Origin: Ignavibacteriaceae bacterium
Lineage (GTDB): Bacteria; Bacteroidota; Ignavibacteria; Ignavibacteriales; Ignavibacteriaceae
Assembly (NCBI GenBank): GCA_031292455.1
Contig: JARLHC010000032.1
Location: 1 to 47,025 of the forward strand
Length of the DNA stretch: 47,025 nt
Direction of reading: 5' to 3'
Below are positions 1-47,025 of the stretch, in pieces (position 1 is the stretch's first letter; the number at the start of each line of letters is the position of its first letter). A model generated the notes under the pieces. That model had not been told where the DNA came from and did not search any database. It saw nothing but the letters and a program-made list of their open reading frames with translations. A program made the position numbers and the translations under genes.

Positions 1-104
1 GCTAAATTTATAGCTGCATTTATTATCTGATCCTCAGTTTTAGGTTCTGTATTTAAAAGAGATTTATATATTAGGTTTTTTGTGTGTTTCTTTGGCCATT
101 TCAT
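1..104 (-). CDS. N-terminal fragment of an unidentified protein (runs off the left edge)
   Basis: An open frame starts at an ATG at 104-102 on the minus strand and stays open to the window edge, giving 34 codons of a lysine-rich start (MKWPKKHTKNLIYKS, then LLNTEPKTEDQIINAAINL). A good ribosome-binding sequence, AAAGGT, lies just upstream on the minus strand at about 112-117. It is divergent from the iron-sulfur subunit gene at 302, so the roughly 200 bp between them should carry both promoters. I do not recognise the family; the fragment is too short to assign. It is supported only by the open frame and the ribosome-binding site. Confidence 0.45.
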   Translation of the reverse strand, partial: MKWPKKHTKNLIYKSLLNTEPKTEDQIINAAINL

Positions 105-229
105 AAAAGTACCTTTAAATGTTCACTAAATAATATAAGAAAAAATGGAGTATATCAGATATTATTTGTGAGGATGGGGCTTTGAGCTGCAAATATTTAT
201 AATTATTTTATCTAATAATTTATTGACAG

Positions 230-251
230 CAGGAAGGGCAAAACTTTCCTG
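230..251. promoter_or_regulatory. Inverted repeat, possible operator upstream of the hydroxylase operon
   Basis: CAGGAA and TTCCTG form a perfect 6-bp inverted repeat separated by 10 bp, centred about 60 bp before the start at 302. A TTGACA hexamer begins just upstream at 223. The geometry suits a dimeric repressor or activator site, but there is only one copy and no regulator gene next to it. Confidence 0.25.
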
Positions 252-301
252 AACTGCATAAAATAATAATTTGTTTTTATTTTTGGGAGGAATAGCCTGC
301 A

Positions 302-778
302 ATGACAGAACAAATCCAATTCAAGTTAAACGGTAAACCTATAAAGCTGACGGTAGACAGCGACCGCAAACTTTTATGGGTTTTACGTACCGACCTAGGT
401 TTAACGGGAACAAAATACGGCTGCGGCGAAAGCTTTTGCGGCGCATGCACAGTCCTTGTTAACCAGGAAGCAGTCAGGTCCTGCCAAACATCAGTGAAAG
501 AAATACAGGGTAAAGAAGTTGTCACAATAGAAGGATTAGCCAAAAGCAACAAGCTCCATCCCCTTCAGAGAGCATTTACTGAACATGATGCAATGCAATG
601 CGGCTATTGTACTCCGGGGATGATAATGAATGCTTATTCCTTTTTGAAGAAAAATCCCGATCCTACTGATAAAGAAATTATTGAGAACATGAATGATAAT
701 TTGTGCAGATGCGGAGCGCATAACAGGATAATTAAAGCTATCCAATCTGCCGCAAAAGAGATGAAGGGAGGAAATTAA
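302..778 (+). CDS. (2Fe-2S) subunit of a molybdenum hydroxylase (IorA/CoxS type)
   Basis: This 158-residue protein is the small electron-transfer subunit of a xanthine-oxidase-family molybdenum hydroxylase. The plant-ferredoxin-like N-terminal cluster has Cys41, Cys46, Cys49 and Cys61 (CGESFCGAC context). The C-terminal four-helix cluster domain has Cys100, Cys103, Cys135 and Cys137 (QCGYC and LCRCG), so all eight ligands are present. Length matches the family. The start is supported by a strong site, GGGAGGAA, about 10 bp upstream. It ends one base before the large subunit, so the two are co-translated. It has no signal peptide of its own; with a Tat-exported partner it would be carried out as a folded complex. 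No FAD subunit is adjacent, as in isoquinoline 1-oxidoreductase-type enzymes. The substrate cannot be read from sequence. Confidence 0.93.
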   Translation: MTEQIQFKLNGKPIKLTVDSDRKLLWVLRTDLGLTGTKYGCGESFCGACTVLVNQEAVRSCQTSVKEIQGKEVVTIEGLAKSNKLHPLQRAFTEHDAMQCGYCTPGMIMNAYSFLKKNPDPTDKEIIENMNDNLCRCGAHNRIIKAIQSAAKEMKGGN

Positions 779-779
779 A

Positions 780-2927
780 ATGAAAGATGATAAATATATG
801 GAAATTGATTTCAAGGATAATACTCCGAAATTTCAGATTAGCCGCAGAGAGTTTTTTAAGATTGCCGGCGGCGGGATTTTTATTCTTTTCACACTTAAAG
901 ATATGTCTGTCTTTGCACAGCAAAGACCTCAGCAAAGTCTGCCCACTGATTTTAATGCTTTTCTAAAAATAGGAGAAGACGGACGGGTAACATGCTTTAC
1001 CGGTAAAATTGAAATGGGACAGGGAGTGATAACATCTTTAGCACAGATGCTTGCTGATGAACTTGATATTTCAGTTGATAATGTGGACATGGTAATGGGA
1101 GATACTGACCTTTGTCCATGGGATATGGGTACTTTCGGATCGATGAGCACCCGTTTTTTCGGCCCTCCTTTACGGAAAGCCGGTGCAGAAGGAAGAATGG
1201 TATTGCTGCAGCTTGCATCCGAAGAGCTTAAGGTACCTGTAAAAAACCTTGTGACCGGTAACGGTATTGTGTCCGATAAGAATAATAAAAACAAAAAAGT
1301 AACATACGCCCAGTTAGCAAAAGGTAAAAGAATAACAAAAAAGCTTACGGAAACAGCGACAATAAAAAAGCCTTCTGAATTCAAGATTATGGGTAAGCCA
1401 TATTTACGAAAGGATGGAGTAGAAAAGGTTACGGGGAAAGCAAAATATTCGGCTGACATTCAACTTCCGGGAATGTTGTATGCAAAAATATTAAGACCGC
1501 CGGCTCATGGTGCTAAAATGACCAGCGTTGATCTGTCCGAAGTAAAAAAGATTAAGGACGTTCAGGTAGTAAAGGAAGGTGATTTAATTGCTGTACTGCA
1601 CAAATACCCCGATGTTGCGGAGGCAGCTTTATCAAAAATAAAAGCAAAGTTTGATATTCCTAAAACTAATCTTAATGATAAAAATATATTTGACCATCTT
1701 TTGAAAGCTGCTTCGAATGGTAAGGTGACCAAGTCTGAAGGGGACCTGAAAAGCGGCAAAGAACAGTCGGTTAATATTTTTGATGAGACATATTTTGATG
1801 GTTACAAAGCCCACTCGCCAATAGAACCCCATGCAGCATTAGCAAATATTGAAGGGAAGAAAGTAACAATATGGGCTTCAACCCAAACACCATTCAGGGC
1901 GAAAGAAGCAGTTGCTGAAGCGCTTAGTATTTCAGAAAAAAATGTCCGTGTAATACCTCAGTTCTTAGGCGGGGGGTTTGGAGGTAAATCGACTAATCTG
2001 CAGATAATTGAAGCGGCACGTTTAGCAAAAATAACCGGAAAACCGGTTCAGGTGGCATGGACGCGAAAAGAAGAATTTTTCTTTGATTCATTCCGACCTG
2101 CAGCAGTAGTTAAAATAAAGTCGGGCGTAAACAAAGAAGGCAAAATAACTTTCTGGGATTATAATGTTTACTTTGCAGGTGAAAGAGGTGCAGTGGAATT
2201 TTACAATATACCCAATACTAAAACAACAGCATATGGCTCCGGCTTTGGTGGAGAAACAAATGTTCATCCTTTTGCAACCGGACCCTGGAGGGCTCCGGGT
2301 AACAATACAAATACTTTTGCAAGAGAATCACAGATAGATATTATGGCAGCTAAAGCCGGCATTGATCCTCTCGATTTCCGGTTAAAAAATTTAAGTGATG
2401 CAAAAATGCGGGTGGTTCTAAAAACCGCAGCTGACAAATTCGGATGGAAATCAGCCAAATCACCCAGCGGCAGAGGTTATGGAATTGCATGCGCAACAGA
2501 TGCGGGGACATATGTGGCGGCAATGGCTGAAGTTGAAGTAAATAAAAGCAGCGGTGATGTAAAAGTAAAGCGGGTTCTATGCGTACAGGATATGGGGCTT
2601 GCAATAAATCCTGAAGGTGCAAAGATCCAGATGGAAGGCAGTATTACAATGGGTCTGGGTTATACACTCAAAGAAGATATCCATTTTAAAGACGGCGAAA
2701 TATTTGACTTAAATTTTGATTCTTACGATATACCCCGTTTTTCATGGCTACCAAAAATTGAAACCATAATAATGGATAAGAAGGATGATGATCCACAGGG
2801 GGGCGGCGAACCGGCAATAGTAATTATGGGGGCAGTTGTTGCTAATGCTATTTATGATGCTGTTGGAGCAAGAGTGATGCAATTACCCATGAATCCGGAA
2901 AGAGTAAAAGAAGCAATGAAAATATAA
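780..2927 (+). CDS. Molybdopterin-binding subunit of a molybdenum hydroxylase (IorB type), Tat-exported
   Basis: This 715-residue catalytic subunit belongs to the aldehyde oxidase/xanthine dehydrogenase family. The N-terminus carries a twin-arginine signal, SRREFFK at residues 21-27, followed by a hydrophobic stretch and a possible cleavage after VFA near residue 46, so the enzyme should work in the periplasm. Visible family motifs include GGGFGGK for molybdopterin dinucleotide binding and a C-terminal GGGEP in which Glu677 is the expected catalytic base. The single chain and absence of an FAD subunit resemble isoquinoline 1-oxidoreductase beta, where electrons pass to a periplasmic acceptor such as cytochrome c. 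AAGGGAGG upstream supports the start. Substrate is unknown; an aldehyde or N-heterocycle is a family-based guess. Confidence 0.92.
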   Translation: MKDDKYMEIDFKDNTPKFQISRREFFKIAGGGIFILFTLKDMSVFAQQRPQQSLPTDFNAFLKIGEDGRVTCFTGKIEMGQGVITSLAQMLADELDISVDNVDMVMGDTDLCPWDMGTFGSMSTRFFGPPLRKAGAEGRMVLLQLASEELKVPVKNLVTGNGIVSDKNNKNKKVTYAQLAKGKRITKKLTETATIKKPSEFKIMGKPYLRKDGVEKVTGKAKYSADIQLPGMLYAKILRPPAHGAKMTSVDLSEVKKIKDVQVVKEGDLIAVLHKYPDVAEAALSKIKAKFDIPKTNLNDKNIFDHLLKAASNGKVTKSEGDLKSGKEQSVNIFDETYFDGYKAHSPIEPHAALANIEGKKVTIWASTQTPFRAKEAVAEALSISEKNVRVIPQFLGGGFGGKSTNLQIIEAARLAKITGKPVQVAWTRKEEFFFDSFRPAAVVKIKSGVNKEGKITFWDYNVYFAGERGAVEFYNIPNTKTTAYGSGFGGETNVHPFATGPWRAPGNNTNTFARESQIDIMAAKAGIDPLDFRLKNLSDAKMRVVLKTAADKFGWKSAKSPSGRGYGIACATDAGTYVAAMAEVEVNKSSGDVKVKRVLCVQDMGLAINPEGAKIQMEGSITMGLGYTLKEDIHFKDGEIFDLNFDSYDIPRFSWLPKIETIIMDKKDDDPQGGGEPAIVIMGAVVANAIYDAVGARVMQLPMNPERVKEAMKI

Positions 2928-3030
2928 TCGTCACTTTTCAGAAATCCATCCGGGATAAATATACTATTTGGTTAATTTTCGTTAATTTTATTTTATAAAT
3001 TATGAGGAATAACCGGGGCGACAGAAAATT

Positions 3031-3278
3031 ATGACAATCCGTAATTTTAATACAATAAGTCCATCGGCAAAATCATTATTACTGATGAAGGGACTTACAA
3101 ATATTCCTTTTGCAAAAGAAGGTGCCGAATTTATTATGTATCCTGAACCATATTCCCGGGATGCGGGGATACTTGAGGCAGAAACTGGTTCGGAAGTTTT
3201 GAGGAAGCTGAAACTTTTTTCCGTCAGTCGGGATTTTTAATTGATAAAGAAGCCGAATCCTTTGAATTGACAGTTTAA
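3031..3278 (+). pseudogene. Remnant of a class I SAM-dependent methyltransferase, N-terminal part
   Basis: The frame from 3031 encodes an N-terminus (ISPSAKSLLLMKGLTNIPFA at residues 9-28) that resembles the start of a family of class I methyltransferases common in Bacteroidota, but stops after 69 codons. A neighbouring frame picks up with SGFLIDKEAESFELTV and stops at 3276-3278, which suggests a frameshift followed by loss of the rest. The SAM-binding glycine motif and the catalytic domain are absent. No ribosome-binding site is obvious. The family match is from memory of similar proteins; a chance frame remains possible. Confidence 0.35.
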
Positions 3279-3465
3279 AGAGAAAGATTTTTGCACTAAA
3301 ATAGTTCACAATTTATGTGGACAAAACTGAAAAAACGGAGCTATTATTAATAGAGGGGTACTTTTTTTTTATAGACAGAGAGGTAATAATTACCGGGGAG
3401 AATGGGGAAGGTAGAGATTGGAAGTGTCTATAATCACATCAAAATATAAATCAAAGTCATTTAAC

Positions 3466-3509
3466 GTTGCTTCAAAGTAGCTCTCATGTTGCTCTTATGT
3501 AGCTCTTTG
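3466..3509. repeat. 11-bp tandem repeat, four imperfect units
   Basis: Four consecutive 11-bp units are visible: GTTGCTTCAAA, GTAGCTCTCAT, GTTGCTCTTAT, GTAGCTCTTTG. The consensus is GTWGCTCTYAT. The period is one helical turn, so the same bases face the same side of the DNA. The block lies in non-coding, apparently eroded sequence and is not seen elsewhere in the window. Confidence 0.6.
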
Positions 3510-3864
3510 GATATAAGACAGACTTAAGGGGGGTAAATCTTAGAACAATAGGGAAAGAATATTCCGCAATAAATTAAGCTTCCGAATAAGATGGAAACAA
3601 AAGATTATCTTATTATGAGACGAATTGATAGAAAAGTGACCAAGATGGGGTCTTTAAGGGACACCAGGTTAAGTATGGTACCCGCATTTATACAATAGCT
3701 CCGGGTTCGTCTCCTTAGTGCGGATTTGATGAAGGGGCCGGAATTAGATATTTTTATATTAATATTATAAATCGAATGCTATTGAGCTGGATTTATCACA
3801 AGATAAAAAAAGTTAAATTGAAATTATTAATATCACTCTCGCTTAAAGTATTTTCCAGCAAATA

Positions 3865-5211
3865 ATGTTTAAGAGTCTTATCAATTTTTATATTCCTTCC
3901 TCCCCTTCTACAGTCCAAAAGGATAAATCCGAAATTGACAATATTTATAAAAGGCGCCGCTGGTCAATAATTTTGACCACCACTCTCGGTTACAGTATGT
4001 ACTATATCTGCCGGCTCAGTTTCAATGTAATGAAAAAACCAATTATTGACGAAGGATTATTCACTGAATCCCAGATTGGCATTATAGGTTCTGCTTTGTT
4101 TTTCACTTATGCCGTAGGAAAATTTATAAACGGGTTTCTGACTGACCGTGCAAACATCCGCCGTTTTATGGCAACCGGCATTCTTATCTCCGCGATCATC
4201 AATCTGATACTTGGTTTTTACCATGCGTTTTATGCTTTTATAATACTTTGGGGGTTAAACGGATGGTTTCAATCGATGGGTGCCACTCCTTGTGCTGTAG
4301 CTTTAACGCGGTGGTACAGCTATAAAGAACGTGGAACATATTGGGGATTCTGGAGCACCAGCCACAACCTTGGCGAATCACTTACATTTATATTAACAGC
4401 TTTTGTGGTTAGCGTTGCGGGGTGGCGGCTCGGTTTTGAAGCTGCCGGAATTATTGGCATAATTGCCTCCATGCTGATTCTGCGATTTCTTTATGAATCC
4501 CCGGAAGTTGAGGGACTTCCCACAATAGAGGTTTATAAAAATATCCCTGTCGATTCTGCTAAGGAACCCAAATCAATATCTTCACTCCAGTTCGGACTCC
4601 TGAAAAATCCAGTGATATGGATACTTGCCCTGTCAAGTTCGCTTATTTATGTTGCAAGGTATTCTATAAATAGCTGGGGAATATTTTTCCTTCAAACTCA
4701 AAAAGGATATACTGCTGTAGAGGCCAGCTCAATTATTTCCGTAAGTTCTGTGTCCGCAATTGTCGGAACATTTTTATCGGGATTAATATCGGATAAATTT
4801 TTTAACGGCAGAAGAAATGTCCCAGTGCTTATCTTCGGTATTATTAATGCTGTTTCCCTTTTCATATTTTTATTCAACCCGGCTAACCGGCCATGGATTG
4901 ATATAGCGTCTATGATATTCTTTGGTCTTTCCATCGGCGTACAGGTCTGCTTTCTGGCAGGTTTAATGGCCATTGATTTTGCACCTAAAAAGGCAGCCGG
5001 AGCGGTCCTTGGCATTGTTGGAATTGCCAGTTATGTGGGTGCAGGTATTCAGGATATTGTAAGCGGTTACCTGATTGAGCACAATAAAACTATAGTTAAC
5101 GGCTCAGCGGTATATCAGTTTTTTCCGTCCAGTATTTTCTGGATCGGCGCTTCAACCCTTTCTTTTATTCTTGCCATTACATTATGGAATGCCAAAGCCT
5201 ACAAAAACTGA
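3865..5211 (+). CDS. MFS organophosphate:phosphate antiporter (UhpC/UhpT/GlpT family)
   Basis: This 448-residue inner-membrane protein has the features of the organophosphate:inorganic phosphate antiporters: a cytosolic charged N-terminus with KRRRW, then TM1 with GYSMYYICRLSFNVMKKP, the MFS loop GKFINGFLTDRANIRR between TM2 and TM3, and GWFQSMGATPCAVALTRW in TM4. About 12 membrane segments fit the length. Best matches by eye are hexose-phosphate carrier or sensor proteins such as UhpC and UhpT; glycerol-3-phosphate transport (GlpT) is an alternative. No two-component uhpAB pair is adjacent, so a transport role is more likely than a UhpC sensor role. It is convergent with the barrel gene, with only 22 bp between stops. 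Confidence 0.88.
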   Translation: MFKSLINFYIPSSPSTVQKDKSEIDNIYKRRRWSIILTTTLGYSMYYICRLSFNVMKKPIIDEGLFTESQIGIIGSALFFTYAVGKFINGFLTDRANIRRFMATGILISAIINLILGFYHAFYAFIILWGLNGWFQSMGATPCAVALTRWYSYKERGTYWGFWSTSHNLGESLTFILTAFVVSVAGWRLGFEAAGIIGIIASMLILRFLYESPEVEGLPTIEVYKNIPVDSAKEPKSISSLQFGLLKNPVIWILALSSSLIYVARYSINSWGIFFLQTQKGYTAVEASSIISVSSVSAIVGTFLSGLISDKFFNGRRNVPVLIFGIINAVSLFIFLFNPANRPWIDIASMIFFGLSIGVQVCFLAGLMAIDFAPKKAAGAVLGIVGIASYVGAGIQDIVSGYLIEHNKTIVNGSAVYQFFPSSIFWIGASTLSFILAITLWNAKAYKN

Positions 5212-5233
5212 TAATTATTAGAATTATTCCCGT

Positions 5234-7144
5234 TTAATTGGCTGTAACTATTGATGGAATTGAAAATTGGAATGGATTTAACCGATTAAAAATTGAACTC
5301 TGGCTAAACAGGTTAAAATGACTTCCACCCTGTTGCGGCAGATTGGGATATATGCCAATCAGAAACTGAAATTGAGGGAATATCAGCTGCTCATTTTTAA
5401 TTCTGAAACCAACCCCATAGCCCTGATAAAGTTTACTGTCAAATAATGTATTATTGGTTGAAGAAATCATTCCAAAATCAGCGAAAGTTATGAAGGCCAG
5501 ATTAAATCCCACAACTTTTAACGGGACGAAAATATCTGCTTCATAATTAAGTATCAATTTTTTATTTCCTTTAAGGATATCATCTGAAAAACCCCTGATC
5601 CCGTCAGTATTATTGATATCAAGAACCTGCGACCCAAATTGATTATCGCTTAATGAAAACCGACCTCCAACATAGTGCCTCCAATTAAAATTTCCTATGG
5701 GAATTAACTTTGAAAAATAAAGCATTTCCAGAATGACATTACGCTTTAACCATCTTTCATCTTTTCGAAATGCACCGATCTGGAAACCTCCATATAAATA
5801 TCCGTAATCATCATCATAAAAACTCTCTCCTGTTTTTAATCCATAGTAAGGCAGATTATTACTTGCTCCCTTTTCATATCCGAAAAGGAGTTCAATGATA
5901 TTTATTAATGGAATGTCTTCAGTTTTGCCAAGACCTAAAATGAAACGGTCCTGGTAGTATGTCCTGTAGGAGAAACCAATCTGGCCTAAATAAAATGTAT
6001 TATCCTGAAATAAATTCATAGTATCAAAGGGAGGAATCTGGCTGTAAACGGTTCTGGTAATTCTTCCGGCAATATTAAATCTGTTCTGATAAACTGAATT
6101 GGGATCAAAGGGTTTTAAGTCAAATGCATATCCAAGCCAATAATCCTGCTGGTTAAATTTAGAAGTTTCGAAAAATAATGTTGAATCTTTTACAACAGGA
6201 TACCTTGTAATTTGCCAATTCTGAGCGACAGCGCCAGCCCAGCTGATAACCGGTGAGAAAAAATCCCTGCCGATCGTTGCTCCATATTGCTGCTGATACA
6301 AATCTGATGAATAGTATAAGGATGCTGAAAGAAATGTCTTCTCAATATTATCGATTGAATAACGGCCGTCCCAGTCCCATCCGTGCGAAAACCTATTGTC
6401 AATTTTAAGTCCTCCCTTTAAGTCATTACCGAACCCCAGAAAGTTTATATCGTCAACTGAGATATTGCCGGTTTTACCGCCCGGATGATATTTCAAGCTG
6501 CCATTTGTACTCCAGAGATCCTGAGAATAAACTATTATATCAACGCTATCGGGATTATTTTTGATTACCTGCGGGATAATGCGTACATCATAGACATAGG
6601 CAGTTTGCCTGATTATCCTTTCACTTTCCTGAAGGTCAAAAGGGATCAATTTCTGCCCCTCTGAAAATATTAATTTGTTTTTAATAAGCCATTCTTTTGT
6701 TTTCATATGGAGAGAATTGCCTTTCCCTTCTAGCCAGGTACGGACAGTGTCTTGCGGATTATACAAAGATGCACCGAACACATCAAGCACCTCAACATTT
6801 ATTTTCCTGATAATCTTTCCAGAGCATTTTCTGATTAACTTTTTGTCGGCATCTTGTATTTTATTTCCGGACAGTTGTTCATCCTGCACAAAAATCTTCT
6901 TTAATTGCTTTGAGAAAAAATTATCCTTTCCGGAATAATCTTTAACACTCTCCATCACATTTTTACTTGAATCAACGGGCACAATACTTATTGTTTGAGC
7001 TGATAGGAATTCGGAAAAACTCATTATTAAAATGAACGTTACCGGATAGAATAAATTAGATATAACAACCGGGCATGGCCTATGATAATTTTTTTGACAG
7101 TTAAGTATTTTTTGATTTGAGACAGAGCAATTGAAGAAATCCAT
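5234..7144 (-). CDS. BamA/TamA-like outer-membrane barrel protein with an N-terminal POTRA-like region
   Basis: This is a protein of about 636 residues reading leftward. The frame extends to a TTG at 7153, but the ATG at 7144-7142 (MDFFNCS) is the better start. A hydrophobic stretch ending FSEFLSAQ, about 45 residues in, looks like a signal peptide with an unusually long N-region. A POTRA-like segment follows (RKINVEVLDVFG, later DVRIIPQVIKNNPDSVDIIVY). The C-terminal half is rich in aromatic beta strands typical of surface-antigen D15 barrels, ending with FNLAFITFADFGMIS and a strand-rich terminus. At 636 residues with one or two POTRA units it is shorter than true BamA, so a dedicated translocation or surface-protein role is possible. 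Substrate unknown. Confidence 0.75.
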   Translation of the reverse strand: MDFFNCSVSNQKILNCQKNYHRPCPVVISNLFYPVTFILIMSFSEFLSAQTISIVPVDSSKNVMESVKDYSGKDNFFSKQLKKIFVQDEQLSGNKIQDADKKLIRKCSGKIIRKINVEVLDVFGASLYNPQDTVRTWLEGKGNSLHMKTKEWLIKNKLIFSEGQKLIPFDLQESERIIRQTAYVYDVRIIPQVIKNNPDSVDIIVYSQDLWSTNGSLKYHPGGKTGNISVDDINFLGFGNDLKGGLKIDNRFSHGWDWDGRYSIDNIEKTFLSASLYYSSDLYQQQYGATIGRDFFSPVISWAGAVAQNWQITRYPVVKDSTLFFETSKFNQQDYWLGYAFDLKPFDPNSVYQNRFNIAGRITRTVYSQIPPFDTMNLFQDNTFYLGQIGFSYRTYYQDRFILGLGKTEDIPLINIIELLFGYEKGASNNLPYYGLKTGESFYDDDYGYLYGGFQIGAFRKDERWLKRNVILEMLYFSKLIPIGNFNWRHYVGGRFSLSDNQFGSQVLDINNTDGIRGFSDDILKGNKKLILNYEADIFVPLKVVGFNLAFITFADFGMISSTNNTLFDSKLYQGYGVGFRIKNEQLIFPQFQFLIGIYPNLPQQGGSHFNLFSQSSIFNRLNPFQFSIPSIVTAN

Positions 7145-7358
7145 ATTATACAAGCTTTTATAAAAGAAAATTAAGTGTCACAATGTTTCGGTCATGTGAT
7201 CATATGCATGATTTTCCGGAATATGGAAACTTCTTATTTCAATCTGCCTGCTCAAAGGTGTAAGTCCTTTATAAGCAGAAACACTAATTTTTTATACCAG
7301 ATTGTAATTATTAAGTTATTTTGATATTTTTGAAATTATATTCAAAATCATATAAAAT

Positions 7359-8051
7359 ATGAAGAAAATCCAGATCTTAATTATTGAAGACAACAGACTT
7401 CTGCGTGATGGTATTGAATCAATACTCAAAAAACAGCCTGATATGCAAGTTGTCGCTACTTTTGGAAACGGGGAAAACATATTGCTTATGCTGGAAAAGG
7501 TTAAGCCAAATATAGTACTGCTTGATCTTGGCCTGCGAAATCAGAACAGTTTGCAAATTGTAAAATTATCCAAAGAACATTTCCCGGAAACTAAATTAAT
7601 CGTGATGGACCTTATTCCGCTTCAAGCAGATGTTTTTGAATTTGTAGAAGCCGGTGTTTCCGGATTTATTCTTAAAGATGCCAGCATTACTGAATTTTTG
7701 AATACAATTAGATTAGTGTACCAGGGAAATCAGGTATTACCGCCTCATTTAACCGGTTCTCTTTTTTCTCAGATAGTTGAACATGCCGTAAACGGATCAA
7801 AACAGTCAGCAATCATTGAATCTATCCGTATGACAAAACGGGAACGGCAGGTAATTGAATTGATTTCCGATGGGTCGACGAATAAAGAAATTGCGCAAAA
7901 ACTTCATCTCTCTACATACACAGTAAAAAGTCATGTTCATAATATCCTTGAAAAATTAGCCCTTAATACCCGTGTACAGATTGCAAAACACGCTCATCTT
8001 TCCGGATCATATAATACTGTAATGGATAAGACATCATTATTAGACGAATAA
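7359..8051 (+). CDS. LuxR/NarL-type response regulator, first paralogue
   Basis: This 230-residue DNA-binding response regulator has an N-terminal receiver domain (residues 1-120) with the acidic pair Glu10/Asp11, phosphoacceptor Asp56 in VLLDLG and Lys106 in FILKDAS. The C-terminal LuxR helix-turn-helix occupies about 157-215 (MTKRERQVIELISDG through STYTVKSHVHNILEKLAL). The Ser/Thr usually found at the end of receiver strand 4 is replaced by Asp84 (IVMDL). It is more than half identical by eye to the regulator at 27798, including the linker motif SLFSQIV-HAV. It is the first gene of the plus-strand region carrying the ten 34-bp elements and is a candidate for their regulator. No clear ribosome-binding site precedes it. 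The kinase at 9910 is the nearest candidate partner. Confidence 0.93.
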   Translation: MKKIQILIIEDNRLLRDGIESILKKQPDMQVVATFGNGENILLMLEKVKPNIVLLDLGLRNQNSLQIVKLSKEHFPETKLIVMDLIPLQADVFEFVEAGVSGFILKDASITEFLNTIRLVYQGNQVLPPHLTGSLFSQIVEHAVNGSKQSAIIESIRMTKRERQVIELISDGSTNKEIAQKLHLSTYTVKSHVHNILEKLALNTRVQIAKHAHLSGSYNTVMDKTSLLDE

Positions 8052-8080
8052 TCGACATTAATCCCCTCCCCCTTATGGAG

Positions 8081-8114
8081 TAGTTCCCTTTTCATCCTTT
8101 CGCCCGATTGAATT
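8081..8114 (+). promoter_or_regulatory. 34-bp CATCC element, copy 1 (before the Lmo0937-like gene)
   Basis: TAGTTCCCTTTTCATCC is followed by TTTCGCCCGATTGAATT, a near-consensus copy. The CATCC core ends 83 bp before the ATG at 8181. The left flank lacks a clear AAAGGATG arm. It lies 29 bp after the response-regulator stop. Confidence 0.8.
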
Positions 8115-8180
8115 GCTCCCTTTCTCTTCCTACCTTAATATAGAATTTAAACATTGAATTTTAAGGAAAGGACAAATACT

Positions 8181-8330
8181 ATGTTATATACTATCGCTGT
8201 TATTTTAATAATATTGTGGTTACTGGGATTCTCCATGGCTTACACCATGGGAGGATTTATTCACATTCTTCTGGTAATTGCAATTGTCGTTGTTTTGGTA
8301 AGAGTAATTAGCGGACGCCGCGCACTCTGA
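8181..8330 (+). CDS. 49-residue membrane peptide, Lmo0937/YqaE-like stress family
   Basis: A short gene reads MLYTIAVILIILWLLGFSMA, then YTMGGFIHILLVIAIVVVLV and RVISGRRAL. It forms two hydrophobic helices separated by a small glycine loop with a basic C-terminal tail. This is the pattern of the Lmo0937-family small membrane proteins, widely annotated in soil and host-associated bacteria and often stress-induced. AAGGAAAGGA about 8 bp upstream of the ATG is a strong ribosome-binding site and fixes the start. It sits between a 34-bp element (copy 1) and the AsmA-like gene 51 bp downstream, so the two are probably one transcript. The molecular function is unknown. Confidence 0.8.
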   Translation: MLYTIAVILIILWLLGFSMAYTMGGFIHILLVIAIVVVLVRVISGRRAL

Positions 8331-8381
8331 TCTTATTTTTTAGTCAGGTTATGTTAATGATCATAAGATATCTTATAGAAT

Positions 8382-9758
8382 ATGATGAATAATAAATTAT
8401 TCACCTGGAGTAAGCCATCTCTACTAAAAGTAGCCAGGCATCCGGTTTTTATCATTGGGATTGTCATGCTTCTCTTTGTGTTAATAATAACATTCTTTCC
8501 TGATTATATTATAAATACATTTTTCAAAACCAGAATTACCAAAGCAATTACTGAAGTTTGTTCCGCTGATTCAGTACATCTTGGCCGACTTCATTATAAT
8601 GTCTGGAGGAATCGTGTAGGATGTGACTCGATATCATTAAAAACCAACGATTATACATTTAGTGCAGCCCCCCTTTCACTTAATGGATTCGGATTACTGA
8701 AAATAATCCGGCAAAGTAATTTTACCCCCAACACTATCGCCAACTCAGAAATCGACGCAAAGGGTATTATTTTATATTTCAATCAATCCCAACAGGAACT
8801 TCGATTTGGATTACTCCATATTTCAGTGCCAGACTCTGAATTAGTTATTGATTCAATTAAGTATTCACCTTTATCAAATGATGATAAATTCTTTTCTAAA
8901 AGTAGATTCAGGCAAACCAGCTATCGCATTCAAATTCCTCAAATTCAAATTCATGGCATGGATTGTCTCGCATTTCTGCAAAGTGACAATATTATTGCCC
9001 GGAAAATTGAAATAAATGAAGTGTCTGCCGACATCCTGGTGAACATGGATAAGCCCTATGATAAGAGTTCACAAAAGCCAAAAATGCCCAACGAGATCCT
9101 TGCTACTATGAAACAGGTGATTAAAATAGATAGTTTGAAAATTACTAATGGAAAGTTAAAATATTGCGAAAGATTTATCATAGGGACAAAACCGGGAATA
9201 ATCTTAATAAATGATATAAATATTTCAGCAGGTAGAATTGCTAATCATACCTCACGCTCTGATACTACGATTATCCTGGGAGACGGTCTATTTATGAACA
9301 CCGGTAAAATGAAATTGTTCATGTCGATCCCCCTCGAATCAAAGGATTTTTCCCTGAGATATTCCGGTTCGCTAAGCTCGATGGATGTAACCGAACTAAA
9401 TTCATTTATTGAACCAAGTGAAAACCAACGCATTAATTCCGGATTTCTGAAGTCCGCAAGGTTTAACATCAATGTTAATGCAGGAGATGCAAGCGGTAAC
9501 CTGCTGCTTGAGTATAATAACCTTGACATATCTTTTATAGATAAGAATACCGGAAGTGAAAAAGGAATATTCAATCAGATTTCATCTTTATTTGGTAAAA
9601 TATTTGTTATCCGCAAGGCCAATACTTCTGATGATAAAGGATTAATGAAGGTCGGTCTGACAAAATATATGCGAAACCCTGATGATTATTTCTTCCAGTA
9701 TGTATGGTTTGCACTCAGAAATGGGATTGCGGATGTCGTCGGATTCCCTCCTAAATAA
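8382..9758 (+). CDS. AsmA/DUF748-like membrane-anchored envelope protein
   Basis: This is a 458-residue protein with one N-terminal membrane anchor (about residues 19-42, HPVFIIGIVMLLFVLIITFF) and a large beta-rich domain predicted to lie in the periplasm. Patterns such as YNVWRNRVGCDSISLKTNDYTF, repeated SLKITNGKLKY-like strands and the C-terminal domain are reminiscent of AsmA-family or DUF748 proteins, which are implicated in lipid movement or outer-membrane assembly. It lies 51 bp after the Lmo0937-like gene and shares its 34-bp element. Grouping with mlaEFD and PAP2 genes in the same region fits an envelope-lipid role. Family assignment is from the overall pattern rather than a diagnostic motif. 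Confidence 0.55.
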   Translation: MMNNKLFTWSKPSLLKVARHPVFIIGIVMLLFVLIITFFPDYIINTFFKTRITKAITEVCSADSVHLGRLHYNVWRNRVGCDSISLKTNDYTFSAAPLSLNGFGLLKIIRQSNFTPNTIANSEIDAKGIILYFNQSQQELRFGLLHISVPDSELVIDSIKYSPLSNDDKFFSKSRFRQTSYRIQIPQIQIHGMDCLAFLQSDNIIARKIEINEVSADILVNMDKPYDKSSQKPKMPNEILATMKQVIKIDSLKITNGKLKYCERFIIGTKPGIILINDINISAGRIANHTSRSDTTIILGDGLFMNTGKMKLFMSIPLESKDFSLRYSGSLSSMDVTELNSFIEPSENQRINSGFLKSARFNINVNAGDASGNLLLEYNNLDISFIDKNTGSEKGIFNQISSLFGKIFVIRKANTSDDKGLMKVGLTKYMRNPDDYFFQYVWFALRNGIADVVGFPPK

Positions 9759-9799
9759 TTATTAACTATAACTTAATCACTTATATCCACCAAAGGATG

Positions 9800-9833
9800 T
9801 AGTTCCCCTTTCATCCTTTTGACCGATTTAACT
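9800..9833 (+). promoter_or_regulatory. 34-bp CATCC element, copy 2 (before the histidine kinase)
   Basis: TAGTTCCCCTTTCATCC is followed by TTTTGACCGATTTAACT. The left flank reads CAAAGGATG (9791-9799), so AAAGGATG and CATCCTTT make an 8-bp inverted repeat around a 12-bp centre. TTGACC at 9819 is followed after 17 bp by TATTAT, a sigma-70-like arrangement seen only in this copy. The core ends 93 bp before the start at 9910. Confidence 0.82.
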
Positions 9834-9909
9834 CATCATTATATTATTGTAGTTTATAGGTAATAAATACGATATCATTTTGCGCATAAACTATTCAATT
9901 TAAAACACT

Positions 9910-11403
9910 ATGAAGAACAATAATCTTATTCCCGATACAATACACCGGGAAAATATTGAAAGTAACCAGGACAACGTTAAAAAAGTTATCCTTCTTGTTG
10001 AAGATGAAGCTATCGTAGCCATGACGGAATCCATAGAATTAAAAAACTATGGTTATAATGTTATTCATGTTATGAATGGTCAGAAAGCGATTGATGTTGT
10101 CAATAATACTTCCAATGTAATTGATCTGATTCTAATGGACATTAATCTTGGAAGTAAATTAGACGGCACTGAAATAGCTAAAATAATACTTAAAGATCAT
10201 GATATTCCTTTATTGTTTCTTTCAAGCCATACGGAGCGTGAAATAGTAGATAAAACAGAGGATATTACTTTTTATGGATATGTTGTTAAAGATTCCGGCA
10301 TTATTGTTCTTGATGCTTCTATTAAAATGGCCTTTAGACTTCATGAAGCATATCAGGATTTGAAAAATCAGAAAATAAACATTGAGAACCAGAAATTAAA
10401 TTTGCAAATATTTGAAAAAAGATACCGCAGGCTCTTCGAAGCTGCGAAGGATGGTATAATAATACTTAATGCAGAAAGCGGGATGATCGTTGATGTAAAT
10501 CCTTTTTTAATTAATATGCTTGGATATTCCAAAGAACAGTTCCTAACAAAACATATCTGGGATATCAGCACACGCGATAATACTGAATATTCAAAGCAGA
10601 TGTTTAAAGAATTACAAGAGAAAGAATACGTGCGCTATGAAGATTTACCTTTGGAATCATCCGGAGGAATGGAAAAACATGTAGAGTTTGTAAGTAATGT
10701 TTATTTAGTCGATGGTGAAAAGGTTATTCAATGTAATATTCGTGATATATCAAACCGGATCAAACAGGAACAACTGATCCATGAAGAGCTGGAAAAACAG
10801 GAAGCGTTACTTAAAGAGATACAGCATCGTACCAAAAACAGCTTTAATATGATTACAAGTTTAATTCATATAAGGTCAGGGATAACCCATTCTGAGGAAG
10901 CCAAAACAGTCCTTGAAGATCTAACATTAAGAGTAAAATCAATTTCTGATTTATATTCACTTCTGTACGACACAAATTCTTTTTATGAAGCCCGGGTTAT
11001 TCCATATTGTAATAAAGTAATCGACTCCGTCCTCAATCTTTCAAAATATATCGAAGTTAATAAAAATATTCAGGATATTACAGTTTCTTCTTCAGATGCG
11101 GCTATCATCGGGATGATTCTTGTTGAACTGATATCAAACATTATTAAATATGCATTTCCTGATTCTCTTACAGGAATGGTAAATATAGAGTTAAAATTAA
11201 AAGATTCCAATGTTGTATTGATAGTGGAAGATGATGGTATCGGGTTACCTAAGGACTTTGATATAAATAAAATTGAAAGCATCGGGCTTCATCTTGTTGA
11301 CTTAATGGTTAGTCAGCTTGATGGTAAAATCCAATTCGTTCCGGGGAAAGGGACAAAGATAATAATTGAGTTCCCATTTTCAGCACCCAGCCCAAGATCA
11401 TAA
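9910..11403 (+). CDS. REC-PAS-HisKA_2 histidine kinase (cytosolic, receiver at the N-terminus)
   Basis: This 497-residue kinase lacks membrane segments. A receiver domain at about 23-142 has Glu31/Asp32, phosphoacceptor Asp77 (LILMDINL) and Lys127. A short coiled linker leads to a PAS domain at about 170-285 (YRRLFEAAKDGIIIL start). The HisKA_2-type dimerisation helix has His306 in KEIQHRTKNSFNMI, followed by an ATPase domain at about 385-490 with Asn410 in the N box (ELISNIIKY) and DDGIGLP at 441-447. With the receiver in front of the kinase core, an upstream kinase may control its activity, or the receiver may be reached by reverse phosphotransfer. Likely targets are the two LuxR-type regulators in this region. 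It is preceded by element copy 2; no clear ribosome-binding site is visible. Confidence 0.9.
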   Translation: MKNNNLIPDTIHRENIESNQDNVKKVILLVEDEAIVAMTESIELKNYGYNVIHVMNGQKAIDVVNNTSNVIDLILMDINLGSKLDGTEIAKIILKDHDIPLLFLSSHTEREIVDKTEDITFYGYVVKDSGIIVLDASIKMAFRLHEAYQDLKNQKINIENQKLNLQIFEKRYRRLFEAAKDGIIILNAESGMIVDVNPFLINMLGYSKEQFLTKHIWDISTRDNTEYSKQMFKELQEKEYVRYEDLPLESSGGMEKHVEFVSNVYLVDGEKVIQCNIRDISNRIKQEQLIHEELEKQEALLKEIQHRTKNSFNMITSLIHIRSGITHSEEAKTVLEDLTLRVKSISDLYSLLYDTNSFYEARVIPYCNKVIDSVLNLSKYIEVNKNIQDITVSSSDAAIIGMILVELISNIIKYAFPDSLTGMVNIELKLKDSNVVLIVEDDGIGLPKDFDINKIESIGLHLVDLMVSQLDGKIQFVPGKGTKIIIEFPFSAPSPRS

Positions 11404-11419
11404 ATTAGATCGATAGTAG

Positions 11420-11453
11420 TAGTTCCTTTTTCATCCTTTCGACCGATTGAATT
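11420..11453 (+). promoter_or_regulatory. 34-bp CATCC element, copy 3 (before the secreted/DUF6600 pair)
   Basis: TAGTTCCTTTTTCATCC is followed by TTTCGACCGATTGAATT; this copy equals the consensus. The core ends 169 bp before the ATG at 11606, the longest leader of the ten. It starts 16 bp after the kinase stop. Confidence 0.82.
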
Positions 11454-11605
11454 GACCCCCATATTGGAAGTATCTTTTCTTTCAGAGTTCAGACTCTTAA
11501 AATAATTACCGGGAGTTTTGACATGTTTCAAATTAAGTTAAACAATCGTCCTGTTCATTAAAGGTAATTGAATGATATGGCCGAATATTCTAAAGGAAAA
11601 ACATC

Positions 11606-12136
11606 ATGAGATATTTAATGGTACTAATTGCGGCAATGTTCTTGTGTACTGCATTGAATGCACAAGTACATGTAAGCTTCAACTTAGGCAGTCAGCCTGT
11701 TTGGGGCCCCACCGGTAATGATTATGTAGAAAATTATTACTTGCCCGATATAGAAGCATACTATAATGTTTCCCAACATCGTTATTACTTTAATGAAGGC
11801 GGACGTTGGGTCGGCAGGTCTTCTTTACCGTCACGTTATCGTAACTATGACTTATATAATTCTCATAAAGTAGTTATTAATGAAAGAGAGCCCTGGCGAA
11901 ATCATGAAACTTACAGAAGTCAATATGCCTCTTATAAAGGGCGCCACGATCAGCAGCCGATTCGGGATAGCCATGATTCTAAATATTTTGTAAATAAAAA
12001 CCATCCTCAGCATAATACCTGGGTTCAGCAGCAAAAGCATGATAATGGTAACCACTACGGACAGAATAAAGGAAATAATGGAAAAGGTAACAATGGAAAC
12101 GGAAAGGGGAACGGCAAAGGCAAGGGTAACAAGTAA
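11606..12136 (+). CDS. Secreted small protein with an Asn/Gly/Lys-rich tail
   Basis: This 176-residue protein begins with a clear signal peptide (MRYLMVLIAAMFLCTALNAQ, cleavage near residue 20). The mature part is rich in Tyr, Trp, Arg and His (HRYYFNEGGRWVGRSSLPSR, YDLYNSHKVVINEREPWR) and ends in a low-complexity tail built of GNNGKGN-type units. Similar small exported proteins are common in Bacteroidota, but I know no function. AAAGGA upstream supports the start. It is followed after 82 bp by the DUF6600 lipoprotein gene, with a small hairpin in the gap; both probably belong to the transcript that starts downstream of element copy 3. A structural or surface-hydration role is speculation. 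Confidence 0.7.
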   Translation: MRYLMVLIAAMFLCTALNAQVHVSFNLGSQPVWGPTGNDYVENYYLPDIEAYYNVSQHRYYFNEGGRWVGRSSLPSRYRNYDLYNSHKVVINEREPWRNHETYRSQYASYKGRHDQQPIRDSHDSKYFVNKNHPQHNTWVQQQKHDNGNHYGQNKGNNGKGNNGNGKGNGKGKGNK

Positions 12137-12162
12137 AAGAGATATATAAATATAAAAGTTAA

Positions 12163-12189
12163 AACCGGTTATTATTTTTGAAGCCGGTT
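12163..12189 (+). terminator. Small hairpin between the secreted protein and the DUF6600 gene
   Basis: AACCGG and CCGGTT pair across a 15-bp loop and are followed by GGTATAATTTTATT. The stem is short and the loop large, so it is at best a weak terminator or attenuator that would lower expression of the downstream lipoprotein gene. Confidence 0.3.
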
Positions 12190-12218
12190 GGTATAATTTT
12201 ATTTAATAAAGGTAAAAT

Positions 12219-13313
12219 ATGATAAAGAAAATATTGACTCCGTTGTTTATGGTTCTGCTTGCGTGGATTATTCCCGGATGCAGTACCGGATTTATTGCCC
12301 AGGATAATGGAACGGGTAATAATTCTAATTATACTGAAAATAATAGTCAGGATAACAATTCCGATTACGATGAATATAATGTTGATGACTTAAATCAGTA
12401 CGGCGAATGGGTAAATGTAAATCAATATGGGAGGGTATGGCACCCTTCAGTAATTAACAGCTGGCAGCCATTTACTAATGGACACTGGACTTATGATGGG
12501 AATGACTGGGTATGGGTTTCCTATGAACCGTTTGGCTGGATAGTTTACCATTACGGTGAATGGGAATATTCTCCTGAATATGGCTGGTTATGGATTCCCG
12601 GCAGAGATGCCTGGTCGCCGGCCCGTGTTCAATGGATCGATTACGGTGATAATATCGGTTGGGCTCCAATGCGTGCAAACAATCAGAATTGGCCAGAACC
12701 CTGGGTGAATAATAATGTTCATTCCTGGACAGTTGTAAGGACGGAAGATTTTAACAGGGAAAATATAACTTCCTATGGACTTCCTTCCGTATCACGTGTT
12801 AATAATGTTAATCAGAACCAAATTCAAAGGCGTCAGCCGGATGTTAAAATTGTTCAAAGCCATCTTAAGGAACCGATAAAAATTGTAAAAATTGATAAAG
12901 AACCTATAAGAAATGAAACTCAGCCTGTAAGCACTAATACTCCTCCGGTTAGAAATGATAATCCACCGGTAAGGACAATTGCTCCTCCGGTAAATAATGA
13001 TAATCCTCCGGTAAGAACCGGTGTTCCACCTGTTCAGAATAATAATCCACCAGTCAGGACTAATACTCCCCCGGTAAGAAACGATACCCCTCCGGTAATA
13101 AATAAAAATCAGACAAATGTAAGACCTTCCAATAATAGAAATATTATTCATATGCAGGTCCCTCCAGAAGAAAAACAAAAGGTTGCCAGGTATCAGCCAA
13201 AAGTTGAAAAAGATGTGCTAATAAAAAGGAATCCCCGCCCGGTTATAAATAATGCACCTAAAACAGACGGAAGAAACAATAATGACAAAAAGAGTGGAGA
13301 CGAAAGGAAATAA
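12219..13313 (+). CDS. DUF6600-type lipoprotein with a Pro-Pro-Val heptad tail
   Basis: This 364-residue protein has a lipoprotein signal with Cys21 (WIIPGCSTG). A Trp/Tyr-rich domain follows at about 60-150 with repeating units (YGEWVNVNQYGRVWHPS, WVWVSYEPFGWIVYHYGEW, YGWLWIPGRDAWSPARVQW), which is the DUF6600 pattern found in envelope proteins of Bacteroidota and Proteobacteria. Residues 242-297 are eight heptads beginning PPV, encoded by a 21-bp tandem repeat. The C-terminus is basic and could bind polyanions such as LPS or peptidoglycan. The AAAGG site 6 bp upstream supports the start. The Pro-rich segment is likely a rigid spacer. Function unknown. Confidence 0.8.
   Translation: MIKKILTPLFMVLLAWIIPGCSTGFIAQDNGTGNNSNYTENNSQDNNSDYDEYNVDDLNQYGEWVNVNQYGRVWHPSVINSWQPFTNGHWTYDGNDWVWVSYEPFGWIVYHYGEWEYSPEYGWLWIPGRDAWSPARVQWIDYGDNIGWAPMRANNQNWPEPWVNNNVHSWTVVRTEDFNRENITSYGLPSVSRVNNVNQNQIQRRQPDVKIVQSHLKEPIKIVKIDKEPIRNETQPVSTNTPPVRNDNPPVRTIAPPVNNDNPPVRTGVPPVQNNNPPVRTNTPPVRNDTPPVINKNQTNVRPSNNRNIIHMQVPPEEKQKVARYQPKVEKDVLIKRNPRPVINNAPKTDGRNNNDKKSGDERK
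12942..13109 (+). repeat. 21-bp coding tandem repeat, eight units (PPVxxxx heptads)
   Basis: Eight consecutive in-frame heptads start with Pro-Pro-Val (PPVRNDN, PPVRTIA, PPVNNDN, PPVRTGV, PPVQNNN, PPVRTNT, PPVRNDT, PPVINKN). The units are close enough at DNA level to allow copy-number change by slippage without loss of frame. Confidence 0.85.
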
Positions 13314-13366
13314 TTAATTGTATAAAATAATTTTTCACCAGATAATAAGATATACTATTAAAGACT

Positions 13367-13400
13367 TAATTCTTTTTTCATCCCTTTGGACTATTGAATT
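13367..13400 (+). promoter_or_regulatory. 34-bp CATCC element, copy 4 (before the KaiC-like gene)
   Basis: TAATTCTTTTTTCATCC is followed by CTTTGGACTATTGAATT. It departs from consensus at three or four positions but keeps the CATCC core and the ATTGAATT tail. The core ends 133 bp before the start at 13517. Confidence 0.75.
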
Positions 13401-13516
13401 GTTTGACAAACTTCCATAAGATTTGTGTGTTGCTTATAGAAAAAGAACATTTAGTATTATGCAAAATATAAAAGCATAATCATTTATTAATAAAAACGGA
13501 TCCGAAAACAAACATT

Positions 13517-15268
13517 ATGAATAAGAAGGACTTAGAATTTAAACGTAAAACCCTTCCAAAATCTCCCACAAGTATTCAGGGATTGGATGAAATTACAGGC
13601 GGCGGGTTACCAAAAGGCAGGCCGACACTTATATGCGGTGGTGCAGGTTGCGGAAAGACCCTTTTTGCAATGGAGTTCCTTGTCCGGGGAGCAACTCAAT
13701 ATAAGGAACCGGGTGTTTTTATCTCTTTCGAAGAAACTGAAGAAGAACTTACTGCAAATGTTGCTTCACTTGGGTTCGATCTGGAGAGTCTTATAAAACA
13801 AAAAAAAATCTGGCTTGAGAATATCCGCGTAGAACCTTCTGAAATTGAACAAAGCGGTGAATATGATTTAGCAGGATTGTTTGTCAGGATCCATCACGCT
13901 ATTGAAAGCATAAATGCAAAACGAGTTGTCCTAGATACTATTGAAATTCTCTTTTCAGGTTTACCTAATCCCCACATATTACGGGCTGAACTGCAGCGCC
14001 TATTGGGTTGGCTAAAAAAGAAAGGAATAACAACAATAATTACTGCAGAGCGGGGTGAAGGTTTTTTAACCCGACAGGGTCTGGAAGAATATGTCTCCGA
14101 TTGTGTTATTCTGCTCGATCATCGCGTAAATGATCAGTCATCAATACGGCGCCTGCGAATCGTAAAATATCGCGGGTCAACTCATGGAACCAACGAGTAT
14201 CCTTTCCTGATTGATGAAGACGGTTTTTCTGTCTTACCAGTCACATCCCTGGGTTTGAATTATTTTACATCAGCTGAGAGAATTTCTACAGGTATCCCCC
14301 GTCTTGATACCATGCTCTCCGGTAAAGGTTATTTCCGCGGAAGTACTGTTCTCGTTTCAGGAACAGCCGGTACCGGCAAGACAAGTATAGCTGCACAATT
14401 TGTTGAGTCCGCCTGCAGGAGAAAAGAGCGTGTCCTCTATTTTACTTTTGAAGAATCTCCCGGGCAGCTTATACGTAATATGTGTTCGATAGGAATAAAT
14501 TTAGAGCCGTGGGTAAAAAAAGGACTTCTTCAATTTCATGCCACGCGTCCTACTCTTTATGGATTGGAGACACATCTTACTACAAGCATAAAATTGATAA
14601 ATCAATTTAAACCTTCAGTTGTAATCCTTGACCCTATAAATGCATTTGTTATGGGAGAAAATCAAACTGAAGTCAAAACCATGCTATTGCGTCTTGTCGA
14701 TTTCTTAAAGATGAAAGAGTGCACAGCATTTTTTACAAGTCTCACTTCCGCCGGAGAAAATGTGGAAATTTCGGATGTTTATATTTCATCTTTAATCGAT
14801 ACCTGGCTATTGCTGCGTGATATTGAAATAGGTGGTGAACGAAACAGAGGGTTATATGTACTTAAGTCGCGCGGAATGGCTCACTCTAATCAGATTCGAG
14901 AGTTTAAACTGACAAATAACGGCATTGAACTTCTTGATGTTTATGTCGGTCCCGAAGGTGTATTGACAGGTTCAGCACGATTATCTCAGGAAACAAAAGA
15001 TGAAGCTGAACAACTTTTACGTCAGCAGGAAATCGGGCGGAAACAATTTGGATTAGAGCGTAAGCGTGAAGCTATGGAAGCTCAGAAGGTGTTACTGCAG
15101 TCTGAATTTGAAGCTGAAGAATCAGAATCCCTCAAATTAATACGTATAGAAAAAGCGCGAAATGAACGATTTATACAGGACAAGGCGAAGATGGCTAAAA
15201 GCAGAAAAGGTGATATTTATATGAAAACAGTTGCGGCAAATAGTAAGAAGCAAAAGAAATTAAAGTAG
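13517..15268 (+). CDS. KaiC-like double-domain ATPase
   Basis: This 583-residue RecA/KaiC-family protein has two tandem domains. Domain 1 has Walker A GGAGCGKT at 41-48 and the catalytic FEE at 71-73; domain 2 has Walker A GTAGTGKT at 282-289 and FEES at 310-313. In cyanobacterial KaiC domain 2 the autophosphorylated pair is Ser431/Thr432 in an IST-TDT context; here the aligned segment is YISSLIDTW with Ser423/Ser424, so a Ser-Ser pair may be used. After domain 2 a charged, probably coiled-coil tail (about 490-583) replaces the usual KaiC C-terminal loop. There is no kaiA or kaiB in the window. Placement right after the sensor kinase and element copy 4 suggests a stress-signalling ATPase rather than a clock. 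No clear ribosome-binding site is seen. Confidence 0.93.
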   Translation: MNKKDLEFKRKTLPKSPTSIQGLDEITGGGLPKGRPTLICGGAGCGKTLFAMEFLVRGATQYKEPGVFISFEETEEELTANVASLGFDLESLIKQKKIWLENIRVEPSEIEQSGEYDLAGLFVRIHHAIESINAKRVVLDTIEILFSGLPNPHILRAELQRLLGWLKKKGITTIITAERGEGFLTRQGLEEYVSDCVILLDHRVNDQSSIRRLRIVKYRGSTHGTNEYPFLIDEDGFSVLPVTSLGLNYFTSAERISTGIPRLDTMLSGKGYFRGSTVLVSGTAGTGKTSIAAQFVESACRRKERVLYFTFEESPGQLIRNMCSIGINLEPWVKKGLLQFHATRPTLYGLETHLTTSIKLINQFKPSVVILDPINAFVMGENQTEVKTMLLRLVDFLKMKECTAFFTSLTSAGENVEISDVYISSLIDTWLLLRDIEIGGERNRGLYVLKSRGMAHSNQIREFKLTNNGIELLDVYVGPEGVLTGSARLSQETKDEAEQLLRQQEIGRKQFGLERKREAMEAQKVLLQSEFEAEESESLKLIRIEKARNERFIQDKAKMAKSRKGDIYMKTVAANSKKQKKLK

Positions 15269-15317
15269 AATAAAAAAGTCAAACTAATATTACCATTAAC
15301 TTCTCCCTCAAAGGATG

Positions 15318-15351
15318 TAGTCCCTTTTTCATCCTTTTGACCGATTGAACC
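15318..15351 (+). promoter_or_regulatory. 34-bp CATCC element, copy 5 (before the stress/PAP2 operon)
   Basis: TAGTCCCTTTTTCATCC is followed by TTTTGACCGATTGAACC. The left flank reads CAAAGGATG (15309-15317), giving the same AAAGGATG/CATCCTTT inverted repeat as copy 2. The core ends 81 bp before the start at 15416. Confidence 0.82.
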
Positions 15352-15415
15352 GATATTATTTCCTTCATATCATACAAAGTAAATAAAAATTTCTAAACAA
15401 CTCTCCAGGAGAATT

Positions 15416-15856
15416 ATGAAAATCAAATATTTCATCATAACAGTTATAGCATTTATAACAATGTCATTATTAACTGGATTCTATATGAATCAGGATGCGA
15501 AAGTAAAAGTTCAGCAGGATAACGGAAAACAAGCACATCAGGGTTTGAAAAAAGTAAAGACAGGTTTTGAGCATGAATGGCAGGAATTCAAAAACGATGC
15601 TGAATTAAAAATAAATGCTAATGAAAAACGAATTGCTGAATTTAAAGTAAAAATTAAAACAGAAGGGAAAGAATTCAAAGCTAAATATGATAAAGATGTG
15701 GTAGTATTAGAACAAAAAAATACCGGTCTGAAGAAAAAAATAAATGAGTTTAAGTTCGAAAGCAAAGACAAATGGGTAGAATTCAAAAATGGTTTTAATA
15801 AAGATATGGATGTAGTCGGAAAATCAATCAAGGATTTATTCGCTAAAAAAGATTAA
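15416..15856 (+). CDS. Small anchored or exported coiled-coil protein, Sll1863-like stress family
   Basis: This 146-residue protein has an N-terminal hydrophobic segment (FIITVIAFITMSLLTGF, about residues 6-22) that is a signal or anchor. The remainder is a highly charged helix with repeated EFK/WxEFK motifs (EHEWQEFKNDAELKINANE, KWVEFKNGFNKDMDVVGKSI). This matches the pattern of small proteins annotated in Bacteroidota as Sll1863-family stress-response proteins. AGGAG six bases before the ATG fixes the start. It is the first gene after element copy 5 and probably heads an operon that runs to 20776, with gaps of 37, 8, 7, 83 and 33 bp. Molecular function unknown; a periplasmic stress-sensing or scaffold role is conjecture. 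Confidence 0.65.
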   Translation: MKIKYFIITVIAFITMSLLTGFYMNQDAKVKVQQDNGKQAHQGLKKVKTGFEHEWQEFKNDAELKINANEKRIAEFKVKIKTEGKEFKAKYDKDVVVLEQKNTGLKKKINEFKFESKDKWVEFKNGFNKDMDVVGKSIKDLFAKKD

Positions 15857-15893
15857 TTAGAAAAAAAATGTCTTTAATTGGAAGGATAGGCAA

Positions 15894-17576
15894 ATGAAAA
15901 CTATTTACGTGTTAGTATTATCGGTGTTGTTCTCAACTTTACCTCAGGCACAGTTTAAAAATACGTTTGATAATAAAATATCACCAAACCGAAATGCTTT
16001 GTTAAGCCAGATAATATCAAAGAGTGCGGATTATCGTTATTCTGATTCATCTTCTAATCCTACCAACCAAGATTCATTATCCAAGCTGAAGAAAACAATT
16101 CTGGATACAAACAAGCTTAAGAATAATATTTACGATACCAATATTAAGTCGAATGTTGTTGCGCCGGATACAAACTCAAAGAAAATTTTAGTAAAGGACT
16201 CGACAGCACACCTTTATAATCAATATCGCGGATTACTTAATGATGATCCAATCTATAACGCAAAAGCTCCCCTTTGGCAACCGATATTTAAGGTCGCATT
16301 ACAAAATACGCTATTAAATTTAGTTGATCATTATGTCCTTCACTATGATTTTTCAGTAGTAGGCTTCAATTCGTGGAACCGGACATTTCTTCACTCCGGA
16401 TTTCCATGGAATGATGGATGGAAATGGGATGAGGATAGATTTGGCAATAACTTTTTTCTGCACCCTTATACCGGAGCAAGTTATTTTAATATAGCCCGCT
16501 CGAGTGGATATGATTATTGGGAATCGTCTATCTTTGTTTTCGGAGGCGCATATATGTGGAAGCTCTTTGGAGAAAATGGCGGACCCGAGGGGAAACCTGA
16601 GAGAGAAGATTTGATAATAACTACTCTCGGCGGAATGTTTGGTGGTGAAGTACTTTACCGATTGGGTTCAAATGTAATTGATGAGAGAACTACCGGAACA
16701 GAAAGAGTTGGCAGAGAATTCCTTGCTTTCCTTCTTAGTCCCGGGAGAACATTAAGCAGATTTTTGTCCGGCAAATTGTTCAATCATAATACAGAAGAAG
16801 TATATCAAAAAGAACCGCTTGATATTGTACTTTCTGCCGGTGCCCTTGTTGTTAATAATGAAAAATCTTTCGGATCAGGGACGACGGGATTTCTCCTTAA
16901 CGCCGATTTTGATTATGGAAACCCTTTTGAAAAAAGAAGCAGAAAACCATACGACTACTTTCAACTTCGGACAGATTTGAATTTCGGACAAGGCAGAAAG
17001 GTGGTAGATAACATAATTGGATATGGTATTCTAACCGGCACCAATACAAAAGTCGGAAATGCTGAAGTACTCGCTGGAATATTCCAACACTTTGATTATT
17101 GGGATAACAAGGTTTTTGAATTAGGCACCATGTCATTCGGAGGTGGGGCAATTACGAAGTTTAACATAGTGAAAGGGACTAATCTTTATACCAATCTTAA
17201 TTTGGCTTTAATACCATTTGCAGGTAACTCTACAGAGAAAGGGCCGGATACTACTCAAATAAGAGATTATAATTTTGGCGGAGGAGCTCAATTTAAGTGT
17301 GATCTCACACTTAATGTAGGTGGGATTTTCAGTTTAACCTTGTTGAGTTATTATTATTGGATCCATACTTATGTGGGTTATACAGGAGAGAACTATGTCG
17401 GTATTATCAAACCAAGAATTGAATTTCATCTATTTAATAATGTCGGAATCGGGTTTGAACATAGAATTTATTATGATGACAGATATTTACGTGATTTTGC
17501 AGCTAGTCACCAGGTACATACAGAGCAGAAAGTCTTTCTAACAATTTATTTGGCAGATTTCTTACACAACAGGTAA
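15894..17576 (+). CDS. DUF3943-type outer-membrane/periplasmic protein
   Basis: This 560-residue protein starts with a signal peptide (MKTIYVLVLSVLFSTLPQAQ). After a Ser/Asn/Lys-rich linker (about 25-105) comes a domain with NLVDHYVLHYDFSVVGFNSW, GFPWNDGWKWDEDRFGNNFF and HPYTGASYFNIARSSGYDYW, which I recognise as the DUF3943 pattern. The last 200 residues are alternating strands ending in an aromatic terminus, consistent with an outer-membrane barrel. GGAAGGA upstream supports the start. It is 37 bp after the coiled-coil gene and 8 bp before the first PAP2 gene, and a link to envelope lipid handling is inferred from that. Biochemical function is unknown for the family. Confidence 0.72.
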   Translation: MKTIYVLVLSVLFSTLPQAQFKNTFDNKISPNRNALLSQIISKSADYRYSDSSSNPTNQDSLSKLKKTILDTNKLKNNIYDTNIKSNVVAPDTNSKKILVKDSTAHLYNQYRGLLNDDPIYNAKAPLWQPIFKVALQNTLLNLVDHYVLHYDFSVVGFNSWNRTFLHSGFPWNDGWKWDEDRFGNNFFLHPYTGASYFNIARSSGYDYWESSIFVFGGAYMWKLFGENGGPEGKPEREDLIITTLGGMFGGEVLYRLGSNVIDERTTGTERVGREFLAFLLSPGRTLSRFLSGKLFNHNTEEVYQKEPLDIVLSAGALVVNNEKSFGSGTTGFLLNADFDYGNPFEKRSRKPYDYFQLRTDLNFGQGRKVVDNIIGYGILTGTNTKVGNAEVLAGIFQHFDYWDNKVFELGTMSFGGGAITKFNIVKGTNLYTNLNLALIPFAGNSTEKGPDTTQIRDYNFGGGAQFKCDLTLNVGGIFSLTLLSYYYWIHTYVGYTGENYVGIIKPRIEFHLFNNVGIGFEHRIYYDDRYLRDFAASHQVHTEQKVFLTIYLADFLHNR

Positions 17577-17584
17577 AATATGCA

Positions 17585-18406
17585 ATGGATACAATCATGA
17601 AGAAAATACATTTAACACTTGTCTTAACAATTTTATATCTATTTCCCCTTTTCGCACAAAATCCTGTAGTATCGGATTCAGTACAGCCGTTAAAATATGA
17701 TTTTTCTCAATTCGGACATGAGACTATGGATTTTTTAAAGCTGCCGGGTAAATGGGATGGAGGTGATTGGCTCAAGATAGGTTTGATAAGCGCCGGAACA
17801 GTTTTAATTATGGAAACAGCTGACAAGCCAATTCGAAATTTTGTTTTGGATCATCAGCAATATTCCAAGAGTGCTCCGATTGAATTCGGAAGAATGTGGG
17901 GTGAGATTTATTCGCCTGTTGTTTTCTTTGGAGGTTATGCTATATATTCATTGATAGCAGAGGACATTGGAACCAGAAAAATTGCATACGAAATAGGGCA
18001 GGCTTCGATTTATGCCGGAGTAATTAATTATGTTTTAAAGTTGGCAATTGGCCGGGCGAGACCTTATCTCAATGAAGGACCTAACACATTTCATCCATTC
18101 TCATCTCTTTTTAATCAGGATTATCATTCAAACCCAAGCGGCCACAGTACTGTTGCATTTGTAATATCTACTGTTCTTTCAAGAAATGCTAAACCAGTTT
18201 GGTTAAAAGTTTTAGCTTACCTGCCGGCAGCACTGACATTAGTTTCACGTGTTTATCAGGATCAACACTGGACGTCTGATGATTTGCTTGGTGCGGCATT
18301 CGGATACTTTATTGCGACCTGGGTAGTGGATCGCCATGAGAATAACCAAACTACAATAGGAATGTCACCGACATTACCATTATCTATTAGTATTCCACTG
18401 AATTAA
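17585..18406 (+). CDS. PAP2-family phosphatase, exported (all three motifs intact)
   Basis: This protein of up to 273 residues has the full PAP2 acid-phosphatase signature: motif 1 Lys152-x6-Arg159-Pro160, motif 2 PSGH at 184-187, and motif 3 Ser221-Arg222-x5-His228-x3-Asp232. It has an N-terminal signal (KKIHLTLVLTILYLFPLFAQ) and several hydrophobic segments, so the active site should face the periplasm. Substrates of the family are lipid phosphates such as phosphatidate, undecaprenyl diphosphate or lipid A phosphates. Two starts are possible, the ATG at 17585 or the ATG at 17597 (MKKIHL), the latter giving a more usual signal peptide. It overlaps closely with neighbours (8 and 7 bp gaps), so it is co-transcribed with DUF3943 and the second PAP2 gene. 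Confidence 0.9.
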   Translation: MDTIMKKIHLTLVLTILYLFPLFAQNPVVSDSVQPLKYDFSQFGHETMDFLKLPGKWDGGDWLKIGLISAGTVLIMETADKPIRNFVLDHQQYSKSAPIEFGRMWGEIYSPVVFFGGYAIYSLIAEDIGTRKIAYEIGQASIYAGVINYVLKLAIGRARPYLNEGPNTFHPFSSLFNQDYHSNPSGHSTVAFVISTVLSRNAKPVWLKVLAYLPAALTLVSRVYQDQHWTSDDLLGAAFGYFIATWVVDRHENNQTTIGMSPTLPLSISIPLN

Positions 18407-18413
18407 TACAACT

Positions 18414-19280
18414 ATGAAAAACTATCGCTTTAAATTCATTATCCTTTCTCTTTTGAGCATATTTTCAGTAAAACAGACCTATGCACAATTTTATGATAAA
18501 GATACTTTATTTCACCCTTACCATGTGAATTACTGGGTGACAGGGAGTATTATTGTTGGAGGTCTAACTTTAGAATCGATAGGAGTTGCCTGGATATCAA
18601 ACAAATCTCAGATATCACAAGGAGAAATTAGTAATTTGGACAGGCATGATATCAGTCCAATTGATAGTTGGGCTTTAAATTTTAATCCTTCGAAAAGAGC
18701 CGAATTTGAAAAACTTTCAAGTCAGCTGCAGACTGTTTTGGTTTTTCTTCCGTTTGTAACGCTACTTGACCCTGCTATCAGGAAAGATTGGCTGGACATC
18801 TTGCTGATGTATTTGCAAACCCAGGCAATAACAAACAATTTTTACCTTTACAGCCCATTCGGAGCAACTTTTCAAAATAGATTACGTCCTGTTGTCTATT
18901 ACGATGCAGTTGATATTGGAAAAAGGACAGAACCCAATAACCGGAATTCACTTTATAGCGGTCATGTTGCAGCTGCATCTGAAGCTTGTTTCTTTACCGC
19001 AAAAATATTTTGTGATTACCATCCTGAACTGGGATTGAATAAATATCTGGTATATGCTGCCGCAACTGTACCGCCGCTTTTTATGTCATACTTCAGATTG
19101 AGAGCATTGGCGCATTTTCCAACCGATATAATGGTTGGATTTGGAGTAGGAGCATTATGCGGCATATTAGTCCCGGAGTTTCATCGTATAGATGACGGCA
19201 AAATGTCATTGGGCTTATATTCTAATCCTGAAGCAACCGGTTTAGCAATAACATGGCGCACTGATTTTTTTTGCAATTAA
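18414..19280 (+). CDS. PAP2-like phosphatase, second copy with altered motif 1 and 2
   Basis: This 288-residue protein resembles the preceding gene in layout but is divergent. A signal peptide (about 1-24, ending KQTYAQ) is followed by membrane segments. Motif 1 keeps RxRP (Arg158-Pro159) but lacks the upstream Lys, having Ala151 there. Motif 2 is YSGH (181-184) instead of PSGH. Motif 3 keeps Arg228-x5-His234-x3-Asp238. The catalytic histidines are therefore present, but phosphate-binding Lys is missing, so activity could be lower or on a different substrate. It lies 7 bp after the first PAP2 gene. Pairing two PAP2 enzymes back-to-back suggests two steps on envelope lipids, or an enzyme and a derived partner. 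Confidence 0.82.
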   Translation: MKNYRFKFIILSLLSIFSVKQTYAQFYDKDTLFHPYHVNYWVTGSIIVGGLTLESIGVAWISNKSQISQGEISNLDRHDISPIDSWALNFNPSKRAEFEKLSSQLQTVLVFLPFVTLLDPAIRKDWLDILLMYLQTQAITNNFYLYSPFGATFQNRLRPVVYYDAVDIGKRTEPNNRNSLYSGHVAAASEACFFTAKIFCDYHPELGLNKYLVYAAATVPPLFMSYFRLRALAHFPTDIMVGFGVGALCGILVPEFHRIDDGKMSLGLYSNPEATGLAITWRTDFFCN

Positions 19281-19363
19281 ATAATCTGAAAGGAATTATT
19301 GTGAAATCGAAATATTCGCCTCCATCATCGAATTTGATAATGGTATAATAAAGGAGTTTAATT

Positions 19364-19996
19364 ATGAAATTGTTAAATAAATTTATTCCGGTTTCAGTGT
19401 TTTGCTGTTTAATGATTCTGATGGAAAGCTGCTCAACATCAATATTGGTTGATGAATGGAATGATTCTTCATTTCACGAATCTCCATTGGAGAAAATATT
19501 TGTTATTGTCATAAGGAATAATCCCATTCAGCGGCGGATTTGGGAAGATGCTTTTGTAGGAGAGCTTACCAGGCTGGGTGTAAAGGCAACATCATCTTAT
19601 AAACTGTTTCCTGATGCTTTGCCGGATACAAATCAGATTCTGGAGATTATTCAAGGTAGAGGGTTTGATGGAATCCTGGTGACGCGCATTCTTCAAAAGG
19701 AAACCGATACTCATTTTGTTGATGGTTATGTTACTTCTGAATCGAAAATAAGATACAATCCCTTTCAAAATGTTTATTCTACCTATTTTAGGAATATCGA
19801 GCACCCTGGATATATAGATTCTGTAACTGTTTACCGTCGCGCAATAGAGGTTTGGGTTATTAGGGATAAAGAAAGAATAATTTGGGAGGCGACAAGTAAT
19901 ACTCATGAAGGAAATTCTTTGGCAGCAGTTAAAAATGATGTGGTTGATCTTGTAGTGCCTGAATTATCTAAATATGCAATTATTAAATCTAAATAA
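19364..19996 (+). CDS. Lipoprotein, DUF4136-like
   Basis: This 210-residue protein has a lipobox with Cys23 (LMESCSTS) after a hydrophobic signal. The mature domain begins VDEWNDSS, followed by LEKIFVIVIRNNPIQRRIWEDAFVGELTRLG and later FDGILVTRILQKETD, an alpha/beta pattern similar to DUF4136-type lipoproteins that bind neighbours in the outer membrane. AAGGAG upstream fixes the start. It lies 83 bp after the second PAP2 gene and 33 bp before the PRC-barrel gene, and probably belongs to the same operon. The family name is a pattern-based suggestion. Function unknown. Confidence 0.6.
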   Translation: MKLLNKFIPVSVFCCLMILMESCSTSILVDEWNDSSFHESPLEKIFVIVIRNNPIQRRIWEDAFVGELTRLGVKATSSYKLFPDALPDTNQILEIIQGRGFDGILVTRILQKETDTHFVDGYVTSESKIRYNPFQNVYSTYFRNIEHPGYIDSVTVYRRAIEVWVIRDKERIIWEATSNTHEGNSLAAVKNDVVDLVVPELSKYAIIKSK

Positions 19997-20029
19997 TTTT
20001 GTAAATAAAGAATTTTAAAAGGAGTCAAA

Positions 20030-20776
20030 ATGAAGCGCAGCGTAAATGATTTAGTGGATTTTACTATTTGTGCAAAGGATGGTGAGTTAGGGAAAGTAAG
20101 TGAATTCTACTTTGATGATCATACCTGGACGATCCGTTACTTAGTTGTAAAAACAGGGAATTGGTTATCGGAACGGATGGTACTTATTCCCCATTTAGCA
20201 TTAGGAATAACTGATTGGAATGCTAAAACTTTCAAAGTTAACCTTACTATGGAACAAGTACGTAATAGTCCTGATATTGACACCGAAAAAACCGTATCAC
20301 GGCAACACGAGGAAGAGTTGTTTGAACATTATGCTTTGCCGGTTTATTGGGGAGAGGGGTTTTATGCTACCCCCCTTGGTATGGTTCCGTTGGAACCGGA
20401 TATCTCAAGTAAAATATTAAAGGAAGATAGCAAATTAGGCCAGTTGCAGCATGAAGACCCGCACTTACGAAGCACAAGTAAGGTTAAGGGTTATCATATT
20501 CATGCTAATGATGGCGAAATAGGACACGTGGAAGATTTTATAGTTGATGACGAAAAATGGATCTTATGCTTCCTGATTGTAGCTACACACAACTGGTTAC
20601 CCGGGAGAAAAATTTTAATGTTACCCCGTTTAATAAAACGGATTGAATGGGATGAATCAAAAATTTATGTTGATCTTTCAATGGAGTCTATAAAGAATTC
20701 TCCTGAATTTGATTCTACTCAATCTTTATCCAGGGACTCTGAAACAGAACTCTCGAATTATTATGGGAAATATTGA
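20030..20776 (+). CDS. Double PRC-barrel domain protein
   Basis: This 248-residue cytosolic protein contains two PRC-barrel domains. The first (about 4-75) reads VNDLVDFTICAKDGELGKV, FYFDDHTWTIRYLVVKTGNW and then LSERMVLIPH. The second (about 150-225) repeats this with KGYHIHANDGEIGHVEDFIV, then DDEKWILCFLIVATHNWLPG. PRC-barrels act in photosynthetic reaction centres and RimM, but stand-alone double-domain forms like this occur in many soil bacteria, often near stress genes. AAGGAG upstream supports the start. It is the last gene of the run that starts at 15416. Its role may be protein-protein docking; no enzymatic residues are known in the fold. Confidence 0.88.
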   Translation: MKRSVNDLVDFTICAKDGELGKVSEFYFDDHTWTIRYLVVKTGNWLSERMVLIPHLALGITDWNAKTFKVNLTMEQVRNSPDIDTEKTVSRQHEEELFEHYALPVYWGEGFYATPLGMVPLEPDISSKILKEDSKLGQLQHEDPHLRSTSKVKGYHIHANDGEIGHVEDFIVDDEKWILCFLIVATHNWLPGRKILMLPRLIKRIEWDESKIYVDLSMESIKNSPEFDSTQSLSRDSETELSNYYGKY

Positions 20777-20870
20777 TCAATTCAGGCTTCTCAAGATATT
20801 CGTTTTTTTATATGCCCCTATTTTATTAACCATTTGATTAATAGTGAATTTTTATGAAAGTAAAGATTAT

Positions 20871-20883
20871 CCTGAATGTCAGG
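20871..20883. promoter_or_regulatory. Short inverted repeat upstream of the LysE-type gene
   Basis: CCTGA-ATG-TCAGG is a perfect 5-bp dyad located 43 bp before the ATG at 20927, in a 150-bp gap without other features. It could be an operator, but a site of this size can arise by chance. Confidence 0.22.
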
Positions 20884-20926
20884 AAAATTGCTATTTACAC
20901 TTATACCTTGACAGAAAGATTATAAT

Positions 20927-21538
20927 ATGGCATTTACTGATTTTCTTAAAGGTATTTTTATCGGTTTCGCAATGGCTGTGCCGATTGGACCGATAGGAAT
21001 TATATGCATTAGGAAGACACTTACAGAAGGACGATTACATGGACTAATTATTGGGCTCGGAGCTGCAACAGCAGATTTATTATACGGTTGTGTTGCTGCT
21101 TTTGGACTTACGATGATTTCAAATACACTTGTCAGTCAACGAATTTGGATTCGACTCGTTGGAGGTGCACTTCTTTTATTCTTAGGTATAAGAACATTTC
21201 GCACTAAACCTAATAGTCCTAATATTCCTACAAACACTAGTGGCATTTTAAGATCATACCTAACTACTGTTTTTTTAACTCTTACAAACCCATTAACTAT
21301 CTTTGCTTTTATTGCCGTGTTCGCCGCGCTTGGTTTAGGAAATGGGCTCAGTTATTTTTCTGCATCATCACTTGTAGCTGGAGTTTTTATTGGTTCATGT
21401 TTATGGTTCCTATTATTAAGTTCCGGCGTAACTCTTTTTAAAAAGAAACTGGACCTGGTTGGTTTAAAGTGGATAAACAGAATTGCCGGCTCACTGATAA
21501 TTATTTCCGGGATTATTGCCATTATAAGTGTAATATGA
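20927..21538 (+). CDS. LysE/RhtB-type amino-acid exporter
   Basis: This 203-residue inner-membrane protein has about six hydrophobic segments and the family's N-terminal motif GFAMAVPIGPIGIICIRKTL (residues 12-31), followed by GLGAATADLLYG. Length is typical of LysE/RhtB exporters of amino acids. A second family feature, TVFLTLTNPLTIFAFIAVFA with TNP, occurs in the middle. It has no 34-bp element and a 150-bp gap upstream, so it appears to be transcribed separately from the PRC-barrel operon. The exported substrate cannot be deduced. Confidence 0.88.
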   Translation: MAFTDFLKGIFIGFAMAVPIGPIGIICIRKTLTEGRLHGLIIGLGAATADLLYGCVAAFGLTMISNTLVSQRIWIRLVGGALLLFLGIRTFRTKPNSPNIPTNTSGILRSYLTTVFLTLTNPLTIFAFIAVFAALGLGNGLSYFSASSLVAGVFIGSCLWFLLLSSGVTLFKKKLDLVGLKWINRIAGSLIIISGIIAIISVI

Positions 21539-21668
21539 TTAATCTTTTCTTGTTATGGTTAAAATTGATTAGATCGCTTTATTAACTAATGAGGATAGAA
21601 CCTTTCATATTGTTTAAAATTTAATACTATTCTATCTTCATCAAATTTTTCTGAATGTTTTCACTACA

Positions 21669-22934
21669 ATGAATATATCTACAGTAATATCTGCAAAAGT
21701 TAAAAAATACTGGCGGATACTAGGTCCGGGGCTTATTACAGGGGCAAGTGATGATGATCCTTCTGGTATTGCAACATATTCGCAGGCAGGTGCGGGATTT
21801 GGTTTTGCAACTCTTTGGACTGCAATTATCACGTTCCCTTTAATGGCTGCTGTTCAGGAAATGTGCGCGCGAATCGGTATGGTTACTCAAGAGGGATTGA
21901 CGGGAACGCTTAAAAAGAAATACCCAAAAAGTATTTTATATCTGATGGCAGTAGTCAGTTTTCCGGCTATAACACTCAACATCGGTGCTGACATTCAGGG
22001 AATGGGGGCCGTTGCTAATTTACTTATACCCCAAGTTCCAACTTTTGCATTCAGCATAATTATTACGGCTCTGCTTATTTTTTCCATTATAAAATTTCCA
22101 TACACAAAGCTTGCTGGTATATTAAAATGGCTTTGCCTGTCGTTATTATTGTATATAGTAGTTCCATTCCTTGTACATGCAGATTGGATAAAAGTTATGA
22201 GAAGTACTTTTATTCCAACTATTCATTTTAATAAAGCATTTTTGGGGATATTAGTTGCTATCCTCGGCACCACAATTTCTCCATACTTATTTTTTTGGCA
22301 AGCTACTATGGAAGCGGAAGACATTTCACACAATCATAAAAAGATTATAATAAACAAACGAATTTTGAACAACATGAAAATGGATGTTGATTTAGGCATG
22401 TTATTTTCAAATCTTGTTATGTTTTTTATAATTCTTACTACTGGCGCTGTATTATTTAAAGCGGGAATAAGACAAATTGATACAGTGGGGCAAGCCGCTA
22501 AAGCGTTAGAACCATTAACAGGCAAACTTACATATTTACTCTTTGCTATCGGCATAATAGGTACTGGGTTTTTAGCCATACCTGTTTTAGCCGGTTCACT
22601 TTCTTACATCCTAGCTGAGACTTTTAACTGGAAGGAGGGATTGGATAAAAAATTTCATGAAGCAAAAGGGTTTTACATTACACTTGTCATATCGTTGATT
22701 GTTGGCTTGTCCCTTGATTTTCTTCATATAAGCCCAATACAGGCACTAATTTATACAGCTATATTGTATGGATTAACTGCTCCGGTTATGATTGCCATTA
22801 TTATGCATATTTGCAATAACAAAAAAGTAATGGGTGAATTTACAAACAAGAAAATGTCGAATATACTCGGAACAATTACCTTAATACTTATGAGCGCAGC
22901 CAGCATTGCATTAATTTATTTTCAATTCAGATAG
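21669..22934 (+). CDS. Nramp-related divalent-metal transporter with altered metal-site motifs
   Basis: This 421-residue protein has the Nramp/LeuT-fold pattern with about 11 membrane helices. Helix 1 reads GPGLITGASDDDPSGIATYS; classical Nramp has DPGN, whereas here residues 30-33 are DPSG, so the metal-binding Asn is missing. In helix 6 the expected MPH-type motif is replaced by TTISPYLFFWQATMEAED (201-218). Both features are shared by a divergent branch annotated Nramp-family divalent transporter. Changed ligands suggest a substrate other than Mn or Fe, as for Nramp-related Mg transporters, but that is inference. No ribosome-binding site is obvious. It lies 130 bp after the LysE gene without a 34-bp element. 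Confidence 0.88.
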   Translation: MNISTVISAKVKKYWRILGPGLITGASDDDPSGIATYSQAGAGFGFATLWTAIITFPLMAAVQEMCARIGMVTQEGLTGTLKKKYPKSILYLMAVVSFPAITLNIGADIQGMGAVANLLIPQVPTFAFSIIITALLIFSIIKFPYTKLAGILKWLCLSLLLYIVVPFLVHADWIKVMRSTFIPTIHFNKAFLGILVAILGTTISPYLFFWQATMEAEDISHNHKKIIINKRILNNMKMDVDLGMLFSNLVMFFIILTTGAVLFKAGIRQIDTVGQAAKALEPLTGKLTYLLFAIGIIGTGFLAIPVLAGSLSYILAETFNWKEGLDKKFHEAKGFYITLVISLIVGLSLDFLHISPIQALIYTAILYGLTAPVMIAIIMHICNNKKVMGEFTNKKMSNILGTITLILMSAASIALIYFQFR

Positions 22935-22956
22935 AAAACCAGTTGACCTAAAGATG

Positions 22957-22990
22957 TAGTTCTTTTTTCATCCTTTCGCCTTATACTGCT
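22957..22990 (+). promoter_or_regulatory. 34-bp CATCC element, copy 6 (before mlaEFD)
   Basis: TAGTTCTTTTTTCATCC is followed by TTTCGCCTTATACTGCT; the first half is nearly consensus while the second half drifts. The left flank reads AAAGATG, a partial inverted-repeat arm. The core ends 88 bp before the start at 23062. Confidence 0.78.
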
Positions 22991-23061
22991 TTAATTCTGT
23001 TCTACATATTATAATTAAACAAAAAAAAGAAAATAAAAACGATGTAATTCATCTATCAGAA

Positions 23062-23904
23062 ATGAAAAAGATAATTAAAAAGCAATCTTCAAATGGTAAC
23101 CTGGAAGAGGAGGTTTTTCCCGAAATAACTTCAGTGAAGATTTCAGGTTCAGTAATTGAAAGATTCTTTGAAGAAGTTTCTTCTCTCACAATTTTTGCAT
23201 TGCGTTTTTTCAAAGAAATAGTAAAACCTCCGTTTGAATTCAATGAAATGCTGAAACAATCGTTTCAAATCGGTTACAGGTCTCTCCCATTAGTAGGTAT
23301 TACCGGTTTTATTATCGGACTTGTACTAACCATCCAGTCAAGGCCTACATTGGCGAAATTTGGAGCTGAATCGTGGTTGCCGGCAATGGTAGCAGTTTCA
23401 ATTATACGTGAAATTATTCCTGTTATAACTGCACTAATATTCGCTGGAAAAGTAGGGTCGGGAATCGGGGCAGAGCTGGCCTCGATGAACGTAACAGAGC
23501 AAATTGATGCAATGAAGGTATCATGTACCAATCCATTTAAATACCTTGTTGTGACAAGGGTACTTTCTGCAACTTTAATGCTTCCACTATTGGTTGTATT
23601 CGCAGATATTATTGGTTTATTAGGCGCATTTGTCGGTGTAAACTTAAAAGGAAGCGTAAGTTCTTATTTATTTTTTTCGCAGATATTTCAAAGTCTTGAG
23701 TTTATAGACATTTTCCCGGCTTTCATTAAAACTTTTTTCTTCGGATTTGCAATTGGAATTATTGGAAGTTATAAAGGATATAATTCATATAAGGGAACTG
23801 AAGGAGTAGGAAAAGCAGCTAATTCCTCCGTAGTTTTTGGATCTCTTATGGTTTTTATAATAGATATGATAGCAGTACAAATAACGAGTTTCTTTCAAAA
23901 CTAA
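23062..23904 (+). CDS. mlaE: MlaE-family lipid ABC transporter permease
   Basis: This 280-residue permease belongs to the MlaE/YrbE family that moves phospholipids between inner and outer membrane. Characteristic stretches include SLPLVGITGFIIGLVLTIQS, FGAESWLPAMVAVSIIREII (family E-x-x-P motif) and GKVGSGIGAELASMNVTEQI (GSGIGAELG-like motif). It has a cytosolic N-terminal extension of about 50 residues. It is the first gene of a three-gene operon with an ATPase (8 bp downstream) and an MlaD protein, and follows element copy 6. MlaA, MlaB and MlaC are not in the window. In this lineage the direction of lipid flow is not known. Confidence 0.93.
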   Translation: MKKIIKKQSSNGNLEEEVFPEITSVKISGSVIERFFEEVSSLTIFALRFFKEIVKPPFEFNEMLKQSFQIGYRSLPLVGITGFIIGLVLTIQSRPTLAKFGAESWLPAMVAVSIIREIIPVITALIFAGKVGSGIGAELASMNVTEQIDAMKVSCTNPFKYLVVTRVLSATLMLPLLVVFADIIGLLGAFVGVNLKGSVSSYLFFSQIFQSLEFIDIFPAFIKTFFFGFAIGIIGSYKGYNSYKGTEGVGKAANSSVVFGSLMVFIIDMIAVQITSFFQN

Positions 23905-23912
23905 TAACAAAC

Positions 23913-24689
23913 ATGACAACCGAAGCAACACCTTTAAAAGGTAATAATAATAAACGAAATAATATGATTGTTGTTGAGATGATACATGTAAAAAAATCGT
24001 TTGGGGAAAACCAGGTACTATGTGATATAAACCTAGTGATTAATAAAGGTGAGAATCTTGTAATACTTGGTAAATCAGGAACCGGCAAATCAGTACTAAT
24101 AAAATGTATTGTGGGATTGGATATTCTTGATGATGGTAAGCTCGTTATTCTTGGGAAGAATATTTCTGAACTCAACGATAAAGAATTAATGGTAATACGC
24201 AGAAAAATTGGTTTCCTTTTTCAAAGTGGCGCCCTGTATGATTCCATGACAGTAAGAGAAAATCTTGAATTCCCGCTTAGAAGACAATTGATTACCATTC
24301 CGAAAGAAAAAATGGACATGTTAATAAAAGAAGCTTTGGAGGATGTTGGATTAGCTGAAACTATTGATCTGTCGCCTTCAGAACTTTCCGGTGGAATGCG
24401 TAAAAGATTAGGTTTAGCCCGAACTTTAATTCTAAAACCGGAGATAATGCTTTATGATGAACCTACAACCGGGCTGGATCCAATTACTTCAAAAGAAATA
24501 AGCAGCCTTATCCTGGAAGTACAAAAGAAATACAATACTTCTTCCATTATAATCACGCACGATATTAATTGTGCTAAACTCACTGCTGATCGAATTATAG
24601 TACTGAAAGATGGGATTTGCGCTGCAGAAGGTTCATATTCCGATCTAAAGAATTCGACAGATGCATGGATACAAGCATTTTTTGAATAG
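23913..24689 (+). CDS. mlaF: MlaF-family ABC transporter ATPase
   Basis: This 258-residue ATP-binding subunit has Walker A GKSGTGKS at 53-60, a Q-loop in FLFQSGALYDSMTVRENLEF, the signature LSGGMRKRLGLAR, Walker B LYDEPTTGLDP and a switch His in IIITHD. The sequence FQSGALYDSMTV is characteristic of the MlaF/Mkl branch. The N-terminus begins MTTEATPLKGNNNKRNN, an Asn-rich extension; the ATG at codon 18 (MIVVEMIHVKKSFG) may be the true start, since neither has a good ribosome-binding site. It pairs with the MlaE permease and powers lipid transport at the inner membrane. Confidence 0.93.
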   Translation: MTTEATPLKGNNNKRNNMIVVEMIHVKKSFGENQVLCDINLVINKGENLVILGKSGTGKSVLIKCIVGLDILDDGKLVILGKNISELNDKELMVIRRKIGFLFQSGALYDSMTVRENLEFPLRRQLITIPKEKMDMLIKEALEDVGLAETIDLSPSELSGGMRKRLGLARTLILKPEIMLYDEPTTGLDPITSKEISSLILEVQKKYNTSSIIITHDINCAKLTADRIIVLKDGICAAEGSYSDLKNSTDAWIQAFFE

Positions 24690-24720
24690 AACATAAGAAA
24701 AGTTAAAGAGAGCAGATCAA

Positions 24721-25458
24721 ATGAAAAAGGATACAAGTAAGAAAATCAGGCTTGGAATATTTATTTCACTTGGAATAACGGTATTCATATTAGGAATATA
24801 TTTTGTTGGAGAGAGACAGCAATTATTTAGAAGCACATTTAGAATAAACGGCATATTCAGAGATGTTGCGGGACTTCAAATAGGAAGTAATGTCCGGTTT
24901 TCAGGAATAAATGTGGGAACTGTTAATAATATTAGTATCGTTAGTGATACTTCCGTTAGGGTTGAAATACTAATAGATGAAAGTACCAGAAAATTTATAA
25001 AGAAGGATGCGCTTGCAAGTATCGGTTCGGAAGGCCTTATGGGAAATAAAATTTTAATAATTAATCCCGGAACAGGTGGGAAAATGGAAATAGAAAACAA
25101 CGATATAGTTGGAACAGTTCAGCCTATTAATATGGATGACATAATGTTATCTTTAAAGAAGACTATTGATAACACATCCAATATCACAACTAATTTGTCT
25201 TCAATTACTGGTAATATACAATCTGGAAAAGGAACAATTGGTAGATTATTAATGGATCATTCTCTAGCACAAAATTTTGATTCTTCCATAGTTAATCTAA
25301 AACTGGGCTTATCAGGATTAAGGAATCTAATGGATGATACAAAAATCAGCTTTGCTAATAATTTTGATTCGACTTTTGTTAATTTAAAAGAAGGTTCAGC
25401 CGGATTTAAAATACTTATGAAGAAAGCCAAAGACAGTTGGCTCCTCTGGGGTTTTTAA
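24721..25458 (+). CDS. mlaD: MlaD-family (MCE domain) substrate-binding protein
   Basis: This 245-residue protein has one N-terminal membrane helix (LGIFISLGITVFILGIYFVG, about 11-30) and an MCE domain at about 38-118 (FRINGIFRDVAGLQIGSNVR start, FSGINVGTVNNI, LMGNKILIINPG). MCE domains form hexameric rings that shuttle phospholipids between the membranes. The C-terminal helical region (about 140-245) has a repeated NFDSxxVNLKxGxxGxxxLM motif and lines the channel in homologues. GAGAG about 8 bp upstream supports the start. It is the last gene of the operon and lies 31 bp after mlaF. Confidence 0.9.
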   Translation: MKKDTSKKIRLGIFISLGITVFILGIYFVGERQQLFRSTFRINGIFRDVAGLQIGSNVRFSGINVGTVNNISIVSDTSVRVEILIDESTRKFIKKDALASIGSEGLMGNKILIINPGTGGKMEIENNDIVGTVQPINMDDIMLSLKKTIDNTSNITTNLSSITGNIQSGKGTIGRLLMDHSLAQNFDSSIVNLKLGLSGLRNLMDDTKISFANNFDSTFVNLKEGSAGFKILMKKAKDSWLLWGF

Positions 25459-25482
25459 GATAGTTAATTCCCCCCAAAGATG

Positions 25483-25516
25483 TAGTTCCTTTTTCATCCC
25501 TTTGCCCGATTTACTC
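25483..25516 (+). promoter_or_regulatory. 34-bp CATCC element, copy 7 (before the barrel/OmpA pair)
   Basis: TAGTTCCTTTTTCATCC is followed by CTTTGCCCGATTTACTC. The left flank reads CCAAAGATG, a partial inverted-repeat arm. The core ends 89 bp before the start at 25589; the element starts 25 bp after mlaD ends. Confidence 0.82.
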
Positions 25517-25588
25517 CTTTATAACTTCAAAGTAATTTGTTAATAGGTAATTAACGAACACTAATTTATCAAATAAGGCTAATTTCTC

Positions 25589-26095
25589 ATGAATAAAAAG
25601 AAAAACTGTTCTAAAATCTGGTTATTTCTATTTTTACTGATCATAGCGCCAAAACCAGTCTCTGCACAGGACCACGGATTTGGTTTGGGACTTATTTTAG
25701 GAGAACCAACGGGGTTAAGCGCAAAATACTGGACTTCAAATAATAATGCCTTTGATTTCGGTCTTGGCTTTGCATTTGGCGGAGATCGTATAACAAATCA
25801 CGATAACTACTATGGAAGCAGCCGCGTCCATTTTCATATGGATTACCTTTGGCACTCATTCAACGCGATAAGATCATCAGAAAGATTTCCTCTCTATTAC
25901 GGAATCGGGGCCAGATTCAATAGCGGTGGTGGATATGACGGCTCATTCGGCATAAGGGGCGTATTTGGTATAGCCTGGTTTCCGCATTCAACTCCGATAG
26001 ACATTTTTGCAGAATTAGTGCCGGTATTTCAACTTACTCCATCAGCAGGTTTAGGCATTGATGCCGGGCTTGGAATAAGATATTTCTTTGATTAG
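25589..26095 (+). CDS. Small outer-membrane barrel protein (DUF3996-like)
   Basis: This 168-residue protein has a signal peptide (KIWLFLFLLIIAPKPVSAQ, cleavage near residue 27). The mature part reads GFGLGLILGEPTGLSAKYW, NAFDFGLGFAFGG, then YYGIGARFNSGGGYDGSFGI, with alternating strands and an aromatic end (RYFFD). The size suggests an eight-stranded barrel; the GLILGEPTGLSAK motif matches DUF3996-type proteins. It lies after element copy 7 and 33 bp before the OmpA gene, so the two are likely co-transcribed. No ribosome-binding site is evident. Function unknown, possibly a structural porin-like protein. Confidence 0.72.
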   Translation: MNKKKNCSKIWLFLFLLIIAPKPVSAQDHGFGLGLILGEPTGLSAKYWTSNNNAFDFGLGFAFGGDRITNHDNYYGSSRVHFHMDYLWHSFNAIRSSERFPLYYGIGARFNSGGGYDGSFGIRGVFGIAWFPHSTPIDIFAELVPVFQLTPSAGLGIDAGLGIRYFFD

Positions 26096-26128
26096 AATAA
26101 AATAATTGAACTTAATTTATTAACAAAT

Positions 26129-27550
26129 ATGGGACATAAAATGAAACTATATACATTATTTTTGCTGATTCTTATGGGCTTTGCCCATTTTAATATTGCA
26201 CAGGAATCAGTCAATCCCTCAATGCTAAACGCCATGTCAAACGTATTTGGAGTTACAGTTGAAGGCGGAGCTACATTCGGAATGACCGATTATACTAAAT
26301 CCAAAATAGATTATAACGGTAGAGCCTCTCTCGAATATTATCTTCCTTCTTCTGCAAAGGGTAATATCGGATTATTTATTTTTGGCCAGACAGGATTTAT
26401 TGCCGGGAGAATTCCTCCATCGGTTTCGCTAAACCAGACAGATCGTTTCGAAACAAAACTTGATCTTTTGGGAGGAGGTATTTTTTATACCATCTCAATT
26501 CATGACATCATTTACCCCAGGGTAGAATTTGGTATTTCCAATATCTGGTTCACCGCGAAAGATGGCAACGGAAACATTCTACCTTTCAACTCTACCGGTA
26601 CTTATTCAAGATATATGTTAGCCTTTAATGGTGATATCGGTGCCCGGTTTATGCTTTCGAAAAACATGAGTATTAATTTAACCGGCGGAATAGTTGTAGG
26701 CAAAAAAGATTATTTAGATAATGTAAAAGCCGGCAACAGTAATGATATGTTTTATACTGCTAATGCTGGTATTTCGTATTATTTCGGCAGGCTAAAAGAT
26801 TCGGATGGTGACGGTGTTCCGGATTCCAGAGACATGTGTCCGAATACTCCATTAGGTGTTAAGGTAGATGAGTTTGGCTGCCCGCTTGATTCAGACGGTG
26901 ACGGTGTTCCAGACTATCTTGATAAATGTGCCAACACACCAAGCGGAGTTAAAGTAGATGCGGATGGATGCCCGCTTGATTCAGATGGCGACGGTGTTCC
27001 GGATTATCTTGATAAATGCCCCAACACTCCAACCGGTGTAAAGGTAGATGTTAATGGCTGCCCACTTGATTCAGATGGCGATGGTGTTCCGGACTATCTT
27101 GATAAATGCCCTAATACCCCATTAGGTGTTCAGGTAGATGCTGATGGATGCCCAATTAAGAAAGAAACTGTGGTTATAATACAGCCCACTGAAATAGAAT
27201 CTGTAGTACTTAATGGCGACGCTAATTTTGAATTTAACAAGTCAGTACTACTGCCTAATGCTTATCCAGTTCTTGATAGTCTTGTCAGTACTATGGTTAA
27301 ACATCATGATTACAAATGGGAAATTGGCGGATATACGGATGGAATCGGTTCCGTTAATTATAATATAAGACTTTCACAACGCAGAGCTCAGGCGGTTGTA
27401 GACTACCTTGTCAGCAAAGGAGTTAAAATACATAATTTGAACGTAGTAGGATATGGTAAAGCAAATCCAATCGCTACAAACGATACTCCTGAGGGAAGAT
27501 CTATGAACAGAAGAGTTGAAATAAAGGTACTCTCAAAAAATAATCAATAA
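26129..27550 (+). CDS. OmpA-family protein with four TSP3-like calcium repeats
   Basis: This protein of up to 473 residues has a signal peptide (LYTLFLLILMGFAHFNIAQ), an N-terminal barrel (about 40-220), then four 30-residue repeats (about 224-343) each starting DSDGDGVPD and containing a CPNTP-like stretch, which are thrombospondin type 3 calcium-binding units. The C-terminus is an OmpA peptidoglycan-binding domain (about 355-470) with NFEFNKSVLLPNAYPVLDSL and GYTDGIGSVNYNIRLSQRRA. It should bridge outer membrane and cell wall. GGGA lies just before the ATG at 26141 (MKLYTL), making that start likelier than 26129. A strong hairpin terminator follows at 27579. Confidence 0.92.
   Translation: MGHKMKLYTLFLLILMGFAHFNIAQESVNPSMLNAMSNVFGVTVEGGATFGMTDYTKSKIDYNGRASLEYYLPSSAKGNIGLFIFGQTGFIAGRIPPSVSLNQTDRFETKLDLLGGGIFYTISIHDIIYPRVEFGISNIWFTAKDGNGNILPFNSTGTYSRYMLAFNGDIGARFMLSKNMSINLTGGIVVGKKDYLDNVKAGNSNDMFYTANAGISYYFGRLKDSDGDGVPDSRDMCPNTPLGVKVDEFGCPLDSDGDGVPDYLDKCANTPSGVKVDADGCPLDSDGDGVPDYLDKCPNTPTGVKVDVNGCPLDSDGDGVPDYLDKCPNTPLGVQVDADGCPIKKETVVIIQPTEIESVVLNGDANFEFNKSVLLPNAYPVLDSLVSTMVKHHDYKWEIGGYTDGIGSVNYNIRLSQRRAQAVVDYLVSKGVKIHNLNVVGYGKANPIATNDTPEGRSMNRRVEIKVLSKNNQ
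26798..27157 (+). repeat. 90-bp coding tandem repeat, four units (TSP3 units of OmpA)
   Basis: Four exact 90-bp units begin at 26798, 26888, 26978 and 27068. Each encodes DSDGDGVPD followed by Cys-containing and GVKVDxxGCPL-type segments. High DNA identity between units 2-4 points to recent duplication. Confidence 0.9.
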
Positions 27551-27578
27551 ATCTTAAAATTAAGATAATAATTAATCT

Positions 27579-27608
27579 TTACAGAAGCGGCTTAGGCCGC
27601 TTCTGTAA
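27579..27608 (+). terminator. Strong intrinsic hairpin after the OmpA gene
   Basis: TTACAGAAGCGGC and GCCGCTTCTGTAA pair perfectly over 13 bp around a TTAG loop, followed by TTTAAT. It begins 29 bp after the OmpA stop and separates the OmpA pair from element copy 8, which shows that copy 8 must act on a new transcript. Confidence 0.85.
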
Positions 27609-27658
27609 TTTAATCGAGTTGTGAAATTAATTGATATTACATATTCGCCCAAAAGAAT

Positions 27659-27692
27659 TAGTTCCTTTTTCATCCCTTTGAGCGATTGAATT
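27659..27692 (+). promoter_or_regulatory. 34-bp CATCC element, copy 8 (before the second response regulator)
   Basis: TAGTTCCTTTTTCATCC is followed by CTTTGAGCGATTGAATT. It lies 51 bp after the terminator of the OmpA pair. The core ends 122 bp before the start at 27798. Its target encodes a transcription factor, so autoregulation is possible. Confidence 0.82.
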
Positions 27693-27797
27693 TACATCTA
27701 ATTTTAAATTAATTTTATGCCAGATATAGATAAAGAGTATTTTAATATAACGTATAGGAGCATAATTTAGACCCACTCCTTTAAATTGAAATGAAAC

Positions 27798-28487
27798 ATG
27801 AAAAAAATCAGATTGTTACTTATTGAGGATAACCGACTTCTTCGTGATGGCATTTTTTCAATTTTAAAGGGTCATAAAGATATTGTAATTATTGCTTCAT
27901 CAGGAGATGGGAAGAACTCACTTTCAAAAATCCAGCAGCTAAAACCAAATGTAGTCCTTTTAGATTTGGGATTACGAAGTCAAAACAGCTTACACGTAGT
28001 TGAAATGGTCAAAAAAGAATTTCCTCAAGCAAAGATTATTGTTATGGACCTTGCACCAGTACAGGCTGATATTCTGCAGTATGTAAAGGCAGGCGCAAAT
28101 GGCTTCATCCTAAAGGACGCTTCACTTAAAGATTTTCTAATCACGATACGAACAGTATCTGAAGGGTCGACAGTTCTTCCGCCTCTCTTAGTCGATTCTC
28201 TTTTTTCACAGATTGTTGACCATGCGGTTAAGGAAGGCAAACCAAGGTTAAAAGAAGCGGTTATGATGACAAAGCGGGAGCGGGAAGTTATCCAGCTTCT
28301 TGGTGATGGAATGAGCAACAGAGAGATTGGTCAAAAAATTCATGTTTCGACCTATACTATTAAAAGCCATATTCATAATATTATGGAAAAACTAGCATTG
28401 CATACCAGACTAGAAATAGCTAACTACTCTTATACTGATCAAACTTTGAAAACTATAACCAAAAGTATATCGTTGGTCAACCATTAG
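27798..28487 (+). CDS. LuxR/NarL-type response regulator, second paralogue
   Basis: This 229-residue regulator is a close paralogue of that at 7359 and has the same layout: receiver with Glu10/Asp11, phosphoacceptor Asp56, Lys106, then LuxR helix-turn-helix from about 155 (MTKREREVIQLLGDG, STYTIKSHIHNIMEKLAL). It shares the unusual Asp84 at the switch position. The recognition helix (STYTIKSHIHNI versus STYTVKSHVHNI) is nearly identical, so both should bind the same DNA site. Unlike the first paralogue it carries a clear 34-bp element upstream (copy 8). No ribosome-binding site is visible. It is monocistronic by spacing (282 bp to the next gene). Confidence 0.93.
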   Translation: MKKIRLLLIEDNRLLRDGIFSILKGHKDIVIIASSGDGKNSLSKIQQLKPNVVLLDLGLRSQNSLHVVEMVKKEFPQAKIIVMDLAPVQADILQYVKAGANGFILKDASLKDFLITIRTVSEGSTVLPPLLVDSLFSQIVDHAVKEGKPRLKEAVMMTKREREVIQLLGDGMSNREIGQKIHVSTYTIKSHIHNIMEKLALHTRLEIANYSYTDQTLKTITKSISLVNH

Positions 28488-28675
28488 CCAAACTTTGGCT
28501 GCAGAAAATGAGGTAATTAGATGGTGCAGAGAATAAAATAAAGAATAACATTAGTTATAATTGAAAATATTAATGATCTGTTTTGATTTGCCAGGAATGC
28601 TACATATTAATACTGGTTAAACGGGAAAGCGAGTTAGGGGAATAGATAAGATTAAGATTTCTAACTCTTAAGAAT

Positions 28676-28709
28676 TAATCCTTTTTTCATCCTTTAGAGG
28701 CATATATAA
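28676..28709 (+). promoter_or_regulatory. 34-bp CATCC element, copy 9 (before the radical SAM pair)
   Basis: TAATCCTTTTTTCATCC is followed by TTTAGAGGCATATATAA; only the first half matches well. The core ends 77 bp before the ATG at 28770. Confidence 0.7.
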
Positions 28710-28769
28710 TATAAAGTAATTTATATAGGTTCTTTGATCATAAAATGGAAATGATCAGGATTGTTTCAA

Positions 28770-30374
28770 ATGCAATTCCATCAAAGACATGATGCTAACA
28801 AGAAGTTTAAGGTAAATATAGGCGATTATATGAATGGCAAACATCAAGTTGGGATAATAGATCTAGTATCTAAAAAACCTAACAATAAATTATTTGCTCG
28901 AATAATGAATGCAAACTTTGCAAGTATTATGCCGCAGGTAGTAGGGGTATGGTGCGAAGAAGAGGGGCATGAAGTTACATATATTTGTTACACAGGAAGA
29001 GAAAATCTTATTCAGGAACTACCAAATAAAGCGGATCTGATCTTTATTTGTGCATTTACCGAAGCAGCACTTACCGCGTATGCGCTAAGCAATCTTTTAA
29101 GGTTACGCGGCGCAATAACAGTATTGGGAGGACCACATGCACGATGCTACCCGGAGGATGCATTAAAATATTTCGATTATGTTGTCGGATTTACTGATAA
29201 AAATATAATCCATGAAATTTTAGAGGACTGTTCCCCTCACCGCCCAACCGGTTATCATCTCACAGCTCAAAGACAGCCATTACAACTTCCGGGAGTAAGA
29301 CAACGCTGGAAATTTATAGAGCCTACGCTTAAGAAGGCTCCATTAATTAAAATGGTCCCCATGCTTGGCAGTTTGGGATGCCCTTATACTTGCAGCTTCT
29401 GCATTGATTCGACGGTAGCTTATCAACCATTGGACTTTGAAGTTTTGAAAGAAGATTTATCATTTCTTCTTACCAAGTTCAAACGTCCGCTTGTAGGATG
29501 GCATGACCCGAATTTTGGAGTAAGGTTTGACGAATACATGGATGCAATTGAAGAAGCTGTTCCTGAAAATCGGATTGATTTTATAGCAGAAAGCAGTTTA
29601 TCGTTATTATCAGAACCTCATATGAAACGGCTTAAGCGTAATGGTTTCGGAGCAATGCTTCCTGGGATAGAATCGTGGTTTGATCTTGGAAATAAATCAA
29701 AGACTGGAAACCTTACCGGAATGGAGAAGGTTAAACATGTTGCAGAGCAGGTTAACATGATATTAAGGTATGTCCCATATGTTCAAACCAATTTTGTTCT
29801 AGGACTTGATTCGGACCAGGGTGAAGAACCATTTGAACTTACTAAGGAATTTGTTAATCTTACTCCTGGAGCATTCCCAGGCTATTCATTACTGACTTCA
29901 TTTGGACAGGCGGCACCCCTTAATTTAGAATATCAACAATTAGACAGGGTAATTCCCGTTCCATTTCATTTCCTTGATAATAATCATGCAATGAATATTA
30001 AACCGAAAAATTATTCATGGCCGGAATTCTATTCTCATGTTATCAGTCTTGGCGAACATACTTTTTCCTGGGGAGCAATCACAAGGCGTTTAATAGCCAC
30101 CAATGCCTTTGTCCCCCGCTGGATGAATGTAGTAAGGGCTATTTCAGAAGAAGGATTCGGCAGAATTGCATATAACAAAAAAATATTGAATCATTTGAAT
30201 TCCACTATTGAATTCCGCCGTTACTTTGAACAAGAAACTTCAGATCTCCCTTTATTCTATATAGACATGATCAAAAATGATATGGGACCATTGTGGGATA
30301 TGCTTCCTCAAGGCGCAATATTTCATGATCAAAATGCCTATTTAAAAACTACGGCAAAGCGAATTGCTGTATAA
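28770..30374 (+). CDS. B12-binding-domain radical SAM protein, first of a pair
   Basis: This 534-residue protein has an N-terminal Rossmann-like cobalamin-binding-type domain (about 25-170; VGIIDLVSKKPNNKLFARIM, ADLIFICAFTEAALTAYAL, VLGGPHARCYPEDAL) and a radical SAM domain with the cluster motif Cys204-x3-Cys208-x2-Cys211 (GCPYTCSFC). The DxHxxG cobalamin ligand motif is not visible, so B12 may be bound base-off or not at all. A TTG at 28761 extends the frame by three codons, but AGGA nine bases before the ATG at 28770 favours that start; the ATG at 28830 is also possible. It is 31 bp upstream of a second radical SAM gene. Reaction unknown. Confidence 0.85.
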   Translation: MQFHQRHDANKKFKVNIGDYMNGKHQVGIIDLVSKKPNNKLFARIMNANFASIMPQVVGVWCEEEGHEVTYICYTGRENLIQELPNKADLIFICAFTEAALTAYALSNLLRLRGAITVLGGPHARCYPEDALKYFDYVVGFTDKNIIHEILEDCSPHRPTGYHLTAQRQPLQLPGVRQRWKFIEPTLKKAPLIKMVPMLGSLGCPYTCSFCIDSTVAYQPLDFEVLKEDLSFLLTKFKRPLVGWHDPNFGVRFDEYMDAIEEAVPENRIDFIAESSLSLLSEPHMKRLKRNGFGAMLPGIESWFDLGNKSKTGNLTGMEKVKHVAEQVNMILRYVPYVQTNFVLGLDSDQGEEPFELTKEFVNLTPGAFPGYSLLTSFGQAAPLNLEYQQLDRVIPVPFHFLDNNHAMNIKPKNYSWPEFYSHVISLGEHTFSWGAITRRLIATNAFVPRWMNVVRAISEEGFGRIAYNKKILNHLNSTIEFRRYFEQETSDLPLFYIDMIKNDMGPLWDMLPQGAIFHDQNAYLKTTAKRIAV

Positions 30375-30405
30375 AATATATTTAGAAAATCTAAAGAGAT
30401 AATAA

Positions 30406-31887
30406 ATGAATATTCTTTTAGTTTATCCGATGTATCCAGACACATTCTGGAGTTTTAAACATGCTTTGAAATTCGTATCAAAAAAGGCTAGTTTTCCACC
30501 GCTGGGACTATTAACAGTTGCCTCAATGCTGCCAAAAGCTTGGGATTTAAAGTTAATAGATATGAATGCGAGTCAGCTGACTGACGATGATATACTCTGG
30601 GCAGATTTGGTTTTTATAAGTGCAATGTCCATACAAAGCGAATCCACAGAAGAAGTGGTTCAGAGATGTAAAGGATTAAACACAAGAATTGCGGCAGGCG
30701 GACCTTTATTTACAAGCAGTCCCGAAAAATATCCAACCATTGACCATCTGATTCTAAATGAAGCCGAAATTACTCTACCTGAATTTTTGAATAATCTAAA
30801 CAAAGGAAGAACAAAACATATATATACTTCGGAAGAATGGGCGGATATTACTACCACACCTTTGCCACTTTGGGAACTAATATCGATAAATAATTATACT
30901 TCGATGAATATACAATATTCACGAGGCTGCCCATTTGATTGTGATTTTTGTGATATAACTGTTCTTTATGGCAGGAAACCACGCACTAAAACGAAAGAAC
31001 AGGTAATAGCTGAATTAGATGAACTGTATTTCACAGGCTGGCGTGGACCGGTGTTTTTTGTTGATGATAATTTTATCGGCAATAAGTCAAAGTTAAAGAA
31101 AGAAATATTGCCCGTAATTGCCGAGTGGAATGAGAAAAGAAAAAATCCTTTTTACTTTAATACAGAGGCATCAATTAATCTTGCAGATGATGATAAACTT
31201 ATGTATTTAATGGTTAAGGCGGGCTTTGAAGCAGTATTTATTGGCATCGAAACTCCAAATGAAGAGAGCTTAATTGAGTGTAATAAATCTCAAAACAGAA
31301 ACCGAGATCTGATTTCAAGCGTGAAGAAGATTCAGGAGTCAGGTCTGGAAGTTCAGGGTGGATTCATTGTCGGGTTTGACAATGATCCCCCTGCAATTTT
31401 TGATAAACTCACGAACTTTATCCAGGAAAGCGGGATAGTAACAGCAATGGTAGGATTACTGAATGCGCCTCAAGGAACAAAACTCCAAAAAAGGCTCCTT
31501 TCAGAAGGGAGATTACTAAAAGATTTCAACGGAAACAACACAGATTTTTCCATTAACTTTATCCCCTATATGGATTCAGAAGTACTTCTTAATGGTTATA
31601 AGAAAATTCTGAATACGATATATTCTCCCAAATATTATTATGAACGCGTTATGTGCTTTATGAAAGAATTTGAACCAAAAAAGAAGAAGACATTTCATAT
31701 TAACCCTAATTACATCCTTGCATTATTTAAATCTATGTTAAAATTAGGGGTAATAGGAGAGGAAAGAATATATTACTGGAAATTATTTTTCTGGTCGTTA
31801 TTTCGCAAGCCACAATTGTTTTCTTTAGCGATATTGTTTACTATATACGGATTTCACTTCAGAAAAATATCCAATAGCATTTATTAA
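30406..31887 (+). CDS. B12-binding-domain radical SAM protein with DUF4070-type C-terminus (HpnP-like architecture)
   Basis: This 493-residue enzyme has an N-terminal cobalamin-binding-type fold (MNILLVYPMYPDTFWSFKHA start, FPPLGLLTVASMLP), then radical SAM with Cys175-x3-Cys179-x2-Cys182 (RGCPFDCDFC) and the conserved segments GRKPRTKTKEQVIAELDELY and VFFVDDNFIGNK. This layout with a DUF4070-like C-terminus is shared with HpnP, the hopanoid C2-methylase, and with many uncharacterised relatives. The C-terminal end is hydrophobic and may touch the membrane. No hopanoid synthesis genes are nearby, so I claim architecture only. It shares element copy 9 with the preceding gene and probably acts on the same lipid or pathway. 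Confidence 0.87.
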   Translation: MNILLVYPMYPDTFWSFKHALKFVSKKASFPPLGLLTVASMLPKAWDLKLIDMNASQLTDDDILWADLVFISAMSIQSESTEEVVQRCKGLNTRIAAGGPLFTSSPEKYPTIDHLILNEAEITLPEFLNNLNKGRTKHIYTSEEWADITTTPLPLWELISINNYTSMNIQYSRGCPFDCDFCDITVLYGRKPRTKTKEQVIAELDELYFTGWRGPVFFVDDNFIGNKSKLKKEILPVIAEWNEKRKNPFYFNTEASINLADDDKLMYLMVKAGFEAVFIGIETPNEESLIECNKSQNRNRDLISSVKKIQESGLEVQGGFIVGFDNDPPAIFDKLTNFIQESGIVTAMVGLLNAPQGTKLQKRLLSEGRLLKDFNGNNTDFSINFIPYMDSEVLLNGYKKILNTIYSPKYYYERVMCFMKEFEPKKKKTFHINPNYILALFKSMLKLGVIGEERIYYWKLFFWSLFRKPQLFSLAILFTIYGFHFRKISNSIY

Positions 31888-31978
31888 GATTAATTACAGC
31901 CTTAAAATTGAGCAAAAAGGATAAGTGACACCGCGAAAGAGTACTTGCACCCCAATATTTTGCATGATATTCATGATA

Positions 31979-32012
31979 TAATCCTTTTTTCATCCCTTTG
32001 GAGGATTTACAT
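31979..32012 (+). promoter_or_regulatory. 34-bp CATCC element, copy 10 (before the glucan synthase)
   Basis: TAATCCTTTTTTCATCC is followed by CTTTGGAGGATTTACAT. The first half equals copy 9. The core ends 124 bp before the ATG at 32120. It is the last copy in the window. Confidence 0.72.
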
Positions 32013-32119
32013 ATCAAAATAACTTTCGTAGTATTATCCCAAGTTTTAAAATTTGCCTTATAAAATACGATGGATAAAAGACTCAAAAGAATTTCCTCTA
32101 TTATCTCTTATGGAAAAAG

Positions 32120-35100
32120 ATGAAGATTATCAATCCGAAAATTAATCAATCCTTGTTACGACTTAAAGTACAGCTTAGTGAGAGTTTTCTTGCAAAACAA
32201 TTCGCTTCTGGTGAATCGCCGTTACGTTCGGAGTTATTGAGCGCCGATCAGATGGAGCAGCATGGCAAGACTCTCGCCAACAGACACGTATTAAGTTCTC
32301 TTGCTTCACCTGACCAACAACTCCTTGTAAGGCTGGCTGAGAATGAAATCTTTTTGATTGAAGTCCACAATTTGTTAACTGAAACAGTTAAATCAGGAAA
32401 TCAAGTGACACCAGCCGGCGAATGGCTGCTTGATAATTTTTATTTAATCGAAGAGCAGATCCGGACAAGCAAGAGACATTTGCCGAAAGGTTATATCAAA
32501 GAGTTACCGCACCTGTTAGACGGTCCATCAAAAAGTCTCCCACGGGTTTATGATATCGCAGAAGAAGCTATTTCACATGGAGATGGTCGTGTTGACCCGG
32601 AAAACCTAAACCGTTTTGTTACTGCTTATCAGACTATAACAACCTTAAAAATTGGCGAGTTATGGGCAATCCCAACTATGCTTCGACTTGCACTGATTGA
32701 GAATCTCAGGCGAGTAGCTGTCCGGGTAGCTGCAGGGAGACTTGACCGTGATCTGGCAAGTTCATGGGCTGACAAGATGATAGAAACAGCAGAAAAAGAT
32801 CCAAAGAGTCTGATATTAGTAATCGCGGATATGGCACGTACCGACCCACCTATGACAAGTGCATTTGTATCGGAATTTTCCCGGAGATTACAGGGATTAA
32901 GCCATGTTTTAATATCGCCATTAACATGGATCGAGCAAAGGTTGTCTGAATCAGGTCAAACGATAGAAAAAATAGTCCAGCGGGGAAATCAGGAACAAGC
33001 AGGCGACCAGGTTTCAATCAGCAACAGTATAGGTAGTCTTAGATTCCTTGAGTCAACAAACTGGAAACAGTTTGTTGAAAAGATGAGCATTGTTGAACAA
33101 ATTCTGCGAAAAGATCCGGGTGGAGTTTATGGTAAAATGGATTTCATCACACGTGACAGTTATCGCCATATCATAGAAAAAATTGCTAAGAGAAGTCCTC
33201 AGTCTGAAAAAGACATTGCACAAAAAGCAATCCAGCTTACACAAGATAGTGCTGTTATCAAGGGAATTGGAGACAGAACTGCACATGTAGGTTTTTATCT
33301 AATAGACAAAGGACTGAAACAACTTGAGAACATCACAAATGTAAAGTATTCCTTCTCAGCATTATTGCGAAAAGTGAGCAGCCGGTTTCCATTATCGATT
33401 TATATCAGTTCGATAATAATTATTAGCGTAATCTTAACAGCTATATTACTATTCAAAGCAATCAATATAGGATTGACTGGATGGTTATTTGGAGTTATCG
33501 GAATAATTGTTCTACTGTGCACAAGCCAATTTACAATAACTCTGGTAAACTGGATATCAACATTGCTGGCAAGACCCGAACCCTTACCAAGAATGGATTT
33601 TTCAGAAGGAATACCACCGGAATTACGCACACTTGTAATAATTCCGACAATATTAATGAATGATCAAAATATTAAAGAACTAACTGAGGCACTTGAGGTA
33701 CGGTATCTTGCAAACCGGGATGACTATCTGCATTTTGGTCTGTTGACTGATTTCAAAGATTCAATTACGGAAACAACTCCGGAAGATGAACATCTTATCC
33801 AACTGACCCGTAGGAAAATTGAAGAACTTAATGAAAAATACAGTAGATCAGGCGAAGAAACTTTCTTTCTTTTCCATCGACCGAGACAATGGAATCCTAA
33901 AGAACAGATTTGGATGGGTTACGAACGTAAAAGAGGAAAACTTGAAGAATTGAATTGCTTATTACGGGGTGGATGTAAAAACCGTTTCTCATTAATTATT
34001 GGCAAGATTGAGATTTTGCCACTGGTAAAATACATAATCACTCTTGATACAGATACACAATTACCACGCGATTCTGCACGTCAATTAGTCGGAGCCATAG
34101 CCCACCCCCTGAACCGAGCTCGATACGATGAAAAAAAGCAACGTGTAAATGAAGGGTACACAATATTGCAGCCTCGTGTAGCGGTGAGTCTACCTGGAAC
34201 AAACCGCTCCCAATATGCAAGATTATATGGTAGTCAGCCCGGCATTGACCCATATACGCGTACTGTTTCAGATGTGTACCAGGATATTTTCGGTGAAGGT
34301 TCATTTATAGGAAAGGGCATTTACGATATTGATATTTTCGATCGTACTTTAAATGGACGCTTTCCTGAAAACCTTATTCTGAGTCATGATCTTATCGAAG
34401 GATGTTATGCCCGGGCGGGGCTTTTAAGTGATGTACAATTATTTGAGGAGTATCCCTTCCGATATAATACTGATGTGAACCGCAGATACCGTTGGATCCG
34501 AGGAGACTGGCAATTGATACGCTGGCTTCTGCCAATTGTTCCGGGTCTTAAAGGCAAATTGAAAAAGAATCCTCTATCAATATTGTCCAGATGGAAAATA
34601 TTCGATAACCTCCGGCGCAGTTTAATTCCATTAGCACTTACTTTGCTGTTACTTACCGGGTGGATTATACTGAAACAACCGTTCTTCTGGACATTGGTAA
34701 CGATAGGAATCATTCTTGTCCCCTCAATAATTATTTCCATTTTCGATTTATTCAGAAAACCATCAGATTTATTTTGGAGACAGCACATATCAGCCTCGAT
34801 ACATTCAGCAGGAGATCATTTCGTGCAGGCGGTATTTACACTTATTACCCTCCCTTACGAAGCGTTTTTTAGTCAGGATGCAATAATCAGAACTATTTGG
34901 CGGATGCTAATTTCACATAGAAAATTACTTGAATGGAACCCATTCAATGTAAAAGTCCGCAAAAACCTTAACACAATTTCCAGATCATTCAGAACAATGT
35001 GGATCTCTCCTTTTACAGCATTTAGTATAATAACATATTACTCGATTACAAATCAGACTGTTCCCGTCATAGTTATTCCAATTATATTCCTTTGGATGGC

Positions 35101-38100
35101 AGCACCAGCATTTACATGGTGGATAAGTCTGCCGCTTGTGGAACGTAAAGCTAAATTAACAGATGCGCAGAGATTGTTTTTACGGAAACTTTCAAGAAGA
35201 ACGTGGTTATTTTTTGAGACTTTTGTAAGTGCAAAAGATAATTGGCTCCCACCTGATAATTACCAGGAAGATCCGGTCGGGACTATAGCACACCGTACAT
35301 CTCCGACTAATATCGGTATGGCTCTACTTGCAAATTTATCTGCATACGACTTTGGCTACATTTCCGGCGGACAACTTATAGACCGGACTTTGAAAACATT
35401 TCAAACGATGGAAAGTTTAGAAAGGTACCAGGGGCACTTCTTTAATTGGTATGATACACAGACATTAATGCCGCTGAGACCCATTTATATATCTTCGGTC
35501 GACAGTGGAAATCTTGCAGCGTACCTGCTTACACTACGCCAGGCAATTCTGGTACTTCCTGACCATAAAATAGTGGGGCTTCGATGTTTCGGAGGAATGA
35601 GTGATACATTAAGTATAGTATTAGATTCGGCTGAAGGAAAAGGAAATGATTTACTTATCCAACTAAAGAAAGAACTTGAGATAGTAGTTAATATTCCGCC
35701 AACAACCCTTTTGGCAACCTGGATATATTTAAACAAACTAGTAAGTATCGCAAGAAAAGCAGAAATAAATTTTGAAGAAGCACTAGATAATGAAGCCAAA
35801 TTGTGGACTCATGCATTTGTCATGCAATGTCAAGATACCTTAGATGAAATGAAATTGCTGACCCCCTGGGTTAGCCTAATTATAAAAACAGACAGTAACA
35901 GCCTCGCTTCCATTTCCAATAAATTACCGACATTAAGAGAGTTAGCAAATACTGATAAGGAATTATCGTCTTTGCAAGAATATTTTGATTCCAACAAGGA
36001 GTTGGCTGAGAAAAAAGAGTTTCTAAATGAACTCCGATTATTGATTATTGAAGGAGGCAGACATGCTAATGAAAGGATGGCTGCCATCAATAAGCTTATA
36101 AAGCAATCAGGGGAATTTTCTGATATGCAATATGGTTTTCTATATGACAAGACACGTCATCTTCTATCTGTAGGATACAGTGTAGAGGAAAAACGAAAGG
36201 ATTCAAGCTACTATGACTTACTTGCATCTGAAGCAAGACTAAGCACTTTTGTAGGAATTGCAGATGGAAAATTACCACAGGAAAGCTGGTTTGCTTTAGG
36301 GCGTCTGCTTACAACATTAGGTGGGGAGCCAATTCTCCTTTCGTGGAGTGGTTCAATGTTCGAGTATCTGATGCCGCTACTTGTGATGCCAACTTATGAA
36401 AACACATTACTTGACCAAACATATAAAGCAGTTGTAAAGAGACAAATTGAATATGGAATCCAGCGTGGTGTCCCATGGGGAATTTCTGAGTCATGCTATA
36501 ACACTGTAGATATTAATCTTAATTATCAGTACCGAGCATTTGGAGTACCAGGATTGGGGTTAAAACGAGGACTTGCAGAGGACTTAGTTATTGCACCTTA
36601 TGCTTCTGTTCTAGCGCTGATGGTTGAACCTGAAGCAGCATGCATTAACCTTCAGCGGCTTGAATCGGAAGGGTTATTAGGGAGATTTGGTTTGTATGAA
36701 TCTGTTGATTATACAACATCACGACTTCCACGCGATAGACCTTCAGTTGTGGTAAAATCTTTCATGGCGCATCACCAAGGGATGAGTCTTCTTTCATTGG
36801 CTTATTTGATTCTTGACCGCCCGATGCAAAAAAGATTTGAGTCAGATCCATTGTTTGAATCTACCATGTTACTGCTTCAGGAAAGAATTCCAAAAACATC
36901 TTTATTCTATTTACACACTTCAGGAGCTTCAGACTCATTTACAGGGTCAGGAATTCAAGAAATGCCGGTACGTAAAATCAGCAACCCTGATATTACAATT
37001 CCAGAAGTGCAATTATTGTCAAATGGCAGATATAATGTAATGTTAACAAATGCAGGGGGCGGTTACAGCAGATGGAAAGACATTGCAATCACCAGATGGC
37101 GTGAAGACAGTACCTGCGACAATTGGGGGACTTTCTGCTATATACATGATAATTCGAGCGGCGAATTATGGTCTACGGCATACCAACCTACTCTTAAACG
37201 AGCGAAAAATTATGAGGCAATATTTTCAGAGGGACATGCTGAATTCCGCCGACAGGATCAGAATTTTAATATGTTAACGGAGATAGTTGTTTCACCGGAA
37301 GATGATATCGAACTACGCAGGATCCATCTGACCAATAGTTCACGTGCAAGGAGGACCATAGATTTAACGAGCTATGCCGAAGTGGTATTAGCTTCATCTG
37401 CACAGGATGATCTGCATCCTGCATTTAGTAATTTATTTGTTCAGACTGAGATACTCCATGAAAGGCAGGCAATACTTTGCACCCGAAGACCACGCTCACC
37501 GGAAGATAAAACATTATGGATATTTCACATGATGGTTATACATGGGGGTACATCAGGAGAAATATCCTTTGAGACGGACCGTATGCAATTTATCGGTCGA
37601 GGAGAAACAATTATTTCACCTCTAGCAGTAAAAGATTCAAGCCCACTCTCTAACAGTGAGGGTTCAGTTTTGGACCCTATTGTTGCAATTAAATATCATT
37701 TAGTAATCGATCCAGAAGAAACTGTGATTATTGATATGATTACAGGAATTGGAGAAAGCCATGACATAGCAATAAAACTTATTGAGAAATATCAGGACAG
37801 ACGGATGGCTAATCGTGCTTTTGAACTTGCCTGGACGCACAGTCAAGTATTGTTACGACAAATCAATGCAACCGAAGCAGATGCTCAATTATATGGACGA
37901 CTAGCAAATTCTATCCTCTATTCAAATTCTTTTCTGCGTGCTGATCCAAGTTTAATTATGAGAAACCGGAGAGGACAATCAGGATTATGGGGATATTCTA
38001 TTTCCGGCGATCTACCAATATTCCTATTGCGAATAGAAGATCCGACCAATATTGAACTAGTACGACAAATTGTACAGGCTCATGCATACTGGCGATTAAA

Positions 38101-40849
38101 AGGACTTTCGGTTGATCTTGTGATCTGGAACGAAGATCATGCAGGTTACAGACAACAACTCCAGGAACAAATAATGAGATTAATTGCATCCGGTGTGGAA
38201 GCTAACAATATTGACCGCCCGGGAGGAATCTTTGTACGGCAAGCTGATCAGATTTCAGATGAGGACAAAATTCTAATCCAAACTGTGGCACGAGTTATAA
38301 TTACAGATAAAGGCGGGACTCTTGATACGCAGGTGAACCACCGAGTTATAACAGAATTGCCAATCCGACGATTAAAGGAAATTAAAACATACCATGCGCC
38401 GAAGCAGGAAGATCCACTTATACTCCGTGATGATCTACTATCTTTCAATGGATTTGGAGGATTTACACAGGACGGGCGTGAATACATAATAACTACCTCA
38501 AGCAGTCATGTAACCCCTGCACCATGGGCTAATGTTATCGCAAATCCGAACTTTGGAACTATAGTTTCAGAGAATGGTCCTAATTATACATGGAGCGAGA
38601 ATGCACACGAGTACCGGATCACGCCATGGCATAATGATCCTGTAAGTGATTTAAGCGGAGAAGCATTTTATGTCCGAGATGAAGAAACCGGACATTTCTG
38701 GTCACCCACACCACTTCCGAGCAAGGGAGCAGGAACCTACGTCAGCCGTCATGGATTTGGTTATAGCGTTTTTGAACATACGGAAGATGGAATATACACA
38801 GAGTTATGGATTTATGTTGAGAAAGAAGCATCCATAAAGTTTTCTGTATTAAAAATACGAAATGAATCGGGCAGAAGGCGGCAACTATCAGCTACAGGGT
38901 ATATTGAATTTGTATTGGGCGATTTACGTCCGAAATCATTTATGCATGTTATTACTGAAATTGATTCCAGTAACGGAGCAATCTATGCAAGGAACTCATA
39001 TAATCTGGAGTTTTCAAAAAGGGTTACCTTTTTTCATACGGATGATGAAGCCCAAACAATTACCTGTGACCGTACAGAATTTCTTGGGCGCAATGGCACA
39101 CTTCAAAGACCGGAGGCAATGACACTTATAAATCTTTCCGGAAAAACAGGAGCAGCTCTTGATCCTTGTGCTGCTATCCAGGTTCCATTTGAACTTGAAG
39201 ACAGACAAGAGCATGAGATAATTTTCAAACTGGGAACCGGAAATGATTATAACCATGCAAAAGAAATGGTTAAACGTTTCCGGGGGACGGATGCTGCGAG
39301 AAATGCTTTAGAATTAGTATGGCAATATTGGAAACGTACACTTGGTGCAGTACAGGTTGAAACTCCTGATCCATCATTAAATATAATGTTGAATGGATGG
39401 CTTTTATATCAAACATTAGCATGCCGAATTTGGGCAAGAAGCGGATACTACCAGTCAGGCGGAGCCTTTGGATTCCGTGATCAGCTTCAGGATGTAATGT
39501 CACTAATCCATACTGAACCAGGTTTGATCCGTAAACATTTACTTCTTTGTGCAAGCCGTCAGTTCAGAGAAGGAGATGTACAGCATTGGTGGCATCCCCC
39601 AAAAGGCAGAGGTGTGCGTACTCATTGTTCGGATGATTATCTTTGGCTGCCGTTAGCAACGAGCCGTTATGTTATTAGCACCGGTGATACCGGAATACTC
39701 AATGAAACAGTAAATTTTCTAGAAGGAAGAGCAGTAAACGCAGAAGACGATTCATATTATGATCTTCCAAACAAATCAGAAGAAACGGGCACTTTGTATG
39801 AACACTGTGTACGGGCTATTTTGGAAGGGCTTAAATTTGGTGTTCACGGTCTTCCGTTAATTGGTACGGGAGACTGGAATGATGGTATGAATATGGTGGG
39901 TAAAGAAGGCAAAGGAGAAAGTATATGGCTAGGATTCTTTCTTTATAAAGTACTTATGCAATTCATAAAGATAGTTAATCTGCAAAGGGACATTTCACTA
40001 GTAGAAAGATTCAAGGATGAAGCCAGCATATTGCGCAGAAATATTGAACAGAATGGCTGGGATGGCAAGTGGTACCGCCGTGCTTACTTTGATGATGGTA
40101 CGCCACTTGGATCTGAGAGCAACCAGGAATGCAAGATTGATTCCATTGCACAAAGCTGGTCAGTGCTTTCCGGCATGGGAGATTCAATCCGATCCCACAA
40201 AGCAATGGATTCACTGGATAAATATCTTGTTCACAGGGATCAATCATTGATTCAACTTTTAGAACCGCCATTCGATAGATCAGATTTAAATCCCGGGTAT
40301 ATTAAAGGATATGTGCCCGGTGTAAGAGAGAACGGCGGTCAATACACACATGCAGCTATTTGGGCAGCCATGGCGTTTGCTGAATTAGGAGATAGCAAAC
40401 GTGCCTGGGAACTATTAAATATTATAAATCCTGTAAATCGCGGAAATTCCGCAGAAAAAATATCTACTTATAAAGTGGAACCTTATGTGGTTGCAGCTGA
40501 CGTTTATGCAATGACCCCTCATACCGGTAGAGGTGGGTGGACATGGTACACGGGTTCCGCAAGCTGGATGTACAGACTAATTACTGAATCACTCCTTGGA
40601 ATCAGATTAGATGTAGACCATTTATACATTGAGCCATGCCTTCCTGAAGGCTGGGAAAATTATAAAGTATACTATCAATACCGAGAAACAATTTATAATA
40701 TAACTATTATTCAGTTAAAAGATTACAATGACAATCCGTCTGTAACGGTAGATGGTGTCAGGAATAATGATAATAATATTCCACTTGTTGACGACCATCA
40801 GGTACATATCGTTGAAGTAAAAGTATTAAAAAAAGTGAGTTTAGCATAA
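32120..40849 (+). CDS. ndvB: Cyclic beta-1,2-glucan synthase (NdvB/ChvB type, GT84-GH94)
   Basis: This 2909-residue polytopic protein has the length and order of the cyclic glucan synthases. Membrane segments occur at about 425-472, 830-875 and 960-1010. The GT84 glycosyltransferase lies between, with TLDTDTQLPRDSARQLVGAI near residue 640. A glucoamylase-like domain follows (WLPPDNYQEDP near 1042, GISESCYNTVDINLNYQYRA near 1455). The C-terminal half has two carbohydrate-binding segments and a GH94 phosphorylase-type domain ending with WHPPKGRGVRTHCSDDYLWL and GTGDWNDGMN, whose Asp near residue 2585 is the expected general acid. The enzyme makes, trims and cyclises periplasmic glucan from UDP-glucose. 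No transporter gene such as ndvA is adjacent. Element copy 10 precedes it. Confidence 0.95.
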   Translation: MKIINPKINQSLLRLKVQLSESFLAKQFASGESPLRSELLSADQMEQHGKTLANRHVLSSLASPDQQLLVRLAENEIFLIEVHNLLTETVKSGNQVTPAGEWLLDNFYLIEEQIRTSKRHLPKGYIKELPHLLDGPSKSLPRVYDIAEEAISHGDGRVDPENLNRFVTAYQTITTLKIGELWAIPTMLRLALIENLRRVAVRVAAGRLDRDLASSWADKMIETAEKDPKSLILVIADMARTDPPMTSAFVSEFSRRLQGLSHVLISPLTWIEQRLSESGQTIEKIVQRGNQEQAGDQVSISNSIGSLRFLESTNWKQFVEKMSIVEQILRKDPGGVYGKMDFITRDSYRHIIEKIAKRSPQSEKDIAQKAIQLTQDSAVIKGIGDRTAHVGFYLIDKGLKQLENITNVKYSFSALLRKVSSRFPLSIYISSIIIISVILTAILLFKAINIGLTGWLFGVIGIIVLLCTSQFTITLVNWISTLLARPEPLPRMDFSEGIPPELRTLVIIPTILMNDQNIKELTEALEVRYLANRDDYLHFGLLTDFKDSITETTPEDEHLIQLTRRKIEELNEKYSRSGEETFFLFHRPRQWNPKEQIWMGYERKRGKLEELNCLLRGGCKNRFSLIIGKIEILPLVKYIITLDTDTQLPRDSARQLVGAIAHPLNRARYDEKKQRVNEGYTILQPRVAVSLPGTNRSQYARLYGSQPGIDPYTRTVSDVYQDIFGEGSFIGKGIYDIDIFDRTLNGRFPENLILSHDLIEGCYARAGLLSDVQLFEEYPFRYNTDVNRRYRWIRGDWQLIRWLLPIVPGLKGKLKKNPLSILSRWKIFDNLRRSLIPLALTLLLLTGWIILKQPFFWTLVTIGIILVPSIIISIFDLFRKPSDLFWRQHISASIHSAGDHFVQAVFTLITLPYEAFFSQDAIIRTIWRMLISHRKLLEWNPFNVKVRKNLNTISRSFRTMWISPFTAFSIITYYSITNQTVPVIVIPIIFLWMAAPAFTWWISLPLVERKAKLTDAQRLFLRKLSRRTWLFFETFVSAKDNWLPPDNYQEDPVGTIAHRTSPTNIGMALLANLSAYDFGYISGGQLIDRTLKTFQTMESLERYQGHFFNWYDTQTLMPLRPIYISSVDSGNLAAYLLTLRQAILVLPDHKIVGLRCFGGMSDTLSIVLDSAEGKGNDLLIQLKKELEIVVNIPPTTLLATWIYLNKLVSIARKAEINFEEALDNEAKLWTHAFVMQCQDTLDEMKLLTPWVSLIIKTDSNSLASISNKLPTLRELANTDKELSSLQEYFDSNKELAEKKEFLNELRLLIIEGGRHANERMAAINKLIKQSGEFSDMQYGFLYDKTRHLLSVGYSVEEKRKDSSYYDLLASEARLSTFVGIADGKLPQESWFALGRLLTTLGGEPILLSWSGSMFEYLMPLLVMPTYENTLLDQTYKAVVKRQIEYGIQRGVPWGISESCYNTVDINLNYQYRAFGVPGLGLKRGLAEDLVIAPYASVLALMVEPEAACINLQRLESEGLLGRFGLYESVDYTTSRLPRDRPSVVVKSFMAHHQGMSLLSLAYLILDRPMQKRFESDPLFESTMLLLQERIPKTSLFYLHTSGASDSFTGSGIQEMPVRKISNPDITIPEVQLLSNGRYNVMLTNAGGGYSRWKDIAITRWREDSTCDNWGTFCYIHDNSSGELWSTAYQPTLKRAKNYEAIFSEGHAEFRRQDQNFNMLTEIVVSPEDDIELRRIHLTNSSRARRTIDLTSYAEVVLASSAQDDLHPAFSNLFVQTEILHERQAILCTRRPRSPEDKTLWIFHMMVIHGGTSGEISFETDRMQFIGRGETIISPLAVKDSSPLSNSEGSVLDPIVAIKYHLVIDPEETVIIDMITGIGESHDIAIKLIEKYQDRRMANRAFELAWTHSQVLLRQINATEADAQLYGRLANSILYSNSFLRADPSLIMRNRRGQSGLWGYSISGDLPIFLLRIEDPTNIELVRQIVQAHAYWRLKGLSVDLVIWNEDHAGYRQQLQEQIMRLIASGVEANNIDRPGGIFVRQADQISDEDKILIQTVARVIITDKGGTLDTQVNHRVITELPIRRLKEIKTYHAPKQEDPLILRDDLLSFNGFGGFTQDGREYIITTSSSHVTPAPWANVIANPNFGTIVSENGPNYTWSENAHEYRITPWHNDPVSDLSGEAFYVRDEETGHFWSPTPLPSKGAGTYVSRHGFGYSVFEHTEDGIYTELWIYVEKEASIKFSVLKIRNESGRRRQLSATGYIEFVLGDLRPKSFMHVITEIDSSNGAIYARNSYNLEFSKRVTFFHTDDEAQTITCDRTEFLGRNGTLQRPEAMTLINLSGKTGAALDPCAAIQVPFELEDRQEHEIIFKLGTGNDYNHAKEMVKRFRGTDAARNALELVWQYWKRTLGAVQVETPDPSLNIMLNGWLLYQTLACRIWARSGYYQSGGAFGFRDQLQDVMSLIHTEPGLIRKHLLLCASRQFREGDVQHWWHPPKGRGVRTHCSDDYLWLPLATSRYVISTGDTGILNETVNFLEGRAVNAEDDSYYDLPNKSEETGTLYEHCVRAILEGLKFGVHGLPLIGTGDWNDGMNMVGKEGKGESIWLGFFLYKVLMQFIKIVNLQRDISLVERFKDEASILRRNIEQNGWDGKWYRRAYFDDGTPLGSESNQECKIDSIAQSWSVLSGMGDSIRSHKAMDSLDKYLVHRDQSLIQLLEPPFDRSDLNPGYIKGYVPGVRENGGQYTHAAIWAAMAFAELGDSKRAWELLNIINPVNRGNSAEKISTYKVEPYVVAADVYAMTPHTGRGGWTWYTGSASWMYRLITESLLGIRLDVDHLYIEPCLPEGWENYKVYYQYRETIYNITIIQLKDYNDNPSVTVDGVRNNDNNIPLVDDHQVHIVEVKVLKKVSLA

Positions 40850-41179
40850 ATTTTCAATAAGAAGGTGATAATGAAGCAGTTGCGTGTATCCCATTATTGT
40901 ACAATATTATTTTACAAATAAAATATTACTTTCGCAGCAGATAAAATCATCTAATATACTACCTTATACATTTTGGGCATCTAAGATTATTCCGGGAATT
41001 GTATTTTCAGTTTTTAATTATCTTACATTTGGTTTGTCGTTCATTTTTGATGTAATACTGTTTGGAAGTTTTCAAATGATATTATTTCTTTTGATGAATC
41101 TTTAACCTTTTTAGTAACTTTATATATCAAATATTAATAATTCTGCAATTTTGGCAGAACTAATGCTAATGGAGGTATA
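40850..41179 (+). other. Gap with a doubtful small frame and a leader hairpin
   Basis: This 330-bp gap holds no convincing gene. AAGAAGG precedes an ATG at 40871 that opens only 16 codons. A GTG-started frame at 40884-41105 would give a 73-residue hydrophobic peptide (TFWASKIIPGIVFSVFNYL in the middle); if the two were joined by a frameshift they could be a broken membrane-peptide gene. Near the right end TTCTGC (41141-41146) and GCAGAA (41154-41159) form a 6-bp hairpin just before the ribosome-binding site of the next gene. Confidence 0.35.
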
Positions 41180-42820
41180 ATGAGTGAAAAATATTCCATC
41201 AATCCTGCCGGAGAACAATTCCCTATTCCTGAACCTGAAGACTATAAAGCCGAATTTCAGCGTCTGAAAAAACGAGTAGAAAAGGAACGTAAACTTGGCC
41301 GCGAAATAGTTGTTGTAATGGGAATTGGATTTGTCGGTGTAGTAATGGCTGCTATAGTTGCTGATACTATTGACAAAAAAGGCAAACCCTCAAAATTTGT
41401 AATCGGGATGCAGCGCCCCAGTGCGCGTAGTTACTGGAAAATCCCTATGCTTAACCGCGGCGTCTCACCGGTCAAAGCTGAAGATCCGGAAGTTGAACAA
41501 ATAATACAGCGTTGCGTGATTGATAAAAAAACACTCATTGCCACTTTTACGTATGATGTACTCGACCTGGCTGATACCGTGGTTGTTGATGTCCAGTGCG
41601 ATTATCATAAAGAATCACTTGGTAATGTCCGCAATGGAAGAGCCGAAATGGAAGCCCTTGAAAGTTCAATCGCCATTATCGCAGAGCATATTCCCCCTAA
41701 AGCCCTTGTACTTATCGAAACAACAGTAGCTCCTGGTACTACGGAACAGGTTGCGTATCCTCTAATGAAGAAGATTTTCAAAAAGCGTGGTATTAAATCC
41801 GAACCCCTCTTGGCCCATAGCTACGAGAGAGTAATGCCGGGACGTAATTATGTTGCAAGTATCCGCGATTTCTGGCGAGTATGCAGTGGAATTAATAATC
41901 AGGCAAAAACCAGGGTCGTTAAATTCCTAAATGAGGTTCTTAATACAAAGAAATTTCCTCTTACTGTTATGGACCGTCCTATCGAATCTGAAACAGCCAA
42001 GATTGTTGAGAACAGTTATCGCGCTACGATTCTTGCATTCCTTGACGAATGGAGCCTTTTCTCCGAACGGAACGGAGTTGATCTAATAAAAGTAATTGAT
42101 GCCATAAAGATGCGCCCTACTCATAGCAATATGATTTTCCCCGGCCCCGGTATAGGCGGATATTGCTTGCCTAAGGATGGAGGACTCGGTGTCTGGGCCT
42201 ATAAACACATCCTCGGTTTTGATGACGATATCTTCCGTATGACTCCTATGGCAATTGATATTAACGATACAAGGGGACTTCATGCAGCTCAACTTACTCG
42301 CGATGCTCTCCGCAATATGGGTAAACCGATTGCCGCCGCTAATGTTGTCGTGCTTGGTGCTTCTTATCGTGAAGATGTTGGAGATACCCGCTACAGTGGA
42401 TCCGAAGTACTGATACGTAAGCTTACTGAAATGGGCGCCGAGATAAATATTCATGATCCTTATGTAGAACATTGGTGGGAATTCGAACAGCAAGACACTT
42501 TCCCGTCGCCCGGACAAAGTAAAGCCCGCTTTTTCCGTAATCAGGAAAAACTGAAAGGGGTTAGGATAATAAATGACTTGAAAAAAGTGCTTGTTGATGC
42601 CGATGCCGTTGTACTTGCGGTACGCCATGAAGCTTATTTAACTCTTAATCCTGATCATCTTATCAAAAATATCGGGCAACCTGCCGCAATTATCGATTGT
42701 TTCGGAATACTGAAAGATGATGCCATCCGCCGTTACTTTGAACTTGGCTGTGAGGTTAAAGGACTTGGCAGGGGACATATTCATCGCATTAAGGAAAGTG
42801 TACGAAAGAATTCTAAATAA
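41180..42820 (+). CDS. Nucleotide-sugar dehydrogenase (UDP-glucose/GDP-mannose dehydrogenase family)
   Basis: This 546-residue NAD-dependent enzyme has a Rossmann motif VVMGIGFVGVVMA at about 45-57, the middle-domain pattern ESETAKIVENSYRATILAFL with catalytic Lys, and the nucleophile motif GPGIGGYCLPKD with Cys329. It oxidises a nucleotide sugar twice to the uronic acid. It is about 100 residues longer than UDP-glucose dehydrogenase; the first 43 residues are a charged extension before the Rossmann fold, and the FVIGMQRPSARSYWKIPMLN stretch is an unusual insertion. GGAGG upstream fixes the start. Substrate could be UDP-glucose, UDP-N-acetylmannosamine or another sugar. It follows the glucan synthase and suggests envelope polysaccharide synthesis. 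A hairpin follows. Confidence 0.9.
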   Translation: MSEKYSINPAGEQFPIPEPEDYKAEFQRLKKRVEKERKLGREIVVVMGIGFVGVVMAAIVADTIDKKGKPSKFVIGMQRPSARSYWKIPMLNRGVSPVKAEDPEVEQIIQRCVIDKKTLIATFTYDVLDLADTVVVDVQCDYHKESLGNVRNGRAEMEALESSIAIIAEHIPPKALVLIETTVAPGTTEQVAYPLMKKIFKKRGIKSEPLLAHSYERVMPGRNYVASIRDFWRVCSGINNQAKTRVVKFLNEVLNTKKFPLTVMDRPIESETAKIVENSYRATILAFLDEWSLFSERNGVDLIKVIDAIKMRPTHSNMIFPGPGIGGYCLPKDGGLGVWAYKHILGFDDDIFRMTPMAIDINDTRGLHAAQLTRDALRNMGKPIAAANVVVLGASYREDVGDTRYSGSEVLIRKLTEMGAEINIHDPYVEHWWEFEQQDTFPSPGQSKARFFRNQEKLKGVRIINDLKKVLVDADAVVLAVRHEAYLTLNPDHLIKNIGQPAAIIDCFGILKDDAIRRYFELGCEVKGLGRGHIHRIKESVRKNSK

Positions 42821-42833
42821 TTATTTAGGTAAT

Positions 42834-42863
42834 ATACAGGCCATCCACAAAGATGGTCTGTAT
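42834..42863 (+). terminator. Hairpin after the dehydrogenase
   Basis: ATACAGGCCATC and GATGGTCTGTAT pair over 12 bp with one G-U wobble around a CACAAA loop, 14 bp after the stop codon. There is no strong T tract, as often in this phylum, so termination strength is uncertain. Confidence 0.65.
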
Positions 42864-43039
42864 AGCAAATATTATTCCCGCGAACATATTTGTTAACGCT
42901 ATTATCCATACCTGTCTATTCCATTCCTAATTACAACATAGTGCTTTTTTATAAGTAATTAGTCTTATAAGGCTCTTAATTACGATCACATGTTATTATT
43001 GCTTTCTTATTTAATTTTTGATTGAAGGATTTAGCTTAT
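42864..43039. other. Part of the gap between the dehydrogenase and the deformylase
   Basis: From the hairpin to the small gene at 43040 the sequence is AT-rich with no features I can support. The promoter of the small gene should be here but no element is recognisable. Confidence 0.4.
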
Positions 43040-43285
43040 ATGAATAACAATATGAAAACTGGTAGAGATTATTTATTTGGCAAAAATCAGGTCACACCAG
43101 GTATCTCGATGAATAAAGATTTTAGAAAATGGTTAGGCCAGATTGATTATAATTTACATGAATATGAATCTTTAAAATTACTCTGGAATATAACAGAAAC
43201 ATATAATAAACTTTATATTCCTAATGTGAGTTTAATGTGGAAAAATATTAAACGAATAATTAATAAACATCATCATATTACCTGA
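43040..43285 (+). CDS. Small orphan protein (81 residues)
   Basis: The ATG at 43040 opens an 81-residue frame (MNNNMKTGRDYLFGKN start, later WLGQIDYNLHEYESLKLLWN, ending INKHHHIT). GAAGGA lies 10 bp upstream, which supports translation; a TTG six codons earlier is less likely. The composition is hydrophilic and basic with several Trp and Tyr residues, with no signal peptide or membrane helix. I do not recognise a family. It could be a genuine small gene or a chance frame. Confidence 0.4.
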   Translation: MNNNMKTGRDYLFGKNQVTPGISMNKDFRKWLGQIDYNLHEYESLKLLWNITETYNKLYIPNVSLMWKNIKRIINKHHHIT

Positions 43286-43375
43286 CATTCCCCAACCTTA
43301 TAATCTTTATAGAGTCATTATTCCACCCATAAAATCTTCTTTTTGAATTATTAAAATAATTCTCGATAATTGGAT

Positions 43376-43978
43376 ATGAAAAATATAATTATACTGGTTT
43401 CTTTCCTTTTTATTGCCGGTTGTGCGGGTATTCAGAAGATTACAAAAGATGATCAATTCTCTTCTGAACAAGCTGAACTAATTATGTCCGCCAATTCTAT
43501 AACTCCCATGAGTGTACTTAGTATTTACAATAAAAAAGATTCACTTTTGCTGCGTACTAAATGCAAAGATGTGGTCCCCGATTCCAGTGATGCCATATTG
43601 CAAAATCTGATAAAGAGAATGTACTCAACGGTCAATGACAGTCTCACCAAAGGAGTTGGTATCGCCGCACCTCAAGTCGGGATACTGAAAAATATAATAT
43701 GGGTGCAGAGATATGATAAACCCGATAATCCTTTTGAAGTATATTTTAATCCAAAGATTATTCAGTATACAAAAAAGAAATTAAGCTGGGTAGAGGGTTG
43801 CCTTTCCGTACCTGGGAGGAGGGATACAACAACTACCCGCTCTTATGCAATTCTTTTAGATTACATGAAACCCGATAATTCCCATAATATTGAGATGATT
43901 GAAGGATTTACTGCTATTATTTTTCAGCACGAGATCGACCATTTGAACGGAATAATTTACCTGGACAGGCTCAAATAA
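43376..43978 (+). CDS. Peptide deformylase with a lipoprotein signal
   Basis: From the ATG at 43376 this is a 200-residue protein; a TTG two codons earlier is possible. The N-terminus (MKNIIILVSFLFIAGC) is a lipoprotein signal with lipid-attachment Cys16, then about 30 spacer residues. The rest is a complete peptide deformylase: motif 1 GVGIAAPQ at 93-100, motif 2 EGCLS with metal ligand Cys142, motif 3 QHEIDH with His185, Glu186 and His189. All catalytic residues are present. Deformylases normally act in the cytosol on nascent chains, so an exported lipid-anchored form is out of place. It may process formylated peptides in the periplasm or have another hydrolase role. No methionyl-tRNA formyltransferase gene is adjacent. 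Confidence 0.85.
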   Translation: MKNIIILVSFLFIAGCAGIQKITKDDQFSSEQAELIMSANSITPMSVLSIYNKKDSLLLRTKCKDVVPDSSDAILQNLIKRMYSTVNDSLTKGVGIAAPQVGILKNIIWVQRYDKPDNPFEVYFNPKIIQYTKKKLSWVEGCLSVPGRRDTTTTRSYAILLDYMKPDNSHNIEMIEGFTAIIFQHEIDHLNGIIYLDRLK

Positions 43979-44293
43979 TTTAAAACTGAAATTTAGACCT
44001 CAATACATGCAAATAATGTTTATTCGAGACTTTTTTGATTTTCTTATCCATTCTTCAACTGGGAATAGACATTTTGTAATAGTAACCCGGAAATTTGTTT
44101 TTTTACCTATTGAATATTTGAAATTATTTTAATACTATAATAGTGAACATTTTTATTTTTCTTCTAATAAGGATGGGATCTTAAAATTAGTTTCCTTCAT
44201 AGATTCCCGCTTTTACACCCAAAAAATTGTTTAAGACCATTATTTAATTTTAAAAATCGCATTACTAATTTAATAATTCATTTACGAGGTTAT
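43979..44293. other. Gap before the secreted repeat protein
   Basis: About 315 bp of AT-rich sequence with no gene, hairpin or recognised promoter element. Runs of T occur at 44030-44040 and 44150-44165 and could aid termination of the deformylase transcript. Confidence 0.4.
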
Positions 44294-47025
44294 ATGAAGT
44301 TATCTGTTTCAATAATTTTGTTACTAATCCTTTCTTCATTTATCACAAATGCACAGCAGGGTGAAAAAGGAATCACTATAGCCGGCAATTCTGCAGTCAC
44401 TGAGACTGTCCATGATATTATGGCAAGACAAATTTTAGGTGGAAATAATCCCAGATCAGTAGAATCTGAAAAGGAAAAGGAATACCCTAACCGTAATAAT
44501 CTCCCTCAGAATCCAAATTCACCAAATAGTTCTAAATATTCTTCTAAAATGAATATAATTAATGGACCGGACCAGGTAACTTCTACAACCACAATCTCCA
44601 AAGGAATTAGTTTTACAGGAGGTACTTTATCCGGAGGTGGGGCTTATCCACCCGACAATATGGGATCTGTAGGTCCAACTCAATATATAGTAGCGATTAA
44701 CTCAATAATCACTTCGTATGACAAAACGACCGGAATAGCTGATGGAGCTTTAAATGTAACTACGGATAATTTTTTCTCATCAGTTATCACTTCAGGCGGA
44801 TATACAAGTGATCCACATATAAGGTATGACAGACTATCTAAAAGATGGATATTCATTATAATCGATGTCCCTTCATCATCTACAGTTGCAAATCGTATTT
44901 TAGTCGGTGTAAGCGCGGATAGTATAATAACTTCTTCATCAACCATAAAATTTTTCTATTACCAGAACAGCGGGAATTTTATCGATTATCCTACATTAGG
45001 CATTGACCAAAATGCACTTTATATAGGCGGAAATTTATTTAACTATGCAGGAACATCATTTCTAGGAACTATTGGATTAGTAGTTCAAAAAAATTCGATT
45101 TTGGGGAACGGACCAATGGTATCAACAAAGTTCTCACTTGGTGGTGCTTCAACAGGGTTATATACACCACAGGGAGTAGACAATTTATATGACCTCAGCG
45201 CTAATGAAGGCTATTTTATTGGTGTTGATAATGCCACAGAAGGACAGCTGGATTTAATAAGAGTTTCAAATCCGGGAACAACTTCACCTTCAATTTCAAG
45301 TGCGATCGTAATTACAGTTCCTACAACTTATACTTCGGGAACTCTTTATAGTAAATCATGTACATATAGTCTCGATTCTGATGATGAACGACTGTTAGCA
45401 GCAATGATAAGGAACGGACATTTATGGACCGCTCACCATATAGAGACTACAAATACAGGAGTTGGTTCAAGTGCCGGGACTCGTATTAGTGCCAGATGGT
45501 ATGATCTTATTAATTTTAAAACAGGGTCAACTCCTTCAGCTAATCAATCTGGTACTGTTTATTCTAATGTTCTAAGCAGTTCCAGTACAAGAGATAAAAA
45601 TTATGCTTATCCTACTATTACTGTTAATGGTCAGGGACATGCATTAATGGGATTTACTGCTACAGGATATTATGCTTATGCAAACGCCGGATATACATAC
45701 AGATTAGCTACTGATCCATCTGGAACTATGTCGGTTCCTGATTCCAATACTACAAGCTCAACTGCTTACAACCCTACGGGTGATGGGGCTAATTCTTCTA
45801 CAACCCACAGATGGGGTGATTATTCTATGACAGAATGTGATCCCTCAGATGATATGACATTCTGGACAATTCAGCAATTCTGTAATGCTGCAAATAATTA
45901 TGGTTGCCGTGTATCTCAGTTTAGAGCTCCGGCTCCTGCGACTCTTACCACAGCTACACCCAACATTCTTGGTCCCGGAAGCAATTACACATTAGTAATT
46001 AAAGGTGATACTACTACGGGGCTTGGATTTTATGAACCAGGAACAGGTTTTTCCAAACATATTTCAGCTTCTATAGATGGAGGGATCACAGTAAACAGTA
46101 TTACTTATAATAGTCCTTCAACTGTTACTCTAAACGTGACTACGACCGGAGCTACCGATGGTGCAAGAACTGTTACTATAACTAATCCAGATGGACAGGT
46201 AGCTAGCTCAGGAACTATTTTTACTTACCACTCTGTAACAGGCCCCTTATTAACCGCAACCCCTGGATCCTTAACTGGTTTTTATTATACTTCCGGTTCC
46301 GGACCTTCGCTTTCTCAATCATATAGTCTGAGCGGTTCTAATCTTACCGGTTTTACAGGTAATATTACAGTAACAGCTCCAACTAATTTTGAAGTTTCAT
46401 TGGACGATGTAAACTTTGCTGCAAGTCAGTTAGTCCAGTTTACTTCCGCAACTCTTAGTGCAACGGCAATTCATATAAGATTAAAATCAGGTTTATCTAT
46501 AGGGAATTATTCAGGGAATGTTACAAATGCCGGAGGCGGAGCTACAACTCTTAATGTGGCCTGCAGCGGAGTTGTTAATCCTATACCATCTGCATCCTTA
46601 TCAATTTCTACAAGCACCCTTACCGGATTTAATTATTCTTCAGGTGCAGGTCCTTCAGCTTCACAGTCTTATACTTTAAGCGGTACGAATCTTACTCCCT
46701 CATCAGGCAATATCACTGTGCAATGCTTGACTAATTATGAAGTGTCGACAAACAATTCAACCTTTTCAAGCAGTGTAACTCCTTCATATTCCGGAGGGAC
46801 GCTTTCGGCTACTACAATTTACATAAGATTAAAAGCAGGCCTGGTTACAGGCAATTATAATTCAGAGACTGTATCAAATGCAGGAGGCGGTGCTTCAACT
46901 CAGAATGTAACATGCAGCGGAGTTGTTAATGATGCTACCTCACTATTTACTGATGATTTTAATTATACAGCGGGGACTCTTCTTACTGCTAACGGCTGGA
47001 CCGCTCATAGCGGAGCAGGGACCAA
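44294..47025 (+). CDS. Large secreted protein with repeated Ig-like domains (runs off the right edge)
   Basis: A frame opens at the ATG at 44294 and is still open at the window end, giving at least 910 residues. A signal peptide (MKLSVSIILLLILSSFITNA) is followed by a Ser/Asn-rich segment, then an N-terminal domain of about 450 residues with GGGAYPPDNMGSVGPTQYIV and DPHIRYDRLSKRWIFII, which looks like a beta-propeller-type module found in exported Bacteroidota proteins. From about residue 560 come Ig-like domains, the last two being near repeats, and the visible end (DDFNYTAGTLLTANGWTAHS) starts another domain. Proteins of this type often end in a type IX secretion signal, but the C-terminus is outside the window. 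Adhesion or degradation of a surface polymer is inference. Confidence 0.8.
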   Translation, partial: MKLSVSIILLLILSSFITNAQQGEKGITIAGNSAVTETVHDIMARQILGGNNPRSVESEKEKEYPNRNNLPQNPNSPNSSKYSSKMNIINGPDQVTSTTTISKGISFTGGTLSGGGAYPPDNMGSVGPTQYIVAINSIITSYDKTTGIADGALNVTTDNFFSSVITSGGYTSDPHIRYDRLSKRWIFIIIDVPSSSTVANRILVGVSADSIITSSSTIKFFYYQNSGNFIDYPTLGIDQNALYIGGNLFNYAGTSFLGTIGLVVQKNSILGNGPMVSTKFSLGGASTGLYTPQGVDNLYDLSANEGYFIGVDNATEGQLDLIRVSNPGTTSPSISSAIVITVPTTYTSGTLYSKSCTYSLDSDDERLLAAMIRNGHLWTAHHIETTNTGVGSSAGTRISARWYDLINFKTGSTPSANQSGTVYSNVLSSSSTRDKNYAYPTITVNGQGHALMGFTATGYYAYANAGYTYRLATDPSGTMSVPDSNTTSSTAYNPTGDGANSSTTHRWGDYSMTECDPSDDMTFWTIQQFCNAANNYGCRVSQFRAPAPATLTTATPNILGPGSNYTLVIKGDTTTGLGFYEPGTGFSKHISASIDGGITVNSITYNSPSTVTLNVTTTGATDGARTVTITNPDGQVASSGTIFTYHSVTGPLLTATPGSLTGFYYTSGSGPSLSQSYSLSGSNLTGFTGNITVTAPTNFEVSLDDVNFAASQLVQFTSATLSATAIHIRLKSGLSIGNYSGNVTNAGGGATTLNVACSGVVNPIPSASLSISTSTLTGFNYSSGAGPSASQSYTLSGTNLTPSSGNITVQCLTNYEVSTNNSTFSSSVTPSYSGGTLSATTIYIRLKAGLVTGNYNSETVSNAGGGASTQNVTCSGVVNDATSLFTDDFNYTAGTLLTANGWTAHSGAGT
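46241..46929 (+). repeat. Two tandem copies of an Ig-like module, about 340 bp each
   Basis: The first copy (about 46241-46576) and second copy (about 46589-46926) both read LTGFxYxSGxGPSxSQSYxL near the start and IRLKxGLxxGNY, NAGGGAxTxNVxCSGVV at the end. Further copies probably follow past the edge. Confidence 0.75.

Follow-up and report, generated by a model that had tools for sequence, protein, structure and literature searches.

Among bacteria, general stress regulons are exemplified by those of SigB in Bacillus and Listeria and of PhyR-EcfG in Alphaproteobacteria, and response regulators of the NarL/FixJ family (NarL, VraR, and DevR) have a REC + GerE architecture, which is shared by the two regulators considered here, RR1 and RR2. 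A genome survey reports that the central clock output factors are absent outside cyanobacteria (PMC5520375). The stretch of DNA analyzed here (the window; positions 1–47,025 of contig JARLHC010000032.1, forward strand, assembly GCA_031292455.1, from an Ignavibacteriaceae bacterium) contains a single 65-base element in ten copies, between positions 8,072 and 32,034, upstream of ten co-directional units (Table 1). The best explanation of the locus as a whole is probably that an autoregulated NarL-type regulator activates a clustered, all-or-none regulon through a composite promoter.

All ten copies lie on the forward strand, with 73–186 bp between the T of their TAG and the first ORF start. Seven of the 10 are recovered by a 22-base consensus when 3 mismatches are allowed, a search that gave no match in 100 dinucleotide shuffles, and a 40-column matrix, built from 15 sites of the same genome and therefore trained on the ten window copies among others, matches exactly those ten in the window at 38–60 bits, the maximum over 1.18 million positions of reversed, non-complemented sequence being 10.3 bits. 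The copies reported in the initial annotation are therefore real, being absent from shuffled or reversed sequence, but the ten units are not the complete set: across the genome there are 15 strong sites and a weaker sixteenth, six of the total lying beyond the window. Only low-mismatch matches and model matches were counted in the genome, because a looser pattern (up to 3 mismatches) gave 38 matches versus 33 for the control; a 2-mismatch match on contig C5 is not supported by the matrix model. Ten of the 16 sites in 3.36 Mb fall within 24 kb.

Table 1. Regulators, element copies, and downstream units; product labels are from Pfam/NCBIfam.
Feature	Positions	Strand	Description	Basis
RR1	7359..8051	+	RR2 paralogue, 56-57% identity	
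Element 1	8072..8136	+	before lmo0937-family gene	alignment, matrix
lmo0937-family membrane peptide	8181..8330	+	DUF5670	Pfam/NCBIfam
458-aa protein	8382..9758	+	weakly DUF748/AsmA-like	DUF748 E 0.0038, 15.7 of 50 bits
Element 2	9791..9855	+	before HisKA_2 sensor kinase	alignment, matrix
Sensor kinase	9910..11403	+	REC-PAS-HisKA_2-HATPase	Pfam/NCBIfam
Element 3	11411..11475	+	before 176-aa protein and DUF6600	alignment, matrix
176-aa protein, DUF6600 protein	11606..13313	+		DUF6600 by Pfam
Element 4	13358..13422	+	before kaiC	alignment, matrix
KaiC	13517..15268	+	KaiC2-type double ATPase, C-terminal extension	domain matches, alignment
Element 5	15309..15373	+	before sll1863-family/DUF3943/PAP2/PRC/LysE/Nramp run	alignment, matrix
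Element-5 run	15416..22934	+	sll1863-family protein, DUF3943, PAP2 x2, 210-aa protein, PRC-barrel, LysE, Nramp	
Element 6	22948..23012	+	before mlaEFD	alignment, matrix
mlaEFD	23062..25458	+	MlaE, ABC ATPase (MlaF position), MlaD	Pfam
Element 7	25474..25538	+	before 168-aa protein and OmpA	alignment, matrix
168-aa protein, OmpA/TSP_3 protein	25589..27550	+		OmpA by Pfam
Element 8	27650..27714	+	before RR2	alignment, matrix; equivalent position in relatives
RR2	27798..28487	+	NarL-type response regulator, REC + GerE; proposed activator	
Element 9	28667..28731	+	before radical SAM pair	alignment, matrix
Radical SAM pair	28761..31887	+	two B12-binding/radical SAM proteins	Pfam/NCBIfam
Element 10	31970..32034	+	before GH94-type glucan synthase	alignment, matrix
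Glucan synthase	32120..40849	+	2,909-aa GH94/glycoamylase protein, cyclic-glucan-synthase type	Pfam
Six sites beyond the window			contigs C126 (three), C137, C47, and C68 (weaker)	low-mismatch matches, model

Most of the families in the original list of ten targets were matched, but the AsmA-like label is weak. The LysE and Nramp genes (20,927–22,934), which had not been named previously, continue the element-5 run without a further element. The 176-aa protein has a signal-like start, as judged by eye, and a family search with it and with the 168-aa protein gave no match at a meaningful score.

Both RR1 and RR2 have a receiver and a C-terminal GerE helix-turn-helix that score above the curated Pfam cut-offs, together with overlapping, weaker Sigma70_r4 matches; in the PhyR-EcfG response, by comparison, PhyR has a sigma-like domain and the promoters are read by an EcfG sigma factor. 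RR1 has no element upstream; element 1 begins 20 bp after its stop codon. In 94 relatives (at least 42% identical, with near-full coverage of the regulator being needed and two rows below 42% left out), the phosphorylation residues are largely retained (Asp56 in 91/94, Lys106 and Glu10 in 94/94 each, and Asp11 in 86/94), and the β-4 Thr/Ser switch, located by alignment to VraR, is replaced by Asp84 in 82/94 (34/35 and 48/59). By sequence, the RR1/RR2 family is an atypical subfamily within the REC + GerE architecture. An element is present no more than 520 bp upstream of the regulator gene in 26 of 35 loci (one of 36, L079, ends at a contig edge and was excluded); six others have a site 0.6–1.8 kb away, and three have none within 3 kb upstream. 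The letters of the element also vary with the regulator: relative position (rel) 5 is A in 12/23 sites of three genomes with regulators 54–55% identical, in 4/19 sites of six genomes with regulators 58–64% identical, and in 2/95 sites of eight genomes with regulators at least 74% identical, a trend that may have common descent as its cause.

Among the 41 family genomes, an identical set of 15 has both the element (E 1e-4) and the regulator (E 1e-50), and the other 26 have neither (Fisher p 1.6e-11, uncorrected for relatedness). Of 99 genomes of the class, 16 have both, one the element only, nine the regulator only, and 73 neither (p 2.8e-11); here the element model was built from sites of the window's own genome only, and the regulator was scored as present at 199 bits or more, a cut chosen after the gap to the next match (151 bits) had been seen, plus two fragments of 50–54% identity. 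No match was obtained in some 89 genomes treated as lying outside the class. Near the regulator in eight of the nine regulator-only genomes, a matrix built without those genomes, and applied only to stretches around the regulator, finds diverged copies of 12–43 bits, as compared with −2.4 or less in reversed sequence. It should be noted that a broader model, R2, was trained mostly on loci that had been retrieved by way of the regulator, and some of these came from sampled genomes, so its recall favors regulator-positive genomes. Element and regulator switch jointly within genera g101, g107, g109, and g115 of the family sample and within g6, g7, g15, g20, and g45 of the class sample, as well as in genome G082 of g17. 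Presence among close relatives is thus all-or-none, with two exceptions, G004 (three sites and no regulator of the RR1/RR2 clade, in a fragmented assembly) and G012 (the regulator and zero sites), and the earlier description of the locus as island-like holds in this sense. Base composition was considered as a sign of transfer and set aside, there being no clear difference in G+C between the cluster (36.0%) and the remaining parts of its contig (37.7%, 40.3%, and 37.5%).

Association is not binding, and other genes of the islands share it: KaiC shows the co-occurrence as well, and genes for radical SAM and Mla proteins are repeatedly found alongside, so that the regulator is not distinguished by linkage alone. 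These observations, and the sites in G004, would suit a model in which a DNA-binding protein other than RR2 or RR1 reads the element, the regulators being no more than common constituents of the regulon. Such a model is nevertheless unlikely, given the identity of the two distributions in the 41 genomes, the site upstream of the regulator gene in most loci, and the site variants that follow regulator divergence; moreover, RR2 and RR1 contain the sole transcription-factor-type DNA-binding domain from Pfam in the window proteins tested.

The targets bear on whether the units form a program. In the relatives, ORFs were assigned automatically to 236 of 257 sites, 21 having no ORF and some short ORFs certain to be wrong; target alignment covered 54 of 70 unlabelled ORFs, short or doubtful ones being excluded. 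First genes of the envelope/stress type include MlaE (7/236), YtxH (7), and lmo0937 (6), and OmpA-like, ferritin, and Usp members are also among the direct targets. The theme of envelope and stress advanced in the initial annotation is therefore sustained in part; other recurrent first genes are radical SAM (21), ice-binding (15), KaiC (14), and PAS hybrid kinases (10). Among the least conserved window members are the sensor kinase, the DUF6600 gene, and the glucan synthase, which at the cuts applied are present in 0, 0, and 1 of 72 loci and are first behind a site, with the window included, in 1, 2, and 3 cases, respectively. The local kinase was accordingly rejected as a constant partner (0/72 when 35% identity across half of the protein was required); a kinase in L075, 61.7% identical and noted in a set of loci from which L046 and L066 had been excluded as duplicates, was missed by this cut, and another, 75% identical, is present in genome G211, so that a kinase of this type near the system is rare, not absent.

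The heterogeneity of the products, and the fact that several window members are seldom beside the system elsewhere, could indicate unrelated neighboring genes that have a common promoter type and no coordinated program. This is quite unlikely in view of the scarcity and clustering of the sites in the genome, the all-or-none distribution, and the recurrence of the same target families in other islands, in changed order and with sites still upstream. Judged from their sequences, the ten units, with their envelope and stress-type products, are very probably controlled together; a single element, one candidate regulator family, and clustered units on the same strand support the proposal that they form one system.

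The aligned copies are composite, with a putative operator of about 36 bp (rel −9 to +26, CAAARGATGTAGTYCYTTTTTCATCCYTTTGNNCGA) that adjoins a TTG box (rel 27–29), followed 20 nt further on by a TA...T box (rel 50–55), all in rigid spacing. In a logo of 167 of 176 sites (score at least 25, full length), picked on rel −9 to +30 only, T50, A51, and T55 reach 66, 76, and 93%. The sites were counted after ten loci had been dropped as duplicates of stretches from other genomes, the total of 257 omitting the sites of L049, some flank sites of other dropped loci, and the C68 site; 246 of them lie outside ORFs of at least 150 aa, which cover 75% of bases, and in 61 of 63 multi-site loci they are oriented on a single strand. 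The symmetry that would be expected for a dimer is only borderline in the operator (inverted, 3.5 versus a 95% null of 2.2), and neither a simple palindrome nor a simple direct repeat (1.8, below the null of 2.2) describes it.

The fixed distance of both boxes from the remaining element, and a Sigma70_r2 domain in one of 54 scanned targets (by eye, L113:6511-7137), might suggest a promoter for an alternative sigma factor that needs no activator. However, conservation is strongest at rel 0 to 21, about 40–60 bp upstream of the expected start and too far upstream for the contacts that sigma factors usually make, and the two boxes are similar to those of housekeeping promoters in Bacteroidota, TTTG and TAnnTTTG, so that this reading is very unlikely. 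That the element works as RNA, a 5′ leader or riboswitch-like structure, for which a GATG...CATC inverted repeat in some copies could be cited, is extremely unlikely, as RNAalifold predicts zero base pairs for 82 copies (of 120 listed sites) and the conserved block comes before the promoter boxes.

The activation model proposed at the outset starts from what can be read in the DNA: the element, its spacing, its targets, its co-occurrence with the regulator, and the site on the regulator gene. The element would be a composite activator-dependent promoter, whose operator RR2, perhaps with RR1, would bind, presumably under control of phosphorylation; the bound regulator would recruit RNA polymerase carrying an ordinary sigma factor and would activate, rather than repress, some 15 units in addition to its own gene. 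Nine of these units are clustered with the regulator on one strand, in an island that would be gained or lost whole. Most of the predicted products are envelope proteins, small proteins of stress families, a KaiC2-type ATPase, and radical SAM enzymes, which makes a remodeling program of the general stress or dormancy type the likely role, presumably with stress induction through a physiological signal.

The window KaiC has Walker A motifs at 41 and 282 and the sequence ISSLIDTW at 423, and it has the two RecA-type domains, Ser-Ser site, and C-terminal extension of KaiC2. It aligns over residues 13–567, extension included, with the KaiC of structure 8dba (E 8.5e-202), which is from Rhodobacter sphaeroides (PMC10076222). 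KaiC (E 1e-100) occurs in 12/15 positive versus 0/26 negative family genomes, a recurrence that makes the targets of non-cyanobacterial KaiC2 a testable question. A search of the window's genome, which is 96.7% complete, gave no KaiB match at E 1e-5; KaiB lies behind kaiC in genomes G211 and G206 and, in broken form, in G227, and it was discarded as a constant partner because it is present in 7/41 family genomes (5 positive, 2 negative) and beside kaiC in three. It is possible, although doubtful, that a KaiC2 energy or time sensor, the atypical NarL-type regulator, and a 25–50-kb envelope/stress set constitute a single unit capable of transfer; this would be a Kai output system outside cyanobacteria, with the same composite promoter on each of its transcription units and with KaiC reporting back on the regulator.

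Literature searches, limited for subscription journals, gave nothing describing the element or regulon, and a little-studied bacterial class would gain a predicted large regulon that can be read from sequence, with a candidate regulator and promoter. The KaiBC timers of Rhodobacter sphaeroides, whose KaiC aligns with that of the window, and of the Legionella kai operon are among the closest known systems, as is the cyanobacterial RpaA output regulon; by contrast, the window's genome gave no KaiB match, and KaiC is here one target among many. Among solved structures the regulator is best matched by VraR (E 1.2e-30) and NarL (E 3.8e-27), but RR2 (129.6 bits) and RR1 (132.1 bits) fall far short of the NarL equivalog NF007935 of NCBIfam (250 bits), and RR2 reaches only 125.2 of the 300 bits for MadR. 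Unlike NarL, VraR, and DevR, the present family has Asp84 in place of the β-4 Thr/Ser and a long putative operator of borderline symmetry. The regulons of SigB and PhyR-EcfG include similar product families (lmo0937, CsbD-like, with a match here of 36.4 of 40 bits, YtxH, the sll1863 family, ferritin, and Usp), and the kinase of the window shows a resemblance to PhyK, at 72.9 bits against a cut-off of 750. The system described here differs from both in that a response regulator and housekeeping-type boxes appear to take the place of an alternative sigma factor and in that its genes are grouped in islands.

The initial annotation had described a repeated element in front of ten transcription units and had proposed that these form a single envelope/stress regulon, located on an island together with its own sensors and regulators. 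The element was borne out by a repeat finder, a consensus search and a matrix built from 15 sites of the window's own genome. The repeat finder returned a single family of ten members, all on the + strand; a 22-base consensus, with three mismatches allowed, recovered seven of the ten copies and had no match in 100 shuffles; and the own-site matrix gave exactly ten window sites at 38-60 bits, whereas reversed controls, drawn from the window plus 36 loci, peaked at 10.3 bits. The whole genome (3.36 Mb, 171 contigs), in which the window makes up the entire contig C42, holds 15 strong sites, which are all training sites of the model, and a weaker sixteenth (E 3.4e-4), after which the next match has an E value of 0.09. 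Ten sites lie in the window, three on contig C126 and one each on C137, C47 and C68 (the weaker site). The cluster therefore comprises most, not all, of the regulon. In the same-genus genome G211 the count rises to 33, double that of the window's genome (16).

Coordinates of the features discussed (G, genome, with G000 that of the window; C, contig; L, locus)
Feature	Sequence	Position	Strand	Remark
RR1	window	7359-8051	+	paralogue of RR2
Element family	window	8,071-32,002	+	span of the ten members
DUF6600 gene, repeat run	window	12886-13116		21-bp repeats, seven codons each
KaiC	window	13517-15268		583 aa
OmpA gene, repeats	window	26798-27153		90-bp repeats matching thrombospondin type 3 repeats
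RR2	window	27798-28487	+	Asp84 at residue 84
Contig end	window	46451-46930		two pairs of repeats, spaced about 350 bp; may belong to a truncated repetitive protein
Weak second site	G000, C126	15783-15828		E 0.09; immediately precedes a strong site (15,834); may form a tandem pair with it
Ice-binding-like target	L161	6602-7846		example from the group of 15
Regulator copy	L061	10001-10687		in-frame stop near C terminus
Regulator copy	L075	9114-9794		in-frame stop near C terminus
kaiB	G211, C110	57455-57697		directly behind kaiC, same unit
kaiB	G206, C23	75497-75739		directly behind kaiC, same unit

A scan of 89 loci (1.24 Mb) at a cut of 10, where reversed sequence reached at most 7.1, gave 257 distinct sites, 246 of which lie outside open reading frames of at least 150 aa, with such frames making up 75% of the bases; all sites share one strand in 61 of the 63 multi-site loci. 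In 167 sites the conserved block extends from about -9 to +29, counted from the T of TAG (rel 0), and downstream of it, in ungapped sequence, T50 (66%), A51 (76%) and T55 (93%) recur. Selection of the sites used only rel -9 to +30, so this second box counts as independent evidence. TTTG and TAnnTTTG are the ordinary promoter boxes of the phylum, to which TTG at rel 27-29 and the stretch at rel 50-55 probably correspond. The block upstream would then be a putative operator with its centre near -53, an arrangement that suits an activator, and transcription is predicted to start near rel 62. In a MAFFT alignment the second box is displaced by one base in some copies, so the box spacing may vary by one. 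Reading the element as an RNA structure was rejected, as no base pairs were predicted across 82 copies.

Searching with RR2, the NarL-type response regulator proposed to read the element, yielded 36 loci (best-segment identity 50-92%) from records titled mostly Ignavibacteriales, Ignavibacteria(e), Ignavibacteriaceae, Ignavibacterium, Melioribacter or Stygiobacter, others Bacteroidetes or Bacteroidota, and single ones Chlorobiaceae, Bacteroidales and Chitinophagaceae. In the matrix search none of the 36 lacked a site scoring more than 12 bits. Where the beginning of the regulator gene is visible (35 loci), a site lies within 520 bp upstream in 26 (median 141), the nearest upstream site is 0.6-1.8 kb away in six, and three have none in the upstream 3 kb. 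Of the 41 family genomes, the 15 with sites (E 1e-4) are exactly those with the regulator (E 1e-50). In 99 class genomes the own-site model gave 16 with both, one with sites only (G004), nine with regulator only and 73 with neither; 42 had a regulator match at E 1e-30, and the clade counted comprises 23 genomes with at least 199 bits (the next falling to 151) and two fragments, in G063 (54% identity) and G072 (50% identity). An independent matrix, built before the nine regulator-only genomes were fetched, found diverged sites around the regulator in eight, and none in that stretch of the ninth, G012. With a broader model the counts became 24, one (G004), one (G012) and 73; this gain is partly circular, because training partly used sites beside these regulators, but the 73 genomes with neither lie outside that circularity. 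Among 118 phylum genomes, sites occur in 11, all within the class, and there were no matches in the 89 taken as outside it (2 listed as the same phylum, 87 unlisted), the other 29 being marked as own genome, order or class. Sites and regulator also switch jointly between sister genomes of one genus, in g101, g107, g109 and g115 in the family sample and in g6, g7, g15, g20 and g45, and G082 of g17, in the class sample.

Site letters also follow regulator divergence: at rel 5, A is present in 12 of 23 sites where the regulators are most distant (three genomes), in 4 of 19 where they are intermediate (six genomes) and in 2 of 95 where they are close (eight genomes). Shared descent could produce the same correlation. 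Taken together, it is very likely that the element-bearing units share one regulon and likely that the NarL-type family reads the element.

A downstream reading frame could be assigned for 236 of the 257 sites. Grouped by single linkage and named from one representative or window protein, the most numerous direct targets are RR2-like (31), radical SAM (21), ice-binding (15), KaiC (14), CsbD-like (12; representative at 36.4 of 40 bits), PAS hybrid kinase (10), the window's 168-aa type (8), MlaE (7), YtxH (7), lmo0937 (6), an unnamed family (5) and DUF4398 (5). Pfam matches among 54 unlabelled targets were Ice_binding (11), Por secretion tail (7), OMP barrel (5), DUF4382 (3), YtxH (3) and one each of Usp, ferritin, SpoIIE, Band 7 and Sigma70_r2. 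Ice-binding-like proteins rank third among direct targets in relatives, but the scans of window proteins reported none. A putative envelope and stress role is a reasonable reading of these product families. Unit order differs in relatives, with sites still upstream; G211, for instance, has its glucan synthase, and its kinase after a PAP2 gene, at positions unlike those in the window, and both still follow a site. All-or-none presence and clustering support reading the cluster as a putative island. The kinase unit, with the DUF6600 and glucan synthase units, is among the least conserved.

Among the family genomes, 12 of the 15 positive ones encode KaiC (E 1e-100 or better) and none of the 26 negative ones does. 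The window's genome, which has kaiC, gave no KaiB match; a kaiB gene directly follows kaiC in G211 and G206, the one behind kaiC in G227 is broken, and another four of the 41 genomes have it elsewhere. A signal from KaiC to the regulator would be speculation. Two Walker A motifs and a Ser-Ser site are present in the window KaiC, whose residues 13 to 567 align with 8dba (E 8.5e-202), described in PMC10076222 as the Rhodobacter sphaeroides KaiC with a C-terminal coiled coil; tails of that kind and a pair of serine sites are there assigned to the kaiC2 subgroup. Passages of PMC5520375 describe a Bacteroidetes group with only KaiB2/KaiC2-like proteins, report central output factors as absent outside cyanobacteria, and cite a stress role for the Legionella kai operon.

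RR2 and RR1 both have REC-GerE architecture. RR1 has no site upstream within the window, and element 1 lies directly downstream of it. Among 94 regulator relatives of at least 42% identity, Asp56 is retained in 91 and Lys106 in all, and 82 have Asp84 in place of the β4 switch Thr/Ser, a position assigned from the VraR alignment. Both proteins score far below the cut-offs of named NCBIfam members, and their best likeness in the PDB is to VraR and NarL, their closest relatives there.
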